A stretch of DNA of 64,000 nucleotides, from contig NDFF03000055.1 in assembly GCA_002150815.3 (NCBI GenBank), forward strand, positions 124,001 to 188,000. Reading direction: 5' to 3'. Under the pieces are notes generated by a model. The model searched no databases. It worked only from the letters and a program-made list of their open reading frames with translations, and was not told where the DNA came from. The translations under genes were made by a program, and so were the position numbers. How positions within the stretch are numbered: the first letter of the stretch is position 1; every line of letters starts with the position of its first letter. Below are positions 1-64,000 of this stretch, one piece after another. The stretch comes from Grammothele lineata. Taxonomy: Eukaryota > Basidiomycota > Agaricomycetes > Polyporales > Polyporaceae.

Positions 1-3000
1 GAAGATGTCGACGATGAGCGAATCATCGCGCATGCGGTACAGCTGCCACTCCTGCTCGCTCGCGACCTGCGTCGGGAGCCGTTCCAGTTCCGCCTCGCGC
101 TCTGGGGTCACCTCGATTTGGGGCTTTGTGATCACGCGGTTGAGGTCCTCGTGCAGGCCGTCAAGCAGGAACGAGAGGAACTCTTGCGAGTCGTGTTGCT
201 CCGTGCCCGAGAACTGCGGTGCGTAGCTGCATATTGATCTCTGAATGAACATTCTGACGTCAGCAACATCAACAACAAACCAAACAACCACCACTGGACG
301 CACTCGGAACTGTACAGGGGACAGCGTCCCGCCCTCGCCCTGCCACATGTCCTTGAGGATGTTCGCATACGCGTTCGCGAGCTGACCCTTGGTACCCATC
401 TTGTTCACCATGTTCACCGCCTTCATCCAGCTCCCGTCCGAGAAGAAGCGCGAGAAGGGCACGGTCGCGTTCAGGCACTGTACCGTCGCGTTCATGTAGC
501 ACGTGTTCCCGAGGTTCTTGAGCCCACTCGTGCCGATCTGGATGTCCGCCCAGTACGTGACCGCGTACTCGTGCTGGATCGTGGGAGGCTTCGGAGGCGG
601 AGCGAACGAGCTCTTCGGCACGGGCCGAGAACGCACGTCCAAAGCGGAGGAGGCGGCCACGGGTGGAGGCCGAGGCATATGTCGCGGTTGGAGGTCCGGG
701 TAGTCTATTGGAGGCCGGGTTGCAGCGAAGCCGTTCAAAGCTTCTTGCGACTGGTCGATGTACGTGCTACGTCTGCGCATCGGGGGGTTGATCGAGGCGA
801 GGGGTGGGGTTGGTAAGCCGTTGACACCTGGTGAAGGAGACCCAAACGAGCCGGAAACTTGCGGGGAAATATGTCGGGAGATTTGAGGGTATTGGATTGG
901 GGAGGGTGTGCCGTTCATGAGAGATAGCGACACGTGCTGTGTCATCATCTACATGCATATCGTCAATGTCATGACCGCTGAAATCATGCCGGTACTCACG
1001 TTCTCGGGTATCACCGGAGTCGAGGAATACGATACAGAGTTGGAGGTAGTGCGCGATATGGCAGGACGGGGTGCGCGTTTAGAAGCATCCATAGACGGAA
1101 GCATCCCAACGCTATCCGATCCCAGCCTCGGAGAACCCGGCTCGGGACTACGCATGTTCGCTTGGCTCGGTATCCACGGTCGGTGCGCATAAGGGTCGCC
1201 GGTCGGCTCTGTCCCGGCCCTCGAGCGCCCCATCGAGAGTCCGACCAACTCTGACGTCGGTATTGGTACGGACGGCGCCGGAGCGACCACAGACGCTGAG
1301 GTGGATGAGGAAGACTCAGCCGGAACGCGCATATGCCCTAGACCTAGTCCTCTCGCCTCGCCCGCAGGGGGTGTTCCGGGGGCGCTGTCGATGGACGAAG
1401 ATCCGACGCCGTTCACGAGATTCGCGAGGACCCCGGGACGGCCAGGCGAAGAAGAGCCTGCGCGCGCGAGTTCAGCGTCGCCGTAGTCCCGCTTCCACGC
1501 TTGGAAGCCCCCAACGAGGACCATGGGCACGTTCTTGAGAAATTTGCGGAAGGACTGCTCGTAGATCGCCCGCGAGAGGCTGTGTAGGGGAGAGCCTTGG
1601 TCGCCGAGGGACTCGGAGGAATCATCATACATCGCGACGAGGTCGAACTTGTCGCGGTTCAAGAAGAGGGTGCATTCGTTCTGAGGGCTAATGCTGAGCG
1701 CGTCCTCTATGCTCTGCGCGGACACACTGCACACTTCGCTCAATCCGAGCCCAGGAAAATAATGCAGGAGACTCACTTGTCGCGCAAGAGTATAGACGGC
1801 TCTATGCACACCACTGCATCCGCCTTGATATGCTCCCGCTCGAACTCCTCCCGCGTCCGGACGTCCAACAGCAATACCTTGAAATTCTGCTTGTATTTCC
1901 ATTCGTGCAAGGTCGTAGGAAAAAGGGTCTTGAATGGAAGCTCGGCCTTTTCGGTCGCAGGCGTCACAGGTGGGATGACGGGAGATCGTTGCACACTCGA
2001 ACTCGCGGAGGATTGGAGAGAGAGGTTCGAGGGCTTACGCGGAACGGTGGGCGACATCGGTCCACGCATGGGCGAGCTGGGACGGCTCTGAAACGTGTCA
2101 ATGGTGGGTGGAATGGGAGTACTCGACGGTCGAGGACCCATGTCCATGGGGAGAACGGGGAAGGGCTTGGGATGCACTAAAGGAGGAGCGCCGTTCGTGC
2201 GGAGGTCCGATATCGATGGTTTGCTAGAACGGGAACCAGTACTACTCGTACCGGTAACATTCGACGGGATCCTGAGAGCGTCCATCTCTTCTATCTCGTC
2301 AATCGAGGGGAAAGTCTGTGTGAAGTCTTGCAAGCTAAGCACAGACATCCGGGGCGATGAGGATGTGGACGAGGACGGAGAAGGCGGCCCGAAGCTGGAA
2401 GTGGGAACCAGCGCATGAGGGGACGGTGCCGAGGTCGTAGGTGAACCCAAGGATTGCGAGAAGGACAAGGGGATGGAGGTAGGAGGAGACAGTGCCTGCA
2501 GGGATAAAATGTTGGGTCGGGTGGTGGTTGGAGACGTTGGGGGAGAGAAGGCTGCTGTGACCGGGGACAACGGTATCTCACGGGACATGCGCTTGGTTGT
2601 TGAGACCGACATTCCTGCATTTTGAAGTGCGCGCATGCGGTCGACAATGCTTCCGCCGCCTGTCTTGACGATCGCACTGTCGGCCTCTTCCTCCGCGCTC
2701 GAAGACCTGGAAGACCCGCCTGAGTGGGCGCATATAGTGATCCGAGTGCGACACATACTGCGCGGCAGACTTCTCCATCTCGACCAGTTTAGCCTCCACC
2801 GCTTTCGTCCTCTCAACCAAATGTTTCCCATCGGTCTGGAGGATGTTACACCAATGTCGAGCAAAGGTGGCAAAGGACGCACCTGCTGAAACTCCATGAA
2901 TTCCTTAAACAGCACGCCCTTCTTCCCTGGCTGCGTTTCCGCCTTCAGCTCCGCACTCTCAAAAACCATTTGAATAAGGGATGCCGCCTTGGTAAGAGAA

Positions 3001-3176
3001 CTTAGAGCGGACTTGTAGTCGCTCTCGTTCTCCTGGGTTTGCGCGACCAGCATCTGGCTGCGGGCGGAGCGAAGGAGGCTGGTGGCCGACGCCCCACGAG
3101 CCTGATGTGCTGTCTCCTTCGCGCTGGCCTTGATATCGGCTATGGTGTCGCGGTGGTAGGAGGCTCCATTCTGCAT
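1..3176 (-). CDS. Ubiquitin carboxyl-terminal hydrolase, Doa4/USP8-like, 3' end outside the window
   Basis: A cysteine deubiquitinase of the USP family that removes ubiquitin from substrates; the Doa4/USP8 class acts at endosomes. The N-terminus (start ATG at 3176) is helical, like a USP8 dimerisation/MIT region. Next come a Ser/Pro-rich stretch and a rhodanese-like domain in two exons (around 1970-1850 and 1740-1490, with LLLDVRTREEFE and VLVGGFQAWK), then a disordered Pro-rich linker. The catalytic domain starts near 535 with the Cys box GTSGLKNLGNTCYMN, and continues at 230-150 with SGTEQHDSQEFLSFLLDGL. The His box lies beyond the window. Introns are short; clear ones are about 2836-2882, a 52-nt GTATGT..CCAG intron ending near 2707, one after LLRDK near 1772, one near 985-850 and one near 245-315. 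The domain order rhodanese then UCH is that of Doa4/Ubp5/USP8. The exact paralogue is not resolved. Confidence 0.9.
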
Positions 3177-4262
3177 TGCTGGAGGGAGGACGGGGTTGGG
3201 ACGTGGGCCGATGCGCAGCGATTCGGGCAGGGAGACGTACCGGAATGAGACGGGAAAGTGGGGGTCGGCGGGGGTAAAACAGCGACGCCGGGCATGAACC
3301 CGCGAGAAGACAGAGGGAGAGAGAATAATAAGGATAGAGAGAGGAGGACGTACGAGTCGGAGGACAGAGGAGCATCCCGTCGTCGTCGCAGCGCGCACTC
3401 GCCTCCCGAGTGTCAGGCGCCGACGTAGCGCCGAGCGATTTTACGTAATGCTGTCGCACCGACTCCCGTAAGAATGTCTTCGACAGGCTTGGATTCTCCC
3501 AGTATCTTCCACCTCAGTCCTCGAATTCTGTTTCCCTGCTTGAGAATGTCAGGATAGCCGTCGACGTGTTTGCGTCGATAATATGCGCACTCGACGGTTC
3601 ATGTCGTTGCAGCCGGTGGACCTGGACTCGGGAGACGTAACGAGAGGTATGTCATTGTTCGGCTTCTCAAACATGCGCATTGCGTCTCGCCCTCAAGCCC
3701 GTAGAGATGAGTCGATGGTTGCTAAACCACTCCTACATGATGTATTCGGCATGTACATCAGAAAGCGCTCTCGAACGAAGTCCGCGTGGAGAGATTACAT
3801 CCTTTCATGTTTGTTCGGTTCCAGCCTGGCGTCAGCATTCAACGTTAGCAACGAAGGTGCTTAACAAGCACATCGCGTCCCAGACCGTGCGCCGCCGACG
3901 CTGGTCGTCGTCGAGGCGCGGACGCGTTGGACGAGTTACCGAGAACGGAAGTGCGGCGTGTGCCGGTCAGCAAGGAGAACATCTGACTCGGCGGCGATGT
4001 CCATCTTCGTGTTCTGAGTTCCCCCGGTCCCTGCAGCCCCCAATTCCACTAACGTCAATAGGTGGCCCGTTCACCGTCGCGCGATTCGTAACAAATAATC
4101 ACCCCTTCCTTCTCGCGTCCCATCTGGCCTGTCTAGGATGCGGCGTCCACATCCGATCCTCGACCTCAGAGCGCCATCACAGCCGATACTTGCCTGATAC
4201 GGAGATTCAGATGACACCCTCGCCCAGACAAGCTCCGAGTGTATGGTCGGTTCCTCGTTGAC
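3177..4262. other. Intergenic region between divergent genes
   Basis: About 1.1 kb between the start of the deubiquitinase (minus) and the FAD monooxygenase (plus). Open frames here are short and show no recognisable domain. It should hold both promoters; the only clear core element is the TATA box at 4263. Confidence 0.6.
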
Positions 4263-4270
4263 TATATAAG
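4263..4270 (+). promoter_or_regulatory. TATA box of the FAD monooxygenase gene
   Basis: TATATAAG lies 86 nt before the chosen ATG at 4356, a normal TATA-to-start distance for fungal genes. Confidence 0.6.
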
Positions 4271-4355
4271 TGCCCTCCTGAGCCCTCTTCTACTCTATCT
4301 CATCTTCGCCCCCTTGGCTCTCCTGTACTCAGCTCTCCACGTCGTCACCCCTGTA

Positions 4356-7034
<2,679 letters not shown>

Positions 7035-8279
7035 GGGAGTGGAAGGGACAGTGGAAAGGACAGTTATACTGGCGCGTAATGTCTGATATGTTTACAAACC
7101 GTCTATGTACACTATCACGAGCCTCGCTGATTCGTTTGGAGGGAGGATGGATCGGGTAATACCGAGACGCAAAAATGGATACAGGAACAAGAATATCGTG
7201 GTAAAGAACGGCAAGCATTCTCGTACCGGAAGGTGAGACAGACCAAAGCTGACTTCAACGCCAAATGATGATTCTATATCATAGGGACGAATTTTGAGGT
7301 TATCCCTTCTTGATCCCTTCGGCCAATGTGCCGATCGTTAGGATCGAATGTCGTCGTCACCATCGCTGTCACCCGCAATCTCTGGAAAATGATCCGAATA
7401 TCAGACAACGGCCAACACGCCATAATTCGAGACGAACAGTGCCGTCGCACCGTTCAGCCACTCACATTCATACAACTCCGCCGCCCGGCACCGTATCAGC
7501 CACGTCTATGGCAGCCGCACTTGGGGCTAGAATATGCTAAATCTCAGGCGCCGCCTGTCGGAAAGGAGTTCCATGAACTACTTAAGTGCCATGCTTGAAC
7601 GGAGTGCTTCTGTAATGATCCTCCACAACGGCAGTACTGCTGAAAGGAACAGGAAGGCGAGATGAATTGCGAGTCGTAGGAGCTCTCACGGGGATGCGCC
7701 GACAGGATTCTTTGGAATTCGAAGAACTTGATAGATAGGAGTCGAGATACACGGTGACGTAGTAGGCGACCGGCGTCTGGACCAGGCTTGGCTCTTCCGA
7801 GTCCATCCACGCAATTTAAAGTACTCAACATTCAACCTGCAACCACTCTCTCGCCTACACCAGATCCGTGAGTGCGCGCCGCTCAACTTCATGTTACATA
7901 TTGTCCGTGCTGTGCTTGGCCCCCAACGAGCAGCTGTAATCCGTATATGTAGAAGCCGGACAAGGCTCCCAGGCGTGTTGAGGTTTTTGCGCACGATTGT
8001 CCAGCCGGGCCCCGGACCCCAGAGACCGGCCGAGCGCCCCCGCAGCGGCTGCTTCTAGCTCGCACCAGTGGACATGCTCACTCAATTGACGAACCTATGA
8101 CGACTAGGCTGGGATCGCGACTATAACTACTCTGGGATTATTTCTCAATGAACGACTTGCGCTAACGGCTTACCGCACACCTCCACCTTAATCCCTTATC
8201 CTCGTCCCTCAGGCTCCGGTGAGCTGAGCTCTGACATCCTATCCATCTCTGGCAGCAGTACCCACAAGACGACGTGACC
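7035..8279. other. Gene-free intergenic region
   Basis: About 1.2 kb between two plus-strand genes. Open frames of 60-100 codons occur on both strands but overlap each other and show no domain, intron pattern or coding bias. I see no RNA gene or repeat. Confidence 0.5.
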
Positions 8280-9049
8280 ATGTCCAAGCGGAAAGTTGAA
8301 GAATCTGTAGTGGGGCTCGAAAAACACGTCCGGGTCCAATGGGGGACGCGGACGACAGCGTTCGAAGATGCAGGCAGCGGCGTAGAGGTGAGCTTCCCAT
8401 TGATCTACCACTCCCACCCGCACGGCTCAGCGTTCAGACGCCCCCGCGGACCCCCCCTTTGTCGACAGGCTATCCTTGAGAAGGCGTGCAGGCATTTCCG
8501 TCTGGGAAGCTCGGTTGAGGATTACTTCCTCGAGGGCACGTTTGGGGGTCACAAACTCGAGCTCTCTGACGACCTCCTGGCGAAGTTGCAAGACTGGGCG
8601 GCCGTGTCTCTCGTGAAACATCCGAACGGTGACGCACGTAGTGTCAGCGATCGCGAAGGCAGCTCGTCGGGGAACGCGGCTCCTCAACCTCAAGGTTCGA
8701 CGTGGGGTGTTGAAGCCGCAACGGAGTGGGAGGGAGTAGTGTATGTGGTACTGTATGTCGTTTCATTCATGCAGCTTATGAACTGTTGGGACTAATGCTT
8801 GCCCACAGGCTCAGTAGCGGCAAGACGCTGTCTATCCCGACGTCGTCTACAGACACAATCGACGCTCTCAAGGCCAAAATCGAACAAAAGGAGGGCATTC
8901 GCGCATACCGACAAACACTCGCCGCCAGCGGAAGAGAGTTGGAAGGAGATCGCACCCTCTCGTCCTACAAGATCGCGGATCGCAGTGTCATCAAGCTCAC
9001 TGTTGGAATGCCTGTCGGTGGAGGCCCCAGTCTCTGGCGAACATTTTGA
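8280..9049 (+). CDS. Protein with a C-terminal ubiquitin-like domain
   Basis: Three exons. The N-terminal part (MSKRKVEESVVGLEKHV..) contains no domain I recognise. After the second intron (GTATGT..CCACAG, ending at 8808) the protein reads as a complete ubiquitin fold: the first strand VVYVVLLSSGKTLSI, then DTIDALKAKIEQKEGI, RQTLAASGRELEGDRTLSSYKI and a last strand SVIKLTVG. These align with ubiquitin's KTLTGKT, TIENVKAKIQDKEGI, FAGKQLEDGRTLSDYNI and LHLVL. It ends in MPVGGG plus six more residues, so a processed ubiquitin-type Gly-Gly terminus is possible but not shown. The ATG at 8280 is the first in frame. This looks like the expanded Agaricomycete class of ubiquitin-domain proteins with variable N-termini. 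Function is unknown. Confidence 0.75.
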
Positions 9050-9209
9050 ATCCGGTCCACCCGCCTCGGTACCTCCTCCTCCCCCTCGTCCAGCTCTTTT
9101 CTCTGCGCTCGAAGCTCTCCTGCACGTGAGATAAATCGCTAACTTGCCCATTCCCACATTTCCGCAACTAATCTTACAACCTTTGATGCTAGCATGTATT
9201 CGTACTGAT

Positions 9210-10094
9210 TTATGCACTTGCTTTCTCCACGGCTTCCGCCATCACCCCCAAAGTCGGGAATACAAACATCGCCTCGTCGCCCATCATATTCTCCGGCTTA
9301 CCCGAGACCGCTCCCTCCCTGTTGATCCACGCCGTCGCAATACCCCTCGCCTTCGCCGGCCGAATATCATGGAAGACGCTCTGGGCGGTCATGAGCACGC
9401 CCTCTTGCTCGATCCCAAAGTCCTCCTTGAGGCGCCTCAGCGCAAAGTCGAGCATCTCCGGGGCGGGCTTGTACGCCCCCACCTCCTCCGCGGTGTACAC
9501 CCCGTCGAACGCGAACCCCCCGGGCCCTTCCATGTGCGCGCGCGTCTTGGCGATCGTCGCGCGGTCGATGTTGGAGAGGATGATGAGCTTGTAGTGCTGA
9601 GAGAGTGTGTGGAGCGCGGCGACTGTGTCGGGGAAGGGCGGCCAGGTCTCGACGCTCTGCGCGAAGGCGCGCGCTGCGGCGGTCACGCTGGGCTCGTCGC
9701 CCGCGCCCGCACCCGCACCACCGCCGGCGCTGGACTCGGCTGAGGGGGGCTCGCGGGCGGCGGCGGCGGGTGGCTCCTTGTTCTGGAGGCGGGCATCGAG
9801 GGTCATGTAGACGCGGGCGAGGAGATCAGGGTAGAGCATGGACGGGAACTGGGCTTGGAGGTCGTGCTCGACGGAGCCGAACGCGCTGATGACGGCGGCA
9901 CGGTCGGCAGGCTTTCCGCTGTGCTTGAAGAGGGGCGCGAGGGAGGTGTAGATGCCCGTCTCCCAATCCTGGGGGGGCAAGTCAGGACATCGGTCGAGGG
10001 TCGTAGAGAATGTGAGACCCACAATGAGGGTACCGTAGCAGTCAAAGACGAGGGCTTTGTACTTGGTGAGCGTCGAAGGATCTGTGGAGGCCAT
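9210..10094 (-). CDS. HAD-superfamily hydrolase, haloacid dehalogenase type II-like
   Basis: A soluble hydrolase with the four HAD motifs. Motif I is VFDCYGTLI, with the nucleophile Asp near residue 18. Motif II is LIILSNID, the motif III Lys is in AYKPAPEMLDFAL, and motif IV is FHDIRPAKARGIATAWINR. A 54-nt intron at 9969-10022 (GTGGGT..CCCCAG) keeps the frame open when unspliced. Its removal joins GTLI to DWETGIY, which matches family members, so the shorter spliced product is preferred. An Ala/Gly-rich insert (around residues 105-130) is not conserved in the family. The substrate could be a 2-haloacid or a phosphorylated metabolite; sequence alone does not decide. Confidence 0.85.
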   Translation of the reverse strand: MASTDPSTLTKYKALVFDCYGTLIVGLTFSTTLDRCPDLPPQDWETGIYTSLAPLFKHSGKPADRAAVISAFGSVEHDLQAQFPSMLYPDLLARVYMTLDARLQNKEPPAAAAREPPSAESSAGGGAGAGAGDEPSVTAAARAFAQSVETWPPFPDTVAALHTLSQHYKLIILSNIDRATIAKTRAHMEGPGGFAFDGVYTAEEVGAYKPAPEMLDFALRRLKEDFGIEQEGVLMTAQSVFHDIRPAKARGIATAWINREGAVSGKPENMMGDEAMFVFPTLGVMAEAVEKASA

Positions 10095-10838
10095 CGCAGG
10101 GTGATTGTCGTCAAGTAACAGTTGGAGTTTCGTTCCCTTGTAGTGCTAGTGCTAGAACAGCAAGTTGGACATATATCTCCAGCGACAGAGAGGGCTGACT
10201 CGAAAGACCACCTCTCGGCCGCGAAGCAACGCAGAAAATACGTCATACATAAGCCGTACTCGGAATAAGAAGCGCATTCATCGACCCCGCAGCGCCGAAG
10301 GGTGTACACTGCGCAGGTCTCCTGAGCTCATCGTGGTCCGTCACGAGCTCCGCGCGAGGCGTTATCTCCATCTACACCGTTCATCTTGCCGAGCTTGCCT
10401 CGTGTTCCCGTTCAGGTCCTCCGTCGATCCTCCCAGGCTGTTTTCCGACGCCGTCAAAACACCATCAAGTCTTCCACGGCTCACCTCTTCGTCGGCGCTC
10501 GTCTTTCGCTCTTCCACGTCCAACATGGGCTCATTTCCAGCTCATCCCAATCTCCATTCGCGTGCTCACATCCAAGGTCAAGGGGACAAGTAATGGCCCC
10601 CGTTATCCCCCACTTTGGGTGTAGATACACCAACAGGGCCCCGAGGAGCGCCTCTGCCTATCTCTACCGCATATAAGGAATACGATAGATAGTACTGCAA
10701 AAGTGAGTCACTCGCAACCCTCTTCTTCATTTCCCCCCGCCATCCGCCGCCTCGGCCCTAGAAACTACCCTACACTGCCGTGCTAACGTGCGCACGGCTT
10801 CCCGCAGGCTTCCGTCCGCGAGCCTTGGATCAGCTGCC
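10095..10838. other. Intergenic region between divergent HAD and aminotransferase genes
   Basis: About 740 nt that should contain two opposed promoters. A second TATA-like string (CATATAAGG) lies near 10670. No gene is supported. Confidence 0.5.
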
Positions 10839-10846
10839 TTATAAAC
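10839..10846 (+). promoter_or_regulatory. TATA box of the aminotransferase gene
   Basis: TTATAAAC is located 52 nt before the ATG at 10898. Confidence 0.5.
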
Positions 10847-10897
10847 AAACGCCCCGTTCCTCCCCTCTTCCACCTCACCTGATCGCATTCTCCGACC

Positions 10898-12732
10898 ATG
10901 GCCTCGACAGCTAACGGCAACGCCAAACTTGGTGATATCCCCTCGGGGATCTTGCATCGCACATCCACGCGCCCGCCTATCGCGACCTCGGCCCAAGGCA
11001 TCTACGTCGAGCTCGAGGATGGTAAGAAGATCATCGACGCGGTCGGCGGTGCCGCCGTCGCGTGCATCGGTAACGGCCATCCCGAGGTGGTGAAGGCGAT
11101 TAAGGATCAGGTTGACAAGATGTCTTGTGAGTACATATCTATGTCTTCATTCACGCCGGGGTCGTATCGCGCGCATATATTCCATGAAAGCCGCGAGTTT
11201 CGTGTCGAATGGCAAGGTTCATACTGGATTATCTCCGCGAAGCTAGATTACAGCGGATAGGATAAGGTTAGGCTCCACCAGATGTCCTGAAAAGTCCATC
11301 CATCTATGCATTCGCGTCCTTTGATTATTGTGATCGACGTCACAGCTCGTGTGCAATTTGCTAATTTCAGTCACCAGATGTATACAACATGCAGTTGTCG
11401 AACGAGCCCGCAGAGGAGCTTGCGCACCAGCTCATCAAATCCAGTGACGGCGCATTCTCGCTCGTCGGCTTCGTCTCCGGAGGTACGCCCACTCGTTCTT
11501 ACACCCCGAATCCTTCTAAATCTATCGCATCTCCATGCAGGCTCCGAGGCGATGGAGGGTGTGATCAAGACCGCTCGTCAATACTGGTTCGAGCTCGGGG
11601 AGACGCAGCGGACCAAGTTCATCGCGCGTCAGCTCTCATTCCACGGCAACACCGTCGCAACCCTGTCGCTCGCGCACCACCCTACTCGTCGCGTCCCGTA
11701 CGCGCCGCTCCTCGACAGCGAGCATTTCCACCACGTCTCGCCTGCGTATGCGGCGCGTTTCCAGCGCGAGGGCGAAACGGAGGAAGAGTACGTCGAGCGT
11801 CTCCGGAAGGAGCTGGACGATAAGTTCCAGGAGCTGGGTCCGGATACCGTCATCGGCTGTGAGTGACCCTTTGGACCTGACTATATGCGCAGTTTTTGAC
11901 CCCTGAACATCACCCAGTCGTGTGCGAGACTGTTGTCGGTGCGACAACCGGTGTCGTCCCCCCGCCCAAGGGCTACCTCAAAGCCATGAAGTCCGTATGT
12001 GACAAGTACGGCGCGCTGTTCATCCTCGACGAAGTCATGAGCGGCATGGGCCGTACGTCTCTTCTCCCCCCCTCCTCTCCCGCCTCTCGCTAAACCCTCG
12101 TCATAGGCCTCGGCACCCTGCACGGCTGGCAAACCCACGGCCCCGACTCCCCCCCAGACCTGCAAGCCGTCGCCAAAGGCCTCGGGGGCGGGTACGCCTC
12201 CATCGGCGCCGTCCTCCTCTCCGCGCGCGTCGCCGGCCCGCTCACCTCCGCCGGCGGCTGGAAGCACGGGCACACCTACCAGGCGCACCCGCTCGCGTGC
12301 GCCGCGGCGCTCGCGGTGCAGCGCGTCGTCGCGGGGGAGAAGCTCCTCGAGCGCGTGCGCGCGTGGGGGCCGCGGATGGGGGAGAAGCTCAGGGAGAGGC
12401 TGCAAGGCCCGAACGCGAAGGCGAGGGCGTATACGTTTGACGTGCGTGGGTCGGGGGCGTGGTGGGGGGTTGAGTTTGATTTTGAAGGGAGGGAGACGGA
12501 GGCGGTTAAGAAGGGGTATGAGGGGAAGACGTTTGCGCTTGACGTGCAGGCGCGCGCGTTGGAGAATGGGCTGATTATTATGGGCTTCACGGGTGGGGCA
12601 AGCACGGATGGGAAGAAGGGGAACCATTGTATGCTCTCGCCGGCGTACAACGTTACGGATGAGGAGGTGGAGAGGATCGTGGATGTGTTTGTCAAGAGTG
12701 TGGAGGAGGTTTTGGAGGCGAATGGGTTGTAG
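10898..12732 (+). CDS. Class III pyridoxal-phosphate aminotransferase
   Basis: A PLP enzyme of the ornithine/GABA/beta-alanine aminotransferase class, transferring an amino group between an omega-amine and a 2-oxoacid. Family landmarks are [19 protein letters not shown] near the N-terminus, [36 protein letters not shown], the PLP-binding Asp in [13 protein letters not shown] and the Schiff-base Lys in [17 protein letters not shown], then [17 protein letters not shown]. The C-terminus ends at VLEANGL. Exon 1 ends at 11126. The next intron (11127-11377) is about 250 nt, much longer than others here; its ends are fixed by the join [17 protein letters not shown]. Later introns are about 60 nt. 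The exact substrate cannot be read from sequence. Confidence 0.9.
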
Positions 12733-13150
12733 GGTTGGGAATTGTGGACGGCTAGAAGATCTCTGCGAATGTACGTTGAATATACGGCCACTTCTCTCGT
12801 GTTGTGACAACAGATACAAAACGCTCTCGACTTGTGCCTCGATGCTCTCTTCCTCGACCCACATGACCGTGGTGCGCACGGGATCTGGTCTCGAGCCCCC
12901 ATCATCCGACATTCTACCAACCGACGTACCGCATCGCGGGACTTTTCACCCAAGGTCGGACGACCCGTCGTCGCAGTCACTTCCAAACACATGGATGCCG
13001 CAAATCTTTTTATTCCTGCTGTGCGTGCCGTCTGAGAGCTCTGGAACACTGGACTGCTGATCCACCTATACACGACAGAGCCCGACGACCCGACGAATTC
13101 CCCTCTCCGAGCCGATCCCGCACCCATACCCGTACCCGTCTGTTCAGCTT

Positions 13151-14038
13151 TCAGGGCGCCGTACCTGTACACACAAAAACATCAGCCCCCAACCCGCGAA
13201 GAGAGCCCGACTACCCAGCGTCCAGCTCGCACCAAAGACGCAGACGACTGACCTTGGTTGCCGCACCCAACGGACGGCCAGAGCCCAGCGGACTCGCCCT
13301 TGATGCACGCGCCGTTCCAGAGCGCGCCGCCGTCCGAGCCGGACCACTGGCTGCACGGGACCTCGGTGAACGAGCCCGTGAGCGCGCCGTGGCCCGAGGG
13401 GAAGAAGACTGCGGCGCCGCCCGTGTCTTCGCAGATGTCGAAGCTGTGGTATCCGGGGAAAAAGGGAGGGAAATGCGTGTCAGCGACTCAACACCATGTA
13501 CACCCGAGCGCCGGGTGGACTGTGTGGGGAGATGGACGGTAAGGGGGTACGCACTGAACCGGAGCCCCATGCTGGTTCGTCGGGTTGCTCTGTGTCATGC
13601 CGCACCACTCCTGGTTGCCCGCCACGGGGCAGAGGTCGGTGACCTTGACGACGATCGTCTGCCCGAACGGGCCCGAGTACGAGGGCGAGTACGGGTCCGC
13701 GTCGCCCGTGAGCGCGAAGCAGCGCCCGCAGGCGTCCCCGGGGCCGCTCCCGGGCGCGGACCCGAAGGTGAGCTGGGATATGGCGGCGGAGTAGCCGGAC
13801 GCGGAGATGCCGCAGGCTGAGGATGGAGAAAGGTGTAAGCGGACTCGGTGAATGAATTCGTTGGGTAGAAGGGATGGCACGCACCTGGCTGGGAGCAGCC
13901 CGAGTAGTGCGTGAAGGACGCCTTGCCAGATGCGGGCTGAACGTAGCCACCTGTGGCGCGCTTGTCAGCGACGGTGAAGCAGCTAACGAGTGTCGCGATG
14001 CCGGCAAGTTGGACGATGGAAGTGAGAATGCGCGTCAT
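13151..14038 (-). CDS. Secreted endoglucanase, glycoside hydrolase family 45 subfamily C
   Basis: An endo-beta-1,4-glucanase for plant cell wall breakdown. Residues 1-20 are a signal peptide, followed by a dibasic KR site (ADKR) before the mature start ATGGYVQ. The mature protein resembles Phanerochaete chrysosporium Cel45A throughout: FTHYSGCSQPACG, DACGRCFALTGDADPYSP, GQTIVVKVTDLCP, NQEWCG, NPTNQHG, FDICEDTGGAAVFFPSGHG and VPCSQWSGSDGGALWNGAC. The Asp of ICED and the Asn residues of GNQ and TNQHG correspond to the catalytic acid and amide residues discussed for that enzyme (from memory of the family). There is no carbohydrate-binding module. The last exon is tiny: an intron after CGNQ is followed by GTAP and the stop at 13151-13153, as in the homologue. 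Four exons fit. Confidence 0.92.
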
Positions 14039-14100
14039 TTCTGGTTCAATGGGGACCGGGTGAGTGTCGCAATACTCACAGACCGGTGACGCGCAACGTC

Positions 14101-14108
14101 TTTATATA
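14101..14108 (-). promoter_or_regulatory. TATA box of the GH45 gene
   Basis: On the minus strand TATATAAA lies 62 nt before the ATG at 14038. Confidence 0.65.
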
Positions 14109-14818
14109 TGTGCCCTCGGAGCAAAGAGTCGACAGCGATGAAGCTCGGTGGGGTAGAGCTGCGCCGGCGCGGCAACGGTAGGAAGGCATTTCACCGAGCC
14201 GGCGGAGGGCGCATCATTGTCGGGAGAGGGTTAGACGTCGGGAGGTGCTGCGTGACCTCGCGTTACGAGCACAAACACGGAATCTGACGGGAAAAAGGAC
14301 GTCAGGTTGGAGGCACATTGGGGATGGGCGGAGAAATGCACCCGAAGATATCCTGGGCTGGATACGATGGTGTGAGCCTGGGCCTCAAGGTGGAGTCGAC
14401 GAGAACTGGAAATAGACATACAGGCTGAAAGCCCCCGAGGGGCACTCACCGTCGGCGGGTCTTCTTTCGCGGTGAGAATTGCATGCCCAAAACATGATGC
14501 GCTGGCTTCAATAGCGGGCAGCTTTCCTTTACGACAACCGGTCTCTCAGCTCTCACACAGAGACAAACAGGTTCGGAGGGGCTGGTATCCGGGGACGGTC
14601 GCGAATAAACGCTGGTCCGACAAGTTGAGGTTCGCTGAACGACGTCAGTGATTGCACTGCGGCAATGCTACTTCAGGACACAAGAATGTGAGAAACGCAG
14701 TACAGAGTCGGGGAACCTGACGGGCCTCATGTTACACAGAGAATAGCTTCCATGAAGAAAAGAGTCCGTGTTGTAAAGCGCGAAGTAGAATACATCAAAA
14801 CGCAACCAGGGCCGTCCA
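14109..14818. other. Intergenic region upstream of the GH45 gene
   Basis: About 700 nt between the GH45 promoter and the 3' end of RPT4. One 72-codon minus-strand frame near 14231-14449 has no recognisable content. Nothing else seen. Confidence 0.5.
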
Positions 14819-16405
14819 CTATGCTGAGTACTCTAGCTTGGCTGTTAAGAGTGAATTAGAACGCCATTCAATGAACCGTCACAGGGATCACTTACTCTCA
14901 TGCTTCTTCGCCTCACCGACTTTCCGAGCCGCCTTGGTGAGATCCTCTTGGATGATATATTCACTGAAACACCAGTCAGGACGTTTACATGTTGACAGAA
15001 GTTCGGCCTTACCGGTCATCGCGGATCGCAAACATGCCTGCCTCCGTCACGACGTTCCGTAGGTCGGCACCGTTGAAGCCATCCGAGAGCTTGACAATCG
15101 CCTCGTAGTCAATATCACCGTGCTTGTTGACGGGTTGGGAGTGGATCTTCAGAATCTCGAGGCGGGCCTGCTCGTTCGGGAGTGGGATCTCAATCTTCCT
15201 GTCAAGACGACCAGGACGAAGGAGCGCGGGGTCAAGGGTATCAGGTCGGTTGGTTGCCATGATCAGCTTTGTCCGCCCTAGCGAATCGAAGCCGTCCATC
15301 TGGTTGAGGAGCTACGTGCACTGGCGTTAGTACATGTGGGACAGAAATGGAAAGGATGAAGGCGTACCTCCATGAGTGTCCGCTGGATTTCACGATCCGC
15401 ACTCGTACCCTCGGAGAACCGGCGACCACCGATAGCGTCGATCTCGTCCATGAAAATGACGCAAGGTTCGTGTTCTCGCGCATACCCGAACATCTCGCGC
15501 ACCACACGTGCGGACTCTCCAATGTACTTGTCGACGATCGCACTGGACACGACCTTGAGGAAGTTGGTGTTCAGTGTCGCAGCAACTGCACGTGCGAGGA
15601 GGGTCTTGCCCGTTCCTGGAGGGCCATAGAGGAGGACACCTTTCGGTGGCTTGATGCCAACCCGAAGGAAAAGTTCAGGGTTGAGGAGAGGAAGCTCAAT
15701 AACCTACAAAGTGCAACGGGTTCAGGTCGAGAGACACTGGTAAAGACACTACGGCATACGCACCTCGCGGAGTTCCCGAACCTGCTCGCCAAGACCACCG
15801 ATACCGGCAAAGCTCGCACCTCCGGGGTCTTCCAAGCTCATCTTGTACACCATTGGATCGACTTCGCGGGGGAGAATACGCATGATTGTGAGGGTAGTCA
15901 TGTCGAGAGAGACGCGAGTGCCCATCTTGAGCTTTGCCACCGGAAGAGTCGGCCTATACGAGACAACATAACGTGGCCCTGAGGATGCTTTGACGATAAC
16001 TGGAACCTGACGTGAGCACAGCGTCGCGACAAATAGGAAGATGAAGACGTACATCGTTCGTCGTCTAATTGCTTCATGACTTCGCCAATGATCTGACCAA
16101 CCGACTGTACGGCTTTGATGTCATCCTCGGTCTTCTCGAAGTCCTTCTCTAAATCCTTGAGCGAGAAACGCACTGGGAAAATTAGAGACTCAGCACACCG
16201 GCTCTAGGTTACCAATAGTGAATGCGCACAGTTCTTGAGATTTTGACTACTAGTCTCATGCTGGCGCATTTTCTATAATAACAGGCGTGAATGGGGTAAC
16301 ATCACAAGACAAGGCGTTTGTGCGCACCTCTCTGTATCCCTTTAGTGCATCTTGTCGCCGTTGGTCCATCGTGTGCGCAGAGGACGATGCTTGTGTTGAG
16401 TTCAT
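14819..16405 (-). CDS. RPT4: 26S proteasome regulatory ATPase subunit Rpt4
   Basis: One of six AAA ATPases of the 19S base that unfold substrates for the 20S core. Visible in order: an N-terminal coiled coil ([22 protein letters not shown]), the OB region ([11 protein letters not shown]), Walker [17 protein letters not shown], Walker [15 protein letters not shown], the ISS/pore region, and the [47 protein letters not shown] is specific to Rpt4/PSMC6. The start at 16405 gives [17 protein letters not shown]; an in-frame ATG at 16459 would add 18 residues. A donor GTGCGC after NLKN and an acceptor before RFSLKDLEK restore the frame near the N-terminus. At the C-terminus a stop read directly after KKHESK is probably intronic: GTAAGT..TTAACAG joins KKHE to TKLEYSA and a TAG at 14819-14821, matching the SKLDY end of human PSMC6. 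Confidence 0.93.
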
Positions 16406-16593
16406 TGTGCTCCACGAAGGCTGATAGGGAGGATGTGGGAGGTTACTGGAGGTGGGCACTCGCAGACGCAGTGTAATGCGACGCGCGTCCGAGTCGGACG
16501 CGCAACCGACGCGTAAGCTCGCTGCTCATCTCGCGACGCGTCGTGATCTGTAACACCTGCTGATCATATTGCCTTGTTTGAAACTTTGGAGGT

Positions 16594-16694
16594 GGCCTGA
16601 TGGTCTAGTAGTATGATTCCTTCTTAGGGTTCGCTCATTCGAAGGGCAATGTCCGATTTGGAGGAGGTCCTGGGTTCGACTCCCAGTTAGGCCC
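16594..16694 (+). tRNA. tRNA-Pro (AGG) with a 29-nt intron
   Basis: The acceptor arm GGCCTGA (16594-16600) pairs with TTAGGCC (16687-16693). The T arm is CTGGG/CCCAG around TTCGACT, and the anticodon stem CCTTC pairs with GGAGG with one G-U. The anticodon loop reads TTAGGG-intron-T with anticodon AGG at 16626-16628. The intron (16630-16658) sits at the canonical position 37/38. CCA is not encoded, as usual in eukaryotes. The D-arm sequence TGGTCTAGTAGTATGA matches the tRNA-Pro consensus apart from one substitution. Confidence 0.93.
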
Positions 16695-16695
16695 C

Positions 16696-16701
16696 TTTTT
16701 T
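16696..16701 (+). terminator. RNA polymerase III T-run terminator
   Basis: Six T residues begin two bases after the tRNA-Pro discriminator base. Confidence 0.8.
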
Positions 16702-16951
16702 CTCATTTTCCTCCATCAGTAGAGCGTTCGGAGATGTCGTAGAAATATTTTCCCTATTTTGTCTGATTTACTTTCTAACATTTATGACGACGGGAAGTTA
16801 CAATGGCTCGAATCGTGGGGAAATCTCTGTTGCAGGTTGCTGTCATCTGTTCGGTTCCCCGCGATGTCACGCCCACTGATCGGCGCATTAAGACGCTTCG
16901 TCGCATAAAGAGCGATCGTGTAGACACAATGTATTTAGATACACAGCAGGA

Positions 16952-19793
16952 TCACCAGTAGTCCGGTGCCCGGTAGTCAACAACCTCAACCTTGCCCCTC
17001 TTCTTTCTCTCCGCCTCCCACCGCTCGACCCACTTCGTCATCTTGCCCCGCGACGCTTCACTCCCGACATTGACCGTCGCGATCATCCGTCCCCAATCGA
17101 ACGACAGTGCGAAACAGGTGAGCTCGAAGAACGAGCTGTGCTCCGAGTACGGTACGCCGTACACCTGCAGTGCGGCGGACGAGTTGCGCATCGGCTGCAT
17201 GTTTGCCTGCGTGAACGTGCGGCTCTGCGAGCGTGATATCACGGTCGCGATCGCTGGGAGCGTGTCCGCGCCCTTTGGTGCGGTGAAGCTGCGAGTACCA
17301 CAAAATGAGAACTCCGCCGGATGTTATGAGAAAGGCGTGAGACGTACGTCCATCCTGTTGGCCGGAAACCGATAGCCTTCTTGTAGTATCCATCCCAGCG
17401 CTCCATGTACGACTTGAGTCTGTCGGTAGCAATGACGGCAAGAGGAACGACGTGCACTCCGGCGGCCTTGGGGTCCGTCGTGAGCATGGCGTGCAACTCG
17501 GGGTCAGACTCGCAGCGCAGGATCGCGGCCTTTCGCGAGTCGCAGTAGACCTTCGTATCGAGTGCCTTTGCAATGGCTGAGGGAGAATGAGATAGACACG
17601 CAAGAGCAGCGACAGAATTTGTCTCACCTTTGACAATGCGCTCCTTCCCGATCGAGTACGTACTGTATGGAGCTGTCAATACATTCGCATACGTGTCCAA
17701 AAACGCGACGCACCCGACCACGACTAATATCCTTTCGGACGACGTGATTGCCTTCTCTTTCCCTTTATCGGGCTTCTCCACACGGGTAAACCACCCAACC
17801 ATCGTGCTGCGCTTTGTCTGTTGGGGCTCCTGTTCATCCGGTGTACCGCATCCGACGAGGCGTTTGGCCAACTCCGCGCATGCAGAAATAACCTGTGGTT
17901 GTGGCGGGAAGCAGTACTGCATGCACACATTAAGTGTTCACTCGCAAACACGCTCGTTGAGGACTTACTTTCGGGTCGAGATACGTCGTGTCGAGGTAGA
18001 CATGGTCGATACGCTTTCCCTTGACAGAAGGATGAAGAACGTGCTGGGGACAAGCCCGGAAGTCGCCGCAGTGTAGGTATCTGAACACCTTGGCTGAGCC
18101 GACATACTGGGACTTGTAAGCGCTATCCCCGGCGTTGACAGTCTGCTTTCCTTCGAACAGGAACAGACAAGAGCCCGGACCTGACTTATATGTCAGGCAT
18201 GTAGTATCCACCCATTGCGTTGTACGCACAGTGGTTGGCCTCAATCAGAGTCACCTGGACGCCTCCGGTATTGGGGATCGTGGTGGCGACATCCATCGGT
18301 AGTGGGTGCACCCACTTCGGATCCACACCCAGCATGTGCTTAATGAGATTGGCGGTGCCTTCTGAGCAGTAAATGGGCCCATTGTCCCACTTCGCCGACA
18401 GATTCGTGTAGTGGTCGGAATGCGCGTGCCTGCAGCAGATATTAACTCCAGACTACGTTCACTAGGTAATCCACCTACGTGAGGAAGTACGCCGTGACGT
18501 TCGGTATCGTGCCGTATCGGAACGCATCGACCGCGATGGGCATGCCCTGCATGACCTTGTAGAACGGAGCCTTGCGCCGTCCACCGTTGGCCTTGGTCGG
18601 CCGGAAGTTCCTATCCTCGACAGCAGAAGCTTCCTTCCAAGCGTCGTTCTCTTTGTGGGAGGTCATGAGTTTTGAGAACACGCTGTTCCCAGGTTCCTGC
18701 TTAACATCGACCTCAGGGGAGTCGGAAGACGCAGGGGAGGAGAGTAGAGGTATGGGTAGCGACGATAACGGGACAAGGGGCTTCTTGCTCGAGGATGAGG
18801 CCGGTGTCGAAGGTGGCTTGACCTCTGGAAGAGCATTGAGACACTGGTCCACATGATTGTGGACCTCCTATAGCGAATGTTGGACAGCGAATACAACTAC
18901 AAATCAAAGGGGCGTACCATGGAGCTCATTCCCTCTAGCTGTCTCTCACATATGGGACAGGTCTCTACCGGCTGTTCCTGTTTCACGCCACTGGCATCGT
19001 CGTCCAACGTGAGATCGATGTCAACCGACTGTTCGTCGATGGCGTCCTCCGCCGTAGGTTCGTCCTCAATCAAGTTCATCTCGTCGTCGCCCATGTCCCA
19101 ATCTCCTTCCCCAAGGAGAGCTTCCGACGTCCCTGCATCGTCCAACCCTTCCACGAATGCAGGAGGAAGACCGTTTTGGAGAACATCATGGGAACATTCC
19201 GCGGGGACAGGTGGCATAGATGAGAAAGAATCGACGCTCGGCTTTTGCTCATCTTGCGTTAGGAGCATAGACGGACAGCCGAAAGAAGAGGGCTCCCTCC
19301 CGTTGCCAGATATTGTAGATGACGACGGCACCAGTAGTTCAGAAGGCAGTCCAAACACACTCTCACACGATTCTTGCTCGCTCTTAACGTTGGGGCCTTC
19401 AGTGGTACAGTTAGAATGAAGTCCCGGAGTGAAAGAGGGAATAGACGCACTGAGGTCCCTAAGAACTGGGCTCTCGGATCGACCTTCATTTCCACTGGAT
19501 AGTTGAAGCTCATTCTCCAGAGGGATCTCGGCTTTAGGTTGCAGGGGCTTCGGCGCCGGACGAACTGAGGACACTTCCACGATGTCGTCGTCGTCGGACG
19601 AATCAATGACAATAACGTCGTCCGTAGATTCGTGTTTGACTCTGGACACACTACGAGCTGAAGGAGCCGTCTTCGTCTTCGCTTTCTTGAGCTCCCGGTG
19701 CGTTGAGTCATTGGAGACCTTCCCCTTGCCAAAGAAATCTAGCAATGTTGAGGGCTGAGACGCTGTCTCCTTGCGCTTCTTTGGGTTGGCCAT
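16952..19793 (-). CDS. PSO2: DNA interstrand crosslink repair nuclease, Pso2/Snm1 (metallo-beta-lactamase/beta-CASP)
   Basis: A nuclear 5' exonuclease for interstrand crosslink repair. The first residues are a basic signal (MANPKKRK) followed by STLLDFFGK, which resembles a PCNA-interacting box. A long acidic, Ser-rich region follows with IDSSDDDD, then a small zinc finger split by an intron (CPICERQL with the later HVDQC, UBZ4 type). The nuclease domain starts at [17 protein letters not shown] and carries the metal motif TAYFLTHAHSDHY, then [29 protein letters not shown] and [12 protein letters not shown]. The beta-CASP half contains RFPNG-type segments ([19 protein letters not shown]) and [18 protein letters not shown]; the protein ends at RAPDYW. 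At least nine exons are needed. Family assignment is secure. Gene symbol is by orthology to yeast. Confidence 0.92.
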
Positions 19794-20301
19794 GTATTGA
19801 TCAAGCCGGCAGCACCGAAAAGTAAGATAATGCAGTTTAGCAGATTAAGACGTCGCGGAGGATTAAAGTACAAGCATGTTGGATGGGATGATACGCGACG
19901 TGGGGTAGTGGTGACTGGAGAACAAGACCGAGGGGTCCACAGTTTCCTGATCTGACACGGCCTCACATGACCGCGATGCTGACTATAAAACTTCACACCA
20001 AGGCATTATATTTCGATGGCGTGCACCCGCTGTGCCAAGTGAGGAACACAAGCACTATAGGGACAACGCAAGCAGAGCATCAAGCGCAGAGTGTCAAGAA
20101 GACTACTCGCCTCCCCGACGTCTCCAAAAACCGAGCCTCGTCGTTGCTTCACCAGCATTGCTCGCAGGCGAATCCGATATTGATACAACCATGCATGCGA
20201 AGATTTTTGGGTGCGTACTAGTGGCATACAGACAGGCGCATAGGCATGCGTGGGTAGGTGGTGAGCGTAGACATAGCAGCGATACGATACAGACCCAACG
20301 T
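19794..20301. other. Intergenic region, PSO2 promoter side
   Basis: About 500 nt between the PSO2 start and the RPS4 stop, both minus. It should contain the PSO2 promoter and the RPS4 3' UTR. No distinct motif is called. Confidence 0.5.
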
Positions 20302-21444
20302 CTATTGCTCGGCAGCACGCTGTCTCCTCCGGACGTCACGCTCCTCAGCAATAGTGAGCTTGATACCCTTGCCCTTCGGCAGGGATACCCAGGCCTTGGT
20401 GCCCTCCCCGATGACGAAGATGTTGGAAATGCTGGTGTCGATATCAGTCAGAATGCTCAGACCGACAACATGCGTCACTCACCGGGTAGCAAAAGTGCGT
20501 TCAAGGGAGTCCTTGACGTGAACGATGTCGAAGCCACCAACGTGCTTCTCACGGTGCGTGATCACACCGCAACGACCCCTGTTACGGCCACCGGTGATGA
20601 ACGCGAGGTTGCCAGTGTCGAACTTGACAAAGTCGGTGATCTTGCCCTGCTCAAGGTCGAAGCGAACGGTGTCGTTGACCTTGATGAGGGGATCGGGGTA
20701 ACGAATGGTGCGGCCGTCGTGGGTGACGATGTGGGGGACGCCCTTGCTGCCAATGGCGACCTTGCGGACCTTGAGGAGCTTGTAGGAAGCCTCCTCAGGC
20801 GTGATGCGGTGGATGGTGAAACGGCCCTTGACGTCGTAAAGGAGACGGAAGTGCTCGCCAGACTTCTCGATCGAGATGACATCTATGGCCCGAGATTCAG
20901 ACTTTGCAATGAAAGTATACAAAAACACTGCACTCACCCATGAAGCCCGCGGGGAAGGTAGGGTCGGTCCTGACCTTGGCGTCGACCTTGATCAGGCGCT
21001 GCATGACAATCGACAGAACCTCCTTGCCGGTCAAAGCATACTTGAGGCGATTGCGGAGGAAGATGGTGAGGGGGAGGGATTCACGGAGCTTGTGGGGACC
21101 GGGGGAAGGGCGGGGGGCCTACGAACGTCCATCCTTGCATTTAGGTACAGTTTGCGCATGAAAATGAGGGGAAACGCACGTAGGTGCCGCTGAGCTTGTC
21201 CAGCATCCATGAGGACGGCGCAGCGAGACGCTTCAAGTGCTTTTTGGGTCCACGGGCCTAGAGGGAGGAGATGAGCTGTTGCACGGAAGACGGGGAGGTA
21301 GCCAGGGTCGTCCGTCGAGACGTCGGTGTGAGCTTCATCCAGAAACCAAGAGCAACATCCACCCCTCTACCGTGCCAAATGCAACCATCCCTCCTCGCCA
21401 TCTTCAAGGACGACCCTGACCACCAACAGCAGCATACTCACCAT
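20302..21444 (-). CDS. RPS4: 40S ribosomal protein S4 (eS4)
   Basis: A structural protein of the small ribosomal subunit. The first coding exon is only the ATG at 21444-21442, followed at once by GTGAGT. Splicing to the CTCCCTCTAG acceptor gives [20 protein letters not shown], the universal eS4 N-terminus. Later exons give [19 protein letters not shown], the S4/KOW region ([36 protein letters not shown]), [13 protein letters not shown] and the final [18 protein letters not shown] ending in AEQ at 20302. Four to five introns fit. Tight conservation makes the call safe. Confidence 0.95.
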
Positions 21445-21672
21445 GATGAATGTCTTGCGGTCTTGACGTTGGCGGCGGCGACGGCCTCGATTGCTGGTGC
21501 AGGCGTTCCAAAACTCGGATAGCGTTCAGCTCGCCGGGCACAGCCGAAGCGCCATCAATCGGAGTGTGAAACGGGCGCTAGAGTACAGGCGTCTATGTGC
21601 GCGACTTGTCGTCACCGGCTCCGGTATTAGCTCTATTGATTCGGACTATCCACCACCTCACTCTCCTTGCAC

Positions 21673-24600
21673 ATGGCACGGCGCAAGAGACAGTTCCTCG
21701 ACGACGAAGACTCCGACTCTTCCCCTGTATCCGACGTTGACGAGCCCCAATTTGATGATAACGACCCCGACGCACGCGCAGAACGCGAACTCTTCGAGAA
21801 CCCCTACCAGCGGAAGCGTAGGCGCAAGAACGGGAAAGAGGACGCGATATATGGCGTCTTTGGTAGTGATGACGACGAAGAAGATCCCAGAGTGGAGAGG
21901 CGGCGAGCGAAAACTCGGGCGAAGGCACCTGCGTTCGTTTCGTCAAGTACGAAGGTGACCCTGGACGAGGACGTCACCATGGAGGACAACAATGAATCGT
22001 CGGAGCATGACGAGGAGGTCAATGGCACAGCGTCGGATGCCTCCGACTCGGAACCTTCCAAACCGCCGTCCCCCAGAGTCCGAGAGGAGGAGGAGGAAGA
22101 GGAGGAGGAACGGCCGCGGTTCGGTGGTCTTGGACTCGGGGCGGGCAAAGGTGGCATCGGCTCTTCCAAGGCGGGCATTGGCTCAGCGTCCACCTCTTCA
22201 TTTGGAAGGGGCGGTATCGGAAGCTCGTCCGCGTCCATAGCCTCTGCCTTCACGAAAGCCGGCAGCAGTAGCTCCGCCACCGCTGGTTTCACCAAGGGTG
22301 GCATCGGATCGTCGCGTCTTGCGGAACCAGCACCTCCTGCACCCTCCACATCCGCTTCACCCTCTCCCGGCCCCGTCTCTGCGGAAGACTTCCCGACTGC
22401 ATTCGGTGCAGCTCGCCCACAACGCTCCTTCCTCCGCAATGAGGACAGCAATTCCAGCACACCGCGCTCCACAACGCCTCTCAACGCGGCCGAGCGCGCG
22501 CATTTCAGCAAGATCTCGGGCACCTTCGGCGCGCGGGTGCTCGAAAAGATGGGCTGGCAGGCTGGCTTGGGGTTGGGCACGACGGGCGAGGGTATCGTGA
22601 CCCCGGTGGAGAGCAAGCTGCGTCCGAAAGGTATGGGTCTCGCATTTAAGGGCTTTAGAGAGAAGACCGAGCAGTCCAAGGCCGAGGCACGCCGGCGCGG
22701 CGAGGTCGTCAGCGACGACGAGGAAGAGTCGAAGGTGGCAGCGCGTAAAGCCCGGAAGGCCGCGAAGGCGCAGGAGACCCGCACGGAGGCGTGGAAGAAG
22801 CCCAAGAAGACCAAGACTCGCGTCGAGCACAAGACTTACGAGGAGATCATTGCGGAGGCGGGGCCAGAAACCACCCAAGCTGGCGTTGGGCCCATTATCG
22901 ATGCTACAGGAGCTACGGTGCGTCTCGCGTCGCTTGCATTGTGTGCGATGGGACTCAACCCTTTGATGCAGTTGCGGGAGGTTTCCTCGTTAGCAGATGT
23001 TTCTATAGCGTCGTGGACGCCTAGCACCGACCCTATGCGGCTTCCGGAGATTCGACATAATCTGCGGCTCATCACAGAGTCATGTCGGACCGACCTCGAT
23101 GGGTTGGCAAAGGAGGCCCGCGCTCTCGAGGAAAGGAAGAAGTGGATACGCGCAGAGGACGCGAGGTTACGCAAGCAGGTGGACGATGAGGCCGAACGTG
23201 AGTTATCCGTACCTTCTTCAGAGTAAGAGTGTGAGACTAAGACGTATCCAGTCATCGCCCGCATGCAGCAAATGCACGTCGTCGTGGAAGAGATCAGCAC
23301 TCAAGCGCGGGAAGCTGCATCAACATATGAGGCTTCTCTCGAACCTTTCTCTCCCGGATTCGACAAGCTTCTCGGTCAACATGCCAGGGAGTTCGACAGG
23401 TATCGCTTGGACGAAGTCGTTGTAGCGGCTATTGCCCCTGTGGTATGTCTTTCGTGTTCAATTGCAACTCTAGTGATGTTTCTGACCCTCATCTGACAGC
23501 TTCGGAGGATGCTCACACAATGGCAGCCCTTGGAAGACCCTACCGCTTTCACGCCGAACTTCCGTGCTTGGCGACGCGCACTAAAGATGGCAGCACCGAC
23601 TGAGAAGCCGCAGAACCAAGTTCAGGTCTATGGCAGCAGTACTGTCGTCTCTGCCGTTGTAGTCGAGTACGTAGTCCATTGCTGTTGTTCCTTCCTGTCA
23701 GGTTCTGATAGGTTCGATTGCAGAGAGAAGCCTATGACGCCGTACGAGAGCCTCCTCTGGAATACGTGGCTGCCTCGTGTACGATCTGCGTTAAATAACG
23801 ACTGGTCGCCAGAGGATCCCCAGTCCGCCGTACGACTTTACGAAGCATGGTCATCGTTCCTTCCTCCCTTCGTCCGGGACAACTTCTTCGACCAACTTGT
23901 GCTTCCGAAGGTTCATAAGGCCGTTAGTGACTGGAACCCACGCAAGAGCAAGGTCCCGTTGCAAAGCATTGTTTTCCCATGGTTACCGCACGTCGGGCTG
24001 CGGTTGGAGGACGTTCTCGGAGACGCTCGGCGCAAAATCAAGAGCGTACTCCGCGCCTGGTCAACCTCCGATACGATTCCAGAGGATTTGGGGGTTTGGA
24101 GAGACGTGAGTCACATTCTGACTCGAGCCAACGATGTGCCGCCTATCAATATATGGTTATACTAACATCATGTGCCAGGTTTTCGACGTCGGCGATTGGG
24201 ATACGATGCTGCTCAAATATGTCGTGCCCAAGCTCGGATCACGGCTTCGGGAGGACTTCCGTGTCAACCCGCGCCAACAAGACATGCAGCCTCTGGAAGA
24301 CGTGCTCGCCTGGGAGAAGCTGCTCCGTTCGTCGATCCTGTCGCAGATCATCGAAAAGGAATTCTTCCCGAAATGGCTCGACGTGCTGTACATCTGGCTC
24401 ATTCAGCCAAGCGCAAGCTTCGAGGAAGTTTCCCGATGGTACTCGTTCTGGAAGGGGTCGTTCTCGGAGGCGCTGCAAGCGACACCGGGCGTCTCGCACG
24501 GGTTCACGCGCGGCCTGCAGCTGATGAACAAGGCGTTGGAGCTCGGACCCAACGCCCCAACGCAGCTCCCCCGGCCCGATCACAGCACGCCGCTGGCGAC

Positions 24601-24889
24601 CGTTACGCCCGGGGCCAAGCCGAAGGCAAAGCCCGTACCGGTACGGGTGCAGGAGATTACGTTTCGGTCGATTGTGGAGGAGTACGCCTCGTCGCACAAC
24701 CTGCTCTTCGTCCCAACAGGCAAAGCACACGAGAAGTCGCGGATGCCGCTGTATCGGGTATCGCCCAGCGCGGACGGGAAGGGAGGTGTACTGGTGTACA
24801 TTCAAGACGACGCTGTGTGGGCGGCGTCGGACGGCGGGGATTACCGCGCGATCACGCTAGAGGACATGGTGCTAAGGGCGACGAAGTAG
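21673..24889 (+). CDS. Tuftelin-interacting protein 11 / Ntr1-like G-patch splicing factor
   Basis: A spliceosome-disassembly cofactor: G-patch proteins of this family (TFIP11, yeast Ntr1/Spp382) activate the helicase Prp43 on intron-lariat complexes. The N-terminus (MARRKRQFLDDEDSDSS) is acidic, with the family's GVFGSDDDEED motif. A low-complexity stretch with repeated GGIGSS units follows (about residues 150-215). The G-patch is FGARVLEKMGWQAGLGLGT with KGMGLAFKGF. After it come a coiled coil and the GCFC domain, with YESLLWNTWLPRVRSAL, SKVPLQSIVFPWLPHVGLRL, VFDVGDWDTMLLKYVVPKL, WYSFWKGSFSEAL and the terminal ITFRSIVEEYASSHNLLFVP. Exon 1 runs to about 23200; later introns are short. The ATG at 21673 was chosen as the first ATG in frame. 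Confidence 0.9.
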
Positions 24890-25180
24890 GAGGCCCGCGA
24901 TGGGTGGCTATAGTACTGTACCCCGAGATCGCTTTGGAGGACTGTCGTTTGTAGCAGTAGATCGGAGTAGGAACCGCGAAAGAGCCGGATAAAGCGAGGA
25001 GGAAACAAAAGGCGATGCCGGGCGGCCGCTGAGTAATGGAGATTCAAGCGGCGCCGGAACGCAGGCCTGGCACGGAAAAGGACGTGCGGCAATAGAGCAC
25101 GGCTGCACCGTTGACCACATCTTGCCCCACTCTTTCGATAGCCTACTCGCAGGGGATCGATGGCTTGCTGCATGCACTAA

Positions 25181-28100
25181 ATGGACTCTACCCAACCCCA
25201 AGCAGCGACTAGTAGCAGCAGTCTCATTCCCGCGCACACCGACGAGCCATCTCAGCCAGGATCCTCCGAGCCCAAGGTTCTGCGCACGAGCGCACGAGTC
25301 CAGGCAGCGAAGCAGAAGGAGAAACACAACCAGCGTACTCACACCGACTCGCCTACCCCCGCCAAGTCCTCATCCACCAAGCGCACGCGCGACAACAAAG
25401 GCAAGGGGCGAGAAGTAGCTGACGAAGCCCGAGCAGCCAAGCGGTGAGTACGGAAGTACATATGCTTACCTCCGGGGCTCATGCTTCTCGCTGCAGCACT
25501 CGCCGTTCGACCCTCCCCACCACCGCACCCCTCACCATCAACGAGCCCCCCAAGGACGCCAAAGGAAAGAAGCGCGCCGCCCCAGAAGACAACTCCGAAG
25601 ACGAGGAGACCGCCGCCACATCCTCTGCTACCAAGAAGCTCCGGCGTGCCACTAGTGCTTACTCGCTCAGACCCAGGACAGACCAGCAGGCAGGATCGGA
25701 CATGACCAGGAAGACCAGGTATGTGGTCGCAGCATATAACGCCTCCGTATGGTTCACTTATCGCCTCCTCTTTTCCTACCATAGAACATCTTCAGGAAAG
25801 GGCAAGGTAGCTGCAAAGAGCAAAGCGATGATGTCTGCAACGAGCTCGTCCCGTGCAGGCGACGAGGACGTGGACATGGTCGATGCGGAATGTGCTCGTG
25901 ATGAGAGTAGCCCTCAAGGAGAGGGGCACGACGAGGAAGATCACCACGACGACCTCCTCGACGAGGGTGGCGGTGGAGACGAGGATGATGAAGACGACGA
26001 AGCCGACCGTGACCTCGCCGCAACACTCGGCGCTCTCGGTAACGAGCCGTCTGCTATGTCCATCTTCGGCGACTATCGACAACTCGGATCCTATATGATG
26101 GGCATCTCTGGGAGGCTGAAGACGATGTTGACCAACATCAAGCCGACCGCAGACCCCACCACTCGTCTCGTGACCCTCCAGGAGCTCAGCGAGCTGTTGA
26201 GCATCAGCACGGAGGACACTTTGGCCGGTTCATTCCAAGTTGAAGCTTTCATTCGTGAGCTCGTCAGAATCCTCGGTGGTACTGGGAATGACGAGGATGA
26301 GGGAGACGATGAAGATTCTGCTGAGCAGGATGAGGATGCTGCATTGGCGGCGGCACTTGCCATGAGTACGGATGGCGGCAGTGCATATCAAGGAGATGAG
26401 AACCTTGAAGCGCAGGTTCTTGCCTGCAGGTGTCTCGCGAACTTGATGGAAGCCCTCCCCGGCGTGGCGCACACTGTTGTGTACCACGGCGCGATCCCCG
26501 TCCTCTGCAGCAAACTCATTGAGATCTCTTACATCGATTTGGCTGAACAGACCTTGAGTGTATGTTCTTCGCGTTCTCCTTTCCCCTGCATCTCTTATGC
26601 TCATTTGTACTTTAGACCTTGGAGAAGATATCTGAAGAGTTCCCTAGTTCTATCGTCCGTGAAAACGGCCTTGCGGCCCTTCTGAACTACCTCGACTTTT
26701 TCTCTATCGCCGTTCAGAGAACCGCTCTTCAAGCCGCCTCCAACTGCTGTCGGAACGTCTCCATAGAGCATTTCCCCATGATTCGTGGCGTCTGGCCTAT
26801 CATTCGCAACTGTCTCGGGTACTCGGACCAGCGACTGGTCGAGTACGCCTGCCTTTGCGTCATCCGCATCGTCGACTCCTACTACCGCTCCTCCCCCGAC
26901 AACCTCGAACAGCTCGTCGACGCTGATCTCATTCATGCAATCAACATGCTCCTTCTTCCTGCAGGCGGTTCACCCCTCATCGCTCCGAGTACCTTCACTT
27001 TGCTCCTTCGGGCGCTCGCAACTTCTGCACGCATCAGCCCCAACATCACGCTCGTCTTGCTCGAGGCGGGTATCGTCGACACGTTGTACCAGATCCTGAC
27101 TGGTGTGCTGCCGCCCCAGTCGGATGGGGTCGACGAACAGGGTGACGCTGCGGGCGGCCAGGGCCTGGGTGGTGGTCTGGCAGACATGACGGTCATGGAG
27201 AATCTCGCGCACCGTCCGAAGGACCAAGTCGAGGAGGCTCTGAGCCTTGTTTCGGAGCTGATGCCGCCCTTGCCAAAGGGTACGTCGATTCTTGATGGTA
27301 CTTTCTGTCTGTATGCTCATACCGTTTTACAGACGGCGTTTTCGACCACAAGGCGTACACTGAGAAGGCGCTCAACAAGATGACGAAGGCAAAGGCGAAA
27401 GCGGACCGGGCTGCCGCGCGTCAAGCCGCTGCTCAGGCGGCGGCGTCAACTTCGGCGACCGGCGCGTCAGAATCTGCAACTGTCCCCGCAACTGAGGAGG
27501 CCCCAGGACCGTCGACATCCGACGCGGTAATGTCCGACATTCACTCAGTCCAGGAGGCAGAGGAGGCGCTGCCACAGCTCCAGAAGGAGTCGCCGGCGTT
27601 GGACCGCACAGACCTTCTGCGTTCTAAGCCCGAAGTCGTTGGGCGGTACCTCCATCTGATGGTCCCCATCCTTGTGGACGTCTATGCGGCTAGTGTGATC
27701 ACTCCTGTGCGCATCAAGACGCTCAATGGCTTGCTCAAAGCGGTCAGCTTCTTGGATGGCGAGGAGCTTAAGCGTGTGTTTACGGTGCGTCAATGGTTGA
27801 TGGAGTCGAAAGTATACATGGTGTTGACTTTGTCCTCAGTTCGTGCCGGTCGCGAGTTTCGCATCGTCTATTCTGTCGTCAAGAGACCACCCGACGCTAG
27901 TGATCGGAGCTCTGCAGCTCGTGGAGTTGCTGCTTGCGAAGGTCCCCGCCGAGTACAAGCCCGTCTTCCGTCGCGAGGGCGTCTTCCACGAAATCGAAGC
28001 GCTGGCTGCGCGCACCATTACCTCGCTGAGGTCCAAGGACAAAGACAAGAACGCAGACAAGGACATCTCAGAAGCCCCTTCACCCGCCGACACAGGCGTC

Positions 28101-31100
28101 CCCACCTCCGTCACTGTGCCAATCTCCGTTATCACCTCCATTCCCGGCTACAAGAAACTCTCGTCGCTCTCCATGGAGCCCGATGACGCCATCACCCTTC
28201 GCGCCCGCGTCCTGCGGTTCAAGTATCTGACAACCGGCGACGCCGCGGGCTCTGACGACGTGTTCGCCACCCTCCGCCGCCTCGTGGAACGGATCACCGA
28301 TCCGAATGCGTCAGAGAAGGACCTCACTGGTGCCCTGGGCGAGCTGTCGGCGCTCTTCGGCTCACAGCACTCCTCCGTTTCGAGCTTTGAGCTGTTGCAA
28401 AGCGGAGTCATTGACGGCTTGCTGCAGTTCTTTGCGGATACGGAGCGTTCTGGTAAGTCAATTGTCGAAATTTCTTTCTTGAATTCGGTCCTAACAGTGG
28501 CTCTCTCAGTCCCCCTTTCACGCCGCCAGGAGCTGTTCTTCAATGCCTTCACTTCAAGGAAATCGAAGGGTTCTGGAGGTCAGACACCGTTCGCGGTGTT
28601 TGTCAAGAAGCTGCAAGAGAGCTTGACGAGGATGGAGTCGTTCGAAGTGATCAGCGTCGCTCAGAGTGCGGACGGTGAGTGTTTGACTTGTCGTAGGCTC
28701 CGATTTTAACTAACTGGCGCTCCAGACTCCAAGCGCAGCTCACCATCGCTTCTGGCGCGGCAACTGCGTCTCCGACTCGTCGCTGCCGAGGACTCGGACA
28801 TCCCTAGGAACCTCAACAACATCGTCGTCTCCATTCATGCTATCGCCACCTTCCAAGCCCTCCACGACTATCTCCGCCCCCGCGTATCAGGACTCCTGTC
28901 AAGCACATCCAGGTTCACTGGCATGCTCGCTGCCCTCGCTGCGTCCGGGCTCGCCCCGCCATCGTCCCGCTTTGGTCTCCCTGAACTGCCACTACCATCG
29001 AAGGCAGAGAGCAGCGCTGCCGCCTCGGCTAGCGGTGCTGCAGTCAGCCGGCGGAGGAGCTTGCGTCTCAGCGCCAAGAAGGGTTCCGGTTCCGGTTCCG
29101 GAAGCTCCGCCGAAGGCGCCGAGGCATCCGCTTCCGCCCCTGCACCCGCCGAGGGATCTATGGCTGCCCCGTCTGATCTCGCAGAGGGTGATTCAGCAGC
29201 CGCATCTGCCGTTGAGCCTGCACCTAGCGAGACGGTCGTGAACGATGACGAGTTCACTGCGGATTTCACCGACGATGAGGTTGATGTTGACGCTGAGGTG
29301 AGTCGGATTGTCGCTTGTCCAATCTACAGCGGCAGGTCTCAGATCTACTACTCCAGGTGATTGACGAGGATGATGATCCGGACAACTCCATCGCTGACAA
29401 GACCATTAACGTGTCCGTTGGAGAAGGTATGGTGTTTATTAGGCGAAGAGCAGGATCTCGGCTGATTCTGTTACAGACGCCAAGGTTGAAGCACAGACGC
29501 CGGACGGCACCCACGTTCCAACACCAGGCTCGACCAAAGCACCCCCGTCAAGTTCCGCAACACCTCGAACGTCGACGCCAAAGACATCGTATGCTGCGGC
29601 GCTCAAGACGAAGCCGAGCGACTGGCATCTGGAGTTCTACATGGACGACCATAAGCTCCCGCTGGATCTCACAATCTATGGCGCAATCCACCAGCACGAG
29701 ATGCGCAAACACAAGGCGTCAGGCTCGCCTTTCATGCCCAGTATGATCTGGCAGGGCGTGTACAGCATCAAGTTCAAGAAGGTTCCCGGGCCTCTCCCGT
29801 CGACTGAGGGCGAGTTCTCTGCGTCTCAGATTCTGGATAGAGTACTGACGTATGGTATAGCGCGTGGAGACGACATTGGCGCCCGGAGCCGCTCCCCAAG
29901 CCCCTCGCTGTCCTCCCTTCCTGACGATGTGCCGCATGCCAAGATCCTGCGCGTTCTAAGGGTTCTACACAAGCTTAACACTCAGGAGAGCGAACGGGTG
30001 ACACCTACAACAGCGAAGCGCATCTTGGCGGAGTCCGCCTTCGTGAACAACAAGCTGACGGCCAAGTTGACGCGTCAACTGGAGGAACCCATGATAGTAG
30101 CCAGGTGAGTTTGATCACTGGGCAGGCACGTACCGTATCTGAATGTTTGCTTTAGCTCGTGTCTCCCCGATTGGGCCCTCGATCTCCCTCAACATTTCCC
30201 TTTCCTCTTCCCATTCGCAACCCGCTACAATTTCCTCCAATCGACCTCGTTTGGCTACGCCCGCCTCATCCTCAAGTGGCAGAGCCAGCAACAGAGTCGC
30301 GGACAGGACAGTTCCCGGCGCGACGACAGCGTGGGTTTCCTTGGTCGTCTGCAGCGCCAGAAAGTCCGAATTTCGCGCAAGCACATCCTAGAGTCAGCTG
30401 TCAAGGTGTTCGAGCTGTATGGGTCGTCATCGTCGATCCTTGAGGTCGAGTACTTCGAAGAAGTCGGCACCGGACTTGGGCCAACGCTTGAATTCTACTC
30501 TCTTGTGTCCAAGGAATTTGCGAGGCGAGATCTCAAGATCTGGCGAGACGCGGACCTGACGATGCCAGGAGCTCATGTTCATCACCCTCTGGGCTTGTTC
30601 CCTGCACCCATCAGCCCAGACGATATTGCGAAAGATGGTGTCCAGTAAGTCAGCAAATTTCTATTGGCATTCGGGTTCACTGAGCTCTCTTGCAGGAAGC
30701 GAACACATATCATCCGCGTGATCGGCCAGTTCGTTGCGAAGGCGATGCTGGATTCGAGGATCATCGACTTGACGTTCAACAAGATCTTCTTGAAGTTGAC
30801 GCTTGGAGAAAGTGTCCCCCTCACTGTTGATTCCCTCAAGGTCAGTTCTACGTCTTCCTCCATCTCTTGCTGTTGATGCTAACCGGATCCCAGCGTGTCG
30901 ATCCGGAGTTGGCGGCGTCATTGTCCAAGATTCAGTCTTTGGCTACTACGAAGGGTCAAAATGAGAAGGTATGTGTACTATCAGGCTCTGTGATTGCATC
31001 ACGTGTTAAAGTCATACCCTTAGCTGCGTCGCAAGCTGGCTGCTCTCGAGAATGTCGAGAATGTTGAAAACGTCGAGGAGGTTAATATTGAGGATCTAGG

Positions 31101-31867
31101 ACTTGACTTCACGGTTCCAGGCTACGACATTGAGCTGAAGGTATGCTATGTGTCCATCACCTCTAATGTACCTACTCACTGCGGTCACTCAGCCCGGCGG
31201 TCGCGATATCGCCGTGACTGCGGAGAATGTGGACGAGTACGTGCGTGAAGTCATCGATGCCATCATTGGGAAGGGCGCCCAGGCCCAAGCCCTGGCATTC
31301 CGGGAAGGCTTCTCCAAGGTCTTCCCCATCTCCGACTTGCAGGCGTTCACGTGTGATGAATTGGCCATGCTATTCGGGAACGCTGATGAGGATTGGAGTG
31401 TCGAGAGTACGTCCCTACATACTCTGGGCCATGTGCTATAATGCTGACAATTATTTGTGATAGCGCTGAGTGAGACCTTGAAGGCCGATCACGGCTTTAA
31501 TGTGGAGAGTCGCGCCATTCGTGACCTCATCGAGATCATGGCGGCGTACGATGCTCCCACTCGCCGAAGCTACCTTCAGTTCATCACGGGTAGCCCGAAG
31601 TTGCCCATTGGAGGTATGCGTCAGGACCATTTCCTAGTCTGACGTTTGATGCTGATGTCTTCCCTCTCAGGCTTCAAGGGTCTCAACCCACCGCTCACCG
31701 TTGTACGCAAGCCCCACGAAGCTCCGTTGACGGCAGACGATTACTTGCCCAGTGTGATGACCTGCGTCAACTACCTCAAGCTGCCCGAGTATTCCACGAA
31801 GTCCGTCATGTTGGAGAAATTGTCGATCGCAATGCGGGAAGGCGTGGGCAGTTTCCATCTGTCGTAA
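25181..31867 (+). CDS. UFD4: HECT-type E3 ubiquitin ligase, Ufd4/TRIP12-like
   Basis: A ubiquitin-protein ligase of the ubiquitin-fusion-degradation pathway. The N-terminus is Ser/Pro-rich and basic, followed by an acidic block (25,900-26,060). The armadillo region (about 26,050-27,300) includes [19 protein letters not shown] and [22 protein letters not shown]. In the second half, [21 protein letters not shown] is the conserved Ufd4/TRIP12 segment. The HECT domain runs from about 30,310: [67 protein letters not shown] and the catalytic Cys loop [18 protein letters not shown], ending in [11 protein letters not shown]. About 20 small introns interrupt it. Length (near 1,800 residues) suits the family. 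Confidence 0.92.
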
Positions 31868-32939
31868 GTTGCGAGGAAGAAGGAAGAACCCTCGTCGGAG
31901 TGCCGAGATTGGGTCCCCGTCGTCCGTCACCCTGTAGTATCACCACCATCACCGTACCGTCCATCGTCTACATCCATCTGTGCTTTTATCGTCATGTCCA
32001 GTAGATTGCATTTCTTTCCACGTTATATTTAGGACACTGATTTCTCCTTCTCGTCTGATAACATCGCGGCTCCGCGGCGTTGTCGGGCTCTTTCTGTGCC
32101 AGCGCGCAAGCCCAAGTCGAACGCCACACTTAGTCTAACCCCCCGTCACGCAAAGCTGCTGCAACTACAGCATGCTGAACGGCGATATATTCGAGGTAAG
32201 TTTTCGTGTGTAATTGTGCAAGTGTCCCTGACATATCACTCCCCAGCTTTTGTCTCCTCTATCTATACCCTGCACCGCATGTGTCCCATATACAGCCAGC
32301 CCCATATCAAGTAGCCTGCGCCGCGTGGAAGCACCCGCTCATATACGCTGAACACGATCGGAAATGTATAGCTTGCCAAGCGATATAGACCAGCCTTCCG
32401 CTCACAATTCGGTCCCGGAAGACCGCAGTGCTTCCTCGTGTCATTCATATCTAACACATCTGTGGTACGGGTGTGGTCCCCGCAACCTTATTCTGAGATA
32501 CCTCTTGGGGCTAACCTCCCATATCCCTAAGAATAAGCGCGCGTTCGTGTTGTCCTCTCGTCAAAACCCCTAGGAAAGCCACATAACTGCGCGTCTGGCA
32601 CGAGCTCGGGTGCGATCAGGGTTCTACACGTGACTGCAAATGTACGACATTCGGTCACTCATACGCCGAGCATCTCACTGAAGATTAATGTTTGGCAATG
32701 CACTCAATCCTGGGCGAAGTAAGGCGGTCCTCTTCGTTACGTGAATCTGACTCTTGATTATCTTTCTCTTCCTTGGAATTTATCCCGCTTTAATTACCGC
32801 CGGAGAACGCAACATATGTCCGTACCAATTCGCACTCCGTCCAGGGAGCACCCTACTCCACCAAGCACACTCGGTCCGATTAAGGGTCTCGTCGTGTACG
32901 TTGTTCAAATGTTACGCAGGTCAGCAGATTCAGCGAAAG
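31868..32939. other. Gene-free intergenic region
   Basis: About 1.1 kb after the HECT ligase. Open frames stay below 75 codons and overlap on both strands. No repeat or RNA gene is recognised. Confidence 0.5.
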
Positions 32940-32947
32940 TATAAGAA
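32940..32947 (+). promoter_or_regulatory. Possible TATA box of the DUF6533 gene
   Basis: TATAAGAA lies 71 nt before the ATG at 33018. Confidence 0.35.
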
Positions 32948-33017
32948 CTATGCGACCCTCCACAAGTGCCCAACATCAGTGTCAACCCCAATCCTCCTCA
33001 CCTCGTAACTGACACTC

Positions 33018-34851
33018 ATGGAGAACGACCTCGCAGAAACGATTGCTCAGGATGTACTCTAGTGAGATCAGCACCTCTACGTGTCCCACATTGGCATGAA
33101 GTAGATTGCTGATTTCTTGTCTGACAGTCTCGTCGACAACTACTGTGCTGTCGTCGGAATAGGTGAGTTCCAGTCACAGATTCACAACATAAGCCTTCGA
33201 CTCACCCCACACTACCTCACTAGTGATTCTTGTTTATGACTTCATCATCACATTTGATAGAGAGGTCAATTGCTTTTGGACCAAACGTTTCATTGGCCCC
33301 ACAGTACTTTTCCTGGCGAACAAGTACATCAGCCTAACGAACCATCTCTACGACATCTCCCTCTTCGTCCCTACCTACGTTTCGGACGAGGTACGTACTA
33401 GCATCGTTGCACAGAAACTGTACTTACAATCATCTACAGACGTAAGCGCAAGCCCTTCCGGGAACATATCTGCGGTGTGCGGTGGCTGACCTGAGGCTCT
33501 CGGTCTTCGTTCCAGTTGCAACCGTCTCGTGAAAGCATTTTCTTCTATAGATCACCTCCAGTATGTCCCATGGGCAGGTGAGTTTCTCTTTTGTCAACAA
33601 TATATGCATTCTATCTACTAACGCTGGACGTAGCATTCGCGGGGATGAGGGCACTAGCACTCGCGGAATCCAAGTGGATCTGTGCTTTGGTGACGTCACT
33701 TTCTCTTGTCCCCATGGTGGGCGACTTCGTAGGAGATTCATACCCGTCGACTTGAGACAATGCACTTAATCGTACCCCCAGACCTTCTCATACTATGGCG
33801 TTAACAGTCCGACTGGGGACTGCGGGATGGACACAAACTTCACCGGTCCGCGCTCTGTAAAGCAAGTCTCCGCCTCACAATCACTCTTCAAGATTTTGTT
33901 CTAATCTCCTACTTCAGATGTCTATCTTGATTCATTTCATCGCATAACGCATACTCATTGATGTTCAATCATAGTCACCATAGCTGCCCGAACCAGCCTG
34001 ATTACAGCCGACGTCATACTCATGTATGCCACCTGGCGTCGTCTTGCTCCCCGGCGGTCCGACGGCCAGATCCGACTCACGTCGTCCTTTTCGTATATTC
34101 TGTTCCGTGATGGTGAGAATCTTTTTCGATAGACTCCACGGCAGAATCGTGCTGACGGCGTGGACACAGGGTTCGTGTACTTCCTGTGAGCTCAATACTG
34201 CTTCTTTAGTACCGCTCATCAACATGCGCACATTTGCTTTGAAGGACACTCACAGTACTCAGCGCAATGCACATGGCTTTCAGTGTTACACATTTTGTAC
34301 GTCCCTCCGACGTTATGATGGCCTCTATTGCTACTGAAGGGTTGACGCGCAGCTCAACTGGATGACATTCTTTACGGAACCGTAAGTCCTTTCGACCTAT
34401 CTAGTTCAGGCTACCGCACATGCGTACTCTCATCATCGTAGCGTTGAGCTGATATGGATACTACAGGCTTTCGGCCATCCTGGTGTCGCGTTTCCTCCTC
34501 GATCTACAAGAGGCGAAGAACAAGTCAATGCATATCGCCGTTGGCGGTAGTTCTCTGCAGCTCTCAGACCTGGATGAAAGTAGCCCCAGTTTTGTGAACT
34601 CGGAACGGTTCATGGGCTCCATTGGGGCTACACTGGAATGGGACTCCGGGCAAGGCACCAGTGAAGAAGAGTTGTTCGGGTCGGGCGACTTCACTGGCGG
34701 GTTGCAGAGTTCGGGCACCGTGGCCGACGAGGGGACGGCGGAGAGGTCGGACTCGGCGCCGCTGAGGGGCGAGTCCGATTCTATCGGAACTCTAGGGGAG
34801 GTGATCGCCGCGGATGAACATGTTCGGTTCGCCGCCGAGACCAGCGTCTAA
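33018..34851 (+). CDS. DUF6533-family seven-helix membrane protein
   Basis: A basidiomycete membrane protein family of unknown function with a receptor-like layout. Pieces in order: MENDLAETIAQD, then NYCAVVGIVILVYDFIITFDREVNCFW (the DUF6533 hallmark: an Asn-Tyr start, a hydrophobic helix, YDxxxT, an acidic pair and a Trp). WTKRFIGPTVLFLANKYIS follows. Later exons encode AFAGMRALALAESKWICALVTSLSLVPM, ITADVILMYATWRRL with SYILFRDG, FVYFL, and SAILVSRFLLDLQEAKNK, the family's last helix end. The C-terminal tail of about 95 residues is acidic and disordered, ending in FAAETSV. At least eight short introns are needed; some exon joins between 33,480 and 33,960 and near 34,200-34,460 are uncertain. 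It is the last host gene before the transposon block. Confidence 0.75.
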
Positions 34852-35380
34852 CTCCTTTACCTGCTACCACCTTGAACGTGGCGGGGAAGATGAGGACCGA
34901 GGTGGGTGGCTAAGGTTAACTGAGCTTGTTTCTGACATACATCTGACGTATTCCACCTTGCAGGATTTCGGGGCCAGGCTGCCTATCTATCCATGATCTG
35001 CTCGAGTAAACGTCAATCCCCGCGCCGACGCGCCGCAGAAGCTATGCGCGTCCATACCCAAAATGACATCGCTACGTCGTCTTTCCGTGCTCAATGACAA
35101 ACAAAGTGGCTCTCTTGGCCTTCTAGGGGCGCAGAGCCCCCGCAGAACCTTCGTACAGTGAGCAGAACTCCCACATACGAGCTATATGAGAGGGGCTCTG
35201 GAGCGCGAAGCTTCATTTGCGCGTCTTCCATTGCTGCGCTTCCATGCGAGAACGCGGGGCGGATAGATCGCCGCATGCTTATCCCCAGCCATCGCCCTCG
35301 TGTACATGGGCGTGTGTATCGCCCGAACATGTCCGAGCTGCGGAGGCCCATAGCGCACTGGGGCTGTGTGTTAGGGGTGG
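34852..35380. other. Spacer between the DUF6533 gene and the first Gypsy LTR
   Basis: About 530 nt without a recognisable gene. It ends in TTAGGGGTGG directly before the LTR, which is not repeated on the far side of the element. Confidence 0.5.
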
Positions 35381-35797
35381 TGTTACGCCGAGGCCAGCGC
35401 GGGCGCCTATGGACGTACGTTGTGCGCACGCGGTCGAGGGTCGAGGGGTCTAGGAGGACGTACGCCGAAGAGGCGAAGTCGAGCACTGTGGTAGAGGGCG
35501 AGCGACACATGGGGGTTCTATGGGGAGAGAGGCCTCGATTGGAAAAGGAGGTCAAACTGAGGAATGCCCTCAGGAAGACCCAAGCTATATAAGTACATGA
35601 GGACAATAACTATGGACGATCGCGAGAGAGTCCTAGACAATAGAGACAGGGGCGCGAGACGATGACTCCAAGTGAGTCACAATGAGTCGTACGTACAATA
35701 GCGATGTTGAATCGCCGCGGGACCGAATGGTACAGAGGTTGCGCTCATTGAGGAACAGGAAAGGAAAAAGAAAATACCGGGCAGGAATGTTGTAACA
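35381..35797 (-). repeat. 3' LTR of Gypsy-1
   Basis: 417 bp, bounded by TGTTAC and GTAACA, same length as the partner LTR. A G-rich run (GAACGGGGGTAA on the minus strand) directly precedes it and may be the polypurine tract. Confidence 0.93.
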
Positions 35798-35834
35798 TTA
35801 CCCCCGTTCTATCCCGACGCTACCCTGTAGCGTC

Positions 35835-36650
35835 TCAGACTTCAGCGTCATCGGGCGAGCCTTCGCCTGCCATGGGGTCTTCCACCTCCTCGCCGTCCCA
35901 TCGGTCGACGACGCGAATCTCTCCATCCGAGTCCACACCGTACTTGTCCTTCTGCATCTCCAGGAAGTCTTCGTAGGGGCCTACGTAGCCAGGGCTCGAG
36001 CTGCGGTTGGTGACGGGGGGAGACACCTGGCTGGTGCTCGCGATGGAAGGGGGCGCCTGGCTGGTGGACGGGTATGCGATGCGGGCAGAGCGCTGGCTCT
36101 GCCGGGACTGGCGAGAGGAGGAGCTGCTCGTGTTGCTCCTTCGGCCGGCGAAGTGGCGGCCACGGCGGGCCATCTGGGCGATGCGTGGCGGAGGGTTCGA
36201 GAGATGCGGGATCTGAGGAGGGACTGGAGGAGCGGGGACCGGGTGAGGATGGACGTTGACGTCGTTGGCGGGGATGGCAGCTCTGGCTGCCGCGAGCTGT
36301 TGTGGATCGAGGAGGTTGTGGTAGGTGCCGGCGTGGACGTGGGGAACATGGCCGTGGACGTGGTCGACGATGGTTTCGAGGGAGAGGGTGAGGCGGTCCT
36401 GCTGGTGGACCAGGTTCAGCTCGGTGGTGCGGAGGGCGTCCATCGCGGAGCGGACAGCCCCTAAGGACTCGCGGGAATAGTGGACGGCCATGTTCGCGTC
36501 CCGGGCCACGTCGAGGACGTCGCCAAGGTAGTGCTCCTCGCCGATGAGCCTGTCGCGGAGGATGTCGAAGTGGCGGCGGGGGAGTTGGACGAGGTTGATG
36601 ACGACGGCGCGGGTCTGCTGGCGGGTGCGAATGGGGAAGTGTCCGGACAT
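35835..36650 (-). CDS. Gypsy-1 ORF3, unknown protein of 271 residues
   Basis: An extra ORF between pol and the 3' LTR, starting 68 nt after the pol stop. The N-terminal half looks folded and helical (MSGHFPIRTRQQTRAVVINL, then HYLGDVLDVARDANMAVHYS and LVHQQDRLTLSLETIVDHVH). The middle is Pro-rich, followed by a Ser/Arg-rich stretch and an acidic end around PYEDFLEMQKDKYGVDSDGE. No transmembrane helix, zinc knuckle or enzyme motif is visible, so it is not a typical envelope. Copies in Gypsy-2 and Gypsy-3 have exactly the same length and are uninterrupted although their pol is broken. Function unknown. Confidence 0.75.
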   Translation of the reverse strand: MSGHFPIRTRQQTRAVVINLVQLPRRHFDILRDRLIGEEHYLGDVLDVARDANMAVHYSRESLGAVRSAMDALRTTELNLVHQQDRLTLSLETIVDHVHGHVPHVHAGTYHNLLDPQQLAAARAAIPANDVNVHPHPVPAPPVPPQIPHLSNPPPRIAQMARRGRHFAGRRSNTSSSSSRQSRQSQRSARIAYPSTSQAPPSIASTSQVSPPVTNRSSSPGYVGPYEDFLEMQKDKYGVDSDGEIRVVDRWDGEEVEDPMAGEGSPDDAEV

Positions 36651-36718
36651 GTCGGTGGTGGAGGTGTGGGTGAAGAGTGCGAGTGTGAATGCGAGTGTGG
36701 GTGCACTGGTTGTGGATC

Positions 36719-39700
36719 TCAGAGGCGATGGGTGCGCTTATAAGCTTTCAGGACCTCCTGTGAATGTTCCAAATTCGTCTCTGGTTCCCAGGAGTTTTCG
36801 CTCGTCGGGTAGTCTCTCCATTTGACGAAGAATTGCATCTTTCCGTATCGTTTCCGATGTCCGACGATCGCTTCCACTTCCCATTCTTCTTCTCCTTCGA
36901 CGAGGTCAGGTGGTGGAAGGAGGTAGTTCGGGCCGTGCGTATCGTTCTCCTTGTATGGGGTGAGAAGGCTGGCGTGGAATACGGGGTGGATTTTCCATTG
37001 GGCAGGGAGGTCCAGCTTGTACATAAGCGGTCCAAGGACTTCCACGATCGTGAGAGGGCCTTGTCTTTTCATGGCCAGCTTTTTGTTGTCCTTGAGGAAG
37101 CGGAGGTGCTTCGCTTCTAACCATACCTTCTGACCCTTTTCGAAGGGTTTGAATCCCCGAGTGATCCGTTGCGCCATGTGCTGTCGTGCGAGCTCGTGCG
37201 CTGCCATCGCTTCCTGTCTGACTTTCTCCAGGTTATCGAGACGTTCTTCGACCGCTGGTACGACTGTCTTGGGGGTGACTGATGGGATCGCCCTCGGGTT
37301 GTAGCCCATCATGAGGAAGAAAGGCGAGGCATTGCGGTTCTGCGCGAGCCTCTGGTTGTGCATGAACTCCAGATCTGGCAAGAAGTCCGACCATGTTTCC
37401 GGGTGGTTTGCACAGAACGCTCGGAGGTATGCCTCAATCTCCTGGTTCATGTGCTCTGTTCCGCCGTCGGTCTGTGGGTGATACGCTGTGCTCATGGATG
37501 ACTTGATGCCAGTGAGTCGGGTGAGCTCTTGAAAGACTTTGGCTGAGAATTGGGGGCCTCTGTCGGAAATGATGCGTGTTGGTAGTCCGAAGCGTTTGTA
37601 CAGGTTCTGGTGAATGAGGTGTGTTGTTCCCAGTGCGTCGATGGTTTTCGTGCAAGGAGCAAGAATTACCCCCTTCGTAGCATCGTGGTCTGCCATGACC
37701 ATGAGTGCATCAAAACCGTTGGATGGGGGTAGGTCGGTGATGAAGTCGACTGAGGTGGTTTCGAATGGGTAAGCGTTGGACTTTGCGGGGATCGGCATGA
37801 GTGGGGGTACGGTTGGATGAGTGTTGATCTTGGTTTGCTGGCAAGTTGCGCAGCCTGCGACGTAGTTCCGTACGAACACTGCCATGCCGGGCCACCAGTA
37901 GTCTCTTTTCAGCAGCTCCAACGTTCCAAACTGTCCTGGGTGTCCCATTGGTCGAAGATCGTGATACCGTCGCACGATTTCCCTCTTAAGGTCCTGGTCG
38001 GGAGGAACGTAGCACCGGTCCCTGAAGAATACTAGCCCGTCTTCGAACTTCCAGTCCGCAAGGGTCGACTTCATTGGTAGTGGCGTGCCGTCTTTGGCAG
38101 CCGCAAGGGCGTCGAGTACGACTTGATCCTGCGTGTGGATGTCCTTGATCCTCTCCGCTAAAGGGATGTCCATTGCCGCTACGAACAACTTGTCTGGGAG
38201 TAGTACAACTGCTTCGTTGTCGTTGTCCTCCAGATTCAGGTGTTGTAGATGGGATAGGGTGTCAGATTGAACCATGCGTGTGCCGGGAACGTGCTTTAAC
38301 TGCAGCTCGAACTGGGTCAGGAAGAGGCTCCATCGGGCTTGTCACCGGTTAAGCTTCTGTGCTGTTCGGAAGTAGGTGAGGTTCTTATGGTCTGATAGAA
38401 CTTCTACAGGGTAGGGGCTTCCTTCCAGGTAGTGCCGCCATTCCGTGAGGGCTCGTACGATTCCTAATAGTTCTCTGTCGTAGATCTCATAGTTCCTTTC
38501 GGCGGAGTTGAACGACTTTGAGAGGTACGCGCATGGGTGCAGATCCCCGTTAGAGTCTGCCTGTCGGAGTATCGCACCTGTGGCAAATTTCGACGCGTCT
38601 GATTCGATCGAGAATGGTTTGTTCTTGTCCGGCATAAGGAGAACTGGTGACGAGATGAATCTAGCTTTGAGTTTGTTGAACGCGTCCTGTTCCACTGACG
38701 TCCATTCCCATTGCTTGTCCTTCTTGGTGAGCTCATGCAGGGGCCGTGTGAGTTCCGAATAATTGGGGATGAATCGTCGATAGAAGTTGGCGAATCCTAG
38801 GAACGATCGCACTCCTTTGACAGAGGATGGTTCCGGCCAGTCTTCGATTCCTTTGAGCTTCACGGGGTCCATGGCCAGTGTATCGGGTTTCACGATTAGC
38901 CCAAGGAATTCCACTTCTTCTACGTCGAAGAGACATTTCTCCGGTTTGAGGTAGAGGTCGTTTTCTCGCAGCCGTTGGAGTACTCTTCGCATTCGTTCCT
39001 TGTGGGTCTTTCTGTCCTTGGAGAATAGTAGCATGTCGTCCATGTAGATGACGAGCCATCCTTCCTCTATCATGTCGCTGAAGAGGTCGTCCATGAGGGC
39101 TTGGAAGGTGGCCGGCGAGTTGCAGAGTCCAAAAAACATGACCGTCGGTTCAAAGAGTCCTCGCTCGCATTTGAATGCCGCTTTCCACTGGTCTCCGTCC
39201 TTCATCCGAACATTGTTGTACCCTGAGCGCAAATCCAATTTGGAGAAGACTGTGGCGCCTTTGAGTTTATCCATGAGGTTCTGGACGAGCGGGATGGGGT
39301 ACGAATTCTTAATCGTTCCTTCATTCAGGTAGCGGTAGTCCTGGCATGGCCGCAGGGATCCATCCTTCTTTCCGGTAAAGAAGAATGGCGATGCCATGGG
39401 GGATTGCGAAGGGCGGATGTATCCTTTACGAAGGTTCTCGTCGATGAACTCGTTCATGAGCTCAGTCTCTTTCGGAGACAGCGGGTAAACCTTGCAGTTT
39501 CGAGGGACGAAGTCTGGTTTCAGGTTGATAGCGTGGTCATAGTCGCGAGAGATGGGGAATCGTTCGGACGCTTTCTTCTCGAATACATCCTTGTAGTCCT
39601 GGTAGTCCGGTGGAATGAGCTCTTCAGTGGTCTTGGGACTTTCCAGAGCGTGCTGCTTTTGTGCCATTTCCATCGCTGGGTTGACCTTTGCATGTATCCA

Positions 39701-40501
39701 GCGCCCTCGCGCATAGGAGAAGGCGGCTGAATGTTTCCAGTGCGTTACGCGTCCGATGTGAGGGTTACCTTCCCCTTCGTCGAGGTGTTCTTCAGTGAGT
39801 GGTTCCTCTTCGTTAGAGAATATTCCGATGACTGGTTCTCCTCGTACATAGGCAATGAGGAGGTCATCCGGGTCAGGGTCGATCGGTCCCTCAGAGGGTG
39901 GAAGGCAATGATGCTCATTTGTGTCTGGTTCGGCGAGTTGTGCGGCGCAGGTGTTGACTTCTTCCAGGCAATGGTCAAGGGAGGGGTCCAGATGGGAAAT
40001 CGTCTGGTCGGTAGGTTCAGGTTCGTCTTCTACCGTTGCTCGCGGCCGCGGTTTTGGTGACTCCGCTTCAGAGGATCCTTCAAATTCTACCTTCCCAGTT
40101 TGCCAGTCGATTTTTGCGTTGGTTCGCCGAAGCCAGGGGAGCCCTAGGATTATGGCTTCTTTCCCTAGCGAGGTTGCGAGCAGTCGTGTTCGTCGGGTTA
40201 TGCCTGCGACGGACAGTTCTCTCCAAGCGTAGTGTGTGATTACTCCTTGCTTGTTCTGGGTGCCGTCGACGTTGTATACCGGTATGTGGTTGATGAGCGG
40301 GGTGAGGGCAATATTGTTGTCTCGAGCGAACTGTTCATCAATGAACATCCCTCCAGCTCCAGAGTCGATGAGGGCAGGGGTTTCGACGGTTCGGTCAATC
40401 GTGACTGGAATACGCATAGATCGATTGCTGACGTTTGCTAGTATTACAGGAGAGACCGTGATACGGGGCCATGCTGACGTCGATTCAGATGGCCGCTTCA
40501 A
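36719..40501 (-). pseudogene. pol: Gypsy-1 pol polyprotein with a single in-frame stop
   Basis: The frame opens at the gag stop and runs through an aspartic protease (ALIDSGAGGMFID), reverse transcriptase (KLDLRSGYNNVRM, then LVIYMDDMLLFS with a YMDD box), RNase H (FSIESDASKFATGAIL, YEIYDRELL, VLSDHKNLTYF), integrase (zinc finger ending in GCATCQQTK, core [41 protein letters not shown]) and a C-terminal chromodomain (EEEWEVEAIVGHRKRYGKMQ, SWEPETNLEH). A TGA at 38342-38344 sits where the Gypsy-2 copy reads CGA (KLNWRQAQWS), so it is one C-to-T change at a CpG. All else appears intact. Confidence 0.92.
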
Positions 40502-41454
40502 AAACCCTCTGCCTCCGCGATGTTTACGACCTCCTCTCTCTCCGCGGGTGTGAACGTGCGGAATAGGGCTCGCACGCGAGAGACTGGGGCTTCCGGTTCC
40601 GCTGGAGCGGGGTTGTTGGGTTCAGAGGCCGCGATTCTGATCTTGCGGTAGGCGGGAGTGTTCGTCGTTCCTTGGTTGGGGCTCGTGGAGTTGGTGTTCC
40701 TCTGGGGGCAGTCCCATTGTCCATGTCCAAGTTCACGGCATCTAAAGCACCGTCCCTCCTTCTTGTACCGGGTTCGTTCTTCGTCCGTGAGCTTCCTCAG
40801 CCTGATGGCGTTGGAAGATTTGCCTTGGGTGGAGGTCGTCGATCCTTTCGAGTCCGACGACTTCTTCTCTGACAATCCTTTGGTAAGCTCCTGTCCTTTG
40901 CGCCATTGGAGGTCCAAACGGGAGGCAAGGGTATAGTAGCCGTCCATGGTCGTGGGGAGTTTCTCGACCGTCATAATGTTGTTGACTAGCCCCTTCTTGA
41001 GTCCAGTAAGGAAGTAGTCCGAGAGGACTGCCACGGACCCAATGCCTGACCTGACCGCTAGTGGAAGGAATTCGGCGACATAGTCGTCGGCCGTACCGGT
41101 TTGTTTCAGGGCCTTCATCTTTGCTATGGCGTTGTCGACCGGGTTCAGCGGCTCAAAGGACTTGTTGAACTCCTTGACGAAGTCGGTAAACGTGCCAAAA
41201 CCGTGTTCCAGGGACGTCGTTGGGTCAATAGAGAAAGCCTTAGTCGTGAACGCATCCTTCCATGGTCCAGCCGATCCTCCTATCATGTACGACAGGATGA
41301 AGATGATCTTTTCTTCATCCGTCGAGTAGGATTGCGCGTTGAGGCGCAGGTACACTCTGCACGAGTTGAGGAAGTTGTCTGCCTCTTCGCGGTTTCCGTT
41401 AAAGTCCGGTGGAGGACGGATCTTCTGTTCAGAGACTTTGGGAGTGTTCGACAT
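40498..41454 (-). CDS. gag: Gypsy-1 gag
   Basis: From the first ATG in the transcript, 318 residues: MSNTPKVSEQKIRPPPDF, a capsid-like region (DNFLNSCRVYLRLNAQSY, MIGGSAGPWKDAF, KMKALKQTGTADDYVAEFLP) and a nucleocapsid zinc knuckle CFRCRELGHGQWDC (CX2CX4HX4C). It ends at a TGA directly after a GGGTTTT heptamer. The same frame is open for 245 further codons upstream, up to the LTR edge, without any ATG; see the leader feature. Confidence 0.88.
   Translation of the reverse strand: MSNTPKVSEQKIRPPPDFNGNREEADNFLNSCRVYLRLNAQSYSTDEEKIIFILSYMIGGSAGPWKDAFTTKAFSIDPTTSLEHGFGTFTDFVKEFNKSFEPLNPVDNAIAKMKALKQTGTADDYVAEFLPLAVRSGIGSVAVLSDYFLTGLKKGLVNNIMTVEKLPTTMDGYYTLASRLDLQWRKGQELTKGLSEKKSSDSKGSTTSTQGKSSNAIRLRKLTDEERTRYKKEGRCFRCRELGHGQWDCPQRNTNSTSPNQGTTNTPAYRKIRIAASEPNNPAPAEPEAPVSRVRALFRTFTPAEREEVVNIAEAEGF
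40501..40507 (-). promoter_or_regulatory. Candidate -1 ribosomal frameshift heptamer
   Basis: On the sense (minus) strand G GGT TTT is directly followed by the gag stop TGA. It has the X XXY YYZ form, and slipping back by one base continues into the pol frame (TTG AAG CGG..). This explains how pol, which has no ATG at its 5' end, can be made. Confidence 0.6.
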
Positions 41455-42189
41455 GGTGGTGATGAGGGTCGGTGGAGGCGGTGGACTTGGTGATGGAGGA
41501 GGAGGCGGAGTCCTTGCAGGAAGTATGGGCTGGGGAGCGTGGATTGGGGATCCTGGTGCTGACGGTTGTGGAGTGGGCTTGGTGTTCGAAGGCCCTGGTG
41601 TGGGTTGTCGTGGTACTGGAGTAGGGAGACGGGATGAGGGTCTGGTGCGAGGTGCTGAGATGGGGATCGAGGGTTCTGGTATGCGTCTGGGGTTTTCAGG
41701 TGTTCCGGAGTCCCACGCGCTTCTTCGTACTCGTTGGACACGATCTAGTACAACTCCGTCCTTGCCTGTGGTGTAGACCCAGCCTAGAGTGTCTGACCAG
41801 GTGATAACCCGTAATCCGATGAAGCGTTGTTCGTCGCGAAGGTCTGATGCTGAGGGAGGTCTGTCCGCGCTTTGGTCTGCTAGTGGAGGTTCGTTGCTGG
41901 CTCCAGATGCTACCGGGTACCCGCGTTTCCTGTGGATCTTCTGTCGGTTTGCTTCGCTGGGCTTCTCAAAGTCCTTGTGTCGATTCGCGTCTTCCGGGTC
42001 GTAGCTAAGTCTGTGTGGGCAGGGTTGTTCGCTGCAGAATTTCCACTCGCGGGGTTCTTCTTGAAGGTGTCGGTCAGCGACGTCTTCCTTGTCGTAGACG
42101 TGTTGGCTATCGCTGGTGCACTCCAGGGTGGCTATGTGTGTTCGGTGTTCGCCTGGACTTAAGGAAGTCGGCGAGTAGATGAGTTTGAC
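41455..42189 (-). other. ATG-free open leader frame upstream of and in phase with Gypsy-1 gag
   Basis: Translated in the gag frame, the whole stretch between the LTR and gag is open and looks like protein. It holds EHRTHIATLECTSDSQHVYD, a Cys/His segment WKFCSEQPCPHR followed by RHKDFEKP, then FIGLRVITWSDTLGWVYTTG and a Pro-rich end running into gag. No ATG exists in any of the three sense frames. An in-frame CTG at 42126-42124 has the context GCCACC-CTG-G, the best Kozak context possible, and would add 224 residues to Gag. Whether it is translated is inference. Confidence 0.65.
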
Positions 42190-42191
42190 CT
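42182..42191 (-). other. Self-priming primer binding site
   Basis: Two bases inside the 5' LTR the sense strand reads AGGTCAAACT. This is the exact reverse complement of AGTTTGACCT in the LTR (42371-42362), which lies about 30 nt after the LTR TATA box and so is at the expected 5' end of the RNA. Priming by the transcript's own 5' end is known for Tf1/sushi elements. Confidence 0.7.
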
Positions 42192-42193
42192 AA

Positions 42194-42610
42194 TGTTACG
42201 CCGAGGCCAGCGCGGGCGCCTATAGACGTACGTTGTGCGCACGCGGTCGAGGGTCGAGGGGTCTAGGAGGACGTACGCCGAAGAGGCGAAGTCGAGCACT
42301 GTGGTAGAGGGCGAGCGACACACGGGGGTTCTATGGGGAGAGAGGCCTCGATTGGAAAAGGAGGTCAAACTGAGGAATGCCCTCAGGAAGACCCAAGCTA
42401 TATAAGTACATGAGGACAATAACTATGGACAATCGCGAGAGAGTCCTAGACAATAGAGACAGGGGCGCGAGACGATGACTCCAAGTGAGTCACAATGAGT
42501 CGTACGTACAATAGCGATGTTGAATCGCCGCGGGACCGAATGGTACAGAGGTTGCGCTCATTGAGGAACAGGAAAGGAAAAAGAAAATACCGGGCAGGAA
42601 TGTTGTAACA
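42194..42610 (-). repeat. 5' LTR of Gypsy-1
   Basis: 417 bp, with TATA (CTTATATAG on the minus strand, about 42407-42399) and a predicted start near 42371. Its outer side directly joins a KDZ-like transposase fragment. Confidence 0.93.
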
Positions 42611-43484
42611 GTATCAGCATGTTCGCAAGCGGCTGATGGTCATTGCCGATGACACCGACGAAGAGAACTACCCTGCCCTCACGGCGGCCGACTGCACGCA
42701 ACTTAACCTCTATTATAAGGACTGTAAGCCCGGCCAAAAGAAGGAGCTCTCTTGGATATAGAAGACCCACGTCCACGTCAGCGGGGAGGTCGACGTCTAC
42801 AAGGCAGAAGGCTAGTCTTATACACATATGACGAGTATGGATTTTACTTACAGTATTAACAGGCGTTTGCGTGGAGTGGTTCACCGTCAGCGCGCGTTGT
42901 GCTCGCTGGAAAGAGGAATTGGGCCTCACGGAGGAGGAGATCTGCCGTGTGCAGCGATTCCTTCGCTACTGGTACCGATGGTGGCGCGAACGCGCTCGCT
43001 TACTGAAACTCGTGGGCGAAGAAGGAGAGGCGGCGTATGCGTCCCGGTACGTATTAGTGCGTATATGTATCATGAACGGTTATACTAACGTGGTGCTTGA
43101 CGCAGTAAATCAGCCATGTACCTCAAGCTGTACCAGGATCTCCGCGCGCACGTCCAAAGCACCTGCCCCCATCTTCTCGTTGACGAGAAGAAGAAGGTCG
43201 GCCCCGATGGTGAGCCCTTGGATGAGCTAGCAGATTGGGACGACAGCGAGTTGGACGTGGAGGATTCTGAGTGGTCGCCGTCCGACTACTCGGATTCGGA
43301 GACTGATGGGGATGAATTCAACACCGATGTTGACTTCACTGATGACATGGAGGACAATTACGAGGGCGATGAGGACGTGGTGGACAGCGAGGAGGATGAC
43401 AAGGAGGATGACAAGGAGGATGACGAGTACCTCGGCTACTTCAAATTGTATTCTATCGTACATACATCGCTCCGGGACGACTAA
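42611..43484 (+). pseudogene. C-terminal fragment of a KDZ-like transposase
   Basis: Coding sequence begins at the very edge of the Gypsy LTR. Pieces: TDEENYPALTAADCTQLNLYY, KKELSWI followed by TAG where family members usually have Trp, then after an intron VCVEWFTVSARCARWKEELG and LRYWYRWWRERARL, and after a second intron (GTACGT..GACGCAG) SRKSAMYLKLYQDLRAHVQS. The end is a long acidic tail up to LRDD. The pattern SWIW, then VEW..R.RA.RW.EE, then WW..R resembles the C-terminus of Kyakuja-Dileera-Zisupton transposases of basidiomycetes. This is recognition from memory, not an alignment. The N-terminal part is absent and does not appear on the other side of Gypsy-1. Confidence 0.55.
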
Positions 43485-43562
43485 GCCTACCAGCACAGGA
43501 ACAGCTGTTCCCCGGACGAGGATCTACGTACTCGCGCGGATGCATTCTACCCCACTATCGTG

Positions 43563-44165
43563 GTATCTAGATTATCACGTTCATGTACTGACCGTCGTGA
43601 CCGGTGCATCTAGATGTGCGTGCGCGCTCTCACCCTGGCGAGTGCATATAGATACGCGTGCGCACCCGCGCGCAATCTTCGCGAGTTTGCCATCTAGATG
43701 CCAAAACGCGTGTATAGTAGCCTTTGCGTGTGCGCATCTAGATAGCTCTGCGCGTGTGGTATAACTGGCATCTAGAGGCATCTAGATGGGAATGAAAGAG
43801 GTAACATTCATCGGTATAAGCAGTATCTAGATGTCGTATATACTCTTGCAACTTTAGCATCTAGATACGTGAGTTTCATATTGCCCTGACGTTCATGCGT
43901 ATAGTATCTAGATACGATTTTGCCAAGGCTATACCCTTGGTACTTCGACATCTAGATGGTCCATTGACCCTGACCCTGGCGGCACGGGTATGTGGTGTAT
44001 CTAGTTAGTTACATATCTAGATACGCAGCACTGTAACCTAAGAAGTACATGCTCAGCTATATACGCATCTAGATGGTACAACTAGATACTACATCCGCAC
44101 TCACACCAACTTGTATCTAGACGACATCTAGATGGGCTATGACTAATTAGTCAGTTTATCTAGTG
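43563..44165. repeat. Cluster of about a dozen ATCTAGAT palindromes
   Basis: At least twelve perfect copies of the 8-bp palindrome ATCTAGAT occur in 600 bp, with about six variants (for example ATCTAGAG, ATCTAGTT, ATATAGAT, ATCTAGAC), spaced roughly 20-60 bp apart in otherwise unrelated sequence. It follows the KDZ-like fragment and stops where the truncated Gypsy-2 begins. It may be the subterminal binding-site region of that DNA transposon. Confidence 0.85.
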
Positions 44166-44187
44166 ACGTTAACTGAAGTGGCTCCCT

Positions 44188-45895
44188 GGAAGGAAGCCCC
44201 TACCCCGTAGAAGTCCTATCGGACCATAAGAACCTCACCTACTTCCGAACAGCACAAAAGCTCAACTGGCGACAAGCCCAATGGAGCCTCTTCCTAACCC
44301 AGTTCGAGCTGCAGTTAAAGCATGTTCCCGGCACACGCATGGTTCAATCTGATACCCTGTCCCGTCTACAACACCTGAATCTGGAGGACAACGACAACGA
44401 AGCTGTTGTACTACTCCCAGACAAATTGTTTGTAGTGGCAATGGACATTCCCCTGGCAGAAAGAATCAAGGACATCCACACGCAGGATCAAGTTGTACTC
44501 GACGCCCTCGCGGCTGCCAAGGACGGCACGCCACTACCAATGAAGTCGACCCTTGCGAACTGGAAGTTCGAAGATGGACTAGTCTTCTTTAGGGACCGTT
44601 GCTACGTCCCTCCCAATCAGGACCTTAAGAGGGAAATCGTGCGACGATATCACGATCTTCGACCTATGGGACACCCAGGACAGTTTGGAACGTTGGAGCT
44701 GCTGAAAAGAGACTACTGGTGGCCCGGCATGGCAGTGTTTGTACGGAACTATGTCGCAGGTTGCGCAACTTGCCAGCAAACCAAGATCAACACTCATCCA
44801 ACCGTACCCCCACTCATGCCGATCCCTGCAAGGCCCAACGCTTACCCATTCGACACCACCTCAGTCAACTTCATCACCAACCTACCCCCATTTAACAGTT
44901 TTGATGCACTCATGGTCATGGCAGACCACGACGCTACGAAGGGGGTAATTCTTGCTCCTTGCACAAAAACCATCGATGCGCTAGGGACAACACACCTCAT
45001 CCACCAGAACCTGTACAAACACTTCGGACTACCAACGCGCATCATCTCAGATAGAGGCCCCCAATTCTCAGCAAAAGTCTTCCAAGAGCTCACCTGACTC
45101 ACAGGCATCAAGTCGTCCATAAGTACGGCGTATCACCCACAGACCGATGGAGGAACGGAGCGCATGAACCAGGGAATTGAAGCATACCTCCGGGCATTCT
45201 ATGCTAACCACCCGGAGACATGGTCGGACTTCTTGCCAGATTTGGAGTTCACACACAACCAAAGGCTCGCACAAAACCGCAACGCATCGCCTTTCTTCCT
45301 CATGATGGGCTACAACCCAAGGGCAATCCCATCAGTCACCCCCAAGACAGTCGTACCAGCGGTCGAAGAACGTCTCGACAACCTGGAGAAAGTCAGACAG
45401 GAAGCGATGGCAGCGCACGAGCTTGCACGATAACACATAGCGCAACGGATCACTCGGGGATTCAAACCCTTCGAAAAGGGTCAGAAGGTCTGGCTAGAAG
45501 CGAAGCACCTCCGCTTTCTCAAGGACAACAAAAAGCTGGCCATGAAAAGATAAGGCCCTCTCACGATCGTGGAAGTCCTTGGACCGCTTACGTACAAGCT
45601 GGACCTCCCTGCCCAATGGAAAATCCACCCCGTATTCCACGCCAGCCTTCTCACCCCGTACAAGGAGAACAACACGCACGGCCCGAACTATCTCCTTCCA
45701 CCACCTGACCTTGTCAAAGGAGAAGAAGAATGGGAAGTGGAAGCAATCGTCGGACATTGGAAACGATACGGGAAGATGCAATTCTTTGTCAAATGGAAAG
45801 ACTACCCGACAAGCGAAAACTCCTGGGAACCAGAGAGGAATTTGGAACATTTACAGGAAGTCCTGAAAGCTTATAAGCGCACCCATCGCCTCTGA
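44188..45895 (+). pseudogene. pol: Gypsy-2 pol fragment (RNase H end, integrase, chromodomain)
   Basis: One reading frame throughout, with stops at 45095-45097 (TGA, Arg in Gypsy-1), 45431-45433 (TAA, Gln in Gypsy-1) and 45551-45553 (TAA, Gln in Gypsy-1), and no frameshift. The integrase core is otherwise recognisable ([29 protein letters not shown] with the catalytic Asp before FIT changed to Asn, [17 protein letters not shown]). It ends with the chromodomain (EEEWEVEAIVGHWKRYGKMQ). Confidence 0.92.
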
Positions 45896-45907
45896 AATCT
45901 ACAACCA

Positions 45908-45964
45908 GTGCACTCGCACCCGCACTCGCACTCACACTCGCACTCGCACTCGCACTCGCACCCT
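45908..45964 (+). repeat. CACTCG microsatellite between pol and ORF3
   Basis: About nine imperfect CACTCG/CACCCG hexamers directly before ORF3. Gypsy-1 has a shorter, more degenerate version at the same place, and Gypsy-3 carries the reverse complement. Confidence 0.8.
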
Positions 45965-45974
45965 CACCACCAAC

Positions 45975-46790
45975 ATGTCCAGACACTTCCCCATCCGCAC
46001 ACGCCAGCAGACCCGTACCGTCGTCATCAACCTCGTCCAACTCCCTCGCCGCCACTTCGAGATCTTCCGCAACAGGCTTGTCGGCGAGGAGCATTACCTC
46101 GGCGATGTCCTCGACGTGGCCCGGGACGTGAACCTGGCTGTCCAGTATTCTCGCGAGTCCCTAGGGGCTGTCCAATCTGCGATGAACGCCCTCCACACCG
46201 CCGAACAGAATCTGGTCCACCAGCAGGACCGTCTCACCTATTCCCTTGAAACCATCGTTGACCACACCCACAGTCACATTCCCTACGTTCACGCCAGCAC
46301 CTACCACAACCTCCTCGACCCGCAGCAGCTCGCAGCAGCCAGAGCGGCCATCCCAGCCAACGACATCAATGTCCATCCTCCCCTGGTCCCTGCTCCTCCA
46401 GTCCCTCCACAGGTCCCCCATCTCTTGAACCCTCCTCCGTGCATCGCCCAGATGGCCCGCCGTGGCCGCCACCTCACCGGGCAAAGGAGCAACACGGGCA
46501 GCTCCTCCTCTCGTCAGTCCTGGCAGAGCCAACGCTCCGCCCGCATCGCTTACCCATCTACCACCCAGGCGCCTCCTCCCGTCGCAAGCACCAGTCAGGT
46601 GTCTCCTCCTGTCACTAGTTGCAGCTCGAGCCCCGGTTACGTGGGCCCCTACGAAGACTTCTTGGAGATGCAGAAGGACAAGTACGGTGTGGACTCGGAT
46701 GGCGAGATTCGTGTCGTCGACCGATGGGACGGCGAGGAGGTGGAAGACCCCATGGCAGGCGAAGGCTCGCCCGACGATACCGAGGTCTGA
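45975..46790 (+). CDS. Gypsy-2 ORF3, unknown protein of 271 residues
   Basis: Same length, start and stop position as Gypsy-1 ORF3, with many scattered amino-acid differences (for example FEIFRNRLVG against FDILRDRLIG and THSHIPYVHA against VHGHVPHVHA) but no stop or frameshift. It is identical to the Gypsy-3 copy. Intactness next to a triply broken pol is the notable point. No known domain. Confidence 0.72.
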   Translation: MSRHFPIRTRQQTRTVVINLVQLPRRHFEIFRNRLVGEEHYLGDVLDVARDVNLAVQYSRESLGAVQSAMNALHTAEQNLVHQQDRLTYSLETIVDHTHSHIPYVHASTYHNLLDPQQLAAARAAIPANDINVHPPLVPAPPVPPQVPHLLNPPPCIAQMARRGRHLTGQRSNTGSSSSRQSWQSQRSARIAYPSTTQAPPPVASTSQVSPPVTSCSSSPGYVGPYEDFLEMQKDKYGVDSDGEIRVVDRWDGEEVEDPMAGEGSPDDTEV

Positions 46791-46827
46791 GACGCTACAG
46801 GGTAGCGTCAGGATAGAGCAGGGGTAA

Positions 46828-47245
46828 TGTTACAACATTCTGGCCCGGTATTTTCTTTTTCCTTTCCTGTTCCTCAATGAGCGCAACCTCTGTACCATTC
46901 AGTCCCGCGGCGATTCAACATCGCTATTGTATGTACGACTCATCGTGACTCACTTGGAGTCATCGTCTCGCGCCCTTGTCTCTATTGTCCGGACTCTCTC
47001 GCGATCGTCCATAGTCATTGTTCCCCATGTACTTATATAGTTTGGGTCTCCCTGAGGACGCTCCTTAGTTTGACCTCCTTTCCCAATCAAGGCCTCTCTC
47101 CCCACAGAACCCCCGTGTGTTGCTCGCCCTCTACCACAGTGCTCGACTTTGCCTCTTCGGCGTACGTCTACCCAGATCCCTCGACCCTCGACCGCGTGTG
47201 CACGACGTACGTCCCATAGGCGCCCGCGCTGGCCTTGGTGTAACA
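46828..47245 (+). repeat. LTR of Gypsy-2
   Basis: 418 bp with TGTTAC..GTAACA ends and the conserved TATA and TTAGTTTGACCT start region. Confidence 0.92.
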
Positions 47246-48701
47246 CAGGGTTGCCGCCGCTAGCCCCATTCCCATAGTACACGACTTACCTCTTCCCGGC
47301 CATACAGCACCCTTCAAGACACATGGCATCTGTCATTCAGTATGTCAGTCTGCGACATGTTATCACATATCCTCTGAACCTTATCTCACAGGTCTGTACC
47401 ACTGGCTGCAGCATACGGTGTGACACCCTAAAGCAGAGTGGGAGAGAGTGTGGGATAGCGTACATTGGGGCTGGAAAGTCTCTGGCGAGATTGAGCACAC
47501 CAACTGATACATACTGCATAGCCCACAGCATTCCATCTCATGCCCCTCTCAGCCCCGCCCATCCTCAGACAAGCCCGTGCCCGTGCCCAGCCCACCTCCT
47601 CCGGCCTGCAGCTGTCATGGCAGGGGCCGCCACAAGGACAAACAAACAGAAAGCGCTGGGCTTACTTGTGGGGCAAACAAATAGAGGTGTCACGATGGTG
47701 GACAAACAGAGGTGTGACGAGGGGCAGTGCCGTTAGGCTGCAAGCAAGGCAGGAGTCTAGCAAAGAGGATAGATTGGAGGAGGACTCCGAGGTACAGAGG
47801 AGGGGATAACAGAAGAACAAGTCTGCCCTCTCAGGGTCAGACAGGGGGTCCTTATATACTTGTGGGGGGTCTACAATACACTACCTATGATTGGACGCTA
47901 AAGATAGGGGAATATCAAATGGTTGCCAAGGGAGTGAGTCTGGATTGCATCCGGGTGATCCAGAGCTCAGGACACATGAAATAGGAATGGCCGGAAGGAT
48001 CCGGAGGAGTGACATCATCCATGAAGTAAGTCGTATGTAATAGGGCCCAGAGGGGTCCTGCCATGTGGTCTGTAGGGTTCCCTGAAGGGTTAGGGGTTCT
48101 CCCGTCCTGGGTTCGATCCCTGCAAGGGGCGAAACAAATAGGGGCACCTTTCCTGGGCGTCAAGACCACGTGAGATTGAAAACCGTTACAGCAGCCATCG
48201 CCAGACGTATATGCTGGCATCGAGACTGTCAGCAACTGCGAGTACAACACTGCGATGCATCTGCACAACCAGACTGTGCCCTCCATGCACGCATTTTTGA
48301 CCGCATGTGCCTATGGGGCAGCGTCAGTGCCATACACAGTGTGCATATTTCGTGAGTCCGTGGCGGCACGGTGAGGTGGTTACACCTATCCAACCAACCT
48401 AAACTGGCTGAGAGGACTAGCAAAGACCTAAAACACCCAGGTAGTATAAAAGGGGGCGTTAAAAGGGGAGTCAGCCTCAAGTTCCCTATATGCCAGAGAG
48501 GTAGGATAGAGGAGAAAGGGGGAGGGGCGAAGAAGTTATAGATATCTTCAGTTTCTGCGGAGGGTTCCGCGACGTTCTGCGAGGTGGCAACTTTAAACGG
48601 GGGGGACTCGGGAATTTGTGGGCAGGACTTCATGAAAGGGGATTCATAGATGGAAAAACTTTAACGCAGGAAAGGCTCGCTGGTTCGCAAAGTAAAGTTG
48701 C
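47246..48701. other. Unassigned sequence between Gypsy-2 and the hAT nest
   Basis: About 1.45 kb of low gene content. A string GGGTTCGATCCCTGC near 48108-48122 looks like an RNA polymerase III B box, but no matching A box or tRNA fold is visible. No coding frame is convincing. Confidence 0.5.
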
Positions 48702-48702
48702 T

Positions 48703-48949
48703 ATGGGTAGGAGCTCTATTACGGATGACGTGGCCATACGCTCCATGGAGAGCCTTCAAAAGGAGGAAATGCTATCGCTTGTGGAATAGAAACACTCTAG
48801 GACAAAAGAAGAAAATGCACTGGACTAATTAAAATATTGCTGTTATGCAGAGAAGGAGAATATAGAGAGGGAACTTGAGCTTCTGAGTTGTGCGTCACAG
48901 AGAGATACATGGTGGTGTATTTTGGAGTTCCGCAGAGAGCTCTGTTGTG
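48703..48949 (+). pseudogene. Decayed coding fragment, possibly coiled coil
   Basis: One frame reads MGRSSITDDVAIRSMESLQK, KEEMLSLVE, stop, KHSRTKEENALD, stop, then AEKENIERELELLSCA and QRDTWWCILEFRRELC up to the hAT insertion point. The Glu/Leu-rich composition suggests an old coiled-coil gene with two stops. The family is not recognised. Confidence 0.35.
48942..48949. repeat. Left target-site duplication of the hAT element
   Basis: CTGTTGTG, repeated exactly at 56253-56260. Confidence 0.9.
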
Positions 48950-49172
48950 TAGGGCATAGCACGGGTCGGGTAAACCCGCTCAGGGTACGGGTATATACCC
49001 ACGCGGGTCAGGGTACGGGTCTGTGGGCGTGTACCCGAGGCAAACCTGTACCCGACCCGCGTACCTGCAGGATCAGTACCGAATACTAGAGTACTTTCTA
49101 CACAACCATCTTAGCAAGGTGCTTGAGGTTGGCTGAAGGTATGTTCAAAGCAAATCCCCACTACTTCGAGCG

Positions 49173-49836
49173 GACTTGATTGTGCTTACGAGCTCGCAGC
49201 TTTTCAAGGATGTGACGTTGTTCCTTCCTCGCCTTGAATCGAACCTCGCCACTTTTATGATCCCCGCAATAGAAGCCCTCTTGAAGAGTCAAGCGCACTC
49301 TCAGCAGTTCTGGACAACACAGCATCTTGATCCAGGTCACTCTTTGCCTCGCTCTGAAGACACTAGACAAATATTATAACCTCATGGATTCATCTGACCT
49401 CTGTTCAATCGCAGTCAGTTTGTATAGTTCACTCGGGTTAGAACTTTCTGCATTGCTGGTAGTAAATAACTCTCATACAGGTTCACATAGTGCTGAGTGC
49501 CCCGCATCTCATATAAACTCGTTTGTTTCAGAATGAGGTTCAATTACACCAATGCTTGCATTCATGGTGCTCGCAAGCTCGCCCGAGAGTCGGGACACAT
49601 TCGACCACAACTATATCTTGAAGTTGTGCTAGACGAGAACTCAGATATCCAAAAACTAGTTGCTCCCGCGATGCCGACGCAGGAGAACCGGAATTTCGCA
49701 GGGACAAGCGCAGTGTGGTGAGTTCAATCGATACCTGAAGGCCGATGCCAAAGACAGCATCGTCGGCCCACTCATATGGTGGCTCAAGCATCGCGACATG
49801 TACCCTCGTCTCCCGCGTATGGCACCTGATTATAGC
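49173..49836 (+). pseudogene. hAT transposase remnant, first part
   Basis: Broken frames carry LFKDVTLFLPRLESNLATFM, ALKTLDKYYNLMDSSDLCSI and, just before the nested insertion, EFNRYLKADAKDSIVGPLIW and KHRDMYPRLPRMAPDY. The last two are the start of the hAT dimerisation domain. Several stops and frame changes are present. The rest resumes at 55649 after the mariner. Confidence 0.75.
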
Positions 49837-49924
49837 TAGTTGCAGCAGCAGATGATGTAGGAATATTGTAATACGAACTGGTACCCTGCCTGTCCCCTGT
49901 TTGCAATACGAACTGGCACTGTAT

Positions 49925-50594
49925 GTATTGTAATACGAGCCACCTGGGAAACCCGAGAGCACCTCCGGAAAGCTTACAAAGCCTGCCATATAGAGTAGTG
50001 AGCCCCGGAGGGAGCCCGGGGGGTCACCTGACCAGCCTCCGGGGGCAGCAGGTGCACCCGGGTGGCTGATCTGGCTGCCCCGGGCTTAGATCTCCCTAGA
50101 TCTCTCTAAATCTGGGGAAACCTGGGGAGATCTAGGCTTCCCCCCGGGATTCCCGGACCTGGCAGCCCCTCCCGGCGCTTTTGGGGGGTTGCCCGAGGTC
50201 CCCGGGCGTCGTCCCACGGGCGCTTATTCTCCCGCGCCCTCCCTGCGGGCGCACTGGCTGGATTTGGCAGGTGCAGGTGGGGGCAGCAGGCAGGGGTGGG
50301 TGCCCCCCACTGCAGCTCCCTCAAATCTTCACCGATTTTGATGAAGCGAAATGCGTTCTGTGCGCATTTCCAGGGCGTTTCTAACGCACCCAAGACGTTG
50401 AAATTTGGCTCAAAACTGATGAAGCTATGGGGGATGCACTATTAGCACCAATTTCCCACTGATGGAGCTATATCTCCGTCAGTTTTTTTGTCCCCTCGGA
50501 ACGGTTTGGTTTCCCTGAAAGCTGTCAAATATGCGGTTTCAACGAGCCCAAGAACATAATGATCCGTCCACTGGACACAAAGTTATGATACATT
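49925..50594 (+). repeat. Left inverted arm of the 2.6-kb element
   Basis: GC-rich, 670 bp. It includes CTAGATCTCC/GGAGATCTAG strings and one ACGGGCGCTTATT motif (50216-50228). Confidence 0.9.
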
Positions 50595-51710
50595 TACCTC
50601 CTTCAGCTTAGGGGAACAGTACTCCTCTTATATCTTGAGCATTTCTTGATCGTTTTTCAAATGGTTTTGTTTGGCAGGTAGGGTGCATTATGTAGAAGCT
50701 TTGTGCCAAATTCTGTGCAAATGCAATGGCTAGAAACTGTGCAACACCTCCATCAATAATGCAAAAATGCGACAGATAGATTTCAGGTACTATTAGCTAC
50801 ACCATGCTTAGTACAATGCAGTTACAGGTGATACATGCATATGGCAGACATGGTTTACAGCCAGGATGAAGCCAAGGGCTGGTGGTCCAAGTACCCTGGC
50901 AGGCCAACCCTGAACTGTGTAGAGTAAGACGCGTTTGTAAGCGAAATAAGCGCCCGTAAGACGCGTCTTATTGCAGCCAAGCACACCTCAAACATGATCT
51001 CCTTTAGGACCTACACTCATATCAAATAACCAGAGTATATAGCCATGCAGAACATCAAAAATGCGACTCACCATTGAAGGAATCATGCAATTTGGTGAAG
51101 GAACAGAGGAGATATGTGTGATTAGGTGTTGGAGAGGGTGATGTACAGCAGTGTTGCACGGAATTGTGGCTTGCAATGCACCCCAGTGAGAGCCCTCCTA
51201 GGCCTTCATCTCACATATCTCAGCCAGTACTCAATGAAATTACATGGTTCTTTCACCAAACTGTCGCATTTTGAGCTTCTAAGCATATGACACTATCCTT
51301 TCACACCATAAACAGAGTGGGGCATACCAACACCCTAGAACATGGTGAGTGTGGCGCGTTTTCCCACGGGCGCTTATTTTAACGTTTGAGATCGAGACAT
51401 CATAGCTCCCCTCACAGGGGGTGTGTGACTATGGAATTTTGTAGAATACATTTAGACGGCTCTGTGACAATGGGTATGAAATTTGGAGGGAAGAAGAAAA
51501 GTGGAGGGGTTGTTAGAGTGAGAACAAAGTAGAACATCAGCACATAGAGTGGGAAGATAGAGGAACTACAACCAACCATGGAAATCCTTTCATAATTAAG
51601 GACAACAATGTAATGGATGTCTGGTATCTGTGAAAGCAAATCGCTTCAAATTCCATTGACATTTGGCGAAGATATTGACTGTACAGTATTCACCTATCCC
51701 AAACTAGAAG

Positions 51711-52380
51711 AATGTATCATAACTTTGTGTCCAGTGGACGGATCATTATGTTCTTGGGCTCGTTGAAACCGCATATTTTACAGCTTTCAGGGAAACCAAA
51801 CCGTTCCGAGGGGACAAAAAAACTGACGGAGATATAGCTCCATCAGTGGGAAATTGGTGCTAATAGTGCATCCCCCATAGCTTCATCAGTTTTGAGCCAA
51901 ATTTCAACGTCTTGGGTGCGTTAGAAACGCCCTGGAAATGCGCACAGAACGCATTTCGCTTCATCAAAATCGGTGAAGATTTGAGGGAGCTGCAGTGGGG
52001 GGCACCCACCCCTGCCTGCTGCCCCCACCTGCACCTGCCAAATCCAGCCAGTGCGCCCGCAGGGAGGGCGCGGGAGAATAAGCGCCCGTGGGACGACGCC
52101 CGGGGACCTCGGGCAACCCCCCAAAAGCGCCGGGAGGGGCTGCCAGGTCCGGGAATCCCGGGGGGAAGCCTAGATCTCCCCAGGTTTCCCCAGATCTAGA
52201 GAGATCTAGGGAGATCTAAGCCCGGGGCAGCCAGATCAGCCACCCGGGTGCACCTGCTGCCCCCGGAGGCTGGTCAGGTGACCCCCCGGGCTCCCTCCGG
52301 GGCTCACTACTCTATATGGCAGGCTTTGTAAGCTTTCCGGAGGTGCTCTCGGGTTTCCCAGGTGGCTCGTATTACAATAC
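51711..52380 (-). repeat. Right inverted arm of the 2.6-kb element
   Basis: 670 bp, reverse complement of the left arm. One inner base differs (CTGTCAAATATG against CTGTAAAATATG). Confidence 0.9.
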
Positions 52381-52732
52381 GAAAATGTCCGTGGTTTATT
52401 GCAAACAGGGATAGGCAAGGTACCAGTTCGTACTACAATACGAGTACATCAGCTGGTGGTTGCAGAACGATACGGAATCGCGTTTTGCACGCGAACCCAT
52501 GAGCGCCCAATTTGATGGGGCATGTGACCCGGTTCAGCAGGCCCGAGCGGCCGCGCGCCACGCCCCCTCCGCGTGACTTGGGCGCCTACCTCACAGGGAG
52601 CTGCGTCAAGCTCGACAGTCGAGCTTACAAACACCCCCCACCACCTCCGTCTCTGCTGCCCTCAGTGCTCACATCCATTCCTTTACATTTCCTCCTCTTT
52701 ACAACCACTCTACTTCGATTTCTTTCAGCATT

Positions 52733-54361
52733 ATGTCACCCTCTTCTCGATCTTCTTCTCCGGGCGCTGCCTCGGCTACTTCCGAATCCAGCACAGCTTC
52801 CGAGCCACTTCTCGATCCTGTCAACTTCTCGATTTCTTTGACACTCTCTGCTCCTGCGCCTCCTCCGCAGGAGAAGCCCAAGCAAAAGGCCAGTAAACCT
52901 GAGGTCAAGACCAAGGAGCTCTCTTTCCGTCCCTCTTCAGGCAACTACCTCGCCTTTCTTCGCGAGGTTCTCTTGCAGTGCAGTCTCGACACCCTTCGAG
53001 TCTCGGACAAGCGCCCCTATCCCTTCAAGTACTATTGCAAGGGTGTAACGTGAGTTATTGTCTCTCTTGAGCTTTATACATATACGCTAACTCATGGCTA
53101 AGCAAATCGAATGCTGTCTCTGTGAAGAATGCCACCGAGTACTCTGCACTCGTGGCAAAGATCCGTGATCGGAAGCTCACATCGGTGAATGTTCTGATCA
53201 CCGAGCTTGAGATCCGTGCACGCTGCAAGGAGGTATGTCATAGTCTGTGCTTCCTGTATGTGTCTATCTCACTGTGTGATTAGAACACTCAGAATAGCGA
53301 CTCGGATAGTGCCTCGCACGAGGAGACTTCAGCATCAGCTACGGTGAGTGATTGTGTCACAATGCAGATTTGTAGAATATGTTTGCTGAAACAATGTATG
53401 AATGTCTAGGTGCTTAGCTCTTTTGAAGAGATCATTGCTGGTCATCGGTTGAAGCTTGAGGAGCGTTACACCACCTCGAGTGGATGCTGCCAGTACGATC
53501 ATGGGATCGCTGGGTGCACACCCGTTTCCCTTACCCCTTATTGTCTCTGCCAGTGGGCAGTTGCTATTATAAGTGTTAGTTGTGTTCTATTGAATGTGAT
53601 GACTGATTCGCTCGCAGCATGAAGGCAAGGCTACGTATGACAAGCCACCTTCAATCGCCTGCTTTGATCCTGTCAAGCAGCACCAGTCTCTTCGCTCTGC
53701 TCCCCCTACCGAGACTTCCCAGTCGGAAACGGCTGAGATTCTACGGGCTGTGTTTGGCTTTATAGGGGGTCAGCACGGTGCTGGTGAGCCAACGACTCCT
53801 CGTAAGCACAATCACTCTGCTTGCTCGATCCCACCAAGCCCCTCAGACCTGTCTCGTTGCCTTTCCTATATTGCTGGACGCCCGGAGTTTGGTCTCCCGG
53901 ATGTTCAGCAGTATCAGGTGGGCTTAGAGCGGGAGGGCTATGCGCCTGATCTCATTGGGGATCTTGATCAGGATGACCTTACTGCGAGTCCCATCAGGAT
54001 GTTTAAGGGTGATGCTATGCGTATGAAGCGTGCCTGCAAGGCATGGTGGGATGCACCTGATGGTAAGCACTTGCGCCCCAGTCATGTGGCTCCTGCTAGT
54101 CAGCATACCCCTGCTGCTAGCTCGAGCAGCACAGCTGTGATTGTGCACTATGAGCGTCGTTGGATTGAGCCAGATGGGAAGATTACTGGCAGAAACAGCT
54201 TCTTCGCGCCGCCAATGTCCCACAACAAGGACTGGACCCCAGCTGATCCTGTCCCTGATCCGGCGACCGATGGACAGTTGTTTTATCAGGATGTTGCACG
54301 TGGGGATGAGTGGTTTGAAGTTCCTCCTGATTTTATTGTTCCTGAGCCAGAGGCTGTGTAG
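52733..54361 (+). CDS. Second gene of the mariner-type element, SAM-like domain protein
   Basis: A multi-exon gene convergent with the transposase. Exon 1 encodes a Ser/Pro-rich start (MSPSSRSSSPGAAS) and ELSFRPSSGNYLAFLREVLL with KRPYPFKYYCKG. Short middle exons give SALVAKIRDRKLTSVNVLIT, then LSSFEEIIAGHRLKLEERY. The last exon holds DLSRCLSYIAGRPEFGLPDV, YQVGLEREGYAPDLIGDLDQ and MFKGDAMRMKRACKAWWD, which together look like a SAM domain. Then come YERRWIEPDGKITGRNSFF and the end PDFIVPEPEAV. I recall similar proteins beside transposases in basidiomycetes, but no function. It may bind DNA or the transposase. Exon borders in the middle (53,050-53,640) are uncertain. Confidence 0.6.
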
Positions 54362-54410
54362 CAGATGCTTTTTTGCAACCTATATTAGAGTATGTTCATG
54401 TAATAGGGCA

Positions 54411-55469
54411 CTACAGATAACCTGATGCCTTGAACCATCCCTCAGCCATTGTTGGTGTGACATCCTCACAAGCCTCACTAATGTCCATCAGGCTGACTTT
54501 TTTTGGTTCACGGCGGCGAAGATGCCCCTTGATGTATGAGAATGCAAGTTCGATAGGGTTCCAATCAGGGGAGTAGGGGGGTAGGAAAATCAGCTTGCAA
54601 TCTGCTGCTAGTTAGAAAGATATTTCATAAATGTGTAATTGTAACACACGGGCTTCATCCTCCACCAACTCACACACAGCTGCAGCATGATGAATGTTAC
54701 AGTTGTCCAATATGAGAACACTCCGTGGTTCTGGGTATGGGTTGGTAAGAGGTATCTGGAGTATGCGTTAGCTGAGAGATGCCTTATAATTGATAGGAGC
54801 ACAAACCACAAAATCATGAAGAAACTCAATAAAAAGCTCCGAGGTAACTGAGCCTTCAAAGATCTTATGTGTGATGATGCCATCCAAGGTGAGAATAGGG
54901 AGGAGGGAGTAGCGCTTGCCCCGCACAAAGCAAGCACGCTGCACACAGCAGGCTCCTAAAGGTGCCCAGCCTCGCTTGCGTCGCAGGGCACACTTGTCAA
55001 CTGCACTTTCATTGGCAAATATGAGCATCCAGGGACCGGGAGCTTCAAGACCGATTTGATTCATGAATGCTGCTCGGATGAGGTTGTTGCGCTCTGCAGC
55101 CTGTTGGGAGACAAGCTTTGACGAGTAATGCATGCGCTGAAGGGTGCGAACGAGTGTCGAAAAGGAGACTGTGGTGCCATACTCAGCTGTGAGCTTGTGC
55201 TGAATCTCATCCAAGTAGAGAGTTGGATTCTCAGAAAGGATGGCTCGGATGTACTCGGCAGCTTCCGTGGAGAGGATACGGTTGCGGCCAGCATGCGGTG
55301 CAAAAGGATTGGTGATAGTGCCGAATTTGCGGACATATTCAAGGGTTTTGTAGGCTAGGCTCTTCTTGATCCCCAAGATGTTGCAAATCTCAGATACAGA
55401 GCGGCCCTGATCTAGGAAAAGAACAGGAATTCGAGCCTTGAGGTCCTTGGATACTGTCCGTCAAGGCAT
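54411..55469 (-). pseudogene. IS630/Tc1-mariner-type transposase, inactivated
   Basis: The frame starts MP-stop-RTVSKDLKARIPVLF, so codon 3 is TGA. A helix-turn-helix follows (VSEICNILGIKKSLAYKTLE), then LSENPTLYLDEIQHKLTAEY and the DDE domain MLIFANESAVDKC, KRGWAPLG, LPILTLDGIITHKIFEGSVT, LILDNCNIHHAA, PPYSPDWNPIELAFSYIK, ending in WFKASGYL. Two introns (after HDFV and after EDEAR) are removed with normal signals. The first catalytic Asp, usually in ADES, is Asn here (ANES); the second Asp and the Glu are present. Two independent lesions make it inactive. Confidence 0.85.
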
Positions 55470-55648
55470 GGTGGGTGTGAGGCTGCAGTGCGAGCAAAGA
55501 ACGAGCTCAAGAGGCTTGATCAGGTTGTTCAATGGACAAGGCGGCGAGCAGGCGCCGGCGGCGCGTGGGGCGCTTATCTACATCACGCGACTCGAACGAA
55601 GCGCCAGCCGTCGCGCGCAAAACGCGATTCCGTATCATTCTGCAACTA

Positions 55649-55872
55649 GCTGTAAGTACCTCTCTTTCCCTTGTATGTTCCAGCTCTCTTGCAGTGATTG
55701 TGCCAGTTACTAATACCGCTTGTACGTTTTCATAGCTTCTTCTGTCAAGGTGAAACATGTTTTCAGTCGTGGTACGCCGCTAGGACTTTCGCATGTACGC
55801 AATGCTGAGCTCCGAGTCTACTCGGTCCGTCCTATGCTAATGTCAGTAGAGCACTCTTGGGCTCATACATGA
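55649..55872 (+). pseudogene. hAT transposase remnant, last part
   Basis: After the mariner right end, SSVKVKHVFSRG and LSHVRN followed by VRPMLMSVEHSWAH resemble the hAT dimerisation end (SSVxxERxFSRG..LSxxRN..). This continues the segment broken at 49836. Confidence 0.6.
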
Positions 55873-56252
55873 TGCCGATGATCTTAAGGAGGTCGCATGA
55901 CTTTCTGAAGTTGTCGGGGACGAGTCAGATATCCCTGAGGAGACTGGGACAGGCTCAGATGACAATCGCAGTAAGCCTCTGAAGATGATATGGATTAGTA
56001 GATTTATCGTGGGTTTATGAGGGAGGACGCGTGTGATGTCCTCTGGGGGAAATACACTCGTAAGTGATCTTGATCTCCGTACATCTCTCCATCTATGGAC
56101 GGGTATACCCGCAAAAACCCGTACCCCCGTCCGAAATACCCATACCCTCTCAAAACCCATACCCTACAACCAAGGGTACATGGACCGCGCGGGTCCGGGT
56201 ATGGGTACGCTTGAAAAACCCGTACCCGACCCGTGCCATGTGGCATGCCCTA

Positions 56253-56260
56253 CTGTTGTG
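56253..56260. repeat. Right target-site duplication of the hAT element
   Basis: CTGTTGTG, identical to 48942-48949. Confidence 0.9.
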
Positions 56261-56573
56261 ACTCGTGAGTGCCTAACTAAACAGTACACAACATGGCCAG
56301 ACTATAACAAATACTACAATCAGGTGACTCCCCGGTCCTTACCAGACCGACGGCGATGCACAAAAAGAACAAATGTCGGCCGCGGAGAGCCAGAGATGAG
56401 TGTGTGCGGAAGGCTTGAGAACACCTGTCCTAATGCATCGGAAGATTGCGAAGATCCCCGTCAATGGACGTGGTTCAAGCCGCTGCAGCAAATGAACATG
56501 GAGCTACCTGATTGCCATATGCACATGCAGACGATGCAGGGTGCACATGCGATCACGGCTTTTGATGGAGTGG
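56261..56573. other. Short spacer between the hAT and Gypsy-3
   Basis: 313 bp with no recognisable gene or repeat. Confidence 0.5.
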
Positions 56574-56991
56574 TGTTACGCCGAGGCCTGTGCGGGCGCC
56601 TATGGGATGTATGACGAGCGCACGCGGTCGAGGGTCGAGGGATCTGGGTAGACGTACGCCGAAGAGGCAAAGTCGAGCACTGTGGTAGAGGGCGAGCAAC
56701 ACACGGGGGTTCTGTGGGGAGAGAGGCCTTGATTGGGAAAGGAGGTCAAACTAAGGAGCGTCCTCAGGGAGACCCAAACTATATAAGTACATGGGGAACA
56801 ATGACTATGGACGATCGCGAGAGAGTCCGGACAATAGAGACAAGGGCGCGAGACGATGACTCCAAGTGAGTCACGATGAGTCGTACATACAATAGCGATG
56901 TTGAATCGCCGCGGGACTGAATGGTACAGAGGTTGCGCTCATTGAGGAACAGGAAAGGAAAAAGAAAATACCGGGCCAGAATGTTGTAACA
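56574..56991 (-). repeat. LTR of Gypsy-3
   Basis: 418 bp with TGTTAC..GTAACA ends. The first 60 bp carry about ten differences from the Gypsy-2 LTR; the rest looks identical. Confidence 0.92.
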
Positions 56992-57028
56992 TTACCCCTG
57001 CTCTATCCTGACGCTACCCTGTAGCGTC

Positions 57029-57844
57029 TCAGACCTCGGTATCGTCGGGCGAGCCTTCGCCTGCCATGGGGTCTTCCACCTCCTCGCCGTCCCATCGGTC
57101 GACGACACGAATCTCGCCATCCGAGTCCACACCGTACTTGTCCTTCTGCATCTCCAAGAAGTCTTCGTAGGGGCCCACGTAACCGGGGCTCGAGCTGCAA
57201 CTAGTGACAGGAGGAGACACCTGACTGGTGCTTGCGACGGGAGGAGGCGCCTGGGTGGTAGATGGGTAAGCGATGCGGGCGGAGCGTTGGCTCTGCCAGG
57301 ACTGACGAGAGGAGGAGCTGCCCGTGTTGCTCCTTTGCCCGGTGAGGTGGCGGCCACGGCGGGCCATCTGGGCGATGCACGGAGGAGGGTTCAAGAGATG
57401 GGGGACCTGTGGAGGGACTGGAGGAGCAGGGACCAGGGGAGGATGGACATTGATGTCGTTGGCTGGGATGGCCGCTCTGGCTGCTGCGAGCTGCTGCGGG
57501 TCGAGGAGGTTGTGGTAGGTGCTGGCGTGAACGTAGGGAATGTGACTGTGGGTGTGGTCAACGATGGTTTCAAGGGAATAGGTGAGACGGTCCTGCTGGT
57601 GGACCAGATTCTGTTCGGCGGTGTGGAGGGCGTTCATCGCAGATTGGACAGCCCCTAGGGACTCGCGAGAATACTGGACAGCCAGGTTCACGTCCCGGGC
57701 CACGTCGAGGACATCGCCGAGGTAATGCTCCTCGCCGACAAGCCTGTTGCGGAAGATCTCGAAGTGGCGGCGAGGGAGTTGGACGAGGTTGATGACGACG
57801 GTACGGGTCTGCTGGCGTGTGCGGATGGGGAAGTGTCTGGACAT
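57029..57844 (-). CDS. Gypsy-3 ORF3, unknown protein of 271 residues
   Basis: Translation identical to the Gypsy-2 ORF3 and co-linear with that of Gypsy-1. Intact although neighbouring pol has three stops. No recognised domain. Confidence 0.72.
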   Translation of the reverse strand: MSRHFPIRTRQQTRTVVINLVQLPRRHFEIFRNRLVGEEHYLGDVLDVARDVNLAVQYSRESLGAVQSAMNALHTAEQNLVHQQDRLTYSLETIVDHTHSHIPYVHASTYHNLLDPQQLAAARAAIPANDINVHPPLVPAPPVPPQVPHLLNPPPCIAQMARRGRHLTGQRSNTGSSSSRQSWQSQRSARIAYPSTTQAPPPVASTSQVSPPVTSCSSSPGYVGPYEDFLEMQKDKYGVDSDGEIRVVDRWDGEEVEDPMAGEGSPDDTEV

Positions 57845-57923
57845 GTTGGTGGTGAGGGTGCGAGTGCGAGTGCGAGTGCGAGTGTGAGTGCGAGTGCGGG
57901 TGCGAGTGCACTGGTTGTAGATT

Positions 57924-59105
57924 TCAGAGGCGATGGGTGCGCTTATAAGCTTTCAGGACTTCCTGTAAATGTTCCAAATTCCTCTCTGGTTCCCAGGAGT
58001 TTTCGCTTGTCGGGTAGTCTTTCCATTTGACAAAGAATTGCATCTTCCCGTATCGTTTCCAATGTCCGACGATTGCTTCCACTTCCCATTCTTCTTCTCC
58101 TTTGACAAGGTCAGGTGGTGGAAGGAGATAGTTCGGGCCGTGCGTGTTGTTCTCCTTGTACGGGGTGAGAAGGCTGGCGTGGAATACGGGGTGGATTTTC
58201 CATTGGGCAGGGAGGTCCAGCTTGTACGTAAGCGGTCCAAGGACTTCCACGATCGTGAGAGGGCCTTATCTTTTCATGGCCAGCTTTTTGTTGTCCTTGA
58301 GAAAGCGGAGGTGCTTCGCTTCTAGCCAGACCTTCTGACCCTTTTCGAAGGGTTTGAATCCCCGAGTGATCCGTTGCGCTATGTGTTATCGTGCAAGCTC
58401 GTGCGCTGCCATCGCTTCCTGTCTGACTTTCTCCAGGTTGTCGAGACGTTCTTCGACCGCTGGTACGACTGTCTTGGGGGTGACTGATGGGATTGCCCTT
58501 GGGTTGTAGCCCATCATGAGGAAGAAAGGCGATGCGTTGCGGTTTTGTGCGAGCCTTTGGTTGTGTGTGAACTCCAAATCTGGCAAGAAGTCCGACCATG
58601 TCTCCGGGTGGTTAGCATAGAATGCCCGGAGGTATGCTTCAATTCCCTGGTTCATGCGCTCCGTTCCTCCATCGGTCTGTGGGTGATACGCCGTACTTAT
58701 GGACGACTTGATGCCTGTGAGTCAGGTGAGCTCTTGGAAGACTTTTGCTGAGAATTGGGGGCCTCTATCTGAGATGATGCGCGTTGGTAGTCCGAAGTGT
58801 TTGTACAGGTTCTGGTGGATGAGGTGTGTTGTCCCTAGCGCATCGATGGTTTTTGTGCAAGGAGCAAGAATTACCCCCTTCGTAGCGTCGTGGTCTGCCA
58901 TGACCATGAGTGCATCAAAACTGTTAAATGGGGGTAGGTTGGTGATGAAGTTGACTGAGGTGGTGTCGAATGGGTAAGCGTTGGGCCTTGCAGGGATCGG
59001 CATGAGTGGGGGTACGGTTGGATGAGTGTTGATCTTGGTTTGCTGGCAAGTTGCGCAACCTGCGACATAGTTCCGTACAAACACTGCCATGCCGGGCCAC
59101 CAGTA
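57924..59105 (-). pseudogene. pol: Gypsy-3 pol fragment (integrase, chromodomain)
   Basis: Contains the same three stop codons as Gypsy-2 in the same places (after ELARK-type and KR contexts and after FQEL-T) and the same Asp-to-Asn change at SVNFIT. Interrupted at 59105 by the Copia element. Confidence 0.92.
59101..59105. repeat. Presumed left target-site duplication of the Copia element
   Basis: CAGTA belongs to the Gypsy target (CCACCAGTAGTCTC in Gypsy-1, 37892-37906). The right copy would lie outside the window. Confidence 0.5.
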
Positions 59106-59378
59106 TGTTGAACTTACCGTATTTAGGACTGTTACGTAGTCACGGACACTGGATTGCTGTACGATACTTCTATCTTTCGATACCGCATGGTCTCTTGTCT
59201 TCTATCACTGTCCTGTGTATTCCTGTGCGTTCTACGACGCTTCTGTGATCCTTTGGCTGTGCGTAGCTGTACTTGTGACCTGTTCCTTTGTTCCGGATAT
59301 GTACATCCTTGTATTTGTATTAGTTCACATGCGGACATCCTTACCATCACTCGCTTACGTATGCTGCTCCTGCTCGTG

Positions 59379-59386
59379 TATATAAG
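59379..59386 (+). promoter_or_regulatory. TATA box in the Copia LTR
   Basis: TATATAAG; the transcript should start near 59410, just before the duplicated segment at 59415. Confidence 0.65.
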
Positions 59387-59437
59387 GAGGACTTTCCCCT
59401 ACGCACTGCTCCTCAGTCTTCGCTCTCATACTGAGGA

Positions 59438-59491
59438 GTAAGTACACTCGTTTACTATATGCTTACTATGCTTACTTACATGTACTTGTAG
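59438..59491 (+). other. 54-nt intron in the Copia LTR (5' leader)
   Basis: GTAAGT at 59438 and TTGTAG ending at 59491. Its removal would join CTGAGGA to TCGCATTCTGTGTG, and exactly this joined sequence (with one inserted base) is present without the intron at 59554-59575. Three ATGs lie inside the intron and would be removed. Confidence 0.75.
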
Positions 59492-59644
59492 TCGCATTCT
59501 GTGTGTCTTACAGGTACCGTTATATGCAATATAACTGAGTCTTCGCTCTCATACTGAGGATCGCATTACTGTGTGTCTTACAGGTGTCACACGGCGGCGC
59601 TGCCCTTCAGGTTCAGCACACCACTGCGGTTCTAGACTTCGACA

Positions 59645-59656
59645 GGTTATGAGCCC
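59645..59656 (+). other. Candidate Copia primer binding site
   Basis: GGTTATGAGCCC adjoins the presumed LTR end. It resembles the TGGTATCAGAGC-type sites of Copia elements only loosely. Confidence 0.4.
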
Positions 59657-60022
59657 TGAGCTCTAGCCGCTTCGTCGTCACTCGCGCGCTCTCTCCCACA
59701 TCGACGACGTCTTCGAGGCGTTACTCTCTCCGTGCAGGCTTCTGGGTTAGTGTCGAGTTGTACTCGCACACCCGCTCATCCTTTCTTTCTTTCTTGTGGA
59801 ACGGGTCTACGATTCGTCGAAAGCCCTGACCGCTGTTCGTTACTCCCTTGCTCGATCTAGTCGTGGATAGTTCCGCGCTAGGCAGCAGTCACTCGACCTC
59901 GGCTCTGCGATTGGTCCTTATCGGCAAGGATTGGTCGTGGGGTGGCTCAACAGCGTTCATTTTTCTTCCACTCTACCCTGCACTGGAGGTGTTGCCTCTG
60001 TCAATCATCGCGCTTCCGCTGA

Positions 60023-60562
60023 ACTGCGCATATCGCCGTGGCGTCAGTCAACTCAAACTCATCTGAGACGTTCGACTGTAGCCATCTTTACCACCGCTAT
60101 CGATCAGGTGAACAACGTGATACCTTCTGGGACGAAGAAGAACGTGCTTGGTACCTTTGTGATAACCAGCCGTGTCCAAATCGTTACGTAGAAGTTGTCC
60201 CTCCTGACAACATCTCAAGACATCGTACATTTGTCGAACCAGAAGAAGGTCAAGTTTGTCGCCCTATCACACCAGTTCCTTCCTCAGAATCTGCCGTTTC
60301 CGAGCAGATTGTACTCGAATCTCCCGAGCTTCCACCGCTCCCTGACTCTCGTGCATCCTCTCCAACTGAACTTCTCCCTCCGCTACCGGATTCTCGTGCG
60401 TCATCGCCGACCGCACTTGACTTTGTCTATCCTCCTCTTCCTCCTTCGCCTCCGCTCCCTGTCGTCGTTCAACCTCTCTATCTCGACGTCCTCTATCCTC
60501 CGCACACTACACCGCCTCCTCCCTCGTACACATCGGATAACTTCTTCCTCCGGTTCGTCATC
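60023..60562 (+). other. ATG-free open leader frame upstream of and in phase with Copia gag
   Basis: Open for 180 codons between a TGA at 60020 and the gag ATG. It reads like protein: SETFDCSHLYHRYRSGEQRD, the Cys motif WYLCDNQPCPNR followed by RHRTFVEP, then a Pro-rich linker with a twice-repeated PPLPDSRASSPT unit. No ATG occurs in any sense frame from 59652 to 60562. An in-frame GTG at 60038-60040 (GCC-GTG-G) is a possible non-AUG start; splicing from an upstream exon is an alternative. Confidence 0.6.
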
Positions 60563-63500
60563 ATGTCTGACAGCTCCGGATCAGGCATGGGCGCTGTCAA
60601 GATGCTCGAGTCTGCCGAGCAGTACGAGGATTGGGCGCAAATGGCCGAGGGCTACCTCACCATGGTTAACGCTTTCAGTGTCTGCGACGGTTCTGAGGCC
60701 CGACCCGCATCGGGTTCTGCGGATCTCAAGGACTGGCTCGAGAAGGAGAATCGTGCTAAGGGATTCTTCATCATGAAGGTCTCTCGCTCGATCAGGGATA
60801 GCGTTTTCGCTACAAAGACATCGGCTAAGGACATCTGGACCGCCCTCGAAACGACGTTCAAGAAGAAGGACAAAGCCTACCAGTTCTCCCTCTTCGACGC
60901 CCTCATCAATGAACCTCGGTTCGTTGAAGACAAGTCGTTGACCGACCAAATCAACCAATGGTTGGCACGTCTCGAGCGCGTTGTGGATAAGGCAACGACA
61001 TCCGGTACTACTACTACTACGGTCACTCTCAACGAGCAAGTCAAGGTCTACTGGCTCCTCTCGAAGCTACCTCTGTCCTACCGCCCGCACATCTCTACCA
61101 TCATCACTACTACGGCGGATACGGACATGACGGTCGAGAAGGTCAAGGCCAAGCTCACGTCGGAGGAGACGATTCGTGGCACGTCCATTGGTTCTTCGGA
61201 GACCGCTGCGCGGATTTCCAAGACCAAGCCCAAGCTCAAAGGCCCCTGCTCGCACTGTGGCAGTCAGACGCATCATGAGTCGACTTGCTACAAGAAGCAT
61301 CCCCATCTCAAGCCAAAAGGCAACGGCAAGGGGAAGGGCAAAGGCAAGGACAAGGAGAAGTCTAAGGACTCGGGTGGGACTAATAGTAATGGCCATGCGC
61401 ATGCGGCTGCTCCTGCTGCGCTAAATGTATTTACTGCTGGTACTTCGGTCAATGAGATCTCCGCTTCTTTCTATAATGCAGCTGACGCTGCTGCGGGACG
61501 CATCTCGACTCACTGGCTAATGGACTCTGGTGCATCACAGCATGTAACTTCGTACAAGACTGACTTCGTCTCTTATCGTGAATACTCCTCTCCGCGCGAG
61601 TTTCGCACAGCGCAGGAGGGTGAGGGAGGCGTTGTACACGGTCTTGGAGAAGGAACTGTTCGTGGTATCATTGAGGTGGATGGAGTTCGTAAAACCATCG
61701 AACTAAAGAATGTTTGCTATGTCCCAAAGGCAGGCGTTCGTCTCTTCTCCACCGGCACCATCGAGAAATATGGCTATTACATGTTCCAAGGAAAGGGTAC
61801 AATGAGCATCTACAACTCTCAGCCCAAAGGCGAGCTGAAGAGTGGCTCGACGATCACCGTTCTAGGTGAAAAGACGGTTGTTGCTGAATACATTCCGTTC
61901 GCCAATCTATACGTCTTCTGCATGTTAGTTGGCAATGGCAAGGCACAGGCAGTCGCTCCTACCCCTACAGTCGCTTCTGCTATGGATTTCGACCTCGCTC
62001 ACCAGCGTTATGGTCATCCTGGCAAGGAGGCAATCACTCGTCTTCCCGACGCTGTGAAAGGAGTTGACAAGGTTTCACCGCCCACCGATCATCCCTGCGA
62101 AGGTTGCGCGAAAGGCAAATCAACTCGTGCACCGTTTCCCCGCTCTGAGAAGCGTTCCACCGTACCTGGCGAGTTCTTCCACATGGACGTCGTTGGCCCC
62201 ATGCAAACATCTATTGGTGGCTACACGTATTTCGCTGGCTACGTTGATGACGCTACTGGCATCTCCTTCGCCTACGTTATGAAGCGCAAGTCTGACACGC
62301 TTGCAACGTTCAAGCTTCTTAAGGCGTATGTTGAGACACAGCTCGACCGGAAGATCAAACGTGTTCGTTCCGATCGAGGGGGGGAATACATGTCTCAGGA
62401 GTTTCAAGACTTCTTGCAGACTTGCGGGATTGAACATGATCGGACTATGCCTGGTTCACCACAGCAAAACGGACGCGCTGAACGCTGGAACCGTACAATT
62501 ATGGAGAAGGCTTTGTGCATGCTACACTTCGCCGGCCTATCTCACGGTTTCTGGAAACTTGCGCTTGAAGCCGCCGTTCATATCTATAATCGTCAGCCTG
62601 TTCGTCGCCTGAAATGGCAATGCCCCATTACCTTGTGGGACGGGACTAAACCAGATGTCTCGTACTTCCGTGTATTTGGGTGCAAAGCTTATGTACACGT
62701 GCAGAAGGACAAACGTCAAGGGAAGCTCGACGTGAAGGCCGTTGAGATGACGTTTGTGGGTTACGAAATCGGTTCAAAGGGGTATCGTCTATGGAACCCT
62801 CGCACCCGCTCAGTTGAACTGTCTCGCGATGTGACGTTCGATGAGACCATCTTCCCTGCACGCAATGATTCCGGCACTCGTCGTGCTACCCCCGACGATC
62901 CGCCATTCCCTGATCTTCGACAACCGGAGAATTCCGACAAGGAACCGGAAGTCGTCGACATCCCGCTACCGTTTGACTTTGGTCCAAGGGATGACGCTCC
63001 TCCTCCTCAACCACCTGCTCCACCTGAACCACCTGCAGCACCACCAGCGCCTGCACCGGCACCGCCACCACCTAATCCTCCAGGTCCACCACCGCATTCT
63101 AACCACCGTCGCGCACGACACCCGACGCTAGTGGGAGATGCTCCGCCGCCTCGACGTTCTGAGCGTGCGAACAAGGGCATACCTCCTAAGCGTTATGGAG
63201 ACAACGCGTATGGTGATGAACCTCCCGCTCAAATAGATGCACGGACGGACTCGGATGGAAACCAACGAGAAGTGATTGAGCTATTGCAGTTCATTAACTA
63301 CTCACGCTATAAGCAAGGCATTCCGCTCAACCGCAAGGAAGCGATGTCTTCGCCTGATGCGGACAAGTGGCGCGCTGCTGAGAAAGCAGAGTACGAATCG
63401 CTTATGGCAAATAAAACCTGGATTCTGGTTCCTCGACCAAAGGACCGGAAGGTGTTGCACTGCATGTGGGTTTACGATCAGAAACATGATGGTACCGCCA

Positions 63501-64000
63501 AGGGTCGTCTTGTTATCAAGGGTTACGAGCAAGTGTGGGGTCTAGACTATCACGAGACGTATTCACCAGTCGCACGTTTCGAGTCTATTCGCTTCCTCTT
63601 CGCGCACGCTGCGCTTGAAGATTGGGAAATCGAAGCAATGGACGTCAAGACCGCTTTCCTCAACGGAGACCTTGACGAAGAGATATACATGGAGCAACCT
63701 GAGGGTTGGGTCGTTCCTGGCAAAGAGGACTACGTCTGTCTGCTGAAGAAGGCTATCTACGGTCTTAAGCAAGCCTCTCGCCAGTGGAACATCAAGATCC
63801 ATGACACTCTCACGAAACAGGGATTTGTGCGCACCTACTCGGACGCCGGAGTTTATGTATACCGCCGCAAAGATGAGGATAACCCTTCGCTCGACTTGAT
63901 CATCGTGTTATACGTTGACGACCTTCTACTCATGGGGTCTGATCGTCGCGAGATCGACAAGGTGAAGAAGGCTTTAGGCAAGCAGTACAAGATGAAGGAC
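60563..64000 (+). CDS. Copia gag-pol polyprotein, partial at the 3' end
   Basis: A single frame of at least 1,146 codons. Gag: MSDSSGSGMGAVKMLESAEQ, the UBN2-like region (LKDWLEKENRAKGFFIMKVS, DIWTALETTFKKKDK) and the zinc knuckle CSHCGSQTHHESTC. Protease: THWLMDSGASQHV. Integrase: RYGHPG with CEGCAKGK, FFHMDVVGPM, VRSDRGGEYMSQEF and PQQNGRAERWNRT. A long Pro-rich linker precedes reverse transcriptase: NKTWILVPRP, MDVKTAFLNGDLDEEIYMEQ, KKAIYGLKQASRQWN and the YVDD box in LYVDDLLLMG. RNase H should follow outside the window. All visible catalytic residues are present. Confidence 0.95.
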   Translation, partial: MSDSSGSGMGAVKMLESAEQYEDWAQMAEGYLTMVNAFSVCDGSEARPASGSADLKDWLEKENRAKGFFIMKVSRSIRDSVFATKTSAKDIWTALETTFKKKDKAYQFSLFDALINEPRFVEDKSLTDQINQWLARLERVVDKATTSGTTTTTVTLNEQVKVYWLLSKLPLSYRPHISTIITTTADTDMTVEKVKAKLTSEETIRGTSIGSSETAARISKTKPKLKGPCSHCGSQTHHESTCYKKHPHLKPKGNGKGKGKGKDKEKSKDSGGTNSNGHAHAAAPAALNVFTAGTSVNEISASFYNAADAAAGRISTHWLMDSGASQHVTSYKTDFVSYREYSSPREFRTAQEGEGGVVHGLGEGTVRGIIEVDGVRKTIELKNVCYVPKAGVRLFSTGTIEKYGYYMFQGKGTMSIYNSQPKGELKSGSTITVLGEKTVVAEYIPFANLYVFCMLVGNGKAQAVAPTPTVASAMDFDLAHQRYGHPGKEAITRLPDAVKGVDKVSPPTDHPCEGCAKGKSTRAPFPRSEKRSTVPGEFFHMDVVGPMQTSIGGYTYFAGYVDDATGISFAYVMKRKSDTLATFKLLKAYVETQLDRKIKRVRSDRGGEYMSQEFQDFLQTCGIEHDRTMPGSPQQNGRAERWNRTIMEKALCMLHFAGLSHGFWKLALEAAVHIYNRQPVRRLKWQCPITLWDGTKPDVSYFRVFGCKAYVHVQKDKRQGKLDVKAVEMTFVGYEIGSKGYRLWNPRTRSVELSRDVTFDETIFPARNDSGTRRATPDDPPFPDLRQPENSDKEPEVVDIPLPFDFGPRDDAPPPQPPAPPEPPAAPPAPAPAPPPPNPPGPPPHSNHRRARHPTLVGDAPPPRRSERANKGIPPKRYGDNAYGDEPPAQIDARTDSDGNQREVIELLQFINYSRYKQGIPLNRKEAMSSPDADKWRAAEKAEYESLMANKTWILVPRPKDRKVLHCMWVYDQKHDGTAKGRLVIKGYEQVWGLDYHETYSPVARFESIRFLFAHAALEDWEIEAMDVKTAFLNGDLDEEIYMEQPEGWVVPGKEDYVCLLKKAIYGLKQASRQWNIKIHDTLTKQGFVRTYSDAGVYVYRRKDEDNPSLDLIIVLYVDDLLLMGSDRREIDKVKKALGKQYKMKD

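Follow-up and report, generated by a model that had tools for sequence, protein, structure and literature searches.

The window, a stretch of 64,000 nucleotides from Grammothele lineata, contained two LTR retrotransposons, Gypsy-1 on the minus strand and Copia on the plus strand. The Gypsy-1 5′ LTR (TGTTAC...GTAACA) spanned 42194..42610 and the 3′ LTR 35381..35797, with a 300-nt stretch 99% identical between the two. From sequence reading, TATATAG at 42398..42404 was the likely TATA box, and an ATG at 42411-42409 lay upstream of it. Counted from the first in-frame AUG (ACCACC-ATG), gag occupied 40498..41454 and encoded a capsid along with a zinc knuckle that was only weakly matched. The pol region (36719..40621) encoded protease, reverse transcriptase (RT) and RNase H, then a stop, then integrase and chromodomain, all on the minus strand. 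Matching domains were Retrotrans_gag (above cut-off), Ty3_capsid (just below), RVT_1, RT_RNaseH, rve, and Chromo. With RT/RNase H before integrase and a chromodomain at the integrase end, an order taken from the ORFs, Gypsy-1 was classified as a Ty3/gypsy chromovirus.

Ahead of the gag AUG, the Gypsy-1 extension comprised three parts on the minus strand: module 1 (41902..42126; 75 codons), module 2 (41668..41901; containing ITWSDTLGWVYTT and WDSGTPENP), and a Pro-rich linker (41455..41667). The predicted non-AUG start was a CTG at 42124..42126 (GCCACC-CTG-G), in frame in 17 of the 19 copies covering it. Module 2 was not seen in Copia; it was contained in P0003, a protein from another source that is known from its ATG onward.

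Copia carried a likely TATA box, TATATAAG, in the 5′ LTR at 59379..59386 (plus strand; sequence reading). Its module 1 (60068..60268) and Pro-rich linker (60269..60562) preceded a gag-pol frame that ran from the first in-frame AUG at 60563..64000 and continued past the window end. Retrotran_gag_2 and an integrase placed before RVT_2 identified Copia as a Ty1/copia element. The Gags of the two elements were otherwise unlike (Retrotrans_gag and a sub-threshold Ty3_capsid vs Retrotran_gag_2), as the earlier note on this DNA had held.

Sequence relationship of the modules

The earlier note had described a Trp-Cys-Cys-His motif shared by the two leaders. In Copia it was found as described, with WYLCDNQPCPNR beginning at 60149 and RHRTFVEP finishing at 60241, both read in the window. 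The Gypsy-1 segment was also present; its position had been given as 42031-41963, wrong by 14 bases, and the correct one is 42045-41959, with WKFCSEQPCPHR beginning at 42045 on the minus strand. Spacers of nine (Gypsy-1) and 11 (Copia) residues between the motif and RH were correct.

Searching the 41.8 Mb genome with the leaders linked them in both directions. The Gypsy-1 leader had one match outside its own family, the Copia leader (E=8.9e-5), and the Copia leader returned the Gypsy-1 leader (E=4.8e-7). The Smith-Waterman score was 108; the best shuffle scored 70 and none of 5,000 shuffles reached 108. Similarity spanned ~60 residues, beyond the motif proper: with the W..C..QPCP.R core masked, the score was 49, reached in 7 of 2,000 shuffles. 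A codon-pattern search alone would leave room for a chance likeness of two short Cys-containing stretches, as nine of its 30 matches fell outside the Gypsy-1 and Copia families (21 within), near the level of the reversed control (six). Three of these nine were read (C38, C81, and C225) and were not module members. Since the reciprocal genome-wide searches link both leaders, and the shuffle tests also contradict it, the chance reading is refuted and its probability is practically negligible. The N-terminal module common to Gypsy-1 and Copia is real, and at the level of sequence the two modules are related.

A third element, Gypsy-2 (C228), probably carries a related module, judging from alignment scores alone, and here the module sits behind a normal ATG. 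Its membership rests on these scores because genome searches did not link the Gypsy-2 module: as a query it matched only itself, and searches with the Gypsy-1 and Copia modules did not find it. The Gypsy-1/Gypsy-2 module score was 57, barely over the shuffled maximum of 55. The Gypsy-2 Gag matched the Gypsy-1 Gag (E=2.3e-22; 30% identity) and no Pfam Gag family; its Ty3/gypsy placement is tentative and drawn from Gag, the contig ending 269 nt past the ORF.

Protein searches, IMG/VR, and GTDB contigs yielded no copy of the module beyond this genome. Searching proteins with the extensions alone returned nothing at E up to 10, and scanning IMG/VR with Gag and Copia queries gave no confirmed relative. 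The whole Gypsy-1 ORF as query gave 20 Gags among the best 7,989 candidates scored, and a regular expression found the motif in none of them (first 260 residues). L086, from the GTDB contigs, was a distant Gypsy without the motif. P0020 was dropped as a further family, its module score with Gypsy-2 being reached by 592 of 3,000 shuffles. In P0003 and P0010-P0019, module 1 was not demonstrated by alignment scores, taken without shuffles. Among the matches listed in open-licence literature (titles and abstract starts), neither the module nor a non-AUG Gag extension was described in fungal elements.

Predicted zinc site

The pattern common to Gypsy-1, Copia, and Gypsy-2 was C-x(4,5)-H ... W-x2-C-x4-C-P-x-R. 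Across ten aligned rows from the three elements, C, H, D, W, C, C, P, and R were invariant. Because all three share C-x(4,5)-H and C-x4-C, a Cys-His-Cys-Cys site is predicted. The idea of a zinc motif was thus retained, but the earlier Cys-Cys-His ligand set was revised because Gypsy-2 lacks the His of RH and the upstream Cys and His are invariant. The predicted ligands are Cys 42120-42118, His 42102-42100, Cys 42036-42034, and Cys 42021-42019 in Gypsy-1 (minus strand), and Cys 60077-60079, His 60092-60094, Cys 60158-60160, and Cys 60173-60175 in Copia (plus strand). Each of the 13 open Gypsy-1 copies had all four of the Gypsy-1 ligands. The invariant upstream Cys and His, the AUG-free extensions, and the third element had not figured in the earlier note.

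Zinc binding is a prediction. The structure modelling that had been proposed gave weak AlphaFold2 models (mean pLDDT 59 and 53), and Foldseek with the first model found nothing below E=2. Pfam had no significant module match (the lowest E values, 0.024 and 0.066, were taken to be chance), and NCBIfam had none at E up to 1. In residue layout the second half of the module resembles an RPB9-type zinc ribbon (aromatic-x-hydrophobic-C-x4-C-x2-R-aromatic), which the Copia module matched in sequence at E=0.3; the ribbon has two Cys pairs, whereas the first pair of the module is C-x4/5-H. Given models of low confidence, a ribbon fold is a candidate. Like the CCHC zinc knuckle, the module would be a small Cys/His site in Gag. 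The Gypsy-1 knuckle, however, is a separate C-terminal site with unlike spacing (E=0.33, below cut-off; CFRCRELGHGQWDC visible).

Probable translation of the extensions

Module 1 of Gypsy-1 had a pN/pS of 0.25 in the gag frame (13 copies; bootstrap 0.14-0.41), and of 0.96 and 1.75 in the other two frames. Values elsewhere were 0.14 for module 2, 0.08 for the linker, and 0.06 for gag. The linker of Copia had 16 synonymous and one non-synonymous differences between two copies (Fisher P=7e-9); between the same two copies, no constraint was detected in Copia module 1 (six non-synonymous, two synonymous; P=0.67). In the gag frame, the Gypsy-1 extension is evolving as protein-coding sequence, and the same holds for the Copia linker. 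The Gypsy-1 stretch lies directly downstream of the LTR, the usual site of packaging or priming signals, and such an RNA or DNA signal could make the protein reading incidental. Amino-acid change was avoided in a single frame, however, and the QPCP codons differ between the two elements (CAA CCC TGC CC vs CAG CCG TGT CC). A nucleic-acid signal is refuted as the main cause because pN/pS is frame-specific, and it is very improbable as an explanation.

Both window extensions are in frame with gag, lie upstream of its AUG, and contain no AUG of their own; therefore, an unusual start codon would be needed in Gypsy-1 and Copia. No Met codon occurred in the extension in 13 open Gypsy-1 copies. Seven of these had no ATG in any frame over ~920 nt, counted from 30 nt past the TATA box through to gag (shuffles give 2.9 to 3.8), and six had one or two. 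The deficit per copy was modest (P 0.015 to 0.22; 13 copies, not independent). In L003, L005, and L013 an ATG at -343/-345 falls immediately before the stretch in which ATGs were counted, and the result therefore depends on the assumed transcription start. For Copia, the window copy had no ATG in 835 nt and a second copy one (6.8 expected); an unspliced leader would have five ATGs past the TATA box, four within an intron-like stretch. Six related Gags with long N-terminal extensions had no Met among 894 residues at positions 2-150, and 2.6% Met after residue 200.

The CTG was the sole near-cognate start kept across Gypsy-1 copies. Five copies, including two whose extension is open, carried upstream in-frame stops at -108 to -126. 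An open AUG-free upstream frame, a conserved in-frame CUG, and a good context, the layout of a CUG-initiated Gag extension, were all present, and from these we infer CUG initiation in Gypsy-1. For Copia the start is ambiguous between the ACG at 60068..60070 and the GTG at 60038..60040 (ATCGCC-GTG-G; both plus strand). The ACG and the Gypsy-1 CTG stand equally far (90 nt) upstream of the first Cys of W-x2-C. The predicted RNA fold around the CTG was not unusual (z -0.87), hairpins behind the CTG or the Copia candidate starts were not above shuffles, and an Rfam scan of 41400-42700 had no match at gathering score.

Alternatively, splicing could join the extension to an upstream exon that supplies an AUG start. 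The Gypsy-1 LTR has GTACGT donors, and ACACAG or ACATAG stands before the module in most copies; the Copia LTR has GTAAGT and two TTACAG sites. Against this, the Gypsy-1 LTR ATG at ~-376 stands ahead of the likely TATA box, and three open copies (L008, L010, and L016) lack it; the ATG at ~-525 likewise precedes the TATA box and in 11 of 19 copies begins a reading frame of 23 codons. In Copia, the sequence from the TATA box to GTAAGT contains no ATG. Splicing is rather unlikely.

Origin and significance

Exchange between elements and capture of a host domain had been offered as routes by which the module came to be shared. Host domain capture by LTR elements is known in general. As a source here, one zinc domain taken up independently by each element could draw on the RPB9 similarity of the Copia module and on a match of the module profile to plant mitoribosomal mL40 (E=0.004). 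The latter begins at profile position 21, beyond the Cys-His pair, and was not reproduced with the Copia or Gypsy-2 module alone; mL40 was rejected as too weak. The searches produced no convincing match to a host protein, a Pfam family, or a solved structure. Capture is unsupported because the genome holds no non-element match (E up to 10; an intron-split domain could be missed), and the Pfam and NCBIfam results also speak against it; it is distinctly improbable.

Pairwise module scores conflicted with element classes among the three families, Gypsy-1/Copia scoring 100 vs 57 for Gypsy-1/Gypsy-2. Among the further loci read, one of nine of Gypsy type had the module, and the 14 Copia gag loci from this genome all lacked it. 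Alternatively, the module might be an ancient Gag component that both superfamilies inherited and most lineages lost, with no exchange involved. Its presence in two Gypsy-type families plus Copia fits such a history, and loss is cheap: C244, the nearest Gypsy relative (70% gag identity, broken), lacked the module in the stretch read. Old inheritance is nevertheless unlikely in view of the module scores and the module-free Copia loci. Exchange is preferred because the Gypsy-1 and Copia modules are closest and none of those Copia loci has one; it appears the better of the two offered routes.

We consider it reasonably probable that Gypsy-1 and Copia each carry an in-frame, pre-AUG Gag extension that begins with a related, predicted one-zinc module of ~65 residues, likely non-AUG-started and likely exchanged. 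Scanning ribosomes would sometimes start at CUG (Gypsy-1) or ACG/GUG (Copia), giving a long Gag, and would otherwise reach the gag AUG, giving the ordinary short Gag. The Cys-His and Cys-Cys pairs would hold zinc within a small beta-hairpin domain, which the long Gag would bring into the particle in a matrix-like position, where it may contact a host factor or the element's own RNA. Template switching within mixed particles, or a comparable route, may have transferred the module between elements of the Ty3 and Ty1 types. The broader reading, that a retroelement-owned zinc module crossed between Ty3 and Ty1 and that both window elements make a second Gag isoform by non-AUG initiation and leaky scanning, in a glyco-Gag-like layout, is put forward tentatively.

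PEG10 is derived from a retrotransposon Gag. In the passages cited, the protein of this human gene is made from a CUG upstream of the AUG and from the AUG, as mutating both codons showed; it gains 34 residues, and those passages mention no Cys/His module (PMC2800197). The same pair of starts is predicted for Gypsy-1. The MLV gGag passages describe a long 5′ leader with an in-frame CUG upstream of the gag AUG and two Gag proteins (PMC11775842). Gypsy-1 is alike in layout, its CUG use being predicted; the MLV extension is glycosylated and belongs to a mouse retrovirus, unlike the Cys/His module of Gypsy-1 and Copia. In the bdelloid rotifer passages, additional ORFs are common to LTR and Penelope-like elements, likely by exchange according to the authors (PMC5408684). 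One domain again occurs in unrelated retroelement types, there as a separate, partly enzymatic ORF3 and here as a module at the N-terminus of Gag in Ty3 and Ty1 elements. Additional ORFs are also described in plant LTR elements (PMC7264820). Domains shared across retroelements and CUG-started Gag extensions both have precedents.

Passage of a Gag module across the Ty1/Ty3 boundary would, if true, mean that LTR capsid proteins trade accessory domains, and the module would be a marker for following that trade among fungi. Should the non-AUG start prove real, the N-termini of the Gypsy-1 and Copia Gags escape gene catalogues that require AUG, and the two-isoform Gag strategy known from MLV and PEG10 would also be one used by fungal elements.

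The shared Gag segment and a probable third carrier

Gypsy-1, a Ty3-type element with a chromodomain, had minus-strand LTRs at 42610-42194 and 35797-35381. The Ty1-type Copia element had the domain order Retrotran_gag_2, integrase, RVT_2. Both segments compared in the earlier note were present in the sequence; the Copia position (60149-60241) was as given, and the Gypsy segment starts at 42045 (minus strand), 14 bases from the 42031 reported.

The Gypsy-1 LTRs were 99% alike over 300 nt, yet the flanks had no 5-base target-site duplication (GATAC at 42611-42615 vs CCACC at 35376-35380). An in-frame stop at 38342-38344 (minus) split pol between RNase H and integrase. A 271-codon ORF (35835-36650, minus), which matched no Pfam family above cut-off, lay between pol and the 3' LTR; ORFs of equal length occurred in both other window copies (45975-46790, plus; 57029-57844, minus). 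Gypsy-1-like 3' parts at 44714-47246 and 56573-59105 formed a 2,533-nt inverted pair 9.3 kb apart, listed as 100% complementary, which suggests recent duplication or gene conversion.

The genome (41.8 Mb, 252 contigs), likely that of a filamentous fungus, was searched with both leaders; these searches scored the best candidates alone, so distant members may be missed. The 174-residue Gypsy-1 leader gave 24 rows: the two Copia copies (E=8.9e-5) and 22 from its own family, among them a 37-residue fragment and two rows that belong to a single frameshifted copy. At a threshold of E=10, the 109-residue Copia leader matched both Copia copies and 19 Gypsy-1 rows (21 in all), with E=4.8e-7 for its best hit in the other family, and a 61-residue Gypsy-1 query gave 23 rows, again only from these two families. 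In a shuffling test of the two leaders, the real score was reached in none of 5,000 shuffles; with the W..C..QPCP.R core masked, the remaining score was reached in 7 of 2,000. In a separate comparison of the shared module (module 1), the Gypsy-1-Copia score was 100 (shuffled maximum 60), also unmatched in 5,000 shuffles. Judged by these searches and scores, the likeness is not due to chance, and the shared motif was a correct observation, stronger than first stated.

Eleven distant Gypsy-type gag places were found, of which eight were read, plus C244 (70% identical). One of these nine loci, C228, carried a module (SCDKLQHAHD...GRWHICHHPRCPNRY), behind an ATG. The C228 Gag matched Gypsy-1 Gag at E=2.3e-22. 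Gypsy-2 is a provisional name for this element, taken from its Gag, which matched no Pfam Gag family. As a genome query its module matched only itself, and the Gypsy-1 and Copia module searches did not recover it. Module scores were 67 with Copia (shuffled maximum 59) and 57 with Gypsy-1 (shuffled maximum 55), each reached in 0 of 5,000 shuffles, and these alignment scores suggest that the Gypsy-2 module is related to the other two. Upstream of the Gypsy-2 Gag ORF was a 288-codon open frame lacking Met (L096:1957-2820), whose TGA stop overlapped the Gag ATG (ATGA), an arrangement compatible with termination-reinitiation.

Predicted ligands and fold

Ten aligned rows from the three elements retained C, H, D, W, C, C, P and R. 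The His of the RH pair, previously proposed as a ligand, was not conserved in Gypsy-2, which leaves C-x(4,5)-H plus C-x4-C as the predicted ligands. Zinc binding, also proposed earlier, stays a prediction after structure modelling: two AlphaFold2 models (mean pLDDT 58.6 and 52.7) both placed three short strands between the Cys-His and Cys-Cys ends, and a Foldseek search with the first returned nothing below E=2. When solved structures were searched by sequence, a profile in which seven of ten rows were Gypsy-1 matched mL40 (E=0.004), and the Copia module matched RPB9 (E=0.3). Both matches are leads only, and module function is likewise a prediction.

Coding capacity and candidate start codons

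The Gypsy-1 leader was open in the gag frame for 563 codons, stop to stop, with no in-frame ATG before MSNTP. The motif was present in 20 Gypsy-1 copies, 19 of which covered a candidate CTG start (L019 was cut off upstream); 14 of the 19 were open for >350 codons from this CTG. Thirteen copies were used for pN/pS, excluding L002 (leader protein equal to that of the window copy) and five broken copies (L011, L014, L015, L018, L020). Values were 0.25 for module 1 (bootstrap 0.14-0.41), 0.14 for module 2, 0.08 for the linker and 0.06 for gag, vs 0.94 to 5.14 in the other two frames. In the linker that precedes gag, the two Copia copies differed by 16 synonymous vs 1 non-synonymous substitutions (P=7e-9); in module 1 they differed by 2 vs 6, with no constraint seen (P=0.67). 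By pN/pS and the Copia linker pattern, the stretch is a protein-coding N-terminal Gag extension, more than a leader.

A search with the whole Gypsy-1 ORF found 20 Gag homologues. Six hand-picked homologues with Gypsy-like N-terminal extensions (P0003, P0010, P0011, P0013, P0018, P0019), which are mutually related and not six independent events, had no Met in 894 residues (positions 2-150) vs 2.6% after residue 200. Module 2 was common to P0003 and Gypsy-1. The distant Gypsy-type Gags P0011 and P0019 began with V where siblings have M (next Met at residues 185 and 181), and are thus possible GTG-started extensions, the start being as called by their predictor. P0020 also had a long N-terminus, with no resemblance in the module, and was dropped as a further module-carrying family.

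Among the near-cognate codons CTG, GTG, TTG, ACG, ATT, ATC and ATA, the sole one retained upstream of the Gypsy-1 motif was CTG at -90 nt from the first Cys of W-x2-C. Seventeen of the 19 copies had it in frame (exceptions: L014, CTA; L020, frameshifted), all with A at -3 and G at +4, and 16 of them read ACC-CTG-G. Copies L014-L018 had in-frame stops at -108 to -126; the extension was nevertheless open in L016 and L017, so their start must lie 3' of these stops. The LTR ATG at about -376 lies upstream of TATATAG, a likely TATA box, and is likely not transcribed. From 30 nt past TATATAG to gag, 7 of 13 copies had no ATG in any frame and the remaining six held one or two ATGs, all either in another frame or followed by a stop, where shuffling predicted 2.9-3.8 (per-copy P 0.015 to 0.22, copies being non-independent). 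This count depends on the assumed transcription start, since L003, L005 and L013 had an ATG at -343 or -345, just upstream of the counted stretch (begun at -340 in L003, which had no TATATAG match). The gag ATG context was ACCACC-ATG in 10 of 13 copies. The layout is compatible with leaky scanning, in which some ribosomes would use the weak codon and make a long Gag while others would scan on to the AUG; the start choice is inferred and the CUG start is a prediction. Published accounts describe a CUG-started, extended Gag in MLV (PMC11775842) and both CUG and AUG starts in PEG10 (PMC2800197).

In Copia, -430 to +405 held no ATG in the window copy and one in the other copy, vs 6.8 expected. The single ATG that the window copy had between 59584 and gag, at 59649, opened a 5-codon frame; an unspliced leader would carry four more further upstream. 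The 5' LTR held an intron-like stretch at 59438-59583 (GTAAGT, then two TTACAG) just past a likely TATA box, and splicing to the second TTACAG would strip these four ATGs. Two codons are candidate starts, ACG at -90 and GTG at -120; a TGA stop lay in frame at -138. This layout, too, is compatible with leaky scanning.

Predicted passage between elements

The Copia module was nearer to the Gypsy-1 module than the Gypsy-1 and Gypsy-2 modules were to each other. ORF listing and a motif scan found the module in none of the 14 other Copia gag loci read (of 16, each across 1.1-1.5 kb at the start of gag), a scan that a strongly changed module could escape. Because of these two results, passage between elements is favoured over common descent of the module in Ty1 and Ty3 elements, as judged from pairwise scores among three families. 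The earlier reading was partly right: it held for the shared N-terminal Gag module; exchange is favoured but still a prediction, and for capture of a host domain, genome-wide searches, which an intron-split domain could escape, found no host protein with the module. ORF sharing between retroelement types is described in bdelloid rotifers (PMC5408684), and a literature search of open-licence papers found no description of the module. In sum, elements on the Ty1 and Ty3 sides of the boundary share a Gag module, which in both elements of the window is coding sequence 5' of the customary gag AUG.
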